A stretch of 64,000 nt of DNA, from the NCBI GenBank assembly GCA_021234155.1, contig JAJEKV010000002.1:21355726-21419725 (forward strand), written 5' to 3'. Shown in pieces: positions 1-64,000 of this stretch; positions within the stretch are counted from its first letter, which is position 1, and each line of letters opens with the position of its first letter. The notes below the pieces were generated by a model that ran no database searches, had not been told where the DNA came from, and worked only from the letters and a program-made list of their open reading frames with translations. The position numbers were made by a program, and so were the translations under genes. This DNA is from Isoetes taiwanensis (Eukaryota; Streptophyta; Lycopodiopsida; Isoetales; Isoetaceae).

Positions 1-224
1 GTTTAACAGGGGATCCTGTTTTACCATCGGGAATCTTTGGACATTTAAAGTTGGCACATCTTTTGATAAACCGTGCTTTCTTGGCCCGTTATTTGTTCGT
101 GTACTTATAATGGATTTCCTTGGTATTTCATATGTATCAACTTGCATATAGTAAGCGTGGTTGGATTGAGCCTTACATGTGGCTCGACCATGTTTTTCTC
201 GCGGGGATGTTTCCGTGCCTTTCA

Positions 225-536
225 TTGTGAGTAAAAAGAATTTACGTAAAAGCGACCCGCATGCCACGTTTCTGTCGGCCGACTTTTTACATAAATTAGA
301 GATGGATGAAATGAAAATAAAGCGAGCTCACTCCCTCTGAGGCGACCTAGAAGTTCAAATTATGAAGTTGTTAAAGATGATATTTATAAGGTTTGCCTTT
401 CTACTGTGAGTAAAAAGAATATCTGTAAAGCAACCTGCATGACACGTTTCCTATGCTGGCTTTTACACAAATTAGAGATGGATGAAAGGAAAATAAAGCG
501 AGATTACTCCCTGTGATGCAACCTAGAAGTTCAAAT
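225..536. repeat. Direct duplication, about 135-bp unit
   Basis: Positions 225-361 and 401-536 are diverged copies of one block. Both run from GTGAGTAAAAAGAAT through ATTAGAGATGGATGAA to CCTAGAAGTTCAAATT, about 175 bp apart. The copies differ by scattered substitutions and small indels, so the duplication is old. No coding signal is seen in either copy, and nothing else recognisable lies in 1-900. Confidence 0.75.
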
Positions 537-906
537 TCCACAGTACTGCCTGTTGCAACACTGTCTTTCTGTAGCAACTTCTTTTAGAATTATCATTGTT
601 TGTGCTATATTGTCTGCCTACTGAATGTCATGCAGGAAACGTGATTCATTCTCCTCCTGGAGATGTGGAGATATTAAGTAATAAACCTATTATCGTCATG
701 TGCTGAAGCAGTATGAATTCTAGGTGATGTTGGAGCGTCATGACAGATTTCACCTCTTCTACTCCCTCGAATCTTTGATTATTTTGCCAGAAAGGTTAGT
801 CCTAAGAGTTTTTTCCTTCCAGTGCTTCTCCACTAAGAATGGCATCAGCGCAGCATGATGACGATGTTTGTGACCTAAATGCCTTCCTCATATTGATTAT
901 TTTGCA

Positions 907-1064
907 GATTTGAAATGCAAGTACTGGATGGGTCATCATGCAGTTTTTGGCCCAAAGGATTTACTGCCTGTGTTAAGTTTTTACTACAAATTACCTATTC
1001 CTCAAGTCTGGCATCCAGAAGTTGGGCTTCTAGAAGCATTATGCAGTTTATGTCAAAGCAAAGG
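907..1064 (+). CDS. Possible isolated exon, unrecognised
   Basis: An open stretch of about 50 codons follows a pyrimidine-rich tract ending TTTTGCAG and closes just before GTGAGG, so it has acceptor and donor signals. The peptide contains the segments KYWMGHHAVFGPKD and LLEALCSLCQSK. I do not recognise a family and found no convincing partner exons nearby. It may be an exon of a host gene reaching in from the left, or a gene fragment carried by a transposon. The open frame continues to a stop at 1104 if the donor is not used. Confidence 0.3.
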
Positions 1065-1104
1065 TGAGGAATTCCTGTTTTCTAGCTTTGGTCTAGGAAA
1101 TTAA

Positions 1105-1571
1105 GATTGAATTCTTACTAGCAAAAATGGTTACACAAGCTGACATTATTTGCATGGATTGTTGTTGCAGGGATTCTTAAGGTTTGATACCATGGCAAGT
1201 TGCAATTCTTGATTCATAGTCCACGTGAATAAAAATATGGATAGCTTGCTTGAATATTTGTGGTACTTTGCATCAGTTTGGATCTGTACCCCATGGGATG
1301 GTATTGGTTGTGGGCATTTTGTAATTGCCCATGATTTGGCCTTATCCATGTGATTACCTTGTGTATTTCTTTCAATGAATACGAGTCTTATTATCACGTT
1401 CATGTAAGCTTATTGGCCTCCCTTTCAACTAAAGATTGTAGAGTGAAACTTATCATGTCATTCTGGATATTGCATTGCAAAGAAAAATAGAGGTTTTATA
1501 GTTCTACACAAGATATGTTGCCATCTCTTTGTTTCCCTAAGGGCCCGAAGGGCCCAAAATTTTTTTTAATA
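1105..1571. other. Unassigned non-coding stretch
   Basis: No gene or repeat boundary is supported here. A short GGGCCC-rich palindromic motif and a T tract occur just before the inverted repeat that starts at 1572. Confidence 0.5.
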
Positions 1572-2028
1572 CAACAACCAACACATAACTACTATTAACA
1601 TTAATTAACTTAGACCATTGCATCCAACATTTTTAAATTAAAATCCCCCTTAAACCCCCTTTGGTTTGGGTGCATATTCACACGGGGGGTGACGTAGGGC
1701 AGCGAGAGCGCTCTTAATTATATTTTACACGTACAAAATCAACATCATATAGTATTTTGCTTAAAATCTTATAGTATTTTGTAAATCTTGTTATACAGTA
1801 TAGCAAATCTTGTACTTCCATACCCCACAAACGAGGAACTTTACGTACGGTGTAGATTAAGGAATAAGGGATGTATATGCCTATCCAACAGCTCTCGTTG
1901 CCCGGAGTCACCCCCCGTGTGAATATGCACCCAAACCAAAGGGGGTTTAAGGGGGATTTTAATTTAAAAATGTTGGATGCAATGGTCTAAGTTAATTAAT
2001 GTTAATAGTAGTTATGTGTTGGTTGTTG
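1572..2028. mobile_element. Foldback/MITE-like element with perfect 122-bp inverted repeats
   Basis: The left arm (1572-1693) and right arm (1907-2028) are reverse complements over all 122 bases. A weaker inner stem extends inward (GGGCAGCGAGAGC near 1697 against its near complement near 1890). The spacer is about 213 bp, AT-rich and without a convincing ORF. Perfect arms imply a recent origin or recent homogenisation. I could not find a clean target-site duplication: the flanks read TTTTAATA and GATATCTA. The superfamily is therefore unassigned, and an inverted duplication without transposition is also possible. Confidence 0.75.
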
Positions 2029-2798
2029 GATATCTATCGACAATGTATATAATTTTAGTACTCCATACGTGTTTCTTCCCAATCCTTGAAGCTTGCTCAA
2101 TTCTTGGGTCCATCTTTCTAAAAGAAATGACAAAAATCTACTCGAAATTTCATCCCAATCCCATCATGGATGTTGTCACCCATATTTCTAAGATATTCAA
2201 ATATCTGATAGGTCCTCTAGCTTGCTTAAAGCTGGTGTAGTCGTTACTCGTTGGAGTAGCAAGGCGATGATCCATAATTTGTTGAAAAATCTGGTCTCCA
2301 TGGAGTTGTTTTATAATCATTCATGTGCCCTACTTTCTTTTGTCGAACATATTCTGACTCTTCTCGTCCTTAATATTGATGTTGACTACCTTCATTAAAG
2401 TTATCCCTCTTAGTGGACTTGCTGATGTAGTGGCGACATAGGGCTCAGTGTCGTATCCCAAAAGCTTGAAAGTAATGTTCACCATTGTGTAGAATCTTTC
2501 GTGTTCGACTCGTGTCCCTTGAAGGTCACGAGATTTGACGATGATTCTTCTAACTCCTGAATTGATATTGTCGTGTTGACCTCGCCACTTCTAACTGTGC
2601 AACTTCTCTTCCTGAGAGAAGTTTATTTGCATCCATGTGCAGGGACTATAATTTTGACTGATCAGTTAGTAATGCTGGTATTTGGTCCCCCTTCTTGATG
2701 GTATTTGACCTCCAATCTCCAACGTGGAAGATCAAAGATCATCATGATCTTGAATAGTATTGGTGCCCCAAACGAAGAGACACTAGGTCTTATAAATC
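2029..2798 (-). pseudogene. Downstream remnant of old Ty3/gypsy pol, split by a later LTR element
   Basis: Read on the minus strand from 2798, the frame opens with IRPSVSSFGAP, the segment expected right after the LLDLGF end of the reverse-transcriptase fragment at 7924-8221. Within about 60 codons the frame is disrupted by stops and indels. Sequence further left is too diverged for me to assign. This is the distal half of the element whose gag, protease and RT start lie at 7919-9341; the halves were separated by the 2799-7918 insertion. Confidence 0.6.
2794..2798. other. Target-site duplication AAATC (left)
   Basis: AAATC immediately precedes the 5' LTR (TGATATGG...). The same five bases follow the 3' LTR at 7919-7923. 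A 5-bp duplication is standard for LTR retrotransposons and fixes the borders of the 2799-7918 element. Confidence 0.85.
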
Positions 2799-3679
2799 TG
2801 ATATGGGGGCATGCTAGGGGGAGTGGTCCGGAAGAAATGAATTAAGGCAATGGGGTGTTGGAAAACAATGGTTAAGGCAATGGGCATTTGGCTACAAGAT
2901 ATTATGGGGAAAAAAGGGGCATGATATTTTAATTGACCAATAAAGTTAGAGATAAGGGAGATATTTCAAAGAAAAGGGATATCTCTTGATTTGGCAAGGC
3001 AAATAATAGAAATAGGCTTCGTGCAAATTTCGGGTTACTATTCCTGCAACAAAAAGGGCGGAGTCAAGGAGATCGAAATAGCAGGGCACAAATAGCTTAT
3101 CTGAAGAAAGGTTCGAGAGGTTATAAGGAAACGGCTGTCTGCACCAAGGGGACACAGAGACATCATCTGATTTTGAATCCGGCAGCAAGGATCTTTGGTC
3201 TCCTCTTCCGGCACCTGCAGAATCCGGCAGCTATATACCTTCTACTTCAGCTTCAAGGCAACCAGTTCCGGATTGCTGTGCTTAAATCCAATCTGCCTAC
3301 CTCTGATTTAGATGAAGATCTTGTAGGCGGAGCTTCTGGATCTGTTCTGCCTGCAGGCTTTCCTGATAAGCTTGGGATTGAATCGAGTTCTAATCCTTGG
3401 TGGTTGTGATTGAGCCTGTCTAAGCCCAATACCATTGTAAGATCGGATTGATCGCAAGCTGAAGGGATAATAGGCTGCGACCAATTCCTTTCATTCCTTT
3501 TCCTTGGAAATTGCCTTAGATTCTATCTGGATCCGATTGGGTGGAAACTGGATGCCCAATCCATTGGTTGTGGAAACCAAGTTGATTGTTCTTATCAAAG
3601 ACTGTCTTCTTCTTATCTTGTCTATATAATTGTGGATCAAAGTAGTCACGTCTTTAAGCTTTTCCCTTAAAGTGTATCA
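2799..3679 (+). repeat. 5' LTR of gag-only retrotransposon
   Basis: This is an 881-bp terminal repeat beginning TGATATGG and ending GTGTATCA, followed two bases later by a tRNA-iMet primer site. It matches 5273-5531 (left part) and 7350-7918 (right part) with few differences. About 50 bp around 3060-3109 have no counterpart in the interrupted 3' LTR. Confidence 0.85.
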
Positions 3680-3681
3680 AC

Positions 3682-3692
3682 TGGTATCAGAG
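3682..3692 (+). promoter_or_regulatory. Primer-binding site (initiator Met tRNA)
   Basis: TGGTATCAGAG lies two bases after the 5' LTR end. It is the usual plant LTR-element site complementary to the 3' end of initiator methionine tRNA. Confidence 0.85.
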
Positions 3693-3716
3693 ATTATCGA
3701 TCCTTAGATCTGATCA

Positions 3717-4850
3717 ATGGCCCAACGCTTCAATGTTACTGAAGCGCAATATCAACAAGCCTTGTCTAATGCTGGTTACATTGAATCCCAGTCAGCATTG
3801 CCTATGCCTAGCAGCCAGCAAGAGTATGACAGGCAAGTGGAACTGTTGGCTATTCTGTACCGCTTCCTTCCAGATATTTATCAGCAACCTTCGCAACCTC
3901 CTCTGCCTAATGGTCCTCCACCAGTAAATCCTCCACCGCCACCTAAGCTGAGAAAATGGTTAGAGAAAGCGGATATGCCGTCTTTCAAAGGAGGAAAGAC
4001 AAAGCCTGTCAAGGTTGTTAGTTTCATCAGCCAATGGGAAAAGTTCTTTGAACGAGTGCAGGCAACAGATGTGGAAAGACTGCAAGCCATGGACACTTAT
4101 TTGAAAGATCGAGCTCAAGCATGGTGGCAAGGCAGACGAGAATGTGATCCCAGGATCATTAATTGGGAAAGTTTCAAAACGGCTTTTGAAGCACATTATT
4201 TACCCTCTAACTATCACACCGAGTTACGCAGGGAATGGGATCGCCTGAAACAGGGGGAGACTGAGAGTATTCAGTCCTATACTTCCAAATTCACTCATTT
4301 AGCGGCACTAATAAGGAATCTGGATGGGAAAGAGCTTCTAAGAAAATATGTCAACGGATGTAGGGATGATATTTATGCGGAAATGGAAATATTTTTCCCA
4401 AAAGATTTAAATGAAGCCATAAAACTAGCATCCGCAGTGGAGCGGAAACTAGATCCAAAGTCTAGGAAGTTTGATATTTGGGATGAGGAAACTTCAGACC
4501 AAGAGGACAAAAAGAGTAGCAAAGAGAAAAACGGAAGTAAGGAATCTTCCAAGAACTCTAAGAGGAAGAGAAATAATGGCAATGGTAATGGTTCCGAAAG
4601 GAAGCGTGAGGAGGGAAGTCAAATTAGACTGCGGAAGGAAATTAAGGAACCAAAAGGTGGATGCTATAGATGCGGAGGAAATCATTTCCTAAGGGATTGT
4701 CCGTTTAGGGAAGGGGGAATTGAAGGTCCCAAGCCCGTGGAGGATGTACCTGAGACCTCTAAAGCTGCTGAAGATCGGAAGAAAGGTGAGGAACGGGCAA
4801 AGGCTATAGCCAAAGAACGGAGGTGGCTCCAAATTGGAACTATGGGGTAA
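3717..4850 (+). CDS. gag: Retrotransposon Gag protein (Ty3/gypsy-like)
   Basis: This intact 377-residue ORF starts 24 bp after the primer site. Residues 1-60 are Q-rich, followed by a proline-rich linker (about 61-77). The capsid-like retrotrans_gag domain spans about 85-240, with the segments AQAWWQGRRE, INWESFKTAFEAHY and LKQGETESIQSY. A very basic, Lys/Ser/Asn-rich region (about 255-305) precedes one CCHC zinc knuckle, CYRCGGNHFLRDCP (CX2CX4HX4C), at about 316-329. Gag packages element RNA into virus-like particles. The frame is uninterrupted and no pol follows before the 3' LTR, so this looks like a gag-only element relying on enzymes in trans. Confidence 0.9.
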   Translation: MAQRFNVTEAQYQQALSNAGYIESQSALPMPSSQQEYDRQVELLAILYRFLPDIYQQPSQPPLPNGPPPVNPPPPPKLRKWLEKADMPSFKGGKTKPVKVVSFISQWEKFFERVQATDVERLQAMDTYLKDRAQAWWQGRRECDPRIINWESFKTAFEAHYLPSNYHTELRREWDRLKQGETESIQSYTSKFTHLAALIRNLDGKELLRKYVNGCRDDIYAEMEIFFPKDLNEAIKLASAVERKLDPKSRKFDIWDEETSDQEDKKSSKEKNGSKESSKNSKRKRNNGNGNGSERKREEGSQIRLRKEIKEPKGGCYRCGGNHFLRDCPFREGGIEGPKPVEDVPETSKAAEDRKKGEERAKAIAKERRWLQIGTMG

Positions 4851-5272
4851 ACATCATAAAAAAAAAAAAATTACATTTCTTAGGATAATATTTGTAAGAT
4901 TTGATTTGATTTGGTTTGTAAGATTTGATTTTTATGTGGAATAAAAATTAAATTATTATGAAAGCATGGTGCATTAGATGTAATTTTTTTGAAAGGTGGT
5001 AATTGTTGTTATTGCACAATTGGCCTAACAAAATTACATCTGTATCGCGGAGATACAATCGTGGAGATACTATCAATAAGTACTGTGGAGGTACAAATGA
5101 TAGCAATGTGCCGCGGAGGTACAAGGATATATCGTACTGTGGAAGTACGCGCATATCCGTAACTATTCCTTGAATTTGCAGAAACACATGGGAGCAATCA
5201 CGTTAAGAAGGGATGGGTCCCTTGGAGCGTTTCTGGAAGATCGCGGATGATCTTCTTTAAGAAGGGATGGAT

Positions 5273-5531
5273 TGATATGGGGGCATGCTAGGGGGAGTGT
5301 TCCGGAAGAAATGAATTAAGGCAATGGGGTGTTGGAAAACAATGGTTAAGGCAATGGGCATTTGGCTACAAGATATTATGGGGAAAAAAGGGGCATGATA
5401 TTTTAATTGACCAATAAAGTTAGAGATAAGGGAGATATTTCAAAGAAAAGGGATATCTCTTGATTTGGCAAGGCAAATAATAGAAATAGGCTTCGTGCAA
5501 ATTTCGGGTTACTATTCCTGCAACAAGAAGG
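5273..5531 (+). repeat. 3' LTR, left piece
   Basis: It starts TGATATGG right after the polypurine run and follows the 5' LTR nearly base for base to CTGCAACAAGAAGGG. It then stops abruptly where LINE-derived sequence begins. The right piece resumes at 7350. Confidence 0.85.
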
Positions 5532-5935
5532 GCCCGCACCTCCATGCTCAGAGATGTGCGCCCGCACCTCCATGCTCAGAGAGCCAATCTTCCAACTGAT
5601 CAATGTATAGGCCAAAGAGTGTGAGGGAGAGGGGGCAACCCTGACGCACTCCAATGATTACCGACACGGTCCAGGCCGATGTGATACTGACCGAGCATGC
5701 CTCAGACAACCCTATATAACGCATTCTCGCAAGTCGGGGGTCAGGCACATGTATGCATGTAATCATTCCATGACATAAAAGCCATACTCCCGACTCCAAT
5801 ACATTGGTATGCAACTTCTGTCCGTGGACTTGAACTGAACAACCACATTGAATATGAAGGTAGACACAGCCATCATGGTACATGTATATTGCACTAAGAC
5901 ATGAGACAACCATGATAGACATGAGCATTCAAATT
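5532..5935 (-). mobile_element. LINE reverse-transcriptase fragment
   Basis: Minus-strand translation gives VSVIIGVRQGCPLSLTLFGL followed by YIDQLEDWLSEHGGAGAHL, the RT segment just upstream of the YADD box in non-LTR retrotransposons. The same family recurs on the plus strand at 19.5 kb (LFGLYIGQLESWLADNGGDG). It lies inside the 3' LTR of the gag-only element. A short tandem duplication (CCCGCACCTCCATGCTCAGA twice, 5532-5583) marks the LTR junction. The fragment is 5'- and 3'-truncated. Its left end in plus coordinates is sharp; the other end (about 5935) is approximate. Confidence 0.65.
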
Positions 5936-6253
5936 TAATGATTTGAATATATTATCAAGGCCTCAATAACCCAAAGTTAATTCACATCTTCTCAAGTTTC
6001 TCTTGGGACATCTAAAAGACCGTCATATATCCCTATGGGATCCTGCCATGTAGTATAATATAGAAAATACTATCTACCTACCTCATTTATAAGATTGCAC
6101 AATATCGTTTTATTATCCACCCCTATACAATGTGAAATTGAACCCATAGGACACCTACAACAAAAATCAACTAATCATTCAAATGCAACCGGAGGCAAGG
6201 CCATTTACAAATGCAATAAAGTAAGTCCAATTCCTACAATGAAACCGTATTTA

Positions 6254-6283
6254 TGCCCAGCAACACCGGGCACCCATTACTAG
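6254..6283 (+). mobile_element. Helitron 3' terminus
   Basis: A 19-nt hairpin (TGCCCAGCAACACCGGGCA) is followed 7 bp later by CTAG and then a host T. This is the Helitron 3' signature (subterminal hairpin, CTRR end, insertion into A-T). Stem and spacing match the termini near 19295 and 48469. The 5' end of this copy was not located. It presumably lies to the left, within or beyond the LINE fragment. Confidence 0.65.
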
Positions 6284-6764
6284 TATCTAATTAAGTTTGG
6301 AATTAAACTTTAAATAAATGCGTTAATGACGACATTTGTGGCGGAAAAAGGTCTTGACATTGAGTTCTGTAGCTACGTGATAAGATTTGATTTATCATAC
6401 ACTGTATATGGTTACATTCAGTCTCGTGGAAGCGTTCGTCAAAATGACTCCGAGTATATTCTGTTCATGAAAATGCTAGATTCAATCCTCAAAGCAGTGC
6501 TGTCAGTTGCAGTATTATTTGAAGATATTGTTTACTATGGCCACTAGTTCTTCTTTCCAAAGCCAAGTATCATTGAGTGCATGGCCTGATTGTCATCTTG
6601 TGACCATGACATCCATTTGTGTTAGCCCTTCTTAATGGCATATGCTCGTCTAGTCCTTGTTCTTGATTTGCTATAGGCATTATTGTGATATACGAGGCTT
6701 CTCCTTAAGTGTTGATCTCTTATACAAATCCTGTACAAAGTGGCCACTTTTGATCGCTACAAAC

Positions 6765-7232
6765 TGTAACGTTCCTAACCGACATGCCCTTGACCAACTG
6801 GGAAAAACCGTCTAGACGTTTATGAGTAGTCGCTTCTATCCATTTATGCCGGTGTCTCGGGAACGCCCCACAGGCACATTCAAGGTTCGAATACTCGAGC
6901 GGTCTACCATGGGCCCGTTAGAGTCTCTCCCACTAGAACTATGCTCGTCCTCGAGCATCCAAAGCTATACCATGTCTATGTCATACCATGTCACAATAAT
7001 TATCAAGTCTTTGCAAATTACCCATGCATATAGGCACCCATGGAGACGAACTCGAGACCTGCTCTAATACCAACTGTAACGTTCCTAACCGACATGCCCT
7101 TGACCAACTGGGCAAAACCGTCTAGACGTTTATGAGTAGTCGCTTCTACCCATTTATGTCGGTGTCTCGGGAACGCCCCACAGGCACATTCAAGGTTCGA
7201 ATACTCGAGCGGTCTACCATGGGCCCGTTACA
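6765..7232 (-). mobile_element. TRIM (terminal-repeat retrotransposon in miniature)
   Basis: Two direct repeats, 6765-6920 and 7075-7230(32), start TGTAACG and end CGTTA(CA), and are nearly identical over 156 bp. Reading the minus strand, the upstream repeat (7075-7232) ends in CA and is followed two bases later by TGGTATTAGAGC (7061-7072), a primer site close to the Met-tRNA site. A purine run AGTGGGAGAGAC precedes the downstream repeat. The total is 468 bp, with an internal region of only about 154 bp and no ORF. A short GTTT flanking match may be the target duplication. Confidence 0.75.
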
Positions 7233-7349
7233 AAACCGTTAGCAAATAGCTGGCAATGAGGCCATCTAAAACGATGTTTTATTATGCAGGGGCGGGGCTT
7301 CATGAACCCTGTAGTAGGCTCGAAGGGTGATACCTTGAGTCTGCGTGTC

Positions 7350-7918
7350 CAAGGTTCGAGAGGTTATAAGGAAACGGCTGTCTGCACCAACGGGACACAG
7401 AGACATCATCTGATTTTGAATCCGCAAAGAAGGATCTTTGGTGCGCTCTTCCCAAGACCGAGAATCCGCAGACTATATACCTTCTACTTCAGCTTCAAGG
7501 CAACCAGTTCCGGATTGTTGTGCTTAAATCCAATCTGCCTTCTGATTTAGATGAGGATCTTGTAGGCGGAGCTTCTGGATCTGTTCTGCCTACAGGCTTT
7601 CCTGATAAGCTTGGGATTGAATCGAGTTCTAATCCTTGGTGGTTGTGATTGAACCTGTCTAAGCCCAATACCATTGTAAGATCGGATTGATGGCAAGCTG
7701 AAGGGATAATAGGCTGCGACCAATTCCTTTCATTCCTTTTCCTTGGAAATTGCCTTAGATTCTATCTAGATCCGGTTGGGTGGAAACTGGATGCCCAATC
7801 CATTGGTTGTGGAAACCAAGTTGATTGTTCTTATCAAAGACTGTCTTCTTCTTATCTTGTCTATATAATTGTGGATCAAAGTAGTCACGTCTTTAAGCTT
7901 TTCCCTTAAAGCGTATCA
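7350..7918 (+). repeat. 3' LTR, right piece
   Basis: This matches 3110-3679 of the 5' LTR (AAGGTTCGAGAGG to GCGTATCA), ends in CA, and is followed by the right AAATC duplication at 7919-7923. It completes the 3' LTR interrupted at 5531. Confidence 0.85.
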
Positions 7919-8221
7919 AAATCCTAGGTCTAAAAGCTCTTGTAACTGTTTCTTCAACTCCGTTAGTTCATTACTTGTCATTCTATAGGGAGCTTTATTA
8001 CTGGTTGGCTTTGTCCCTGGTTCAAGTGCTATTTCACACTCTACTCCCCTATAGGATGGCGTCTGTTTGATCTCATCAGGAAAAATATCGTGGAATTCCT
8101 TTATTAACTTATCCACTAACTTAGGCAAGTTGCTCAAGATTTTATCTTCTTTTTCCTTGCTTGAGTCTGTACCAGCGGCTTCTATTTTAAAATGTAGGCT
8201 ACCTGTCCTCTCTTTATGCAT
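7919..8221 (-). pseudogene. pol: Old Ty3/gypsy: pre-RT spacer and start of reverse transcriptase
   Basis: The minus-strand frame encodes a linker (LVDKLIKEFHDIFPDE) and then GVECEIALEPGT and NELTELKKQLQELLDLGF, the standard N-terminus of plant gypsy reverse transcriptases. It is cut exactly at the AAATC duplication and resumes at 2798 with IRPSVSSFGAP. The catalytic FADD-type box is not recognisable in the separated half. Protease lies immediately upstream on the same strand. Confidence 0.75.
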
Positions 8222-8634
8222 TTGAGTAATTTCTTACTAGACATGCATTGCATTATTGGGGTAACCTCTTTACCTGCTATCTCTATGGTCTTTTCGTTAG
8301 GTGCCGTGAAGGTGACCTTTCTGTTCCCACAATCGATGAATGCCTTTGCTGGGCTCAAGTATTCCATTCCTATTATGAGATCATATTTTCCCATCTCCAT
8401 TATTTCTGCTCCCATATCAATATCTACCCCTGGCAACTCAATATTAAAATTAACCCTTTTTCCTGCCATGTATTTGATTGCTCCACTTGCTAATACCACT
8501 GGCCTTGGGTTCGTCCGAAGGGTTTTCATTTTCAACATTTTGACCATTCTAGACAAAGCAAAGTTATGGGAGCTCCCTGTATCGAAGAGAACAATGAACA
8601 ACTTGGCTTTTACTTTACTGAGGTTGTATATCAC
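8182..8634 (-). pseudogene. Old Ty3/gypsy: retropepsin-like protease domain
   Basis: The minus-strand frame includes FIVLFDTGSSHNF, where DTG is the catalytic Asp motif of retropepsins. It is followed by the usual beta-strand pattern and GKYDLIIGMEYLSPAKAFID, similar to the gypsy LGMDWL..A.IDC segment. It overlaps the RT-side frame at its 3' end. The surrounding gag and RT frames are damaged, so this is a relic polyprotein segment, although this domain still reads open for about 150 codons. Confidence 0.8.
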
Positions 8635-8739
8635 ATTATACTGACTCTCTGCGTTTTTTGAATAAATTGCAGCTAGTATATGACACTCACAATGGATATA
8701 GTCGCGGGCCTCCTGGCCGTCATCCTCTGAGAAGGTTTT

Positions 8740-9460
8740 CCCATCCTCCTAGCTCTGCAAGTGCCGTGTTCATAACAAACGGGCAAGTTTAAGTTCTGTG
8801 CCCAGGCTGGAAACACCTGAAGCATAACTATTTTTCAATGCATTCTTGCCTCTTTTGCTTTGGTATCACCTGTAGGAACTGTTTAATCGACTTTGAATAG
8901 TTGGACCCTCCCTGTTGTGGCTTATCCTTAAATGATACTTGTTTTTTCTCCTGCTTCCTATAGATTCCGTTGAATGGGGCCCTAGCAGGAGCTGGGCTTG
9001 CTGGCCTAGGACTATAAGCTCCCGAGCTCTTTCCCTTTTCATAATTGTTTGCTTTGTATGAACTTTCCTGGTTTCCTGAGCCTTGCAAACTGAAGGCCTT
9101 TGATTCCGCTTCTGAGTGTCCGCGGATTGATGGCTTTGACTAGCTTTCTAATTTTTTCGTTTAGCCCTTCTATGTATCCATCTACTGCATTGCGTTCACT
9201 CAACTTGGGAACATAGAGCCTGAGTGTCATGAACTGTTCTGCATATTTCTGCACTGTCTTGTTGCCCTGCTGCAGCCGGTAGAATGACTGCATCATATGT
9301 GTTTTATGTTCTCTAGAAACGTAGTGGCATTTGAATGTCATTTGTCACTCTGAATCCTGTGACGAACTCATCCATTATCTCCTTGACGAGCCTCACAAAT
9401 GGCGCTCGTAGTATTAGGAAGCCGTAGCTTCGCTGAAAGTGCCGAATCTCTTTGGCAGCT
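8740..9460 (-). pseudogene. gag: Old Ty3/gypsy: Gag with damaged zinc knuckle
   Basis: Two minus-strand frames (9039-9341 and 8828-9088) together cover a retrotrans_gag domain: YRLQQGNKTVQKYAEQF, LRLYVPKLSERNAVDGYIEG and a later Pro/Ala-rich basic linker. Upstream sequence to about 9460 continues the domain (KEIMDEFVTGFRV). Near 8780-8815 the minus strand reads CFQPGHRT, a stop, then TCP. This looks like a CCHC zinc knuckle that has lost a Cys codon region and gained a stop. Frameshifts join the pieces, so the gene is dead. LTRs for this element were not found. Confidence 0.65.
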
Positions 9461-9782
9461 CTTGAGAAGACCGAGTCTCTTCTTCGCTTCATCAGCTTCC
9501 TTGAGATCTATGATCTCTTATATAGTCTACCAACTCTAGTGGCATGCCGCCACCATATGCATGTATGCATGTGTTAACTCTAGTGAACAACCATTTAACT
9601 GATTTTCTTTAGACACTTGGCCCTTCTATTATACATTAATGCCACTTGTTCTTTAAACCTATAATCCTTAGGTTTAATGGTCCTATATGACCTAGGGCCC
9701 AACATATGTATGCAACATACCTGTATGACCTAGGGCCTAATATATGTGCATAACACAAACGCAAGGGCAAGAGTTCCGTAAA

Positions 9783-9842
9783 CAAGAATGGGAACTTCCC
9801 CTGCATTCCAGCAGCTGCCGGAGAGGAAGTTCCTATTCTTGT
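9783..9842. repeat. Short hairpin, 20-bp arms
   Basis: ACAAGAATGGGAACTTCCCC and its near complement GAGGAAGTTCCTATTCTTGT are separated by about 20 bp. Two mismatches are visible in the stem. It lies just outside the inverted repeat at 9847-10092 and may belong to the same structure. Confidence 0.6.
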
Positions 9843-9846
9843 TACG

Positions 9847-10092
9847 TGAAGATCACTTGCCTTCCATTAAGGATTAGTAAATCTTTCAAATAGGTAGATT
9901 GCTGGAATGAGGATAGATTTCCAGAATGCAAAGTAAAGATCACAGTATGGAAGGTAGAAACCTGATGCTGCCAGAATGTCACAGAAAATTTTGAACAGCA
10001 AAAAGAGCTTCGATTCAGGGAAAGAAGATTGCAGACTTGGTGATGCTTAATTGGACATCGGGCCTGAATGGAAGGCAAGTGATCTTTACAAT
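9847..10092. mobile_element. Small MITE-like inverted-repeat element
   Basis: AAGATCACTTGCCTTCCATT at the left and its exact 20-bp reverse complement at the right bound about 245 bp of non-coding DNA. No clear flanking duplication is visible. A stem-loop palindrome sits immediately to the left, so the true ends could be further out. Confidence 0.5.
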
Positions 10093-13000
10093 TAAAGCAT
10101 GGAATGCCATCATGTTTTTCAGACATGCCCCTATATAAACTAAGATGGGCATTGAAATGTGTAGCAGGTGTCAAGGAAATGCGGCAGGTGATTCGGGCGA
10201 TGATACTTCAGATTTCGAGCACGATCCATCATATTCCGAGTAAGATTCAAGCTCCTGAGTGTTTTTTTGTCAGATTTCGAGTACGGTTCAAGCTCTTGGA
10301 TGTTTTTCCATGAAGCGGCTTCAGCTATGTCAATGCTTCACCTACCCAGGTAAACTGGCCCCAACCAGTCATTCCAAAATGCTCCACGTTTTTCCATTTT
10401 AAAATAGAATGATCATCAAGTGGCAATTCATCATTGGACTATGAAACAAGAACGTACACCAACTTTAGGAACGACATAGGGGAGGGTCGCCATTCGCGGC
10501 ACCCGTCAAGATTTTATTTTTTAGTGTTCTTTAGGGTTTCTAATACAATTTCGGCCAAAACTCATGCAGCTCCTGCATCGACCAGAGAGGGCTCCATTTT
10601 CTTAGCCACAGAAGACCTTATCACAACCACTATTTGCTTGTCCATGGCCATGAGGGATCGGTATTGCCATTCATGAGGATTCTTGTTGATCTTGAAAATT
10701 TTTTAAAATGACGGAAGTAAATTTCTTGCTTGTTTTTCCTTTCTCTGTCAATGCTTATAGTTTTTTTTCCTTGGAACCGGGCCTCATATCCAAATTACCA
10801 TCTACAAGCAGACCATGAAAGCACGAGTCGTTTATAGCGTTTCAAACCAATACTTTGCATACCTGCTTGATCGAGATTCAAGGCAGGAAGCAACAGCTAT
10901 ACCTGGACTTACTTTGAAAGGAGCTCAGGATTTTGTTAGGGTTTTCAGAAATCCTGTAATAGAGGAATTGTAGAGGTATCATCCATCATAGTATTGTTCC
11001 TTTTCTTTTAATCTACAGCCTACTCAAGTGTTTGAGAACATGCGCTAAGTATTTAGTTTATATATCTATTTTCTACTTTTAGTCATAAGAAATTTACTTT
11101 CATACTTTGCAGGAAGGACCTTGCAAGTTCCCATGTTTCACAATGTAGTTGTAGAAGATAAGATATGCCATCTAACTCAAGAAGGTTCATTTATTTGCTG
11201 AAAGTGTTTGAGAACATATGCCAAGCTATTTGATTCATATATATATTTTCTAGATCCAGTCATAATAAACTGTGCACCTAGGAAAGTTCCCACAGTTCAT
11301 AATGTAAGAACTATAAAGAAGATACGTTGTCCAACTCAAGAAGGTTTGTTTATTTGCTGAAGTCTTTTCACTACAAAGTTTGCCAATGATTGTTTGTCTG
11401 AAATTTGTAGGGATTGTGGCCATATTTGCAACTGCAAGGAGAGGGGCATGCACAAGAAGGACAACAACTGTAATTTTTGGCGAAATTTACACGCCTAGTA
11501 GCTTCTTCTCTCAGGTGTGCCAATTGGGATTGGTACAACTCGACACATAAAGATCGAAAGCCACAGTTATGAGGCCAATTTTGAGGCGTTGGGGAGGTGC
11601 TGGAAGACTAAACTATGTTATGACTCCATCTCCTAAAATGCGACCAAAGACTCCAAATTTGGAGTTGGCTGGTATGAGTAGAGTGATCCAGAGGTTACCC
11701 TATAATTTTGTTCCTTGGCTACGTGGGATGTCGATCAAGATTGGTGGGTCCAGATCCAGTAGAAAACTTGATAAGCTTGTTATCACTATCAAGACTCAAG
11801 ACTAGCATAGACATTCACACTGTTGGGCGCACTACCACATGTGTGGGCTTGCCATTGCAGGAATATATGGATATGGGCTCCTCTTTTGAAAGATCCACAA
11901 TATGAGCCTTCATAAGGAAGCCATTTTCCATGCATGTGCTCTAGACATAATCACCGGATTTGATCATGGCATGAGGCCTTTGACAGATGGAGGCAACTAA
12001 ATCTTGTGGCACATCACAAGATGCTTGGAAGGGTCGAGGAGTAGGATGATATTGTCATTCTTAAGAGTAGTCCATAAGCTTCTAGAGTACTGTGGTGATA
12101 CAGTCAAGCTATGGAGGCCACTCACTATACCAGTACTTATACGTAAAAGGGATGCATGTAGCATCAAGCCTCCTCATCTCAGTTTCTGCTTAATGCATTC
12201 TGCACAATGATTGTTTGTTTGGCCAATGCTTAATGCATCATGCGCAATGATTATTTGTCCGTGCAGAGATTCCACCAATCCATTTTACAAGTTCTATTGT
12301 GTTGGTGGCTGTCATTCAATCAAAACTGCAAATTCAACGAATTCAGTATTCAGTTTTCAGTTTTTTCTAACATTTAAGACTGCTATGAGAAATTTAAACA
12401 ATTTCCATAAGTTCAAAATAGATTGATGACATCAACGGTGGTGGTTTGATTTCAAAATTTTGTTGTGACAAATTTGATTGGATTTTAACATCAAATTCTG
12501 TTTGTTCTTCAATTTTGGTCATCGCAGCCTTCAAATGGGCCAACCTTGGAGCCTATGTGGTTGCCACCTGAGCCTTAGTGGTACTAATACCCTCCTCATT
12601 TGCCATCTCATAAGTTGAAATGGCATTGTCAATTTGGCGCAAGACAAACCTTGCCATGTAGGATACCTCGTTGGGCATCTTGCAACGTTACCTTATGTGG
12701 GTATTAACTTGATTATGCACTTATAAGTGGACACCCTCCCTTATCCTGCAGCCGGGATTGCCATGGGGCAGAGAAACTCCGGTAAAAGGTAAAAGACCTT
12801 ACTGGAGATGGGCTCTCATTCCAGTGGCTACCCATCTTCTATCTAGGATCTCACTCTAAGCGATCCCTACACTGCAAGTTTAAGTAACCTGGAACAAGAC
12901 ATTCTTGGCTGAAAAGCATTGCTGGTTGAGCAGGGACCGCCGTTGATTCAAACAGGAATGAGGGGGATTTGTGCCTGTAAATATCAACTCCGAGAGTAGA

Positions 13001-15060
13001 CGGCAACTGCTTAACGGACCATAATTTCTCCGGCAGTCAGGTCTTTCCTCCTTTTCCTTGTATCTCAAGCACTGATCTTCTTGAAGAAACTTCAACCCTA
13101 AATGTTTTAGGGCCTATAAGCTGTGATATGAAGGCAATCAGTAATACCAACTCAAATATTTGGGCTTTAGGAAACAGGATTATTATAATCAGAACAAACT
13201 GTAGATGGGAAAATTTTCTTTCGACTTTTCCTCTTTTCGTCGGGTTAGCTGAATTGAAATCTATAGCATGGGTTTTCTGATATATAGATTTAATTTTTTG
13301 TTGCGTTGGTCGACCTCCATAATTTATCTTTGGTCATAACTGGACCACCTAGGATGAAGAAGTTTATCGTACAATCCTCAAACTGAAAATTGCAAGACAC
13401 GGAATGCTGACTTTGTTAATGCTAGGTATATCAATATCTGCACCCAAATTTATAACTGCCACTTTTGGAAATTACTGATTAACCTTACAGTATGCTCTGC
13501 TGCTTTGCCTTGGATTTCAAGCAGTGATTTTGGAAAGAATTAACTGGATATCTTCATCAAGAGTTTAATTAATTGTGCTAGGTACCTATAAGCTGTGACA
13601 TTATGGACATATCAAACGGAACTCCCTTTGATAATAAGTCAGAAGAACACAGAAATGCAGATGAAATTTTCAAACTTCTTTATTTGATAATTTGACGGGT
13701 TCGCACATTTTTTAACTTAATTAGTGTATTTAGAACTCAGACAATAACCGAGAGAGCCGGTTTGCTTGATGGGTTGCAGCCCTTTCTGGACTTGCACAAG
13801 ACCTGTCAAATCTATCTTCTTTTCCATAGGACCACTTCATAAAATCAGGTCCTATTATTTGAAGGGATTAGAGCTTTTGCAAAAGAATTCTTGTGTCAAT
13901 GGAAATCACAAAATACAAGGCTACTTTCAGAGTAGTTTTAAATTGGCAGGCACGATGTTTTTATTCATCAGATTCTAATTAATTTGGATGGATATTGTAG
14001 CAAGATCTGCTTGCCAAGAATATTCAGATCTCATACTTAAGAATATAAATTGGACTCAATATTGTCCTAGATTGTATGATTTGAAAGGTCTCTATGTTGG
14101 GAACTATATTCTTATATCTATGTTGGGAATTTTAACTTCCTTGCATTCTTAGTTAAATACTTGGTGTTGCTATGTTGCTCCTTTATGGAGATTCTTCTGC
14201 TGTCAAAAGTTGGCGCCTATTTTATAAAGGTGGGACTATAGTTTGAGACACTTTCATGCCGGAAATACTCATATGGGGTATGGTATATCCTGAACCATGT
14301 GTGACCTGCTAATTAATCAGGAAATCACTGTAATATTCCTTATGTTACAAAGAAAGCATAAACTTCTGATAGACAAGGCAATATATGTAAGATTGCTGCA
14401 GCCGATGGATAGGAAGGAATTGGGATATAATGGGCATTATAAGGCAGCTTTTGTTATTAGTATGATTAATCAGAAAACATTTACCAAATTATGATAATTA
14501 AATAAGTCATTGTCATAAATGAAATAGTTTATCTTCTGAAATCATGCCGCAGCAGTGCAAACAAAGTAGCATCTTTGGAACATCAAGTTGTGTTTCTTGC
14601 CACATGTGATCTAATATTCTCTTCAGATCATGTCAAGTTGTTATTTTTCTTCTCATCGCCATTTCGCTGCAAGAGATGGTCTGGCTTGGATAAAGGAAAA
14701 ATATAAGCTTACAATTAACTGTGATATAAACAAAGAGGCAACCTCCATAAAGAAAGCATCATCTTTGTCTTTTGAGCATATAGAGGTGAATAAGCTAAGC
14801 AAATATGGAACATCACATGGAACATCATGTATACAATGCAAATTATAACTGAATTCAAAAAAATAGTACACAATATCAATAAATGAAGAAATAAAGTATC
14901 CACAATGTCTGTAGTAGTACACTCATACCAACTCCATGGAAAGATAATGAAGATATCTCTGCAGAGCTTATTAGTCCAGGACCATAACTCTGCAGGAATA
15001 GATGAGATGCTGTGATGATAAATAGATGGAGGTCCTCAACTGTGGTGCTGGAAAAAAAAA
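10093..15060. other. Unassigned intergenic DNA
   Basis: No ORF here shows a recognisable domain. Local duplications are visible: about 11035-11200 and 11205-11365 are diverged copies of one roughly 165-bp block (GTTTGAGAACATRYGC ... ACTCAAGAAGGTT), and a roughly 45-bp block is repeated at 12185-12265 (GCTTAATGCATYMTGC). The composition is AT-rich throughout. Confidence 0.5.
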
Positions 15061-15088
15061 TCACAAATGATTCTTAAGAAACTGGAGA

Positions 15089-15976
15089 TCAATGGAGAGC
15101 CATGGAGAGCAAGGCAAAGACAATGGTGGCAATGAAGGCAGGGAGAGAAGCAGGCGAGGCGCCATTCGGGTACCCAGTAAGGCCAGCAGCGCCAGCAACA
15201 GTAGGGCCAGTAGCATAATAACCATATCCAGAACAGTATGGTGTGGAAAGAATATCAAAATGCCTCCAGATAGAGAAGTTGCCAAAGTCCACAAGTTGGA
15301 GGCTACCAGAATTTGTGAGCTGAAGAGCGCGAACGTTGCGGTTAGCAGTGCTGGTAGTCCAACCAACTCTGTTCATGGAGATAATCTGGAGTTCACCATT
15401 GGGAGTGAGCTTGACAGTGCAAGAGGTGGTATTACTGTTATAGCTAGGAACAAAAGTGGCCTGGACACATGGAGATTTCCAAAGGGAGGCAGAGCTGGGA
15501 TTGTTAAGGCCACTCTGGACCTCAATCCAACAGTTATCTCCAGTGGCATTGAGGACAAGGGAAGCCTGGGTGTTGGAGTCTAAAGACTTAAGCCAAACAC
15601 CTCTGGAGCCAAGCTGAGGGGAGGGGTTATTGTTAGAATTGTAGCCACCAAAGCCTCTGTAGTAGGTTCTGTTGGTGAAGAGGGTGAGGGTGATGGGCTC
15701 TCTGTTGAGGGGCAGCTCCTGCTCAATTCTTTGCTGGTAGTTGTAGCCCTGGCCTGGTGGAGGGGGCTGCCAGTTCTGGTATGGAGGAGGGGGGGCCTGG
15801 TTCCAGTTCTGGTATGGAGGAGGGGGTGCCTGGTTCCAGTTCTGGTATGGAGGAGGAGGATTCCAGTTCTGATATGGTGGTGGTGGTGGGCTGTCTTGGA
15901 TGAATGGATCCTCCTGTGCCATCACAGTTGAAATCACCATTGCAACAATGCAGACCAGCCCAAATGCTGTAGCCAT
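15089..15976 (-). CDS. Secreted proline-rich protein with lectin-like domain, probable GPI anchor
   Basis: A single-exon gene encoding 295 residues. The chosen ATG (MATAFGL) is the first ATG; the open frame extends upstream only through non-ATG codons. Residues 1-20 form a signal peptide ending VMA before QEDP. A repeat of PPPPYQNWN units follows (about 27-72), an extensin-like Pro-rich stretch. Residues about 90-250 form a compact domain with several Cys and many N-x-S/T sites. It ends GSLQLVDFGNFSIW, resembling the bulb-type (GNA-like) lectin pattern of repeated G-x-L-x-L and IW motifs. The C-terminus is Ser/Ala-rich, then hydrophobic (FIATIVFALLSMALH), as in GPI-attachment signals. It would act at the cell surface or wall. 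The lectin assignment is by pattern only; sugar-binding residues were not confirmed. Confidence 0.85.
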   Translation of the reverse strand: MATAFGLVCIVAMVISTVMAQEDPFIQDSPPPPPYQNWNPPPPYQNWNQAPPPPYQNWNQAPPPPYQNWQPPPPGQGYNYQQRIEQELPLNREPITLTLFTNRTYYRGFGGYNSNNNPSPQLGSRGVWLKSLDSNTQASLVLNATGDNCWIEVQSGLNNPSSASLWKSPCVQATFVPSYNSNTTSCTVKLTPNGELQIISMNRVGWTTSTANRNVRALQLTNSGSLQLVDFGNFSIWRHFDILSTPYCSGYGYYATGPTVAGAAGLTGYPNGASPASLPAFIATIVFALLSMALH

Positions 15977-16046
15977 TCTTCCACAAGCTCTCTTGCTGAA
16001 CAAATCTCAATATTGAACCAGACTCTATGCTTGGCCTCTTGCTGCT

Positions 16047-16062
16047 TCTATATTTGTAGTTG
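16047..16062 (-). promoter_or_regulatory. Possible TATA element of the lectin-like gene
   Basis: The minus strand reads ACAAATATAGAAGC about 75-85 bases upstream of the ATG. The position suits a TATA box with a short leader, but the match is imperfect. Confidence 0.35.
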
Positions 16063-16079
16063 GAATATTACTCCCACAG

Positions 16080-17435
16080 TAACCTAGATCCTAAGTGTAC
16101 TTGTAAAATCTTAAGCATATGATGATGCTTAGATGAGCTAGAGGGCATATCAGTACCTTGCATTTTTCAGTTGATGATGTAAGGTATGAGCTAGAGAGCA
16201 TTTGCCTTGTTGCCTCTCTGTATCAATTGCGTTTTAGATGTGTTTCCGGTGCCGGCAAATTATCCCACATGGGAAATAAACGACATAAAAATGGGTTTCC
16301 GATTACCGAGATCTGCATTTCCCTTTCAAATAACCGGTAAAGGGAATAAACGACCACATTCAAACTTTGCAACGTGGCGCCCGCCTATTTGTTAAAATTA
16401 AGCATAATATAAAGACCAAGTACATTCTTATCCTTTGGCTTTTTATGAAGTACATGGTTTTTTTTAACCATTTGTTTGTCAGATGACCTCTTCCTTGACC
16501 TCCTAGTGCTCTGATTATGTCATGATAGAAGCTGGCACCTAACCCCAACACATACATCCTGGCCGGGTCAAAGGTGCTTCTGTTATTGAAGTTGCCACTA
16601 ACATCAGTGCCTCCATGTCACACCTAGCCTCAGCCCGTCCACACCTATTCTTTTCTTTGCATATATTATATGATCCTCCAACAAGATTGCACTCACAATT
16701 TTGTCCCAACTTGGCTTCGAGCATGCTCAAAAGTAGACACTTCAAAGCTTTATTTATAATTTCCTTTTTCTCGATATCGATATTAGTGTGATGTTCATCA
16801 TCAAGTAAAATGCTTACCTTGAGTGCTACTAGATGGAGACTAGTCTCTGCATGGGTATGGATACACATAGGTTTTACCACCATGACAAAGCCTACTTTAC
16901 AAATTGCATGGGGCAGAGGAAGTTTTTCATGTTATTTTGAATCACAAGAATTTTCGTTAAAGACGAATGTCGTAATGTAATAAAAAAAAGCTTGGCTTTC
17001 TCCTATTACATAAGACCATCCAATGCTTACATTTGAGAACAAAAAAGTGTTTTTGGGTGTTCAAAAAAACAACTTTCTATGTTAAAATATTTTCAAACAA
17101 AAATATTAAAGAATAAGATAACTTTTATAACCGGATACTTTCATGATCAAAAAGTTCCAAGAAAAAAAAAAACTAGCAAAAGGCACACCAGTACGCTTTA
17201 ACAAAAAATTTTTCAAGGCATTTAAAGCTTGACCATATAGTTGCAATGAAAGTCATTATTATTATTGAAAATTATCACCATTGGTTGCATCTCTTGGAAA
17301 TTAGAAAGAATTGAATGTTGGTTGTGCCATGTTTAAACTAGATTTTTTTTTCTTTTTGTTAGTTTGAGGAATCAATATTACTTGGTCTTTCACAGCTACA
17401 TTGAGATGATGATGGGATTTTATAGCCGTAGCTTA
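16080..17435. other. Unassigned intergenic DNA
   Basis: AT-rich sequence with many A/T runs (16980-17360). No gene or bounded repeat is supported. Confidence 0.5.
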
Positions 17436-17439
17436 TAAG

Positions 17440-18566
17440 AAAGGGAGGTTTATATGCTATCATTATCATGCTTTATTTTATGCAGATGATGTTGACATCC
17501 TGGCCCACACTCTGGAGGATATGCCATCTCATTTAGATGCCCTGATTCTGCCAGGTCACAACCATCGCGTCAATCTGGCCAAGACTAAGATGGTCCTCAT
17601 ATTATCTTCAAGCAGGTGTAGAAAGCTTTCTTAGCACGCGCACTCGGGTGAAATCCACGGGTCCCATATCAAATCCTGCTACAGAAGATAGGATTTTTGC
17701 CTCTTCAAAGGGCAACCCTTGATACACACATCGTCTATTTCCAGAAGGTTGTCAATATAGACGATGTCCATCTTCCGCACTTGGTCTACACCGTAACAAT
17801 GGGACCGTATGTGCAGCAGCTCAAGGCCTGTTGGAAGGACAAGAGACCTCGGTGGCTTGCCAGATGGAATGTGCAGGAGCACAGGTGCATGCAGGTGAAC
17901 ACATAAGCAGACCATGACAGCCTGAGGCATTATCTTGACACTTGTTTCCTCAGCAAGCTTTGGGATCCCAGGGCCCTGAAGCAGCTCAAAATGGCACATT
18001 ACAAGTTACAATACATTCCATGTTGGAACGCGGCCCACAGCGCTACCTGGTGGTTCACATCTGCCCATGAAAAAGCACAGGCTATCACCTCCATTCGCAC
18101 ATGTTCCCACCATCTTCGAATTGAGACAGGCGGGGGGATTGGAGAGCCATGCCAGGCTAGGCTTTGTCAGGGCTGCCAGATGAGAGCCGTTGAGGATGAA
18201 TGTCGCACTTTTCAAGCTGCTCGTCATATAATTAGATCCGAGCATGCAAGCTTTCTGGATCAAGCCCGACTAGCCACGACACATGATATTGAGCACGTCC
18301 ATGGTGCGCTTACAAGAATCATACATTTAGGAGATAATGGATATGAGGGCTCACATATGCCCCGACAACCACTTGATGGGCAGGAAATACTTCATCGTAT
18401 TTTTAGAGTTTATCAGCAATCTTATTGCTGCCACGTTTTTTTCCTCGAAAACAGTTTGGGGCGGGGGTTCTTTTAACCCGGGCAGTAATACGCTTGCTGC
18501 GCTCTTGTATTGAGTTCCATAGGCAGATTGGCCTCTATGAACGATAAAAAGCATTCATTCTATCTT
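17440..18566 (+). mobile_element. 5'-truncated LINE copy 1
   Basis: It starts near the RT box as YADDVDILAHTLEDMPSHLDAL and continues through thumb and C-terminal regions in shifted frames: LGVKSTVPYQIL-like, VYFQKVVNIDDVHLPHLVYT, then a Cys/His-rich segment (RLCQGCQMRAVEDECRTFQ). It ends with a 3' region (TTTTCCTCGAAAA, AACCCGGGCAG, ATGAACGATAAAAAGCATTC) shared with copy 2 at 19.5-21.1 kb. Several frameshifts and stops make it inactive. The 5' end is approximate. Confidence 0.7.
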
Positions 18567-19290
18567 CATTTCGTGGCTATCAGATTCTGGAAGAATCTTT
18601 CAATCCAAATTTTCAAGCAAATATCCAACACAAGATGGAAAAGTGAGCAACACATTCACCATTTATGAAAGGTTTTGATTATATTAATTGACACAATTTT
18701 TTGTCTATGCTACAAGCAGGTCTTGTAGGTCTCTTACTAAATTGAGCTAAAGATCTCAATAGGGGCTACAGAGCTTAGGATCTACATTCCTTTGCTAATC
18801 TTCCAAGCAAAACCAAAAACTTTAACTAGTTTTACAAGCCACCTCCACATTGTAATGACATCTCACTAGAATTTATTTCCTCATGTTACAGGGCTATAGC
18901 ATGAGAATCATTAAACCCAAGGATTGCACTCTAAATCTATTGAAATGCCCTTTCGAGTCAAATCACTAAATAGTACTAAAAGAAATACAAGATGTGTTTA
19001 GAAACGAGGCTTACAAAGAAGTTTAGAAAGACATGTTTACAAACAGAGTAGGAGAAGCGATTTGTGGAGGCTGAAAGGTGCATTGTCAATGTCAAGGTAG
19101 AAAATTACTTTGTCAAGTCTGAGACAGTACTTGGGTATTCTAATATCATTTTTTGATCTTTAGATCTACCAAGTTAGCGTTAATATGAGATCTATTGCTC
19201 ATTTCCTAGGAAAAGCCTGAGGTAATAATGTCACTAAAATTCAAAAGATTAAAATTTGGATCACAAAATTAGTCGTGTTTCGTTACTAAT
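18567..19290. other. Unassigned intergenic DNA between LINE copies
   Basis: No gene or bounded repeat is seen before the Helitron terminus at 19295. Confidence 0.5.
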
Positions 19291-19294
19291 GGAA

Positions 19295-19324
19295 CAAGTA
19301 ACGGGTGCCCGGCGTTGCCGGGCA
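19295..19324 (-). mobile_element. Helitron 3' terminus (minus strand)
   Basis: On the minus strand a hairpin TGCCCGGCAACGCCGGGCA (19306-19324) is followed by CCCGTTA, then CTTG and a host T. It matches the terminus at 6254-6283 (same flanking CGTATTTATGCCC) except that CTAG has become CTTG. The 5' end would lie to the right in plus coordinates and was not found. Confidence 0.55.
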
Positions 19325-19526
19325 TAAATACGGTTCTATTCTAGAAATTGAGCTTAATCCTTGCTTTTGCAGATGACGCTGCCTCTTGTTGCATTTGGAT
19401 AATTAGTTATTGCTTCTTCTAGATGCCTATGGGCTTTCACTTTGACCTCTATAAAATATAGGGATGGACAATAAACTGATATGTCCAACCTCGCAAATGA
19501 GAGAAGGTGCATAGATTTGAGGTAGC

Positions 19527-21091
19527 CTTATTTTTTTTATATTGACATGTTTTGGCCTATCCCTCTCTCCCCAACATTGTTTGGGCTTTACATTGGTCAA
19601 TTGGAGAGCTGGCTTGCTGATAATGGGGGCGACGGGGCTCATCTTCTCTACCAGATCATCATGCAGTTAATATATGCTGATGATGTAGACCTTCTAGCTT
19701 ACACACCAGCAGACATGCAACGACATCTCGATGCCCTGGGCACATTTTGTCAAGCGACTGATATGCGCGTCAACTTGGCCAAGACTAAGGTGGTTTTTAT
19801 ATCATCTTCACGACGGTAGGGATCCCCTCCTTCGATTCGAGGGCGAGAATGTGGAAGTAGCATCCACATACAAATATTTGGGAGTGGAGTTTCCTTCTAC
19901 TATGCCTTTGGGACACATCCATACTGACACGAAGTTACGGCGGGCTGGAAGGCACTATATGCAATGCAAAACAATAGTCATAGAAGCGAGAGTTGTATGA
20001 TTGGACCCATCGATCCACACTGTTCAAGGTCTTAGTGGAGCCTGTCCTTTTATACTGGGGTTGAAGTATGGGGCCCAGTGGTATCCCTCGCTACTTGGAA
20101 TGACTTGGAGCGGTCTGAGAAAGCCTTTTTGGTAATGCGAGCACTTGGGGTGAAGTCCACGGTCCCATATCAAATTCTACCGAGAGGCGAGATTCTTGCC
20201 TCTTCGGAGAGGGCAGCCCTTGATCGCCACATTATCTATTTTTTGAAGGTGGTCAATATGGACGATGCTCGTCTCCCTAAACTAGCTTATATCATGGCAA
20301 TGGGGCCACAGCGCCTCAAGGCCTCTTTGGAGGAAAAAGAGAGCTCAATGGATGGCTAGATGAAATGTGCGAGAACAGCAGGTGCATACATGTGCAAGCA
20401 GAGGCGGTCGCCATTGCTTGAGGCAATATCTTAACGCTTGCTTCATCGGCAAGCTTTGGGATGCCGGTGCCCTTGAGCAGTCAAGACAAAGACACTACCA
20501 ACGCCACATAAATCCCACATTGGAGCGAGGCCCCGCCAATGCTACCCGCACACCCACTTGCCCATGAAAAAGCCTTGAGACTCATTGCCTCCCATTCATA
20601 CGGGGGACATCATCTTGAATTGAGACAGGCGGATGGATTGGTGAGCCACGTCGGGGCGGGCTCTGTCAATCTTTGCCAAATGGGAGTCATTGAGGATGAA
20701 TCTCATACCCTTCAAAGTTGCCCAAACATATGATCAAATCCGAGCGCTATCTTTGAGTTGGTCGGGCACGGCCAGCCGCTACATGTGACATTGAGCCGCG
20801 GCATGCATGCGGTGCTAGGATCATACCTTCGAGGAGGTCATGGACATGCGAGATCAGCTATGTCCCCGCACGCAGCTTGATATGTACATACACATTTATT
20901 TCCTAATGATGTATACTTATGCGGTTTGATAAAGACATTCTTATTATCGCCACGCGGTTTTTCCTCGAAAAACCCTTGGCGAGGTTTTTAACCCTGGACA
21001 AGAATAAGTTTGATCGCTCCCTTACGGGTCCCATAATTTGTTGGTCTCAATGGACGATAAAAAACTATTCTTATTCTTATTCTTATTCTTA
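19527..21091 (+). mobile_element. 5'-truncated LINE copy 2 with TTATTC tail
   Basis: Translation gives LFGLYIGQLESWLADNGGDG, then YADDVDLLAYTPADMQRHLDAL (catalytic YADD box), MRVNLAKTKVVF, and in other frames VASTYKYLGVEFPST, ALGVKSTVPYQIL, IIYFLKVVNMDDARLPKLAY and a C-terminal Cys-containing segment (VNLCQMGVIEDESHTLQSC). The 3' UTR ends GGACGATAAAAAACTA and a short (TTATTC)n tail at 21066-21091, a typical LINE 3' end. Frameshifts divide the ORF. It belongs to the same family as copy 1 and the fragment at 5532-5935. The left limit is approximate. Confidence 0.75.
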
Positions 21092-24000
21092 GTGTTGGAT
21101 GAATATATGGAGTAAACATGTATGATTACTAAGTTTTGCACAGCATTGTTAGGCTTTGGCAACAAAATCTTACATTAAAATTGGTATAATGGGGTGGGAA
21201 GGCCTATGGCGCGATGTTTACTATAGATAATTTTGTGAATTTGAATTTGATGTAAGGTTTGAAAGAAGGGGAGAGGGGATGAAGTGGTATAAAGGGCTCA
21301 ATTAGCGAGGAAATTTGGTGTTTGATTTTTCCATAAGGAGATACATATGGGTTTTCTAAAGAATAATTACAGATACGGTTCCTTTAGAATGTTGTACATA
21401 TATATTGCACGTAATCCAAAATAAAGCAGATCTACGATGATGCAAAGAAACTTGGCATAGCATAAGTCCATTTGCGGCTCAGCCAAAACTACACATGAAA
21501 ATGCATTTAAAAAATTGGCTATTTGTATATTGAGTTAGATCCGAATTGAAGTTATTGTTAGAAGAGAGTTGTATGTTGACTTCTTTCTATTTGGAGTTAT
21601 TTGCAAGAGTTACCAACATTTGGGAGTTACTCGGGTTGTTGTAGGTTGGACTTCAATCAAGTTAATTTGTCTAGGTCCTTTCGAAAGGTCATTCCATGAT
21701 GCAAGGTAAAGCATTGTTCAAATGCAATTTATAATAATATGAAATTAAGGCAGTTATAGAAAAATTATTTAATCTACATGAATTGTATTGTGCATCTAAT
21801 TCTTCAACAAATTGTAGACTCTTCTATGGTATGCAGAAAAATCTCTTCTATACTACCAAGTACACTCTTTCTTTTGGCTCAACAATGATGGACTTCCTCT
21901 TTCATACTACCAAATACACTATTTCCTTTTGGCTCAACAATTATAAACGTTTTTGTGCTCAATGACTTTAAACAGCTCTTAGCATGCCTTGCAGAGTTTG
22001 AGATTTTGTTTAAACACCATATCATGGAATGTTTAGCATGTGATCTTGCCAACTGATGCTTTGATACATCATTGCCTATATAAATAGAGGTTTCTATTAA
22101 GTGGCCGGCTAATATTTGGACCTAAATTTGAATGGCTATCTTTCACTTGAATCTAAATGGCATTCATGTGATTTTCAGCATCTTGTAGGCTAGGAAAGTC
22201 TCGAATGTGGCCAACAATCATTTTCGCTAGAAGACGAAGTACATTCCTTATGCATTAGGAACATCATTTGAGAATATTACCTTCTGATTTGCTGTCTACA
22301 GCCCCTTCATGTGGAAAGGAAGCATAAGCACAAAACAAAAGAGCAGAATGTCTTGTACATATCAAGATGATGGACCTTGACTGTTCCTTCTAGGCGAAGA
22401 ACTTTTTCGTGGACGTGCTCAAGGGCTGAACAATTTAGTAATGCATGTTGCTTTTATATTATAAAGGTTCTAGTCAACATCCAACCACACACCATTACAT
22501 GAATGTCTAAGATGCCTCTACTATTTTGGCATCATCCAATTTGAAGTTTTAAGTAAAAGATCTTGAGCTGATAACAAATGCTTTTCAAGAAAATGGATAT
22601 AAATACACTCAACACATCAATCTTATTGAAATAAGATTGATTGCTACTCAATTTTTACAAAAAAGATTCACTGCAAGATAAAGAAAAGGAGAATTGCAGC
22701 AATTTGCTCTACACCTCACATTTGGTTAGCAGCAACTATCTCTGCATGTCAAACAATCTGTCAGAACTATAGCATCAAAAATCAATCCTTTGCAATGACT
22801 TGGACATTGCACTTGAATACTCTAAACTTAGCATGAAACTCATTTGGATGAACCTGTAGGATCTGTTCACGAATAAGCAGTGGACAAATAGTCAAGAACT
22901 GGAGGTTGGCTAAGAATTAAGGCAATGGTTTTACACAGAGATGTCACTTTCTTTTTTCTTAACCAACTTGCATCCCAAGAATCAAAGAAACCATACGATA
23001 ATATTCCGACTTAGTGACTATAGTTCCATTACTTGAGTTTGCTCATGCCTTCCTCTGTCTATATGCGGTCGTACACCGTTCGCTGCAATAATCATTACAC
23101 AAAGTACAAAGCAACTTGTCTGGAAGATGAAAGAAAGATAAAGTACTTCTTTCAGCTTGTCATACCTTCACAACTTGAACATTCTAATAGAAAAAACTTA
23201 AGACATTTGCTTCTCTAGATAAATAGCAAACTTTTCTCTTTATCATAGTTGCATGTACAAAGAGTTACAATGTGTATTATATTCTCTGCATATAGAAATG
23301 GACAATACTGTGGACAATATTTACATATAATTTAAAATACAATGGGTCTTCAAGGTGGGTCGCAAAACAACTTGCCTCGTAGATCATGTAGGAAAGAATC
23401 GACTTCTTCAGTTTGTTTAAAGACAAAATCAAGATGCAAACCTCTTACAAAATAGGATTTCTGTTGACAAAATAGAACAAAGTTCCCATTAATAGAATAC
23501 TCCATTTGTTTCTTTCATTCTCCATAATATAGTACTCTGCTCAAACTAAAGAACAAATTACTTTATACAAAACTGAATGTACTCTTCATGCCACCTTCAT
23601 GACGAAAGTTAGAAGTCACCAATTTCTAATAAAGTCAAGCCATGACGCACATTCTCTCTTTTTGGTCAGTAACTTTTCAAGTTTCTTAACTATGAATTAT
23701 GATCATTTGGTTCAAAGTAATTATTGCAGGTTGTGGTATTTGAATGGACCAGGATTCTGCAGGTAGCAGCTCCAAATGCATCCAAGTTTTCAGATTTACC
23801 CATTCCCAAATGACATATTCAAGGTCAAGAATGCCATCAACATTAAATGTATAGACCCATGAAAGACGTCTCACATTTTCTGCTCTTTCAACTCCAGCAA
23901 GAATAATATTACCTAATCATTTTGTTATTCTGCAAAAGTCTAACCTCAGTGGACAAAGGGAAGCTGGACTTGCAAAGGGGATGGATTCTTATAGCTAAGA

Positions 24001-24897
24001 TAGAAATAGGAAAAGGAAAAGAAGATTCTTGTTTAGGAAAGTCAGCTAGATTTCTAGAGCTTTGGACTATCTATATCTGAATGCGAAGTGTATCTTGCAT
24101 GAAGGTTCACCATGCTAGATCTCAGAACAATTTGAAACTATCTTCTTGAGTTTTATGATCAACTTGCCATCTTTGCAATTTTTAGTATCCTACACAAATG
24201 TTAAGCCATCAGAATGATTGTCAATTTAAAAAACTGTTCCCTACTATCAAGGGTAGAATGAGCTATAACAAAGGAAATAAGCTGGCACATGTTATAGAGT
24301 TTTGTTATTGCAAGAGTAAGAAGAAAACAATTCCATGTCTGATGCAGCTTATGATGGAGTTGTACCTGGAAGCTGAACAACAAAGGATGTTCTTGTTTCT
24401 GTCTATCATCAAAAACTTAGAGGCTTTCTCTCACAATACTATGTAAAGAAATTTGCACTTTGGCCTGTACATCAGCACCATTTTCTTAGGTAAAGGGTCC
24501 TAGCACTCCATGCACAATTCAAAACTTACGGAATCACTATGTCATTGGTGAGAAACTATTGGAGGCAAAATGAACCAGCTAAGGCACCAAATCTGCAAAA
24601 CAAAGACAGAGAGAATTTAACATAAATTAAACTGGAAAACTATGCATTAGACAATCTGAACACTACACATATCTACTGCGAAAAAAATCATGCGTATACT
24701 TAAAGCTTTCAGAAAAGACTAACCTACTTCGTCGTGTGATTGATGTATCTAAAGCACAGTCCATAGCTACAGTGCATTGTGCTAGTTAAATTGTATGAAA
24801 GTTTACCATCATGTGCGACATGTCATCCTCAAGTCATGCAAATTGTAGCAATGCAAGCATCAAAATCATATAGAACAGAGCATAAACAGCTATCGCA
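21092..24897. other. Unassigned AT-rich intergenic DNA
   Basis: I found no supported gene, RNA or bounded repeat. Short open frames here show no recognisable motif. Confidence 0.5.
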
Positions 24898-24901
24898 TTA
24901 A
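24898..24901. other. TTAA target duplication (left)
   Basis: TTAA directly precedes CACTAGAGTGGTC. The same four bases follow the mirrored terminus at 27454-27457. Confidence 0.7.
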
Positions 24902-27453
24902 CACTAGAGTGGTCCCGGGGACCATTCCTGGTCCATGGACCAGAATTGGTCCAGTTGACCCACTGTCACTTAAACCAATATATCTAAGAATAGAAGTTTT
25001 AATTTCGCGATATATCACCACCATATCAATCTTTACTTGATTCTTAATGACCTTCGAGAATTTCAAGGCCAATAAACTCACCTATATGTTGTAGTGGTTT
25101 AAATATTAGAGAATTTGACATTTTCTGCAACAGTCCAGAACTGCATTCTTGGGTTTTCCTAGCATAAACGGGCCTAAACCTTGCTAAAATTGGAAGTATT
25201 TGTCTATTTATGATAGAACACACTGATTTGTATGTTTTCAGCTTTGGTTGCTATCATCTAACGTCCGTGGAAGCCCGCAAACCCTATTTTGTTCAAAAAT
25301 GCTGCGTGCGGTTTAGGAATTATTTCTCTCTTATTATTACAAGTTTTTGTGGCCATGGATTCTTAACTATATGAAGTTCATAAAATCTAATAGAAAATTT
25401 CCTTTACAAGATTTAGGACAAAATTATATGTTAAAATGCTTCAAAATCACCACCTGTAAAGTATCACGTGGGTAATGAATGATGCATTCTTCTTATATCT
25501 ACATAGAAAATTACTCTATCAACTTGCATATAGTGTAATTAAGGTTTAACCATGCAATTAACTAGATTTAAAGATGATGCACAACCATAGAATTAACACA
25601 TTAGAGGTTAAAAATTTGAGTTAATTCCAAAATTATAGGCTGAAAACTCATCATTTACTAGCTAGTGATGTTTATTGATGAATGAAAGTATAAGAGTCAA
25701 AAATTAAACCATATGACCTTTGACGCGTCTTTCTCAGCTTTGTAGAGAACACACTACATTTTTCCAAATAAGCCTTTCAAATGGTTCAAAATATGACAAG
25801 GAACATATATATAGGTTCTTTATATAGGTTACGTGGCTTTCTTGCAAAAATATACGGAGAAACATGGTTATTTTTTACTAGTATAAAACTGGTATATCCA
25901 TTGCTGCTACAAAGCATTAGAGTTTTAGTAGGATAATGTTACAAGTAGGTCATCTTTTATGTACACTATATTTTTCATGAATGTGGGCCTTCCTTTGCAA
26001 TATAACTCTCTATTTTCATATTGAAATAATATACTATTTGAAAGATATGAATATAATTAAGCATGAACCATTTATAGTCCATAACTAGACCAATTCTATA
26101 GAGCATATATCTCTCACTAGCCCTATCCATTTTGTCCCCATAATGATACCATGATTTCTTACCTTTAACAACATAATTTTTGAAAGGTGTAAGTGGAAGT
26201 CCATGTAGATTCAATTGCCGAATAAATACCTCATAAATTCACAGTTGTTTGTGCTTAACCAATGCCCTCAAATTATGCAAGCTCGTCTAACCAATTAATT
26301 TTACCCCATAGAGAATCGTACGCATAAACTATATTTTAAAGTTGAGATTAAAATTGATTAAGATGTTGCCTCTATTAATTTTTAAACTTCCAGTCCTGTG
26401 GACCAATAATGTGCACATAGCAGTCTAACTTGACTTTTTATAGTCATAAACTTCCATATTTTTCTTTGAATTTTTTTCCATTGATTTCATGACATGGGAC
26501 ATTTTGAGAATGTGTTTTTTCAAAGTCACATCTCGAGGCATAAATCTAGAATAAACATAGAAGACATATTTATAAAGTTTAATCCAAATCTCAAGGTTAT
26601 GATCAACAAATATTTTCATTATTAAAGTAAATAAGAAGCTATTCATATCCCAAAATTCAACTTCAGATCAATTAACATAAGGAAGTTATTGATTTTAAAT
26701 GGGCCATGGACCAATAATGGGCTCAGGTACAGAAACCTTTCTTGATTTCTTGTGACCATGTCTTTTGGTGTTTTTAAGAGCTTGTTTTTACATTGGTTTC
26801 ATATCATTTTGAACTTTCATACTATGATTTTTTTTAGGACATCATAGAGTAAGTTTTGCTCTATATGGGGAAATATTAATCATTATTACAAGTTACCTAA
26901 AATTGAGATCTAAAGTGAAAGTCCAAACGTCAAATTCAAGGCCAGCCAACATTTTTATGGGATGAAGAAACTTGTCAACTGCTTATATGTCAAATATTAG
27001 CTCAAAATGCATTTCCTTGTAAAAGTTGTTGTATTTAAACTACAACTGCCTTCTGGGAACCATAATTGGTTCTGAGGAGGCGGAAAGCAGTTTTGACCCT
27101 GTCATGTCTGAATGGCCCTATCTTTCTTCACAGACTTCGGATTGACATGTGGTTTTTTGTGTCCTTTGAAAAAATCATGGTAATCAAAAAATTTGAAAAA
27201 ATCATTTTGTCGAGACAGTTTTACTTTATGTAAATATGAAGCTTTTGGTACTTGACCCCCCTGAGTTTGCTAGAGCATAACTTACAAGAATGGAGGTGTA
27301 TATATTTTTAGGTATTTTTCTAGTGGACCATGACTGCGATATATGAACTCCTAGGAAGGGCTCAAATAGATTTTGTACCATTGATTTTATATGAATTTTA
27401 AAATGAACACTGCAAATGGACCATTTCTGGTCCATCACCTGACCACTCTAGTG
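24902..27453. mobile_element. Non-autonomous piggyBac-like element
   Basis: A perfect 13-bp terminal inverted repeat, CACTAGAGTGGTC and GACCACTCTAGTG, bounds 2,552 bp. Both sides carry TTAA, the duplication specific to piggyBac transposons. Subterminal TGGTCCA/TGGACCA motifs recur near both ends (24908-24955, 27417-27435) and internally (26397-26405, 26705-26715). The interior is AT-rich with only short open frames (for example 25975-26214 and 26425-26646, minus), none resembling the transposase. The CACTA start could suggest En/Spm, but a 3-bp duplication does not match (TAA versus TTA). Superfamily assignment rests on the termini only. Confidence 0.65.
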
Positions 27454-27457
27454 TTAA

Positions 27458-29880
27458 ACAATGTCTTGTGTATAAATCAGGATAGAATACTTACTTGCTT
27501 GGTTAAGTGCATACCCTCTTCAAGTAAGCACTTAAATGCAAAACTTCAAGCATTTGCTGGTGATTATATTATTGTCATCTGCAGAATTGTCCATGAGACT
27601 TCATCACAATCGTGAAGAAATTAATATACTGTTCTAGCCAGAGATGCATCATACGCTTGACTCTAGAAAAAGAAGTGCCAAAACTCATTATTAAATCCAT
27701 CACATCAAAGGAAAAATACAGCAAAAGTCAGCATTTAGAAGCATACCTTCCAGTTGCACTGGAGTTACATTGGTAAAGGCCTCCTTTGAATGTTTATTGT
27801 GCCCAGAACATGCCAAGGCAAGGCGGCATGCATGGTATTCTTAGAGACCATTTCATAATGGTAAAATTAGAGTGCCAGCTTCAACCATCCCTGTTGAACG
27901 AAAACTAATAATCATGAAGATATAGAACCTGATAAGAAAAGGCTATTGAAAATAGAACAATAGGATTGAGCATACCAGAAGCGGTTCATCTAATTTTTGC
28001 TGGCCAAATAGCTGCCCGACCATTCACATGTACACAATATTATGCTGCTCCATATCCAGCAATGCACAACAACCTAAGATAAGAGGGCTACCATGGCCAA
28101 CAATGGTATGTAGGCAACGGTGGCCGTGGCTCTGGAAGATCCCTAGCGGCTCCCATGCCGGGATGCAGCGCTGCACAAAAACGATCAGGCAAATTCACCA
28201 TAATAAATACTTCTAGATTGAGCATGCCTCTCGATGGTCGGCCGAATGCATCCCCTGTGGCAGCCTGTAGCTCTGAATACAAAAAGAGAAACAAAATACC
28301 ACAACCCTAACCATAACAGTCGTAGCCTACATGACGTGGTGCATGCTTCCGTAATGACAGTGCATGAATGGAAGCTTCATCTGGAAAATGCCCAAATCCA
28401 GCAACATCGAAACCATTTCAAATCAAACGAAAATGCTTTCTAAATTTTTGGAACATCGGGAATGTTTTCTGGCTACGAAAACCCTTCAAACCTTACAAAA
28501 CCATCTTAGAAAAAATTCCAAAAAAGTTTATAACCAAACCGGAAAATCCCAAATTAAAAAAGTTGATATAACCATCTTCCAGTGTACCCACCGCTTCATC
28601 ATCTGCTCTCACCTACCCAGTGCAATATGCCTACCTCCTGAACTCAAATTTAATCTTGAAGAGGAAAAAAAGTTAGCAGATTAGACTACACAAAACTGGA
28701 AGAGTTCAAGAGATTCTATTTTATGGGGATCAATTGGTTCACTAAAGTCAGTATTTTTTATTGTGAATCTGCACCGACAAATATGACTCATAGGACTCAG
28801 TCGAACGACCATGTCTAGACGCTACTGAGGAGTTTTGAGTCTTGCTATACAGAGGTCCTAACACCTACAGCTGTTTCTGTTCACATGTCCGCCAAGAAGA
28901 AGATCACGTGGTCAATGCTGGAGGATCTTGCTAAAAAAAAGTTCTATGTAATTTCTGACAATCACAGTATATTTGCTGCTCAAATGCTATGCTCCCACAT
29001 CAGTGATGTTCAGCAACGAATAGAATTTACAAAGGCATATCCAAAAAGGAGAACACGTGTGTTGAATGGGAATATGACAAAAAGGAGTACATTTAATTGT
29101 CTATACAATGCAATGACATAATCGCTAATACAACATATAAAGAACCCATCGTGGAAAAGCTCCAACAACTTTGCAACCAACACAAAGCTTATGGCTGTCC
29201 ACCTCAAGGACCAACTGGAACAGCGATAACATCTGTATAGAAGGTAAATACTTGTCTTTTTGCTTGGCAAGGTCGCCATCGCGATCCTTATAACCTATTT
29301 ATTTATCAAGAATTTGTCGAAGTGGCAACCACAACCTTCAAGGAAAGAGCTAAAAGACGAAGACCATAATCTCACATTGCCTGACAGCCTCCTCTGGGGG
29401 ATTATACAGATAGCACACAAGAACCTAGACCATACAATGAAGGCAGAGGAGATGCCTCTTCCATGAGAAAAGAAGCTCGTGCAAAGATTCAGTCAATAAA
29501 ATTGTCTCCGCCAGTAGCACACCAGGCATTTACAGTCCACGATGTCTCATGTGCTCAAAAGGCAAGTGGCCACAGAGAAACAACATGTCACGGGATCATC
29601 CGCTTAGTCCAATTTGAAAGGTTGTAGGATAAGATGGGTCTTGTTGATGTACAGACTGGATTGGATAGCTTTTCCACTAGCATTGACACCATCGCACATG
29701 AAAGGGAGCATTTTGAGCAGGAGATAACACAGTTATCTCACGACTTCTATCAGAAGCTGAGCAAAATGCCACCATTCATAAGATGGTCCAAGAAGTTGCC
29801 AGAGAAAGCTAGTTGCAGCTCTAGGCTTTTCAGAACAAGGTCAGCACATTCAAGACAAACTCAAGAACAGTGGATACCGA
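27458..29880. other. Unassigned DNA left of the giant MULE
   Basis: Short open frames occur at 28885-29121 and 29634-29880 (plus). The second encodes an acidic, coiled-coil-like peptide (TIAHEREHFEQEITQLSHDF) that runs into the MULE terminus. Neither is recognised. They may be remains of an older element or an unknown gene into which the MULE inserted. Confidence 0.4.
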
Positions 29881-29889
29881 AGTTACTCC
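29881..29889. other. 9-bp target duplication AGTTACTCC (left)
   Basis: AGTTACTCC precedes the left terminal repeat. An identical 9-mer follows the right terminal repeat at 52128-52136. Nine bases is the Mutator-superfamily signature. Confidence 0.9.
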
Positions 29890-30172
29890 GGGCGCCCGTA
29901 TATCTACAACGGGATACGGTTTATCCGGACATTTTTTCGGTGGTTTTTCTGGACATCCCATCGCCCCCCATCCCATGTAGCCATCCGCCCATCCATGCGC
30001 CCGCGATGGCCATCCGCTTGGGCATCCATGACCCCATCCCGGTGATTTATCCGGACAGGCAAGACCGTTAATCATTACTGCTCCTACTGACACAAGACCA
30101 TAGTACCACGGGCTCACAAGCATTAAATGCCCTGTTCCATCCCAAAAGAAAGCCCGTTGCCCGTTCCCCGCC
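29890..30172 (+). repeat. Left terminal inverted repeat of the giant MULE
   Basis: 29890-30125 aligns in reverse to 51894-52127 with few differences. Weaker similarity continues (CCCAAAAGAAAGCCCGTTGCC) to about 30172, opposite a right copy enlarged by about 90 bp. Three copies of the motif GGTTTATCCGGACA or variants occur at 29918, 29942 and 30041. The same motif makes up the internal arrays. Confidence 0.9.
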
Positions 30173-30273
30173 CCCGGAAATGCGTTCCCGCAGAATTCCC
30201 GTTCCATCCCCAATTCGGACTCGCCCGCCAAAGCTTCAACTCCGGCTCCCGGAGGGATTGGTGAAGCGCTTCG

Positions 30274-32993
30274 ATGATGGAGGAGCATTGTGGCTTCTTT
30301 GGTGTCGACCCAGGTGCAACAGAGGTAGGTATCGTTTGTTTTGAAGCTCTGTTTTGACAGAATAGCAGAGTTGTTGAATCAGCCGGCTGCATGTTTCAGA
30401 GGCTCAAGCTCGTGGACCTGCAGCATCCTCCACCCGGTCCCTTCTCTAAAGCCGATCTGAATTGGAGAATTGAGAAGCTGTTGAAGCCCATTCCAAACGT
30501 GGCTCCAGTCGATGATGAAGTGGTCACCGATAGCGGGCAGCAGACCCAATGTGTCCATACTTGCTACATTCCCAGCAACAGGGCAGCTGATTTCATAATC
30601 GGAGAGGAGAATTGTGATGGCACAAACACCAACTTCTACAAGAGGTCTTCAAACTGCAGAAAACTGGGGGATCTTAAGAGGAAGGTGGACGAAAATGTGC
30701 ACCTCAGCACCACCATGTCATTGTTATCCAGTTATCCGATGTATTTTCTTCTTTTAATGCATTTATTTGTTTAGTTTCTGCTTTGCATTTTGAGATTGAC
30801 ATAAACTGTGGACGGAATTGGGGGTGGGGGAATTGGGGCTATGGTTTTACAGCTACTGGTGTGCCTATGGTCCAAAGGACCTCCGGGGCAATACCCGAAA
30901 GGTGCTCGACAAAACACGGAAGGCTTTGGTGGCTGAAGCTAAGAGATTGGATCCATCACAATCCAAGACGTTCAGGGGACCCAACATTAAGCACGGGTGC
31001 ATGTGCCACTTTCAATTGAAGCAATTATACTTGAGGCCAGAGTGGACAAAGATAACTTTTTATGAGATGAAGCATATCTATTCGCAAGGGCAGGCATGCC
31101 ATGGAGGGGAAGACCCAAATTGCGAGAAAACCAGGTTCAATGTGGCCCCCTGGCTATCTAAGAAGAAGAAGCTTTGGGCAAGGAATTTGCTGCATCAGAG
31201 CCACACTTTCCAACAGGTCATGACAAAGCACGAGGAGGAATGGGCCATGCAGAGGAGAATGAACCATTCTGAAGTGAAAACCCGTGATCATATTCTTGAT
31301 ATGGATGATCTGTACAATATCTCTCGCAAACTTGCTAGAGACACTTGGCTGCTACATCCAAATGTTCCAGAGAGCATTAGGTTGTGGGTTTCTCTACACC
31401 AAGAGTGTGTATTCTTGTATCAAGAAGGCAGACCATTCACTTTAGGTATTATCACTCCATTCCAAATGAAGATTCTGTTGGAACATGGTAAAGGCAATGC
31501 TGTTGCTATGGATTCAACCTTCAAGACCAATGACCATTGCTATAGTTTATATACCTTGCTAATTTTTGACAGTCATGGGAATGGTGTGCCAATTGCATGG
31601 GTTATGACTTCTAGTCAGGAATCAGAAGAAATTCGGCCATGGCTCACAGCTATGAAAGAACACATTCACAAGTTGGATCCAGCTTGGACACCCTCATGCT
31701 TCATTGTGGATGATGCGAAGGCTGAAATTAAGGCTTTGTAGGAAGTATGGTCCATTCAGCAATCCAGTTGTGCCTGTGGCACGTTAGGAGGAATTGGTTG
31801 AAGATGTTAGTGAAGCGAGTCAAGGACAAGAAAGTGAGGGCTGAAATGTTCAAGGAGTTGGGGCACATTATGTATGGCACTCACATCGAGGGTGATGGTA
31901 GACTTCGGGAGGCATACTTGGAATCTTGTCGTGTAGAAGGCTTGAGACTCCTCGAAGAGTTCAAGCAAAAATATAAGAGATACAAGAAGGTTGTGTCCTA
32001 CATGGACAAGGTTTGGACCAAAAACATCTCCTTCTGGATTACAGCCACTAGAGTTTATCCTCATGCAAACCAGGAAACTAATCTGGGGCAGAGTCCTATC
32101 ATTTCCATATGAAGAAAAGGCTTGGGCTTTCCAAGCATGCACTGAGAGGGAGGCGGCTTGATTGGCTGTTGTACATGTTGGTGAATCAATTAGAAACACA
32201 TATGTCATATGACCGGTTTAAGAAGGAACATGGCTTCAAATTTAACCGCAAACAAGAACATATTGTTGAGACAACTATTATTGGTGCACGTGGCATTCCT
32301 GACACGGCAATTAGATGGCTGGATTACAAGGCAGGCACGGCTGAGGTATGGAGCCAGAACATGGATGCATGGGACAAGAACACAGAATCAGTACCTTACT
32401 TGGTGGTGGTTGCCAATGAGAATTGGTCATGCTGTGACTGTCCTTGGGGTATCAAAGGTAACATGTGTAAACGCCAAGTGAAGGTTCTTCGTATGATGTC
32501 CAACTACAAGGAGGAGGACATCTTAAGGGTTTGTGGAACCCTCTTTGGCTCACAAGGTGGCGGTTTAGCTAACTTGATAACCATGGCCGAAGCTTACATT
32601 GAGGAAGACGGGTGCTTTGATGCTCCCGATGGGAATCAACAGGATTCCGAGGATTATGGTAGGGATGTTGATGAGGAAGAGGTTCCATCAACTCAAGCTA
32701 AGCTGCAGGAAAGTATAGAGGCCAGCCTTGTACATATCAGGGACACTATTTCCAGCAGTCCCACCATTGCAAGAGAGGCCGATTTCTTGCTTAGGGAGCT
32801 AGGTGGACAACTACAACATTTGCTGCTAAGCACCATTGCGATTGGCCCAGCTCCTACCATGGCAATGGTTTGTGACTTCAATGGCAACACTATTGCAAGG
32901 CCAATACCATTCATAGAGGGTCGCAAGCGAAAGAAGAGGGTTCTTGGTGAGACAGTCTTTGCACGTGAATGCCATCACCATCTTCTAGAGTGA
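30274..32993 (+). pseudogene. MULE transposase with SWIM finger, frameshifted
   Basis: A first exon probably starts at 30274 (MMEEHCGFF) with a donor near 30325. An N-terminal exon (30391 onward, KLVDLQHPPPGPFSK) is followed by a main exon from about 30853 after the acceptor TTTTACAG, opening YWCAYGPKDLR. The MULE DDE core shows AMDSTFKTNDHCYSLYTLL (first Asp, about 31509) and CFIVDDAKAEI (second Asp, about 31708), then LCLWHVRRNW. Two single-base frameshifts break it, near 31738 (also TAG) and near 32080 in a G-run before ESYHFHMKK. The third segment has RGRRLDWLLYML and a SWIM-type finger CCDCPWGIKGNMCKR (about 32430) in which the final His is Arg. Its job would be excision and insertion of the element by binding the termini. 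Exon borders upstream of 30853 are uncertain. Confidence 0.85.
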
Positions 32994-33170
32994 TGGATGG
33001 TTTAGGGTTTCTTATCACATATCATGGGTATAAATACCATGTCTACCACCTCCGTTTTAATATCGTGGTCGAGGGAATGAAGAGAAATTCCAAATGGTTT
33101 CGACCCTCCCACCTCCTTTGGCAAGATTTTCCAACCTCTTCGCGATTCCTTGGTCTTTCCGGATGAGTGA

Positions 33171-34347
33171 ATGTCTACCCCTATGGTTTATCTGGACACA
33201 AAGTTGGTGGCTTATCTGGACACAAAGTAGTGGTTTATCTGGACAATGTATGAGTATGGCTTGGATTGACATACCATAGGTATAAATACACCAAGTATTC
33301 ATACCCTTAGTATTTATACTCAACTCCAATGTCTACCCCATTGGTTTATCTGGACACATGTTGGTGGTTTATCTGGACACAAAGAAGTGGTTTATTTGGA
33401 CAATGTATGAATAGGGTTTCTAATCACATACCATGGATATAAATACACCAAGTATTTATACCTTGAGTATTTATACCCAATTCCAATGTCTACCCCTATG
33501 GTTTATCTGGACACATGTTGGTGGTTTATCTGGACACAAAGTAGTGGTTTATCTGGACAATGTATGAGTATGGCTTGGATTCACATACCATAGGTATAAA
33601 TACACCAAGTATTCATACCCTTAGTATTTATACTCAACTCCAATGTCTACCCCATTGGTTTATCTGGACACATGATGGTGGTTTATCTGGACACAAAGAA
33701 GTGGTTCATCTGGACAATGTAGGAATAGGGCTTCTAATCACATACCATGGGTATAAATACACCAAGTATTTATACCTTGAGTATTTATACCCAATTCCAA
33801 TGTCTACCCCTATGGTTTATCTGGACACATGTTGGTGGTTTATCTGGACACAAAGTAGTGGTTTATCTGGACAATGTAGGAATAGGGTTTCTAATCACAT
33901 ACCATGGGTATCAATACACCAAGTATTCATACCGCTTAGTATTTATACTCAACTCCAATGTCTACCCCTATGGTTTATCTGGACACATGTTGGTGGTTTA
34001 TCTGGACACAAAGTAGTGGTTTATCTGGACAATGTAGGAATAGGGTTTCTAATCACATACCATGGGTATAAATACACCAAGTATTTATACCTTGAGTATT
34101 TGTACCCAATTCCAATGTCTACCCCTATGGTTTATCTGGACACAAAGTTAGTGGTTTATCTGGACACAAAGAAGTGGTTTATCTTGACAATGTAGGAATA
34201 GGGTTTCTAATCACATACCATGGGTATAAATACACCAAGTATTCATACCCTTAGTATTTATACTCAACTTCAATGTCTACCCCATTGGTTTATCTGGACA
34301 CATGATGGTGGTTTATCTGGACACAAAGAAGTGGTTTATCTGGACAT
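33171..34347 (+). repeat. Satellite array, plus orientation, about 158-bp units
   Basis: The landmark AATGTCTACCCC recurs at about 33171, 33327, 33486, 33643, 33799, 33958, 34117 and 34277, a period of 156-160 bp. Each unit has three GGTTTATCTGGACA motifs (24 counted, a few with one mismatch) followed by AGTATTTATAC/GTATAAATAC blocks able to form a hairpin. The motif is close to that in the terminal repeats. Long open frames across this array are by-products of the repeat and are not genes. Confidence 0.9.
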
Positions 34348-34349
34348 AC

Positions 34350-34680
34350 GAAATTTTTAGGGTTAGATTGGACACGTGGTAAACCTAGACATGCATGGTT
34401 AGATTGTATACGAAATTTTTAGGGTTAGATTGGACACGTGGTTAAAAGCGTGGTTAGATTGCATACGAAATTTTTAGGTTAAAAAGGGAACAGTATCCCG
34501 ATCGATCTATTGTCAGGAAACAAGGTTTGTAAGATCCGGCTCATCCGATGGCGATAACCCGAAGCAGGTGTCGAATCCTTCGGATGTTGAAGGACTTGGC
34601 CGCTTGTGCAGGAGGTAGGCCTGCTGGATGTTGAAGGACTTGGCCGCTTGTGCAGGAGGTAGGCCTGCTGTTTCAAGGCG
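34350..34680. repeat. Two further local tandem duplications
   Basis: TACGAAATTTTTAGGGTTAGATTG-like units recur three times at about 34346-34480 (period 55-60 bp). A 46-bp unit (GATGTTGAAGGACTTGGCCG...) is duplicated exactly at about 34580-34672. Both lie between the satellite array and the mirrored gene fragment. Confidence 0.75.
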
Positions 34681-34737
34681 CAGATCATCGGCCACGAAGT
34701 CAGCACCAGTAAAGCACCAGCACTTTCCACTGATCAA

Positions 34738-34990
34738 GCCAGCACCAGCAGAGAGCCCGAACCAAAGAGGGTAAAGATTGTTCACGTTGTTAGTGACGTG
34801 TCCTCGGATGATGACTCAGAAGACTCGGCAGGATACATTGGCTATGTATTTCCCAGGCATACCATCATAGGCTGACGAAGATGCTTTTGTAGAGAAGTTT
34901 CTGTTATAAAAATGTATCATGTCTCTGTTATAAAAACGTTTCATGTTTCTTTTATAAAAAAGTTTCATGTCTACCCCATTGGTTAATCTG
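34738..34990 (+). pseudogene. Mirror copy of the 3' end of the accessory gene
   Basis: 34738-34877 is an inverted copy of 50690-50830 and encodes the same C-terminus (DSEDSAGYIGYVFPRHTIIG, stop). It is followed by CTGTTATAAAAA repeats and a partial satellite unit, mirroring the right-hand order of gene end, AACAGAAACATG repeats, then array. Only the last roughly 45 codons are present, so it cannot be functional. It shows that the two flanks of the element once shared more than the terminal repeats. Confidence 0.8.
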
Positions 34991-35100
34991 GACAAATGTT
35001 AGTGGTTTATCTGTATGGCTTGGATTGACATACCATAGGTATGAATACACCAAGTATTTATACCCTTAGTATTTATACTCAGCTTGAATGTATAACCCAT
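34970..35100 (+). repeat. Partial satellite unit
   Basis: CTACCCCATTGGTTAATCTGGACA and the GTATTTATAC blocks reappear once in plus orientation, shortened and diverged. It lies right after the mirrored gene fragment. Confidence 0.75.
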
Positions 35101-35101
35101 T

Positions 35102-35172
35102 GGTATAGGTATCGGTATAGATATAGGTATAGGTATAGGTATAGGTTTAGGTATAGGTATAGCTATATGTAG
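35102..35172. repeat. GGTATA hexamer tract
   Basis: About eleven imperfect GGTATA units (variants GGTATC, AGATATA, GGTTTA). It may have grown from the GGTATAAATAC block of the satellite. Confidence 0.8.
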
Positions 35173-35525
35173 AATTACGCTGGTATGGATATAGACAGGT
35201 GGAGATATATGATGGACGTGAGGGATACGGCACCGGCCTGTCCCCGCAGGGCTACGAGTAGTCATCACTACCTACATTAGATCCATCATTACCTATCTGT
35301 GATGTGACTCTCCTACTCCAGAAATTAATTGCATTTGAACATTCCCGAGCGCCTTTCCCGCTCCCTGAAGCGCACAAAGGTTCACTCGTCGGAGAGGAAC
35401 CTTTAGTTCTGTGCCTGCCATGGCGCCCGATATGGGCCATCAAGGGCAGACTATGCGAGGAGCTCGCGGGGTTCAGTCAATGTTAGTCAGGTAATATTGG
35501 CCTGTCTTACGGATTCCATGCGTTC

Positions 35526-35798
35526 TTGCTGCTGATTCATGTTGTTATGCTGCAGGCCTCACGGGACGCTTCCTGGACGGCTGTCGTTAATCGCATGAAG
35601 CACTCCATCGAATGCATCATTTGCAAGGAGAGATGGTTTAACAACGTGATGACCGTAAGGAGGAATGTCGTATTTGCAGACCAGAAGCTTATGTTCAAGC
35701 TGTTCAGGTATCATCTTTTCCGTGACTTCGAATGTTACAAATGCGAAGTCAAATCGGATGCCGAGATGGATGGGTTCTGGAGTTCATCACAGAGGTGA
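35526..35798 (+). CDS. Small ORF with paired Cys-x2-Cys, unrecognised
   Basis: This 90-codon frame has IECIICKERWFNNV and, 45 residues later, CYKCEVKSDAEM, two CxxC pairs that could form a zinc ribbon. It may instead be an internal exon: a TGCAG precedes GCCTCACGG near 35553. It is inside the giant MULE and on the opposite strand to the Ulp1 gene. I cannot name it, and the start is uncertain. Confidence 0.35.
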   Translation: MLLIHVVMLQASRDASWTAVVNRMKHSIECIICKERWFNNVMTVRRNVVFADQKLMFKLFRYHLFRDFECYKCEVKSDAEMDGFWSSSQR

Positions 35799-35929
35799 AC
35801 GAGTTAACAGTTTTGTTTAGTTCTAGTACAGTATGTACAATTGTACAGTTTTTGGCACTTTGTATGTTTCTTGGGAAACAGTAGCACCGCTCTCGATAAG
35901 CCATGTGCATTTTTCAAATTTGTTGGTAA

Positions 35930-36420
35930 CATGGTATAAAAACCTTGTTATAATTTGTGCATTCAAGTACTTATAAGTTATACAATCCGTATAGGCACCT
36001 TGGTATAATTTACTCATGGAAGCACCTATAGATAAGATATACAAACCGTCTCCTTGTATAATTTAATCATATAAGCACGTAAATGCTATACAAACCGTAT
36101 AGGAGCCTTCGTATAATCTAATCATAGGCGAACTTATATGTTATACAAACCGTAGAGGAGCCTTGTTATAATGTATTCCTAGAAGCACTTGTATTTATTT
36201 GACACAGACCGTAACAAACTTGGTATAACTTATTCATGGAAGCACATGTTATACGGACCGTATAAATACTACTCTTATCAATGCATTTGGTGCAAGTTTT
36301 TCTGGACATGGTTTATCTGGACAAATGTCCTTGGCTTATCATGTTATACAGATCGTATAAATACTATTCTTTTCAATGCGTATGGTACAAGTTTATCAGG
36401 ATATGGTTTATCTGGAAACT
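35930..36420 (+). repeat. Degenerate tandem repeat, about 62-66 bp units
   Basis: The pattern TGGTATAATTTAYTCATRGAAGCAC...TTATACARACCGTATA recurs about seven times with drift. The right end includes three more GGTTTATCTGGACA-type motifs (about 36300-36420) in plus orientation, the last ones before orientation flips. Confidence 0.75.
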
Positions 36421-36710
36421 TGTCCTTGGGCTATCTACACAAATTTAGAATTTAAGCATCCACCATGCATAATAATCCGATACATCTACTTACTAGAAGT
36501 TTCGAAAAATAAGAAACAGCTTGTGTCAAACAAGGCCAATCATATATTTCATAAAGAAAGGCTCTGCCAATCATACACATTTCACCAAAAAGGCTGTGCC
36601 AATCATATGCCACTAAAAAAGCCTGTGCAAATTATAACTGTGCAAGCAGTTTCATATTCATGTTCAGCATCATCCAATATTGATTCAGTAAAATAAAAAA
36701 AGGGGTCTGT
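36421..36710. other. Non-coding spacer
   Basis: Short repeats (GGCTCTGCCAATCATA / GGCTGTGCCAATCATA at 36560-36610) are visible. No gene is supported. Confidence 0.5.
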
Positions 36711-37531
36711 TCAAGTACTGTCTGGTGTCACCAGGCCTTGGTGCAGCTTCCCTAGCATGAAGCAGAAGCTTTTCCTGCAATTTGCGACCGCCACTCGATT
36801 GAACCGTTTCCTGTTAATCTACAACACATAAAATAACCCGGGAATGAAAACCACCGAAATCACAGGTGATGGAGAAGACAACAATAGGATTGCAGGTATT
36901 TACGTGGGGGTATGCCTCATCTGCACTCTTTAAAATGAAATCGTGAATGAACCACTTCGCATACAATATGGTGTAAATACCACAATCTGAGCCGTTGTCC
37001 TGTTCTGGACATTCTAGCATCAGAACTGGACATCCGTACCACTCAGGAATGTTCTCATTCCATGATTGATGGATTTTTTTCAATAATCTGCCAGAATGCG
37101 AGAGAGGAACACTGTCACTGCTAAGGGAGACCATGGAAAATGACAGTAAAGAATACTTACCCTCTGGCGGTCGTTTCAGCAGTGTTATGGTAGCCTCGCA
37201 CGCAATCAAAATGTAGCAGACAGGGAGTGGGCGCTCCAAGTGCCTGGCAGATGCCATGGTGGTAACAGAATATGTAGAGACTCTAATGCGATCTGCAAGG
37301 CAATCCGATTTGAGGTGACCGGAGAAAAAAACCATGAACACATACAGGGAATAAAAGTTCTCACCCGTGGCACACAGGCATCCAGTAAAAGAGAATTTCC
37401 TCCATAGCATCCCTGACTGCACCCTTTTTCTTCACCGGGCCCTTAATTCTAGGCGAGGGTGTGGGAGCAATTTCGGCCACAGGTGTTCTGCCTTTTCCAG
37501 AAACAGACCTAGGAGGGCGGGATGAATCCAT
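36711..37531 (-). pseudogene. Ulp1-like SUMO protease (C48) carried by the MULE, one nonsense codon
   Basis: Four exons fit GT-AG rules and keep phase: 37531-37365, 37292-37161, 37117-36904 and 36818-36711, about 206 codons. Conserved C48 features are a CHGSH segment (catalytic His, codon just before 37285), LLHFDCVRGYH (catalytic Asp) and ECPEQDNGSDCGIYTILYAKWF (catalytic Gln and Cys). The codon after the His is TAG (37283-37285) where this family has Trp, a probable TGG to TAG change. Otherwise the frame is open to the stop at 36711. Ulp1 enzymes process SUMO and remove it from targets. MULEs with Ulp1-like genes are known in plants (Kaonashi-type). Start at 37531 is the first ATG after an in-frame stop. 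Confidence 0.8.
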
Positions 37532-37599
37532 TGGTGCTCGCTACCGGAATGGCATGTGATAAAACCCTGAAATAGAAATAACCATCAGCCACAGAAGAC

Positions 37600-40272
37600 A
37601 CAAAATCCATTGCGGGCATGAGCTTACAGGAGATAACAGCCCACAGACTCCTCATTGATCCAAGACTCCCGCATCCTTTCAGGAACATCTGTCCTGTTAC
37701 GCTCGAAGCAAATTGCCTGTTCTCGCTCGACAACGAATTCGCCCATCTTCACAGAACCCCAAGCCCACAACCTGCTTTTTACATGCACGGGCCACTGGCA
37801 ATTGTAAGACAGAACCATATTTTTAGCACTTTTTTTTTTCACTTTCTGGTAGACCAGTTGAGATTGTACAGATCCTCGATTTTCTGCAAGAACTCAATAG
37901 GCAGGAAATAATCTAAAGGTAGGGAGAGCATAGTTCTGGTCTTCGAAGGAGATATGTTCATAAATTTTGTCTTATCCTGCGGCCCAAGCTCTGGCCAGGG
38001 TATTTTTTAAGCGCTCTATATTTTTATAGGGCCAGAAACAACTGGCTACTGCCCACGTAGAATAAATAACTTGGCGTAGTTTGGCCTGGCGATATTTTGC
38101 ACCTTCTTGCTAAGATGGCATTTATAACTGAACTGGCGCAACTATGAAATTTTTATTTTGCTACATTAACAAATTGGCTACGAGCAAATTTGTGTTAGTT
38201 AAGATAGGAACATGCTTTGGTAGTGAAAACACGACGTTGGCCACAACCACCTAGGCATCTTCCCCAAATAATACATTCAAATTGCTTTGGGTCATAGTCC
38301 TTATCATCTGCAAATTCATAGCCTTCATCAAGACCCTCAATTTGGCCTATGACGTAGATGATGATATAGTGATGCGCCGTTTTGTCCTTGATGCCGCAAG
38401 TCCCAAGAACTCATTTATTCTCTTTTGTGAAGCTCCGTCCATGCTGCATAAATTTGATGATTGGCATCAACAATTACTTTTGCACATCTGAATAATTTTG
38501 CACAACTGAATAGGGTAAAAACTAACCTGAATTGATGAAGCTAAAGCTTAGATTGTAGATGGGAATGGATCTCCATCTCAACCAAATCGTGAATACAAAT
38601 CGGGAATGCTCTGCAAATGACAATAAAATATAACATTAAAATTATCATCCCATTCATATTCAGAGACTAACATCCCACTCATATTTATATTCACATGAAT
38701 AATGAAACAATTGCATATGAGAAGAACAGGAAAAACACAGGCTAGACAGGGTAGAATAAATTAAACCTGGATAAAAGGGCGGTTTCTGATGCTAGCTCGG
38801 TCAAATTAAAAAATATATATGAAACTTTAATCCTAGAGGACTATAAGTGGCGATTCTTAGATGGACATGTGGTCGAGATGTAATATGGCCACCCCCTTAC
38901 GCTTTAAAATTTACCTTAGGTTCTAATTGGCTACCTCGATAAGTTTTTTTCCACGTACAAAAAATCAAATTGGCCACACCCTACGCCGAGCCGGATTTAG
39001 TAAATATCGAATTGGCTACTAAACGAGTAAAATGTACAAATTCGTGTTTTGAACTGGCCACTACCCTTCGGTCAGGGCATGAACGTATCCTACTCTGACG
39101 TAGCCAACCATTTCTGAAAAAATATGAATGTGTGGCCAACTGGCCCGCCGGGGCCACTAAAAAATACCCTGGCTCTGGCATGGCAGAGAAGTCCGGCATG
39201 GGAGAGATGCCCAGTTCATCCCGCACTGCAGACATCTTGGCCTTTCACGGGTGCGCCATCAGAAGCCAACGACAGCGTGGACGTCAGACTTGCAAGCTTC
39301 GATCTAGGTGTCTCCGCATCTGCTTTCTGGTGCTCCGCTGCTGGGGATTTCTGGGGCTCCACATCTGATTTTTGGGCCTCTGCACCGGGTCGTGCACAGT
39401 TTAGGATGTCCCTGTTTAGATCCGCCTTCACGGAGTCTACACTCTCCAACCACAATTCCTCTGGTGTGCCCTCCAATCCATACCCAGCCTCAATATTTCG
39501 TTTGTACTGTGCAACCTTGATTTCTTTCTTGGCCTCCCACTCGGCAAACCTCCGAGCTACATATTCGTTAGCATAATCCGCCACAACGGCTTCTGCCTCA
39601 TCTTCATCTACAATCCCCGAGCTGGCTACATGAGCCTTGGCGATTTCCTCGGCATTGGCTCTGCACCTTTTCAACAACCGCCTCAAATTTACTTTATATC
39701 TGTATTCAGGGTTGAGGGCATATCGCATCTGGTACTGATACAGGTCCCTCCCTTCTCGCCTCTTCTGTTTGACTTTCTCCTGCCTCCTTCTCCCTACCGG
39801 AGCCCGCTCAACCTGTACTGCCAGACCGTGTTCATCCTTCAAATGCTTCTGTCGCTTCCTCTTCACTGTGTCCCAAACACACCCGGAACCAAACAACAAT
39901 GCTTGGTCTTCTTCAAACTGTAATAGTAGCCCATCAAATAATGCCTCTCATCTATTTCGGAATCATCATCCGAGAAGGCAGCCATGACCTTTGGCGGTAA
40001 GGACACACCCGTGCTCGGGTTGTCTTTTTCTTGCCTCACCGATTTCTTGATGTCTCGGAGACTTAGAGGGTGCAGAATTGTGATAGGTGGCTCTTGAACA
40101 ACGCGCGCATAAGCGAATCATTGCCCAGCCTCGGTGATCTCCTCGTGTTGGGCATGTATTCCTCGTCGAGACTTGAATCCGGTAGAGAGGTATGTCCCGG
40201 GGCTCTCGGATAAGCTTCCTCCATTTTGGTTCCGTTCCACGGCTCCTCGCTTAGAGGCGGCACTCCACGCAC
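37600..40272 (-). pseudogene. Decayed unknown gene of the giant MULE, interrupted by an hAT element
   Basis: Minus-strand frames in order: 40272-40063 (EEPWNGTKMEEAYPRAPG ... NTRRSPRLGNDSLMRA), then VVQEPPITILHPLSLRDIKK and KVMAAFSDDDSEIDERHYL down to about 39920, then 39899-39216 (HLKDEHGLAVQVERAPVGRR, basic; YQMRYALNPEYRYKVNLRRL; a helical Ala/Glu-rich region), then RDELGISPMPDFSAMPEL. Joining 39180 to 37987 across the hAT insertion continues open for about 50 codons. A last block (37840-37640) has WPVHVKSRLWAWGSV and FERNRTDVPERMRESW. At least three frame changes separate the blocks; some could be unrecognised introns. I do not recognise the family. It lies directly upstream of, and parallel to, the Ulp1 gene. 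Confidence 0.6.
37996..39171. mobile_element. Non-autonomous hAT element
   Basis: Terminal inverted repeat CAGGGTATTTTTTA (left) and TAAAAAATACCCTG (right) with an exact 8-bp duplication GCTCTGGC (37988-37995 and 39172-39179), as expected for hAT. It is 1,176 bp with no transposase. Many TTGGCTAC/TTGGCCAC motifs (for example near 38058, 38170, 38240, 38928, 38970, 39013, 39055) resemble subterminal transposase-binding repeats. It interrupts the unknown MULE gene. Confidence 0.9.
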
Positions 40273-40565
40273 TGCATAGTGTCGGCGACGCCCGCATGGT
40301 TGTGAGAGACAATCGGAAGGCGAAGGAAGGTGTGATCAGCGGAAGGTCGAGCTCGAGCTTGGATTCGGACATGCGCAGTGCGGTTAGGCGAGGGGCGGGT
40401 AAAGTTTGTGCCACGTGTCGGAAACCCACAGGATGCCCCCAAACCTTAGATCTTCGTACGCGCAATTTAAATTTACCTGTCAGGCGCCACAGAGGTAGTC
40501 AAATCGCACACATGAAGTAATGATGATAAACCTAACACTCTAATAATCCGTTATAATTTCTCGTG

Positions 40566-41275
40566 TCTAGAAAAACCATCAATATGTCCAGATAAACCAT
40601 TGGGGTGGACAATGGAATTGGGTATAAGTACTAAGGGTATAAATACTTGGTGTATTTATACCCATGGTATGTGATTCCAAGCCATACTCATACATTGTCC
40701 AGATAAACCACTAGTTTGTGTCCAGATAAACCAATAGTTTGTGTCCAGATAAACCATTGGGGTGGACAATGGAATTGGGTATAAATACTAAGGGTATAAA
40801 TACTTGGTGTATTTATACCCATGGTATGTGATTCCAAGCCATACTCATACATTGTCCAGATAAACCACTAGTTTGTGTCCAGATAAACCAATAGTTTGTG
40901 TCCAGATAAACCATTGGGGTGGACAATGGAATTGGGTATAAATACTAAGGGTATAAATACTTGTTGTATTTATACCCATGGTATGTGATTCCAAGCCATA
41001 CTCATACATTGTCCAGATAAACCACTAGTTTATGTCCAGATAAACCAATAGTTTGTGTCCAGATAAACCATTGGGGTGGACAATGGAATTGGGTTTAAAT
41101 ACTAAGGGTATAAATACTTGGTGTATTTATATCCATGGTATGTGATTCCAAGCCATACTCATACATTGTCCAGATAAACCACTAATTTGTGTCCAGATAA
41201 ACCACTAGTTTGTGTCCAGATAAACCAATAGTTTGTGTCCAGATAAACCAATGGGGTAGACATTGGAATTGAGTA
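40566..41275 (-). repeat. Satellite array, minus orientation, left of Helitron
   Basis: About four and a half units of the 33.2-34.3 kb satellite in reverse (TGTCCAGATAAACC, two to four copies per unit; GGGTATAAATAC hairpin block). It is cut at 41275/41276 by the Helitron and continues at 48470. Confidence 0.9.
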
Positions 41276-41334
41276 TCTTTCTTTATACTAAAAGGATTTT
41301 GAGTGTTTGTCATCAATTTTCATTTTGAGCCGTC

Positions 41335-41465
41335 TGATGTTTTTTTAAGAGGAGGATAACCCTCCTCTTGAGATGATTATGGCACATAACCCTCGAGGCC
41401 GGCAGGCCGAGAGGGTTATCTGCCATAATCATCGAGAGAGGAGGGTTGGCCTCCCTTAAACATCT
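41335..41465. repeat. Compound palindrome near the Helitron 5' end
   Basis: GATGATTATGGCACATAACC (41372 on) pairs with GGTTATCTGCCATAATCATC ending near 41433, around a GGCCGGCAGGCC centre. Outer arms (GATGTTTTTTTAAGAGGAGG and CCTCCCTTAAACATC) also pair. It could be a small nested MITE. Confidence 0.65.
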
Positions 41466-41867
41466 GGTGGAGGGGATTATCACCATCGATTTGATAATCT
41501 CCTCAATCTCAGCCGTGGACTTGATAATCACTCAGGAGCAATGGATTATCAGAAATAACCTCTGCTGCCAAGATGCCGATTTAAGGGTGGAGATTGTTGC
41601 GATCAAGATAATCCACGACACCAGATGTTTAAGATCGAAGATATTTGGGCAGGGCGCCCAATCAACAACTGCTTTTGGGAAAGTTTTTCATCGTACATTT
41701 TGTTTTGTTTGGGAGCCATTCTGTGCAGTCTTTTCTCCATCTCTGCCGTTCGAGATGCGTGTTTTGCTTAAGCTTGTCTAGAGGACGTTCCCTTGTTAAC
41801 CTGTTTGGTGATCTTTCACAGCAATCCTGAGTGCTTGGGAATCCCCTTATCAATCGGTTGAGGCCCA

Positions 41868-43910
41868 GTGCATAATAACTTAAATTACATGTGTTTGGGG
41901 ATAAATTCTGCTACCTATGCCCTTTTGCTCAGGAACTGTGGCAACGAACAGGAGCTACTTGAGGGTACATGCCCGAATACTAACAGATGGTTTTGGAGAA
42001 GAGCGGTATCTGCCCTGGGGAATCTGCTTATTGAAATGTTATGCTCTGATCTGATCTATAAAAAAAAGAAAGAGGAAGGGGAGGGATTTTTTTGCCGGAT
42101 TGGAGCAGAGGGGGTCAGACATTTTTTCACGAATAAGGTGAGGGTTTTTTAATCTTCTATTTTTCTCATGCTTTTGTTCTTACCATTTTGTGCTCCAGTT
42201 ATTTCTGCTTTCGACTCCATCTGTGCTTGAACCATCTATTAGCTTCTTAGATCAACATTCTTTTTCTTTTTTCTTCTGACTTTTCTGACCTGCAGCCACC
42301 GGATTTCTCAGTTCTTAAGCAAAATATTTTGCACAAGCGGCCAATACTTTGATGAAGTGCATATGTGTCTCCTCCTCTGGAATTGGGACGGTTTAGGTGA
42401 GATGGGACCACAAGTGATTGAGTCTATAATGCCGCATCTCATCTCTCCGATTGCATGGCTGAAACGTAAGCATCCTTTTTCTTCTTTCTTTCTTTTTTGT
42501 ATTTGCATGTCTACAAATTTTTAGTTCTGAGAGCTCAATTGTTCATCTGCCCCAGATCTTGATGGGCTCTCAAACTTGCAAGCATTCTGTTGATAACGAA
42601 GAAGCTGGTATTAGGTCTGTTTTGCAGAAACCAGACAGAGTCACGGTGAACCCATCCAATGTTATTCAATTCTCATGGAAGCCTAGGTAATGTTCTTTGG
42701 ATGTTGGATATTTACTAATCTATATACAATATACAAGCCTTATTTTGTGGGCGGGCAGAGACAGACAGGGATGTGGATGTGCACATAGATGTTTAACAAA
42801 CCTGCCTACAGATCTCACCCCGTCCCTGCAAAGGTACAAATCCTGGCAACTGCAAATGTTTTAGAACCTTCATTATCCTTGTTGTTTGTTCACCCAATTA
42901 TCATTCTGCTTCTGTATATTCAATACCATTGCTAAAGCTGTTACATATTTCTTCACTGAGCTGTTCAGAATCTCTAAAGATCCAATGCCCCTGGAAACAA
43001 TGCTATTTCTACAATATACAGTGTCCAGGTAAGTCTAAATGTGACACAAAGTTATGCCATTGGGAAGAGACAATGTAGGCCGAGATAGCAATGTTCAAAT
43101 AGGATATGGTCTTTGTATGATTGGTAATGAATTGGTTAAAGCCAGGTTGCCTGGAAAAGAATCAGGTCAAAATACCAGAAAAGGCAATTGGAAGGGTCTT
43201 CACTCTGTTTCTCTATGGAGGACTTGAAACCTGTAACAAAGGGAGAATAGGACTTGATCCCATGTTACATTTGTTTACAGCAGCTAATCGATTTCTAATT
43301 GAGTTCTCTGAATATTTGTGCACGCTGCTGAAGTTTCAATAATCTAGCTAAAATTCTGGCCTTCATCCTTTACGCGATAGGCACTTGCCGATTTGGCACA
43401 TGCCTCCTTGAGAATTACAGCATTTTTGTGTACGGCTGCACCATAAGTAGCATGAATCCCAATTTGCTTATTCTTCTATCCCAAGTTGTGTCAGTTGGCT
43501 TCAGCCTTTCATCAAGGATGTAAATTGTTGGCTTTAGGTACTTTCAAAGACATCCTTCCAGTGCACTATGATTTTCTTCATTTAGATGTCAATCAACTGC
43601 AAACACCATGTCTGCTATGTCTTTATGTTTGGCCCCATGCTCATAATTATGGCTTTAATTTGCTGGGTGCAGGTGGACATTAGATGTGGTTTAGCTATTG
43701 ATGTGCTAACTGGCCTATTGGAAAATGGAGAACTAGGACGTTAATTCTTTGTCCTGTTTAATTGGCTAAGTCGTTAAGACTCAAACATGTAAACATTATG
43801 TTTGCTATTTGCTTTGCAGTTCAGTGTATACAAGCAAATAAGAAACTATATGCAGTCACAGAGGAAGATTGAAAAAGAGGAAGATTGAAAAACTGACGTA
43901 AGTAACATAT
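41868..43910 (+). other. Exon-like fragments inside the Helitron, possible gene capture
   Basis: Open pieces with splice-like borders include 41900-42050 (TYALLLRNCGNEQELLEGTC, reminiscent of a pentatricopeptide repeat helix pair but too short to assign), 42561-42687 (KHSVDNEEAGIRSVLQKPD and NPSNVIQFSWKPR before a GTAATG donor), and 43840-43900. None is complete. Helitrons commonly carry such host fragments, but the source genes are not recognised. Confidence 0.35.
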
Positions 43911-44784
43911 ATCTCTTATCTTTTATGGAAATTTATCAAAATCATGTCACGATTCAGAGCAGCTAAGGGGAAAAGACATCCCAATGCTAATGAAGATCAG
44001 TTTATTTTATGTTCCACCTTGACTTTTACATCCATGGTCTTCTTTTTGATCCATTTAATGAATTTGTATTATAATGTATTGTAGTGCTTTTGCTTCCTAT
44101 AAGGAGTTATTTGACACGTTGCTGCTTTGTGTGGATGCCTTGCAAATTCTTCGAACTCTCAGCAAGTTCTCGTGCATTTAGGACTGTTAATTGGGTCATC
44201 TCCTACACAAAAGAAAGACCATGATCTGCTTTAGCTTCTCAATTACTGGATTGCAACAAAAGTTAAAGGAGTATTCTACTATATTTCAGTCGGTGCTAAT
44301 GTGATATTAAAGTGTCTTTGGTTATTATCTTCCAATTGTCTGCTCTATCTAACAGATGTACATGGACCCAAAATGATCCAAAGGCCAAGTCATAAATTTT
44401 AGCAAAGAAACTCTGAGTTCCCTTACCATCAAAGGTTTTGAGCAACATTATCGAACCTCAAAAGGTTTTTGAGCCTTATATCCGTATGCTGGATAGAAGT
44501 TTGATTATCATTCTCATTCTGTGTATTCATATGATTTTCAACCTGCATTGTGTAAATGTAATGGTAGTTCCAAAGCTTGTTGTTTGGGGACTCTATTTTG
44601 TTCAAGTTTCCATTTTGATTAAGAACAGGGCATCACGCTTTCTTCCAGGCTCTATTCTGGGACTGTAATTTCTACAAAACAGAGTTGGCCATGAATGTAG
44701 TCGATCTAGGTACAAGTGACCTCCTGATAATGCCTAACCACACTATGCATGTCATATATTTCTTCACGTGTGATGATTAGTGCT

Positions 44785-45790
44785 AATGTTGGCATCGTTG
44801 CCATGCAATGTTGGCATCATTGACAACTTGATTATGTCTTTTGCATTATGGCAGTATGAAGTTCTAAGGCTGGTGTGCCTTTTGCACTATGATGTCCATC
44901 TGAAGGATGAAGTTCTAAGGTTGGTTCTAAATGGTGAGCATGCAAGGTTCAAACCTTCATCACTAAAAATTTGCATTAAATAATTTTGTGATTTTATAAT
45001 GAAAGTACAAAAGTACATGCATATGCCAAGACTTCAACTCAACTTGCAATCAAGCAGTAAGCTTGTCGGCCCTAGGCTTCGGTCAGGGTTCATGGAGGCT
45101 TGTTGCATTACATATAGTTTGGCTGCATTCATGCAATGTTGGCATCATTGACAACTTGATTATGTCTTTTGCATTATGGCAGTATGAAGTTCTAAGGATG
45201 GTGTGCCTTTTGTACTATCATGTCCATCCGAAGGATGAAGTTCTAAGGTTGGTGTACATTAGGATGCAAAAGTTATTTGATATATGGTGAGCATGCAAGG
45301 TTCAAACCTTCATCACTAAAAATTTGCATTAAATAATTTTGTGATTTTATAATGAAAGTACAAAAGTACATGCATATGCCAAGACTTCAACTCAACTTGC
45401 AATCAAGCAATGCTTTTGTCGGCCCTAGGCTTCCTGGGGGGGTTCATGGAGGCTTCTTTGCATTACATACAGTTTGGCTGCATTGCCCTTAGCAAAATTC
45501 AAATTATGTTGACCTAGAGTCCATAGTTTGGTGGCTAGGGGCATGTAGCCATTCTGTCAATTTGAATTTTGGATACGCTTTTGGAACCCTCATCACTAAA
45601 AGTTTGCATTAAATAATTTTGTGATTTTATAATGCAAGTACAGACATATGCCAAGACTTCATCTCAACTTGCAATCAAGCAGTAAGCTTGTTGACCCTAG
45701 GCTTCGGTTGGGGTTAATGGAGGCTTGTTGTGTTACATACAGTTTGGCTGCATTGCTCTTACCAAATTCAAACTGTATTGACCTACGGTC
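44785..45790 (+). repeat. Diverged tandem repeat, about 350-bp unit
   Basis: The blocks from about 44800, 45131 and 45575 share ATTGACAACTTGATTATGTC, GAAGGATGAAGTTCTAAGG, CATCACTAAAAATTTGCATT and CTTGCAATCAAGCA. The third copy is partial. It lies inside the Helitron upstream of the helicase frame. Confidence 0.8.
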
Positions 45791-46022
45791 CATAGTTTTG
45801 TGCTGCTGGGGGCATGTAGCCATTTTGTCAGATTGCTTTGAATTTTGAATACGCTTTTGGAGAGTTGAAGTGGTTATTCTCTCAAAAGTTGACGGTGCTT
45901 GCTTCTATAAGGTCTCTTGCAAGTTTTGTGAAGAAGGAATTACAATAACCTTTAACTTTTCCATTGTCAAAAGCTTTAGGGACTTCTAGAAATTAAGTTA
46001 GCAGTGCCCATGTATCGCTCAA

Positions 46023-47710
46023 ATGAATTGTGCGTTCAAAGAAGCTGCAAAAGAAGCTGGCCTGCTCCTTGATGACCGTGAATGGGAACTAGGGCTTGAG
46101 GAGGCAGCTAGCTACCAAATGCCATCACAGCTCCGACAGATGTTTGCATTCATATGTGTATACAATGAGCCCTATGATCCATTAGCACTATGGCAAAAAT
46201 TCAAGCAAGACCTATGTGAGGATTACATTAGACAAATGCCACAAATATTAGCAGAAAATAAAGCACTTGCTGACATCAACCAGATTTTAGAAGCAAATAA
46301 CATGTCTTGTCAAAACATTGGTCTACCAACTCCTAATCCTTGTTTAGAATTCTTTGATGATGCTATGACAATTGACATTGAGCAAGAGTGTATTGAAGCA
46401 ACAGAGCAATACAAAAAGCTAAACAGTGAGCAACTACAAATTGTAAACATCATCGTACAACTTGTACAGAACCCTACAAGAAGCAACAAATGCCACAACA
46501 TCGATGGACCAGGTGGTACAGGAAAAACTTTCTCCTTGAACACGCTCATAAGAATACTGAGATCGATGAACCAAGGAGTTGTCACAGTAGCTTGGACAGG
46601 CATAGCAAGCCTCTTATTAAAGGGTGCACGAACTGTGCACTCAACTTTTAAATTGCCTCTTAGTCTCCACCCAGAATCAACATCCGCTTTGCGACCAGTT
46701 AGCCGAGAAGCAGACTTGCTTCGTAAAGCAAAAGTTCTAATATGGGATGAAATAGGAATGACTCATACAGATGCTTTTACAGCAGTGGATAAAGTTTTGA
46801 AGGAGATAAGGCAAAATGAGGAGCCATTTGGTGGCATCATAGTGGTTGCTGCAAGAGACTTTAGGCAATTGCTACCTGTTGTCAAGAGAGCAAGCAAAGC
46901 ACAGATAATTTCAAAGTGTGTGAAGAAGAACCCCTTATGGACGCAATTTACTTTCCACAAGCTCATACAAAACATGCGTGTAGCACCACATGAAAGGAGC
47001 TGGTCAGCGTACCTATTGCGTCTAGGAAATGGCGAGATCATGAATGATGACGGCCTTGCAAATAATATAGTACATATTCCACGTGGTTGTATCGCTCAAA
47101 ATGATATCATTGATGAAATATATGGTACATACATATCACAAGAACAATTTCCAATTATGCACAAAAAGGCAATACTCTGCCCAAAAAATGATGACACATT
47201 GCGAATTAACGACATCGTCATCGAGCGCATGGAAGGAGAAAAAGTTATCTACACAAGCATTGATGCTTTCAATTTGGATGATGACCGTGATGAGTTAAGG
47301 GACTTTCCCATTGAATGCCTACACAAGCTTACGGAGTCTGGCATGCATCCTCACGAGCTACACATAAAAAAAGGAGCAATCATCATGTTGTTGCGCAACT
47401 TGTCCCCAAAGGATGGCCTGTGCAATGGAACGAGATTGCAAGTTGATAATGCTTTAACACACTCCATATATGCACATATAATTACAGGAAGTCATAAAGG
47501 GAAACAAGTATTTTTGCCAAGGATAAACTTGACACCATCGACGCGAAATACCATACGCAAGGCGCCGGGTTCCTATTAGAGTTGCATTTTCAATGACAAT
47601 TTCAAGTCGCAAGGGCAATCGTTAGATCGCTGGTCGGAATCTACTTTACGCATGCCAGTCTTTTCACACGGGCAACTATATGTCGCACTATCCGGTGCAC
47701 ATCCGAGAGC
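46023..47710 (+). pseudogene. Helitron PIF1-like helicase, 5'-truncated with premature stop
   Basis: An open frame of 518 codons (46023-47579). The N-terminal part (EAAKEAGLLLDDREWELGLE, QLRQMFAFICVYNEPYDPLALW) matches the linker preceding the helicase in Helitron RepHel proteins. Walker A is GPGGTGKTFSLN (about residue 162), Walker B is VLIWDEIGM, and later motifs include DFRQLLPVVKR. After TAG at 47577 a shifted frame still reads FNDNFKSQGQSLDRWSE and MPVFSHGQLYVALSG, the last helicase motifs, so the 3' end is broken. The Rep nuclease (HUH) domain normally upstream is absent. It would unwind DNA during rolling-circle transposition. Confidence 0.85.
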
Positions 47711-48469
47711 GGCATTAGAATGTGTGTAGAAAATACAAGCAAGCAAGGGAAATTGATTTGGAAATGAAGAGACCTACACCCTAAAACAACGCCTATAAGG
47801 AGGTGCTTCAAGATGAGATTGCATAGCTTGAAAGAGTAAGCACTATCTACCAACTTAACATTGTTTATTTGATTTACTAAATGATTATGAAAATGACACA
47901 GGTACATATGGACTCTCATCTAGAAGCATCAAGCTCTAAAAATATTGAACGAAACGACGACTCACCATCAGTAAGCACCTAACCAACAATCAAATAAACA
48001 ACTTATAAATATGCAGGAACCATTGTAAATGTCATTTTGATAAATACGCACGAACCATTGCAAATGTCATTTTGTAGGAACATGTGGTTGTCAAAATACC
48101 GACCTGTACAAAATATTCGACAATAATTGTTAGTACTGATCATAGTTGAAAGTATGCAACATGCTATAACAAGGTTCCGACAGAAGCTACACTCTCCAAA
48201 GAGTTGAACTAACGATAAAGAGAAGTAGATATGTCATCCTTACACAAGAGCATGTAAAATCTATGATGAAATCCAATGTGGTTATGAATGACATACAATT
48301 GCTACAAATATTTGCATTCATTCCAAATTTTACTTTATGAAATCATCATTTCATACATATGTTTCTCTTAGCAAATGGATAAGACTAAATTTTACAGCAT
48401 ATCATGACAAAGATGCCTTGTAGACAAACAATTCCCTTATCGCCCAGCAACGCTGGGCACTTTTTCTAG

Positions 48470-50580
48470 TAAATACTAAGGGTATAAATACTTGGTGTAT
48501 TTATACCCATGGTATGTGATTCCAAGCCATACTCATACATTGTCCAGATAAACCAATAGTTTGTGTCCAGATAAACCAATAGTTTGTGTCCAGATAAACC
48601 AATGGGGTAAACATTGGAATTGAGTATAAATACTAAGGGTATAAATACTTTGTATATTTATACCCATGGTATGTGATTCGAAGCCCTATTCATACATTGT
48701 CCAGATAAACCACTAGTTTGTGTCCAGATAAACCAATAATTTGTGCCCAGATAAACCATGGGGGTGGACAATGGAATTGGGTATAAATACTAAGGGTATA
48801 AATACTATTTATACCCATGGTATGTCATTCCAAGCCATACTCATACATTGTCCAGATAAACCAATAGTTTGTGTCCAGATAAACCAATAGTTTGTGTCCA
48901 GATAAACCAATAGTTTGTGTCTAGATAAACCATTGGGGTGGACAATGGAATTGGGTATAAATATTAAGGGTATAAATACTTGGTGTATTTATACTCATGG
49001 TATGTGATTCCAAGCCATACTCATACATTGTCCAGATAAACCACTAGTTTGTGTCCAGATAAACCAATAGTTTGTGTCCAGATAAACCAATGGGGTAGAC
49101 ATTGGAATTGAGTATAAATACTAAGGGTATAAATACTTGGTGTATTTATACCCATGGTATGTGATTCGAAGCCCTATTCATACATTGTCCAGATAAACCA
49201 CTAGTTTGTGTCCAGATAAACCAATGGGGTAGACATTGGAATTGAGTATAAATACTAAGGGTATAAATACTTGGTGTATTTATACCCATGGTATGTGATT
49301 CAAAGCCATACTCATACATTGTCCAGATAAACCAATAGTTTGTGTCCAGATAAACCAATGGGGTAGACATTGGAATTGAGTATAAATACTAAGGGTATAC
49401 ATACTTTGTGTATTTATACCCATGGTATGTGATTCGAAGCCCTATTCATACATTGTCCAGATAAACCACTAGTTTGTGTCCAGATAAACCAATAGTTTGT
49501 GTCCAGATAAACCATGGGGGTGGACAATGGAATTGGGTATAAATACTAAGGGTATAAATACTTGGTGTATTTATACCCATGGTATGTCATTCAAGCCATA
49601 CTCATACATTGTCGGATAAACCAATAGTTTGTGTCCAGATAAACCAATAGTTTGTGTCCAGATAAACCATGGGGGTGGACAATGGAATTGGGTATAAATA
49701 CTAAGAGTATAAATACTTGGTGTATTTATACCCATGGTATGTCATTCCAAGCCATACTCATACATTGTCCAGATAAACCAATAGTTTGTGTCCAGATAAA
49801 CCAATAGTTTGTGTCCAGATAAACCATTGGGGTGGACAATGGAATTGGGTTTAAATACTAAGGGTATAAATACTTGGTGTATTTATACCCATGGTATGTG
49901 ATTCCAAGCCATACTCATACATTGTCCAGATAAACCACTAGTTTGTGTCCAGATAAACCAATAGTTTGTGTCCAGATAAACCAATGGGGTAGACATTGGA
50001 ATTGAGTATAAATACTAAGGGTATAAATACTTGGTGTATTTATACCCATGGTATGTGATTCCAAGCCTATTCATGCATTGTCCAGATAAACCACTAGTTT
50101 GTGTCCAGATAAACCAATAGTTTGTGTCCAGATAAACCATTGGGGTGGACAATGGAATTGGGTATAAATACTAAGGGTATAAATACTTGGTGTATTTATA
50201 CCCATGGTATGTGATTCCAAGCCATACTCATAAATTGTCGGATAAACCAATAGTTTGTGTCCAGATAAACCACTAGTTTGTGTCCAGATAAACCAATAGT
50301 TTGTGTCCAGATAAACCAATGGGGTAGACATTGGAATTGAGTATAAATACTAAGGTTATAAATACTTTGTATATTTATACCCATGGTATGTGATTCGAAG
50401 CCCTATTCATACATTGTCCAGATAAACCAATAGTTTGTGTCCAGATAAACCAATAGTTTGTGTCCAGATAAACCATTGGGGTGGACAATGGAATTGGGTT
50501 TAAATACTAAGGGTATAAATACTTGGTGTATTTATACCCATGGTATGTGATTCCAAGCCATACTCATAAATTGTCTGGGT
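48470..50580 (-). repeat. Satellite array, minus orientation, right of Helitron
   Basis: About thirteen units, 126-176 bp apart, marked by GACAATGGAATTGGGTAT or GACATTGGAATTGAGTAT. Each has two to four TGTCCAGATAAACC motifs and the GGGTATAAATAC / GTATTTATACCC hairpin block. It continues the 40566-41275 array. Units alternate between two sequence types, suggesting higher-order amplification. Confidence 0.9.
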
Positions 50581-50587
50581 TAACCAT

Positions 50588-50683
50588 TATAAACTTTTTT
50601 ATAACAGAAACATGAGATTTTTTTATAACAGAAACATGGAACTTTTTTATAACAGAAACATGAGACTTTTTTATAACAGAAAC
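50588..50683. repeat. 24-bp tandem repeat after the accessory gene
   Basis: TTTTTTATAACAGAAACATG with small variations occurs four times immediately 3' of the accessory gene stop. A mirror version lies at about 34893-34970. Confidence 0.85.
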
Positions 50684-50684
50684 G

Positions 50685-51416
50685 TCAGCCTATGATGGTA
50701 TGCCTAGGAAATGCATGGCCAATGTATCCTGCCGAGTCTTCTGAGTCATCATCCGAGGACATGTCACTAACAACGTGAACATTCTTTACCCTCTTTGGTT
50801 CGGGGTCTCTGCTGGTGCTGGTGCTCTCTGAATCAACATCAAGCACTGTTGCCATGCCTTCTGCCCGGACGTCCTCAACAGTTACATCTGGCACACCGCA
50901 TGGTAGTCTCCACATCATGTCATCGAAGAAATCGCATAGGGTTGGATCAGACCCCTCTAGGACTTCCCTGATCAGAACCTTCTTTCGCTGCCTCCGTGCA
51001 GCATACATTTCCTCGAAGCAGGCTTTTAGGGTGTTGCTTTCCCAGACAACGTCCGTAACTAGCAAATACTTCAAAGCCTTGCCCTGGATAATAGACCTCT
51101 TCAATTCAGCCAGCAATGCCCTATCGGTTGGCCTGTTAAGGTCAGTGTTGAGAGGCTTAGGAGTCTCTCTGAATTCCCCATTCTCCACGGTCTCTGCATG
51201 AACCATGAGGGGATCATGAAAAGATTAATATGAAAGTAGAACATGAATATGAAGGAAGACAAGAACATGCTTACTTTTGAACGTTTTGATGCTGTTAGGA
51301 TGGGCGAGATCTAGCCCCACATCCTCCTGAATTTCATTCAAGTGGACGAGAATATCCTCAAGACTGTGGGCATTGATGGCACTGCTCTCACGAAGCTGTT
51401 GTCGGGTCCTCACCAT
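50685..51416 (-). CDS. Two-exon accessory gene of the giant MULE, unknown function
   Basis: Exon 1 is 51416-51275 and exon 2 is 51193-50685. The 81-bp intron has GTAAGC and TTCATGCAG borders, and the junction keeps phase (TFK to KTVENG). The product is 216 residues: N-terminus MVRTRQQLRESSAINAHSLE, a helical, charged middle (ELKRSIIQGKALKYLLVTD, EEMYAARRQRKKVLIREVLE), DDMMWRLPCGVPDVTVEDVR, and an acidic Ser/Asp-rich tail (MSSDDDSEDSAGYIGH). No known domain is recognised. It is the only protein gene in the element without visible damage, has a TATA-like sequence upstream, and lies between the right terminal repeat and the satellite. By position it recalls accessory genes such as mudrB or VANDAL vanC, but no homology to either is claimed. 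Confidence 0.75.
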
Positions 51417-51507
51417 CTGTCACTTGGCTTGAACAGTAAGCAAAGGAACTCGACTGCTACTGAACTCAACTGCAACCAACTAACTTTCTACCAAGAACAA
51501 CTAAGGC

Positions 51508-51520
51508 AAGGGTATATATA
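51508..51520 (-). promoter_or_regulatory. Likely TATA box of the accessory gene
   Basis: The minus strand reads AAGCTATATATACCCT about 95-105 bases upstream of the ATG at 51416, a good position and sequence for a TATA box. Confidence 0.55.
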
Positions 51521-51755
51521 GCTTGAAGGCTAGAAAGAACCGTTAGAAAGAACCGTTGGTTTAAATATTCCCTTCTATGCTTGTCCAGGTTAACCACTAG
51601 AGTGGGTGTATTGAAGTAGCTTTGAAATTCAAATACAACGTTCTTTTGATATTTAAATTCACATCGGGAAGGGATTAGTTTTGAAAATGAAATAAATGGC
51701 AATTATTGATTATTTAAATTGAAATGGGGAGGGGAAGTACAACGGAACAACGTTT

Positions 51756-52127
51756 TGGGGGCAGGAACGGTCGGGCGCGCGGATCCGGAACGGGGCAACG
51801 GGCTTTCTTTTGGGACGCCATGAAATCTTAGGAAAACCTTTGTGAAAAGCGTACAAAAACACAAAAAAAAACCCCTGTTATTATGCTACATATTAATGCT
51901 TGTCAGCCCGTGGTACTCTGGTCTTGTGTCAGTAGGAGCAGTAATGATTAATGGTCTTGCCTGTCTGGATAAACCACCGGGCTGGGGTCATGGATGCCCA
52001 AGCGGATGGCCATCGCGGGCGCATGGATGGGCGGATGGCTACGGGATGGGGGGCGATGGGATGTCCGGAAAAACCACCGGAAAAATGTCCGGATAAACCG
52101 TATCCCGTTGTAGATATACGGGCACCC
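51756..52127 (-). repeat. Right terminal inverted repeat of the giant MULE
   Basis: 51894-52127 mirrors 29890-30125. 51756-51820 also matches (GGGCAACGGGCTTTCTTTTGGG), with extra sequence between the two blocks. Motif copies TGTCTGGATAAACC (51962), TGTCCGGAAAAACC (52062) and TGTCCGGATAAACC (52086) point inward. Confidence 0.9.
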
Positions 52128-52136
52128 AGTTACTCC
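52128..52136. other. 9-bp target duplication AGTTACTCC (right)
   Basis: Identical to 29881-29889 and directly after GGGCACCC of the right terminal repeat. Confidence 0.9.
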
Positions 52137-52985
52137 TGCCTAGAGACTGGAGCATAACTTTATTGTTGTGGATCTAGGTATGCAAGAGCTACAGGCAGTT
52201 GCCACCCCCAGTGAAAGGGCACAAACAGTTCCAACAAGAGTTGAGCTCCCGACTCCAAGGGGGAGGGTCCACACCACAAGCTGCGACTGCCTCATATGCT
52301 AAAATACCCGTGCGCTACCAGCCCAAGCAACAAATGCGGCTCCATCACGATGGCCAGTGTCGCCACATCCCCAGTGCAGACCATAGGTTGCACCTCATAG
52401 ACATCAACCAACACCTACGGAGGTAGTCAATACCGCTCCAAGGGTAAGAGATCAACAAGTCCGCGGCCTACCGGAGGAAGCAGGGAAGCACCTCATTAAC
52501 CGGCTCCAGACTCTAGTTCTCTCTCGTTTGACGTTTTATACACTTATATTCATTGTTAGGGCAAGATGATTTGGTATTCCACATCCTAACCACCCACCTA
52601 TTGTCACATTTATAGTCACAGACGTATTGGTACAAGGAGCTATATTGCGTCAGGGCAAGCAGTTGAAGGGGACCTCCCTATATCTTGACCAGGATCACAA
52701 ATCCCACAAGCAAGGATATTTTAGCTGACAAATGCTAAGGTTGCAGAGGCACTATATCATGCTGCTGCAACCCCTCGAAGTCCTTCTGGAGAAAATGCTA
52801 CAGAAGTTGTTGTTGTTGCTCCTCTGAATACCGCATCCCACACCGCCCCTGTTGTTAGTGCTCCTACTCTGTTAGCTCTCCCCGCTCTGCCTGTTCATCC
52901 TCCTTCACCTGCTTCTAATCAAGCACCGCATGTCCCCCTCCCCACACGATGACTTGCCAAGGCATCGATGTCCACAAGTAGAAAT
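52137..52985. other. Unassigned DNA right of the giant MULE
   Basis: Short Pro/Ser-rich frames only (for example around 52850-52950). Given the LINE endonuclease that follows, part of this may be LINE 5' sequence. No clear boundary is visible. Confidence 0.4.
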
Positions 52986-53265
52986 TGTGTCTCCATGTAG
53001 TCTCTTGGAATTGTTGGGGCTTCTCTAGTAGAGAAGAGATAGTCTCAACTCCATTGCCACAGATATTGATCTCATCTTCCTTAGACATGGGACATGCAAG
53101 GCATAGGCTACCAGACCTGCCAAACTATTAGCATTACCCAGAATTCAAAAACTGCACTGGAGGACATGGGATAATCACCAGACAGCCTTGGCATACTACT
53201 ACATTCGCTTAGATGTAGATAGGCTAGATCCCAACAAATACTCATGTACCTCCTCAACTAGGGCC
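52986..53265 (+). mobile_element. LINE endonuclease fragment
   Basis: Across frames the translation reads VVSWNCWGFSSRE, TDIDLIFL, and YYPEFKNCTGGHGIIT-like. This is the N-terminal APE-type endonuclease pattern (SWN, then the acidic strand, then a GGHGG segment) of non-LTR elements. Frames are broken by indels. It could belong to the same family as the RT fragments at 5.5, 17.5 and 19.5 kb. Confidence 0.55.
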
Positions 53266-54100
53266 TGCATGTCGGCTAGGAATTGCTGAGAGACTTTGAC
53301 TTTTGATATAGGGTTATGCACGTGTCTGGAGTAAGACATTGGTAACACAGTTGATTCTGAAGGGATATATTCACGAAGACTCCTGCTTTGTGCTATTGTA
53401 GGTGAACTTTACCAAATGTATATAGTCCATCCACTTAGATTGCTTATTCCAGACGTAATTTCTTAACATATCCTCCTTTATGCGGTTGGTGCATTCTGTT
53501 TGACTATCTGCCTATGGATGATAAGTTTTATTTGTCAAAAGCTAAGGCTATAATACCTGAAACTCATACTCTTAAAAAAAAATCCATCCCCAGCATTCTA
53601 GAGTATTCTTTGTGTATTTATTGCGTATTTTCTCTTGTTTTTGCATAAGTTCATGACATAAGTCTGTATTGATAACTTTTTTTATTCCAACCTATAGAAA
53701 GTTTGGACTGCTGGACACTTATGACCATGGGGATCATAGTGGGGTTTGAAAGCCAAAGCAATTTTTTAGAAATCACATTTGTTCCTCTTCATGCCATTTG
53801 TTTCCGCATACCCCTTCCACCAAATGCGAGCGGGTCGATAAGGTTAGTGGTAGCAAATTTCTCGGCATCATTATCAGTTATTCTGTAAGGGGATGTCAAA
53901 CTCATATATCTCATCCAACCAGGACTCGGTATCCATTTCAGATCGGTTCTTACCACAGAACAATGCGAACTTTCAATTCTTTCAAATTCCAGTCATTGTT
54001 GAAACACCCATTTTTTGGTAATCTTTCTTACTAAAATTCTCAAGTTTAGTTTTAGAGTTTGAGGAGTCGATACAATCAGAACTGGAGTTGGAACTTTGAG
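53266..54100. other. Unassigned intergenic DNA
   Basis: No supported gene or repeat boundary. Confidence 0.5.
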
Positions 54101-54102
54101 TG

Positions 54103-54365
54103 TGTCACATCCCGGGGATACCACTTAGTGTATAAGGGATACGCCATGTGCGAGGAAGGGGTCATAAAAAACCCCTTCGTATACGCTTTTTTTAAGGTCT
54201 AAAAAATCCCTTTCCGTATGAAATACATCACTAGAGATTGGATTTTTTAAGGTCTAAAGAACCCCTTCTCGTACGTATTCGTACGTTTTAGGTTAAAAAA
54301 AACCCCTTATCGTCCACTTACATGGTATATACGGCCTACACTATGTGAATCCCCCGGGTGTCACA
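54103..54365. mobile_element. Palindromic MITE-like element
   Basis: Left TGTCACATCCCGGGGATACCAC and right GTGAATCCCCCGGGTGTCACA pair imperfectly. Pairing continues inward (TAGTGTA, CCATGT, AAGGGG). The interior has three RAACCCCTT-type motifs. It is about 263 bp and non-coding. No flanking duplication was resolved. Confidence 0.55.
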
Positions 54366-55350
54366 TTTGCTTAGCACGTCCCCGTTTTAAGTCATCCCTT
54401 CCAGGTACATGTGGTATTGGCATCTTGTTGATTATCCCTAGTCGTTATGGTAGGCCCATACTCTTGAACCATAGCTGACTTGTTAATTTTCAAAATATAG
54501 GTTTGGAGGTCCGCCATTTGCCTCTTTATAATTATCAATTTCTATTTTGGGTTTAAGGCATACAAGAAGGCACACAAGGTCGATTAAGGCGGTTCATAGA
54601 ACATTGTATATCATATCTGTATAGAAAAAAGGATTGGTTATAGATGATAATTGCATATGGAGTTACTTAAATTTATATTAACAAAACATACACAATCACC
54701 ATCTTTATATCTAACATTAAGTTAAAATCCAAATATTTATGTTACTAAAAAGGAATTGCCAACTATGGCTACTTATTATTCATCTGTCGTGTCGTATGGG
54801 AAATGAAATTATAACAAAGTTAAGGATCATCTCAAGAGCTTGGCCTTGCTTCATCATGTTGAGGAGGAGGAATTTCAGACTTCTTTTGATGCCGAAGAAG
54901 GATGAATTTGGGTTGCAGTTGCCAAGGCTATGGCAGGTGTAAAAGAGGTGGGTAATGGTGCCGCTACTACCATCTTCATACCCAGCCACGCAGCTACAAC
55001 CAAAGCAAGGTCTCGTAGAACCAAGATAATGGCAACCTGTTGGCTATGGATTTTCTTGTATCCTGCCACTGCCGATAAAGCTCTCAGCACCCACCACAAT
55101 GCCGTTGCTTATGCAGCCAAGTCCTTGGCAATAAAAAGTACCTGCCCTTCTTTAAAGGCAGAGAGAAAAAACTGGATTAGATGATTACCCAACGCAACTG
55201 CCCATGGCGAGGTAGTGGTAGCTATCTCCTTTCCGAGATCAATGGCTAATTCCTCTTCCTTAGCTTCTTGCGCTTTCTCTCTCATATGCTCCAGATTTTC
55301 GTCAATGCTTCCCCTTCCATGACCTATTGGTCTCCGTGGACGTTAAAACA
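54366..55350. other. Unassigned DNA, possibly LINE- or SINE-derived at its end
   Basis: The last bases (CCTATTGGTCTCCGTGGACGTTAAAACA) resemble the 3' end of LINE copy 2 (TTTGTTGGTCTCAATGGACG then ATAAAAAACT), followed likewise by a simple repeat. The upstream sequence is not recognisable as LINE coding. Confidence 0.35.
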
Positions 55351-55448
55351 TCTATTCTATTCTATTCTATTCTATTCTATTCTATTCTATTCTATTCTAT
55401 TCTATTCTATTCTATTCTATTCTATTCTATTCTATTCTATTCTATTCT
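55351..55448. repeat. (TCTAT)n microsatellite
   Basis: About nineteen to twenty near-perfect TCTAT units directly follow a LINE-like 3' end. The open frame across it is an artefact of the repeat. Confidence 0.95.
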
Positions 55449-56067
55449 TCCGGTTCTATGGAAATATCAATCTTGTTGATATTTAGGACATGGGGACCCA
55501 TGAAAGTAAAAGCTTCCTCCGGTGGTACAAAGGGGAGGCCTCTATATCATAATCTCTCACAATTATTCTAGAAGAGTATGTATTAGATTGGATCTAACTT
55601 CTCCTGCTTGTAATGCAATGCCTGCTGAACTAGTGGCCGCAACTTAGGGCCAGAAAAATCAATGAAATCATGGATACAGTACTCGGCCGTGTCATAAAGA
55701 ACATTAGGCTTGGTGTGTCAAACTTATGACTCGATACATCTCCATAATTTCATCCAGCAATAGATAATCCTGCCCATCGACATAGACTGGTGGCAATCTA
55801 ACTAAACCTTTTAGCTTGTACCTCTGGCTTCGACAGACAAGCATTTCATCTACCAATTGCCTCCATCATTCGTAGTCATCTTTGCTTATATGCTCATCTT
55901 CCTCTTGAGTGTAAGGTGGAAGGATCTTCCCTTTCTCCTCCTCTATATCCTCATCCTCTACATATTGACCCATTAAAACAGCAAGTGCAAAAATGACCTC
56001 AAAGAAGGTTCTAGTGCCCTGCTCCAAAATAGGCAACTCCTTACCCCTACGACGGATGCCATAGGTT
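55449..56067. other. Unassigned intergenic DNA
   Basis: No supported gene or repeat boundary. Confidence 0.5.
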
Positions 56068-56076
56068 ACATTATAG

Positions 56077-56980
56077 AGAAAATTTTAAAAATGCCCTTGT
56101 ATTTTTACTTATTTGTCAAAATACCCGTTTATTTCTAATATTTGTGAAAATGCCCCTATTTTACACCTGTCTCGTTTCTTGTAACCGAGAGCTATGGCCT
56201 TGCATGCAAACTACCTGCACAGAAGTGCTGATAGCTGCCAAATCATTCTCCACCATTTCCCCTTCATGTTCTTCTTCGTAGAATCGCCACAGCTCTGATG
56301 GCTATTGCTTTGGATTTACTCCCCGTTTAAACAAAGCAGATATGGCGTCCTTTTGCCATCTTAGACTAGCCACTCTTAAGAAGCTCAACAATACTGGAAA
56401 ATTTTCTTCCATTGCCCCAATGATCAACTAGTTCTGCTCCAAAACAAAGAGACTAAATATTGTTGCACATCAAATGTATTTTTTGTTGTAGATCCTGCCT
56501 CTAGACAAAGCCTCTAGCATGAGACTCCCAGCAAAAGAAAAAGTCGATTCTGTCCATTATAGCTCGGGCTTCTAAGGATCTGTAGCATGCAGCCATTCAA
56601 TAAAGCTTTGCAATAGATTTTCAAAAAACACAAAAATTGCCACCGTAGTCAAGCTTCTTACCGCTAGATTTGTCCACCTTGTCCACCGTAGAAAGAGAGA
56701 GAGATGCGTGCATAATTGTTCAATGTAAAACAGATCCGGCTTTTTATAGTCTCTGAGTGCCCAAGAAAATGTGCCAAAATGATTTCAAATCATTGATGGA
56801 GTGTAGACGATGCTAGAATAGTGATTCGAATTGGCGATGCAGCAAAATTGATACCAAAATACCCAAGAGCCTTGTTCCCGTAGCTGTTGTTGGTCGTAGG
56901 GGCAAATTAACAATATTTGAATATACAAGGGCATTTTGGCAATTACCCCAAATTACAAGGGCATTTTGGCAATTATCCCT
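56077..56980. mobile_element. MULE-type MITE, about 0.9 kb
   Basis: Left AGAAAATTTTAAAAATGCCCTTGTA and right (reverse) AGGGATAATTGCCAAAATGCCC are related inverted termini. Additional AAAATGCCC motifs repeat near both ends (56130-56155; 56925-56945). Flanks ACATTATAG (56068-56076) and ACATTATAT (56981-56989) form an 8-9 bp duplication, as in the Mutator superfamily. No transposase is present. Confidence 0.6.
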
Positions 56981-56989
56981 ACATTATAT

Positions 56990-58600
56990 ATTGCCCGATC
57001 ATCACCCAACATTTAATTTAGAAGGGTGTGCAGTAACTACAATAGCAGGGTTGCCAAAGAGGGAGCAATAAGGTGTCATCTACTGGGTAAGGTGTTAAAC
57101 AAGTAGCATAACCTAGGTTAACATACATGTTGGAGACGAGGTCCACTTCTTGCAACAAGTAATGGTCAAGAAGGTTGAAAGGAACTTGTCGATTCCAAAG
57201 CTCGTCATCAAGATACCACTGGAGGCGTTTCAACCTTCCAAGCCATGCCATCATCTGTCACTTTATAATTGTAAAGGCTGGGAGGGAAGAGTTCAGGGGA
57301 TCTCTATCCAAGAAAAATCCCTAGTGCCGTTGTCAAAAGAGTTCTATGGTATATGGTAGCACTCTTCCTCGAAGATGCGCTCATCGTCCCTGAGGTAGAT
57401 ATATTCTCTCCCTCGGCTTCACCATTTGCTACTTCATGGGTGTCGGTGTGAACTACCGGCTCCATAACCCTTTGAGCCTCACTTAGAATGATCTTAGAAG
57501 GGTAGGTGCCTTCGGACTCTGGGGATATAAACCTACAAAGGGTTTGGGTCTCATTCACTTGGTTTGCTAGAATATAGCTAGCCTCTCTTGCGTTGAGGTT
57601 GTGAAGGAACTGGACATTCAAATGGAAGATGGGATATGCAAAGCAAGGTTGGACGTAAATTTGTTAGCAAGATGATTTGAGTATGTCTTAATCTTATCAA
57701 AGGGCTTGGCCAAATTCATTCGTATGAGAGCAAGAACTTGGTCACACACAACACGTGCTAGGGTTCTTGGTTGACTTGTTGCCAGCCATAGTCCTGGAGA
57801 GAGAGAGGTAGCACAAGAAAATTTAGTGTTTATGCAAGCTCTGGCTATGATGGAAGTCCAACAAGCGGCGACTGTGATGGATGGCTTAGGGCACCCAGAA
57901 AAAAAAAAAAAACCCTAAAAAAATTAACGCCAAGTACCTTTAATAACTTTTAAGTCCAAAAAAAAAAAAAACCAAATTTTTAGCACTTTTACTCAAATGC
58001 CAGTCCAGGGTTTCGAGCACTTGGAGGTTATCCATGTTGGAGCTAACTGGTTTTTTTCACTCGATGGATGACGTTTGAACCATTGGATCACATCTTCGTC
58101 CATGAAAATTCAAGAAAATACAAAATCCGGTATCTTCCATATGGCTGCTTTCGTCTACCCGCCTCTATTGCATTTCGAGCTAGGGAGTCTGAATGAATAC
58201 TGTGGAGCCTTAGCATGGCTATAATAATAATAATATTGTAATTTTGAAACATTTAAGGGCAACGTGGTACTTTTCTTACATATAAAATTATATCGAACTT
58301 TCGGGGTTCCAAAATGCAACAAAAAAATTCCAAAATGTTGACATTTGGAACCGGAAGTTTTTCCGGGTGAAGCAAGTTTCCTCCCGCTGGGGTTATCGCC
58401 ATGCTTCCTTTTTTTCTCTGTCTTTGAAATTAGGGCTCGGGAAAAGGACGCTTTGCAATTTTTTCCTTCTGTCCTTGAAGTGTTAGATTTGGACGATTCT
58501 GTACGATACCTAGACGAGCTATTTCATGCTTCAATCTGACGTTTTGAGCTTGTATATATATACTAATAATAAGGATATTGGAGTAGTTGTCCCTTAAGAA
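56990..58600. other. Unassigned DNA upstream of the NTPase gene
   Basis: No recognised gene. A minus-strand frame at 57304-57621 is open but has no known motif. Two poly(A) runs (57898-57912, 57959-57972) and an ATA-rich patch occur. The promoter of the NTPase gene presumably lies in the last few hundred bases; a TATATATA lies near 58552-58561. Confidence 0.4.
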
Positions 58601-58605
58601 ACAAA

Positions 58606-59616
58606 ATGCAAAACCTCACGGGGAAACCGCATCTATTCTTCGTCACAGGTTCTCCGGTGAGTAAGCTTTCCTCCTTCGGTTCTTTTAATCTGCTGCCATG
58701 TTTGCTCATCATTTAGTAGTCTTTTGATTAGGGCGTAGGAAAAACTACTCTTATCATTAAGGTGCTGCAGCATTTGAAGGGCGCTCATCCCAATCTCAAA
58801 GCTCAAGGCTTTTATACAAGTAAATCCGCTCACAAATTTGTTTTTGTGTTTTCTGTCTATGTTTTCTCTTTCTTTAATGCTGGACTCATATCGTCACTTG
58901 ACATTTAGGTGAAGTTAGGAAGGATGGAGAAAGAATAGGTTTTGAGATCATCAGTGTAAATGGTCCAAAAGGAGTGCTTGCATCTAGCAGCCTTGCAAGG
59001 TAGCTATTATCCTTCATAGAACACTCTGTTTTTGTATGAATACATCTAAAACAGCGCAAATTTAAATCTGAAGCATTGACCCCTGATACACAGAGAAGGT
59101 GGTAGCACACAGCCAATGGTTGGTAAATACAAGGTCGATGTGCCATCCCTGGAAGCTGTGGCATTGCCTGAATTGGAGGTGCTAGTGATGAATGACACAA
59201 TCAAAACATGTTTAGATGTTGATGCATCGAATTAAACAGTTTTTACACATCTCAGGTGAAAGGGGACTGTAAACTGTTCATAATTGATGAAGTTGGTAAA
59301 ATGGAGTTGTTCAGTCAGCAGTTCTTTCCAGCAGTTTGGAATGTCTTGCATTCTCATGTTCCAGTGTTAGGTTCAGTGCCAATTGCCAAGTTCGGCCGCG
59401 ACATTGAAGAAGGTACCATCTATTGCAATATAAGGAATAGCGATATGTCAACATGAAATATTGACATTAGTTCCCTCAGTAATTGTTTCTTATATATCTT
59501 CAGTTGGAAGGATCAAGAAACATCCACAATGTACTCTTTATAGACTTACCAAGCAAAACCGAGATGAAGTCGCAAGGGAGATTTTTGTGGAGCTCAACCA
59601 TCTGATCGGCGAATAA
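58606..59616 (+). CDS. NTPCR-like: THEP1/NTPCR-type nucleoside-triphosphatase
   Basis: Six exons: 58606-58656, 58732-58819, 58909-58999, 59094-59178, 59256-59412 and 59504-59616. All introns are GT-AG and all phases agree, giving 194 residues, close to the roughly 190 of animal NTPCR. The Walker A loop GSPGVGKTT (residues 15-23) is split by intron 1 between Pro and Gly. Further landmarks are AQGFYTSEVRKDGERIGFEI, VGKYKVDVPSLEAVALPELE, Walker B with LFIIDEVGKMELFSQQFF, LGSVPIAKFGRD, and the C-terminal LTKQNRDEVAREIF. The family is soluble P-loop enzymes that hydrolyse ATP, GTP and other NTPs; the cellular role is poorly defined. The ATG is the first after an in-frame TAA at 58570. No lesions are seen. 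No targeting peptide is evident. Confidence 0.92.
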
Positions 59617-62600
59617 TTGTAAGCCTTACTGACTAGGACACTAATTGCAGCTGTTTAGCCGGAGCTGTATCTGGAAATTTTGTATATCACAATGGTGTAA
59701 ATAGCTCATTGAGATCAGCAATAAGGCATTTGATGTAACATTGCCAATGGCTCTCCCATACTTATAAAATGTGCTAAAGTGCAGCTGAAGCTAATTGCTG
59801 CATCACGCAGCAAAGTTTTTGAATGTTTGCTAAAGTGGTTTGATGTTCTGATTAGATTGAGGAAGGTATGTGAACAAAGAGAAAGAACAGACTGGCCATG
59901 GTGACGCTTTCAAACAGCATATAGACATATTGAACTACTTTAAATTCAAAGGAAAATTATCACAGCCATGTTAATCAAGTGATAACAAACAAAGATGAGA
60001 TTGAGGTAAGCCATAGAGCCTGATTTTTAGCATCAAATGAAGAGTATGGTTATAGTGGATTGCAGATAATGGCGATGTGTAAGCAAACATCTGCTATTGT
60101 ATAGTGGAATTATGGCCTGGCTACTTTTGGCTTCACATGTCCTCACTTAGTGGAACTATCAAACACCCTGGATTAACATTCAAGAACAATTTGGCCTCTG
60201 AACCTTCAATCTCATGTATATGCTTGTGCCTTGTGTTACATAACAGCTTTCTTTCTTTTCCCAAGCAACAATGTTAATTTAAGTGTAGATGATGCTCGAG
60301 ATATTCTCAAGGGTTTAAGCCTATCCAAAGGGAAGAGCTTTCATCATGTTCTAAAGCAAAGTTTGGTTGTTCAATTCTATCAATGTCAGTCTGGATCTGG
60401 GCCTGCAAACTGTGTTTTCTAGCATGTGTTTTCTGTGTTTCCTGCAAACTGGGATATGCAGCTTATATATTTATATTTGATTTAAAAGAATGGACGGTAA
60501 GTAATACAACAAGGAATCAACAGAACCAACAAACGGAAGTATTTCATTTCTTGATTGTGCAGATGCATCTTCACTTTAGGTTCCATTGCTGGAGTTGATG
60601 CAGTGCTTACTTGTAAGATATAGCTTTTTGTTTCGTACTCTTTTTGGATATTTTGTAGTTATGCTTGCTGATAGTCAAGATCCTACAATGAAGTCCTATG
60701 GTCAGATTTCTTGGTGGTTTTCCCCAGCTTTCCTCCAATGCATTTGAGTATGGAGTTGGCTTCTCATATTCACGAACATTCAGAACATTCATCCTGTAAG
60801 CCACATTAAGGTTGGGACTATTGAACTTAGCTTCCTTGTCTTGTATGACATCTTAAATCAAGGCATCAATCGTCTTTGGAATGCCTACATTATATCCATT
60901 CTTTTTAAGGTCCAGAGGACACTGAAAATGGAGGAAAACACAATTAAGTAGGCAACAGTTCCACATTACCCCTTGTCAGGTAGGAACTACACAACTAAAC
61001 AATGTAATTGCCTCACTATACTCACGAAGCATCAAACAAATGGAAAACTAATGATGACACGGATCATAGAGGAGGGTTGCAATCATAATTATGTGAAAGA
61101 GGACACTGGAAAAGGTCAACCCCAAGGTGTACACAGTTAGATATGGTCACTTACATTTTTATATGAGCATACTATTATTCTCAACCTTGCAGAATGTTAT
61201 GACCTAACATTTTTTCAAACGAAGTGGCTGCTACATGGCTTCAATTAACCTAGCCATTGTCTACAGTGGAGTTCACTTTAATCTCCATAATACTCAACTC
61301 TAATAAATTGTTTACTCAAGTTATTAGACCTATTTATTACCTTATTCTGTTGAGCTAAATAACTTCTTATAAGTGAATTCACTTTAGTGTACTTGATAAA
61401 ACCCAGCTTTAGTAAATTGTCTATTCAAGTTGTTACACCTGTTAATGTTGTAGGTCTTACATACTTCTGTTAGTTAAGCTAGATGGCTTTTCACATACAT
61501 GTGGGGCTATCTCGTCCTTAGAAGACAATTGGTTCTAACCCTTCAGCTAGCTCAGGTAAAGCCACCTGAAGAGCACCTGTATAGGATGTGATCCCAAAGT
61601 ACTTCCAAGCCATTCTTCAGTTGTCCAAAAAACAATTGCGAGCGACACAAGGTAGGGTATATCTAAGTACATCTATTTTTTAGGATGATCTTAACTTGCA
61701 GGACCTCCAACTAAGGCCAGTAAGGGAAGTTATTGATTGCACAAGGGCTTCCTAGTAAGAGGGTTATAGAAGAACTTCTCAAATGGCAAAGAGAAATCCA
61801 AGCCACCTGCAAAAATGGGTATTACTACTAAGCCTCTAGCTTCGAGACATTTGGATACTTTGTTTTCTTCTCTTGCACATGACAGTGGACTAATAGCCCA
61901 TTGTTTGCATATGTTCTCAATTCTTTGGTTCCACATTTTGAGGCCCGAATATGAAGATATTCTGGAATTTTTGCATGGATTGTACGTGTACAAAGGCACT
62001 AATATTTTTTCTTACATGTTTCTAGTTGTGGTCTTGGAAAAATCGCTAATGATTGACACAATACATGTTACCACATGTATTATGGGAAACTTTGAATGCA
62101 TGTTTCTGTACAATTGAATTTTTTTTTCTTCTCTACTAGTGGACATTGATAAGGCCTTCATGAAGGCATTTGGCATTGAGAATGCATCAAAAATGTTGAT
62201 AGATAATCTAGATACTCTATCTCTTAGAGTGGTGCTGCTGATTGTTACAAGGTCAAATGCCTATTGCACAACACAACCACTGGTAGAGAAGAGTTGGCTA
62301 CGCAACATATCTTCATGTTATAAAAGGATTTTAAATTATGCGACAGGTATGTCTCACATATATTGTTTATTTTAAGCCTAGGCTTCACTCTCAAAAAGCA
62401 TTATAATTTTGTTGCCTTGTTGATTCGAGGTTACCGAACTATGATGAAGTTTCTATATCCAGATGCTTCAACTAACATTAGCATGTATGCATCATTTGAC
62501 ACTAGGCGGCCAAAGTGGCACGCCTTTGTGGCACAGTTAAATTCCATGACCACTTTTTACTCTATGATGCCATTTCTACATTGCATGCATTTAGAGGATG

Positions 62601-63740
62601 ATGCTTCATTCTAATAGAGTTTCTTAGTGTTCATAATTACTATCATGATGGCAAGTTACAATGTATAGATAGGAAAGGGAAAGTGTAGGAATAGTGTTCA
62701 TTGCATGCTATAGTAAAAATTGGATGATGCTTTATTTTGTAGATGCAGACAATTGGATTTTGCTTTATTTTATTTTATATTGCAGAAACTATATACAGGA
62801 GATTATTCAGACAATTTATGCAAATCCAATCTCCTATCTCTGCTGCAAATCCGTCTCTGCCCTGGTGCAAATCCGTCTCTGTTGCATTCTCAGCCCTGCC
62901 AGCTCGCCACAGATGCTTGCTTGGTCTCCACATGCTAGATTTAAACTTCTGTACTCTGAAACGCAGGTTTAAAACCTTGGAGCTCATCTCTGTTTTTGAA
63001 ATAAATCTTTCCAAAATTACCATCGTTCTAAAAATAGAATATTTTTTGAATGGCTTCTTTTTCGCATCTTGATTACCAACAAGTTGTTGGTGTAAATGCA
63101 GGTAGATGCTACTATTTTTGGTTATCAAGTTTGCAAAGTTGGTGATATCAAACGTGATTTTGTGGACCTTTCAAAGGCAAAATGAACATAGCAAGATGAT
63201 GTTGTTTTCTCTTTACGAGCTTGCAGCAAAGGTGTATATCAAATATGGTTATGCGCTTTGTGGATCTATCAAAAGCATAACAAACATAGCAAGCAGATGA
63301 GGATAGGATCTCTTGTAGAATTATACGAGTGTATAAGGAGATATTTAAAGTGGAATGCTTTACATTGTTTATACATCCTACTATCCAACTTGAAAAGATG
63401 TGTTTTGAGATTACTCAATAATCAAACTCTTGCTTAAAAACTTTACAATATGTTCAAACCTCTTACTTGCAAAAATGGATCATATTTCTCAATTTAATTG
63501 CATAAGGCTTCTCTGGAAACAAGAGGCCTCGTTCTCCAAACTTAACATAACTCTACTCTAATAACTCACACGTTAATCCCTAACTAGCTTATTTCTCCTA
63601 TAACTAGGCCAACACTCATGCTACCTATGGAGTTGGGATAGTTTATCCTAAATTAAAGTCCCCCACAACTAACCAATCTAACGAGTTAGAATATGGCCAG
63701 TGCAATGATCTGGTCCACCAAAATTATGCTTTGATATCAC
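59617..63740. other. Unassigned intergenic DNA
   Basis: Several open stretches (for example 62139-62614, plus, containing WLRNISSCYKRILNYATG and YASFDTRRPKWHAFVAQLNS) could be pieces of a gene or old transposase, but no family is recognised. A roughly 50-bp motif (GTTTGCAAAGTTGGTGATATC... / TATCAAATATGGTTATGCGC...) is loosely duplicated near 63125-63295. Confidence 0.4.
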
Positions 63741-63741
63741 T

Positions 63742-64000
63742 GTGACGCTCCCCGAATCCATACAATGCTTCCACCCATCCTATAAATATGGGAAATTCCC
63801 CTCCCATGGCAGCTCCATCACCACAGAAAGGCCCTCCGTCTGACTCAGACCACTTGTGATGGCCAAGTGTCCAGGCGAAGGACACGAAGGTGTCATTCCT
63901 CTCACGCCTTCTATGGGAATCCTATATAGCGGAAGCGTACACACATGTTAGCACCTGGCAACAATACAAATAAATAATATGCCACCACGAAGGGTGGCCC
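63742..64000 (-). mobile_element. Possible LTR start running off the window
   Basis: TGTGACGCTCCCC at 63742 is preceded by TATGCTTTGATATCAC. Read on the minus strand this is an LTR ending ...GCGTCACA, then GTGATATCAAAGC, close to the Met-tRNA primer site (TGGTATCAGAGC). It suggests a minus-strand LTR element whose 5' LTR extends beyond 64000. The second LTR was not found in the window. Confidence 0.35.

Follow-up and report, generated by a model that had tools for sequence, protein, structure and literature searches.

The 64,000-nucleotide stretch of Isoetes taiwanensis DNA analysed here (the window, to which all coordinates refer) contains a 22.2-kb Mutator-like element (MULE) that encloses all 72 exact copies of the motif GGTTTATCYGGACA. 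Target-site duplications of MULEs measure about 9 bp, and here a perfect pair of 9-mers, AGTTACTCC, abuts both terminal repeats at 29881..29889 and 52128..52136. The long terminal inverted repeats (TIRs) occupy 29890..30129 on the plus strand, beginning GGGCGCCCGTATATCTACAACGGG, and 51889..52127 on the minus strand. Placed by their alignment to each other and by motif positions, they are 240 bp long and 95.0% identical over 241 columns in a self-BLAST of the window from which array-versus-array rows were left out. A MULE domain (Pfam PF10551, E = 9.3e-10; score 39.3 bits, cut-off 27.6) is found at 31502-31738. A CACTA (En/Spm) identity was considered and rejected, as the ends read GGGCGCCCGTAT and the duplication is 9 bp, rather than CACTA termini with a 3-bp duplication.

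The MULE domain belongs to a transposase gene on the plus strand (30358..32993) that is spread over several frames or exons and shows a SWIM-like cysteine pattern, read by eye, near 32430-32478. Facing it on the minus strand is an accessory gene (50685..51416), the product of which had been given 216 residues in a first-pass annotation of the locus; conceptual splicing of two exons (51416-51275 and 51193-50685) bears this out. Searches with the accessory protein found no Pfam family that passed the cut-off and, in PDB, no relative of solved structure. Candidate exons of a third gene, encoding a ULP1-like cysteine protease, lie on the minus strand at 36817..40335. Its C48 match in frame 36817-37431 (PF02902, E = 8.3e-4) scores 19.7 bits, just under the cut-off of 20.7, and we infer that frames 39219-40335 form its N-terminal part. 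No DNA-binding domain was recognised in this protein by a Pfam search of the window frames.

Behind the genes are kilobase-sized arrays of the motif, reached about 3.3 kb inward on the left and about 1.6 kb inward on the right, both beginning no more than about 200 bp from the transposase and accessory stop codons. The left array (33170..34346) consists of 7.5 copies of a 157-bp unit according to a tandem repeat finder, and all of its motifs are on the plus strand. Each unit is composed of motifs at 23-bp spacing and a 111-bp step with GGTATAAATAC...GTATTTATACC, a spacing checked over 11 copies; motifs within the TIR have nearly the same spacing, 24 bp. The motif scan and tandem repeat finder also identify a small tandem block (95 bp) whose motifs are plus, at 36245..36429. 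The right array has only minus motifs in its inner (40564..41275) and outer (48470..50575) parts, and a 24-bp AT-rich tandem repeat on the minus strand (50593..50683) separates it from the accessory gene. Self-BLAST places an inverted partial copy (83%) of 50821-50495, comprising the accessory 3' end, the 24-bp repeats and the array start, on the plus strand at 34739..35104, with an accessory fragment that is 78% identical over 50 amino acids.

The two parts of the right array are not separate arrays, a possibility we rejected, but a single array split by a nested Helitron of 7194 bp (41276..48469). Helitrons begin with 5' TC, end with a 3' hairpin and CTRR, insert between A and T, and encode a Rep/Helicase protein. 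The insert begins TCTTTC, ends with a hairpin and GCCCAGCAACGCTGGGCACTTTTTCTAG, is flanked by A and T, and carries a PIF1 helicase frame on the plus strand (46002-47576; Pfam PIF1, E = 6.7e-54); as the junction reads, the array unit rejoins in register across it.

No copy of GGTTTATCYGGACA occurred in any of 100 dinucleotide shuffles (mean 0.00), against the 72 in the window, in line with the dozens of internal copies reported before. Along the element, 22 exact copies are plus (29918-36323), followed by 50 that are minus (40585-52099). Allowing up to two mismatches raises the count to 87 (31 plus and 56 minus; chance mean 0.92) and retains the single strand switch between 36418 and 40564, which agrees with the earlier reading of plus copies up to about 36.4 kb and reversed copies from about 40.57 kb. 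Three motifs had been assigned to each terminal repeat. This is true at one mismatch; however, only one copy per TIR is exact (29918 and 52086), the others, at 29942, 30044, 51962 and 52062, having one mismatch each. In the left TIR, the exact copy is offset by +28 from the element end and the other two by +52 and +154.

The polarity had been described as every motif pointing inward from its nearer end, and that wording fails. The element midpoint, at about 41010, falls within the array part 40564-41275, and seven minus motifs fall in the left half because the Helitron sits inside the single right array. Once its 7194 bp are subtracted, those seven motifs fall in the right half of a 15.0-kb element. 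Among 11 related copies with paired TIRs the wording is broken by some motif in nine, whereas all 11 show exactly one plus-to-minus switch at up to one mismatch, which is the true rule.

Genome searches gave 18 loci among the matches listed, and sequence was read at 25 of 80 detected TIR ends. The scan for the same motif confirmed that related copies carry arrays: 15 of the 18 loci have a single plus-to-minus switch, two have plus motifs only and one, the distant copy C1066, is mixed, with 21 strand changes. Perfect 9-mer target duplications flank eight of the 11 TIR-paired copies, two of the eight sharing one site, and array size in the 11 ranges from 41 to 121 motifs. With C1066 set aside, the chance product for the block order in the remaining 17 loci is about 10^-8.7, a figure to be read in light of the copies being related and two of them sharing one insertion site. 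Across the genome, pairs of exact motifs separated by 80-110 bp are direct at 446 places, convergent at one and divergent at two.

Homologues of the transposase (tblastn) were detected in nine of the 13 other loci and in C1066, and accessory homologues in 10 of the 13 and in C915 and C1066; accessory matches in the genome number at least 236. The ULP1-like pieces are 84-94% identical in C955, and C1075 has a short N-terminal piece; neither of two ULP query frames was found in 12 of the 18 loci, several of which are partial or coding-free. The accessory gene points inward in six loci and outward in five, with array polarity unchanged. Because some copies carry an inverted accessory gene alongside arrays that are not inverted, array polarity follows the transposon end and not gene direction; a gene-sense cause of polarity is largely refuted by the outward genes. 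Two copies, C907a and C930a, have 9-bp duplications, no match to the window proteins, and 67 and 69 motifs, respectively. Both keep the array polarity, C907a has a degraded left TIR, and both may be no more than deletion products.

Aligned counts, which supersede an ungapped column count blurred by indels, show that within the array unit the motif is 91% identical and the spacer 78%, with the motif higher in 14 of 14 loci; the reference was a motif-containing consensus, so the comparison leans towards the motif. C1066 is a sister element whose transposase matches at 61-66% identity over its main pieces. Its arrays have a 26-bp unit that keeps the motif as GGTTAATCTGGACA, and no match to the 27-mer of the TATAAATAC module was found in them at up to six mismatches. 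Across 41 of these units, picked by position alone in place of 46 picked by motif match, motif columns are 99.7% identical and linker columns 83.7%. Pooled arrays of the 18 loci are CpG-poor (observed/expected 0.21 versus 0.63). We rejected CpG poverty as a necessary array property, given the value of 0.556 at C1075 and the CpG contained in array units of a second MULE family.

This second family, represented by three loci, has an accessory protein 85-92% identical to that of the window over 133 residues, a transposase that is 34-60% identical except for one 16-residue piece at 69%, and a ULP-like protein at 32-35%. (Accessory identities quoted are for piecewise matches, those of joined proteins being diluted by intron-edge pieces.) The window motif GGTTWATCYGGACA was not found in the three loci at up to two mismatches, and their internal arrays are built of another motif, TCCTCCGGGATCACC. 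At one locus TCCTCCGGGATCACC also occurs in the TIRs, with 25 matches at up to two mismatches where chance gives 0.01. One of the three loci has TIR sequence read on both sides; inspection by eye showed no clear target duplication at it. For each locus, the repeats of this family considered were those listed first, up to 6 inverted and 10 direct. Its arrays are not mirrored, all 14 motifs in two internal arrays of another locus being plus. The expectation that related copies would not orient the motif at random was thus upheld in part, with C1066 and the second family as exceptions; together, the mixed zones of the former and the unmirrored arrays of the latter indicate that polarity is not required in general.

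The comparison sets the accessory protein apart from the transposase. Since the second family shares the accessory protein and differs in motif, TIR and transposase, the array motif tracks the TIR and transposase, not the accessory protein. Conversely, accessory homologues merely 42-48% identical occur in elements with exactly the window motif, and exact GGTTTATCYGGACA was present on the same contig at none of seven accessory loci that lie outside the window family on contigs covered by the motif listing. Two MULE families with a near-identical accessory protein and differing transposases and TIRs make it directly testable which of the two proteins the array follows; deciding by comparison which protein drives motif arrays is rarely possible.

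We consider that the internal arrays are most likely additional, putative sites at which the element's own transposase, or its end-complex, binds, a reading drawn from sequence comparison that we hold with about even confidence. The first-pass annotation had likewise proposed an amplified binding site for a transposase or regulator. The presence of the TIR motif in the internal arrays, the mostly mirrored arrays of related copies and conservation of the motif above the spacer stand as observations; that the arrays derive from the ends and are bound is inferred, and the comparison favours the transposase over the accessory protein as reader. The terminal-repeat motif would have been amplified into internal satellite arrays of a large MULE, where many bound copies could recruit transposase and raise its local concentration. 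Bound arrays may aid the pairing of ends 10-25 kb apart and may let coding-free copies compete for transposase produced elsewhere, which would constitute a selective benefit. Opposed polarity would arise if the motif direction at each end was the one from which the array on that side grew, or to which it was matched. A silencing side effect, as for VANC targets, is possible by analogy. More speculatively, at least two MULE families of this genome may have made a terminal motif into internal satellites, "extended ends" read by the transposase; in the window family, strictly convergent arrays might then be a directional pairing or looping device with coding-free array elements as its parasites, and the nearly identical accessory gene a separate module passing between families.

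It is rather unlikely that the arrays are passive satellites, in which a TIR-derived unit multiplied through replication slippage and unequal exchange and brought no benefit. Mirrored polarity can simply be inherited from a single ancestral arrangement, as tandem growth keeps orientation and recombination between inverted arrays does so too; the wide range of array sizes and the mixed arrangement in C1066 fit the same account. Accessory dN/dS within the inward type is 0.90-1.90, so many copies may be dead (the sample is without C1018b, C1075, C908b and C915; that for the transposase comprises only the window, C955, C930b and C1066, with C1066 pairs saturated). Against passive growth stand a motif conserved above its spacer in every locus compared and a 26-bp unit that has only the motif in common with the 157-bp unit. 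The second family's amplification of a different motif, present in its own TIR, and the retention of arrays in two coding-free copies argue in the same direction.

Somewhat less probable is an anti-silencing role, with the 216-residue protein binding the motif and stripping silencing marks, as VANC does in VANDAL elements. VANC targets, too, are dense arrays of motifs in one orientation that lie in noncoding MULE regions and are gained and lost in tandem (PMC5735166), CpG poverty of the pooled arrays would suit such a role, and coding-free copies would still fit through an effect in trans. The accessory gene is also conserved between types, with dN/dS of 0.13-0.41 at a dS near or beyond saturation. 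Against this stand the double dissociation of accessory protein and motif described above, the CpG in second-family units and the protein's lack of a Pfam or solved relative in our searches. Pfam matched no VANC domain (DUF1985/DUF287) in nine window frames and eight accessory homologues, a result that presumes both models to be in the library; the VANDAL precedent put forward earlier (PMC5735166) holds as a fair functional analogue without a matching domain in the frames searched.

That the ULP1-like protein is the array reader or a co-regulator is improbable. It diverges along with the transposase (32-35% in the second family and 40-50% for N-terminal pieces in C1066), so the family comparison cannot separate these two readers, but most loci have neither query frame, and the sub-threshold C48 match comes with no recognised DNA-binding domain. 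Finally, the arrays are very improbably 3' regulatory tails (termination or 3' UTR) of two convergent genes that set motif direction, as their closeness to the stop codons in the window might suggest, since copies with an outward gene place the array 5' of it with inward polarity kept (in C955 the last internal minus motif is at 11968 and the accessory frames at 12101-12713, plus) and two coding-free copies retain polarity.

Motif arrays inside transposons are already known from VANDAL and CACTA elements. If those described here are extra transposase sites, they would tie the origin of satellites to transposon competition and offer very large elements a way to stay mobile. A direct precedent for internal satellites of a TIR motif in MULEs was not found among the open-access papers listed, and several systems share parts of the arrangement. 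The Arabidopsis VANDAL21 and VANDAL6 MULEs carry dense same-orientation arrays with C-type and T-type motif variants, their motif differs between related families, and tandem repeats come and go between copies (PMC5735166, PMC10398659). The window element similarly has same-orientation arrays in noncoding regions, but its motif is also in the long terminal repeats, its array polarity mirrors the ends, and the motif tracks transposase and TIR, not an accessory gene. In CACTA (En/Spm) elements, one of 20.5 kb, subterminal motif arrays at both ends are read by TNPA and motifs diverge between families alongside a poorly conserved binding protein; these elements differ from ours in their CACTA ends, 3-bp duplications and arrays at most 159 and 732 bp from the ends (PMC2613891). 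Galileo and Foldback-like elements have repeated transposase (THAP) binding sites in long repetitive ends, multiple sites being proposed to confer specificity; Galileo, however, is of the P-element superfamily and its arrays belong to the TIR, unlike the internal arrays here (PMC3688188). As for gene layout, Abermu MULEs combine a transposase with an opposite-strand accessory frame of variable position and mostly 9-bp duplications; the comparison is by description, the words tandem, satellite, subterminal and Ulp1 not occurring in the main text (PMC9168764). A mudrB-related convergent second gene characterises MuDR-type MULEs; the second gene here is convergent, and the Pfam and PDB searches gave no relative for it. 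Among MULEs with tandem TIRs, internal TIR duplication is suggested to enhance transposase recognition, and MURA is cited as binding a conserved TIR motif of about 32 bp; whole TIRs are duplicated there in few copies, whereas the window element has motif satellites (PMC3310237). Muta1, Muta5 and other Aedes MULEs carry 9-15 bp subterminal tandem repeats that are mirrored through their place in long TIRs and persist in variable number in non-autonomous copies; those repeats are confined to a TIR of about 150 bp, whereas the arrays of the window element run to kilobases and lie behind its genes (PMC5225508).

The arrays lie within a MULE DNA transposon at 29890-52127, which is bounded by 240-bp terminal inverted repeats (TIRs) of 95.0% identity and a perfect 9-bp target duplication (AGTTACTCC) and encodes a transposase with MULE domain PF10551 (Pfam, E 9.3e-10). 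From left to right the element carries the transposase gene (plus strand), a left array of plus motifs, a duplicated part of the accessory gene 3' end, a ULP1-like cysteine protease gene (minus strand; C48 match slightly under the Pfam cut-off), a right array of minus motifs, and the accessory gene, whose 216-residue product was borne out as two minus-strand exons. Since the right array stops at 41275 and restarts in register at 48470, the two right arrays are one, interrupted by a 7194-bp Helitron (41276-48469) that encloses a PIF1 helicase frame and has an A-TC junction at one end and a hairpin and CTAG-T junction at the other. Before this insertion the element was 15.0 kb. On the left side, 34739-35104 repeats part of the accessory 3' end and the beginning of the array in inverted orientation, suggesting a trace of earlier exchange between the element halves.

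The motif GGTTTATCYGGACA occurs 72 times exactly in the window (mean 0.00 in shuffles) and 87 times with up to two mismatches, all 31 plus copies preceding all 56 minus copies, the order described in the first-pass annotation. Its further claim that motifs point inward from their nearer end is not literally correct: the pattern is a single plus-to-minus switch, and seven minus motifs lie in the left half of the element because the Helitron insertion shifted the midpoint. Likewise, three motifs per terminal repeat are found only when one mismatch is allowed, each TIR holding a single exact copy plus two single-mismatch copies. Across the arrays of 11 copies of the element, 23 bp is the commonest motif spacing (414 intervals) and 111 bp the next (99), which defines a 157-bp unit that also includes GGTATAAATAC...GTATTTATACC beside the motif; this dyad served as an alignment anchor, so its conservation in those alignments is not independent evidence. 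In the units at 33170-34346, 40564-41275 and 48470-50575 the dyad has TATA-box-like cores on both strands, and GTATAAATAC has 61 exact copies in the window element.

A search of the genome (1.66 Gb, 1110 contigs) with the TIR pattern (up to two mismatches) found 80 ends, 25 of them with sequence read, and none with the reversed control. Ten inward-facing pairs and the window element gave 11 copies of 6.0-26.9 kb, from one genome and related by descent; motifs (up to one mismatch) switch from plus to minus exactly once in all 11, and 9-bp duplications are perfect at eight. The loci C1018:34673241-34684968 (C1018b) and C987:315941-326604 have identical flanks and target duplication and differ in array length (14 versus 18 internal plus motifs). 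They are a single insertion seen twice, either as alleles, through duplication or on a contig from a separate haplotype, and they show that array length changed recently. Four further inward pairs, 37-54 kb apart (C907:52303526-52348933, C952:11175090-11212170, C1066:3345597-3397227 and C1066:8156301-8210255), could be giant copies, or ends that are neighbours by chance. Seven more loci (C15, C279, C34b, C1077, C930c, C915 and C1066) brought the total to 18. The scan of related copies proposed in the first-pass annotation found arrays there, with a single switch of internal motifs at 15 of 18 loci and plus motifs only at two (C15, C915), but orientation is mixed at C1066, with 21 strand changes; TIRs were seen on both sides at 13 loci, and "inward" at the other five is judged from convergence alone or from one end. 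Genome-wide the exact motif count is 2182, of which 1115 are forward and 1067 reverse (reversed control 26). Exact pairs with 80-110 bp between them number 446 direct, with one convergent place (C1077) and two divergent places (both C1066).

When 228 units were aligned to a window-type consensus with the TATAAATAC module as anchor, motif columns averaged 91% identity versus 78% for spacer columns and exceeded them in 14 of 14 loci; because the motif is part of the consensus, the comparison leans in its favour. The C1066 stretch (L030 and L034, 10.6 kb) is more distant, with transposase identity of 61-66% in the main pieces and 34% in the N-terminal piece, and accessory identity of 53%. Its arrays have a 26-bp period and 60 copies of a variant, GGTTAATCTGGACA; the window unit's 27-mer TATAAATAC dyad, sought there with up to six mismatches, was absent. 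In 41 C1066 units picked by position alone, mean identity is 99.7% in motif and 83.7% in linker columns. The right array (8025-10457) is all minus, and two left zones are mixed. C1066 speaks for constraint on the motif and against polarity being strict.

Wherever a locus has both transposase and accessory genes (tblastn with window proteins), the two lie near opposite ends. The accessory gene takes an inward form in the window, C1083, C1075, C908b, C15 and C279, and also C1066, and an outward form (42-48% identical) in C1018b, C987, C955, C930b and C908a, the last with an extra outward copy at the opposite end (35-38%). C955 has its final internal minus motif at 11968, followed by plus-strand accessory frames from 12101, a relation opposite to that in the window. 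Because arrays stay inward beside either form, array polarity tracks the transposon ends rather than the genes.

The accessory protein had at least 236 genomic matches (150 of 1454 candidates scored). From matches ending at residue 171 we picked three loci that form a second MULE family: L035 (C1045:1017001-1027000), L036 (C1053:5863001-5873000) and L037 (C1056:28926001-28936000). Their gene set is that of the window element; accessory identity over 133 residues is 91.7, 87.2 and 85.0%, respectively, transposase pieces are 34-60% identical (one 16-residue L035 piece 69%) and the ULP1-like protein 32-35%. None of the three contains GGTTWATCYGGACA with up to two mismatches, and at up to three L036 has one match versus 2.5 by chance. 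They carry internal tandem arrays of TCCTCCGGGATCACC, with periods of 29-76 bp apart from a 173-175-bp period in L036. L036, the only one whose read stretch spans both terminal repeats, also holds TCCTCCGGGATCACC in these (1847-1965 plus, 9337-9515 minus) and has 25 matches in all (chance 0.01); no clear target duplication was found by eye. With up to two mismatches, TCCTCCGGGATCACC has no match in 17 of 18 window-family loci and a single one in C1083. Its 22-mer form has 895 exact copies in the genome, compared with 0 for the reversed control, and by eye, among the places listed on contigs up to C898, lies within ~1.5 kb of 13 of 17 accessory loci outside the window family; exact GGTTTATCYGGACA was found on the same contig at none of the seven of those 17 whose contigs the motif listing covers. 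TCCTCCGGGATCACC is nearly palindromic and second-family arrays are not mirrored, all 14 motifs of the two internal L037 arrays being plus. Because this family combines a near-identical accessory protein with a distantly related transposase and a motif of its own, these comparisons indicate that the array motif follows terminal repeat and transposase rather than the accessory protein, whose gene seems to have passed between MULE families. The ULP1-like protein, also divergent between families, stays a possible array reader since it changes along with the transposase.

Two copies with 9-bp duplications, C907a (6.0 kb) and C930a (6.9 kb), gave no window-protein matches (tblastn, E 1e-5); their longest stop-to-stop frames are 130 and 117 residues, and they hold 67 and 69 motifs, respectively. 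The C907a left TIR is degraded past the terminal bases. C907a shares 1.3 kb of other DNA (94.7%) with the C34 element, so the coding-free type exists at more than one place. Accessory dN/dS is 0.13-0.41 between types, with dS near or beyond saturation and one pair infinite, versus 0.90-1.90 within the inward and 0.33-0.59 within the outward type, which marks the protein as conserved in the long run and makes the inward copies look relaxed. Transposase values are 0.39-0.47 (window, C955, C930b; saturated against C1066), and ULP1-like pieces give 0.54 and 0.76 (window versus C955). Pooled over 18 loci, arrays have a CpG observed/expected ratio of 0.21 versus 0.63, with TpG (1.34) and CpA (1.37) raised versus 1.18 and 1.18, which fits past methylation with decay and, equally, methylation avoidance; second-family array units do have CpG.

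The first-pass annotation took the motif for a transposase or regulator binding site, and the comparison between families fits the transposase but argues against the accessory protein, at least its conserved part, as reader. By analogy, the arrays could possibly be anti-silencing targets, as reported for VANC (PMC5735166), although such a reader would need to differ from that conserved part; docking and anti-silencing functions may also overlap. Judged from sequence comparison, the arrays are most likely repeated docking sites, at which the transposase or an end complex would bind. Published work describes MURA binding to a ~32-bp motif of Mutator TIRs (PMC3310237), binding of the Galileo transposase to repeated sites within its long ends (PMC3688188), and subterminal tandem repeats in Aedes MULE TIRs (PMC5225508).
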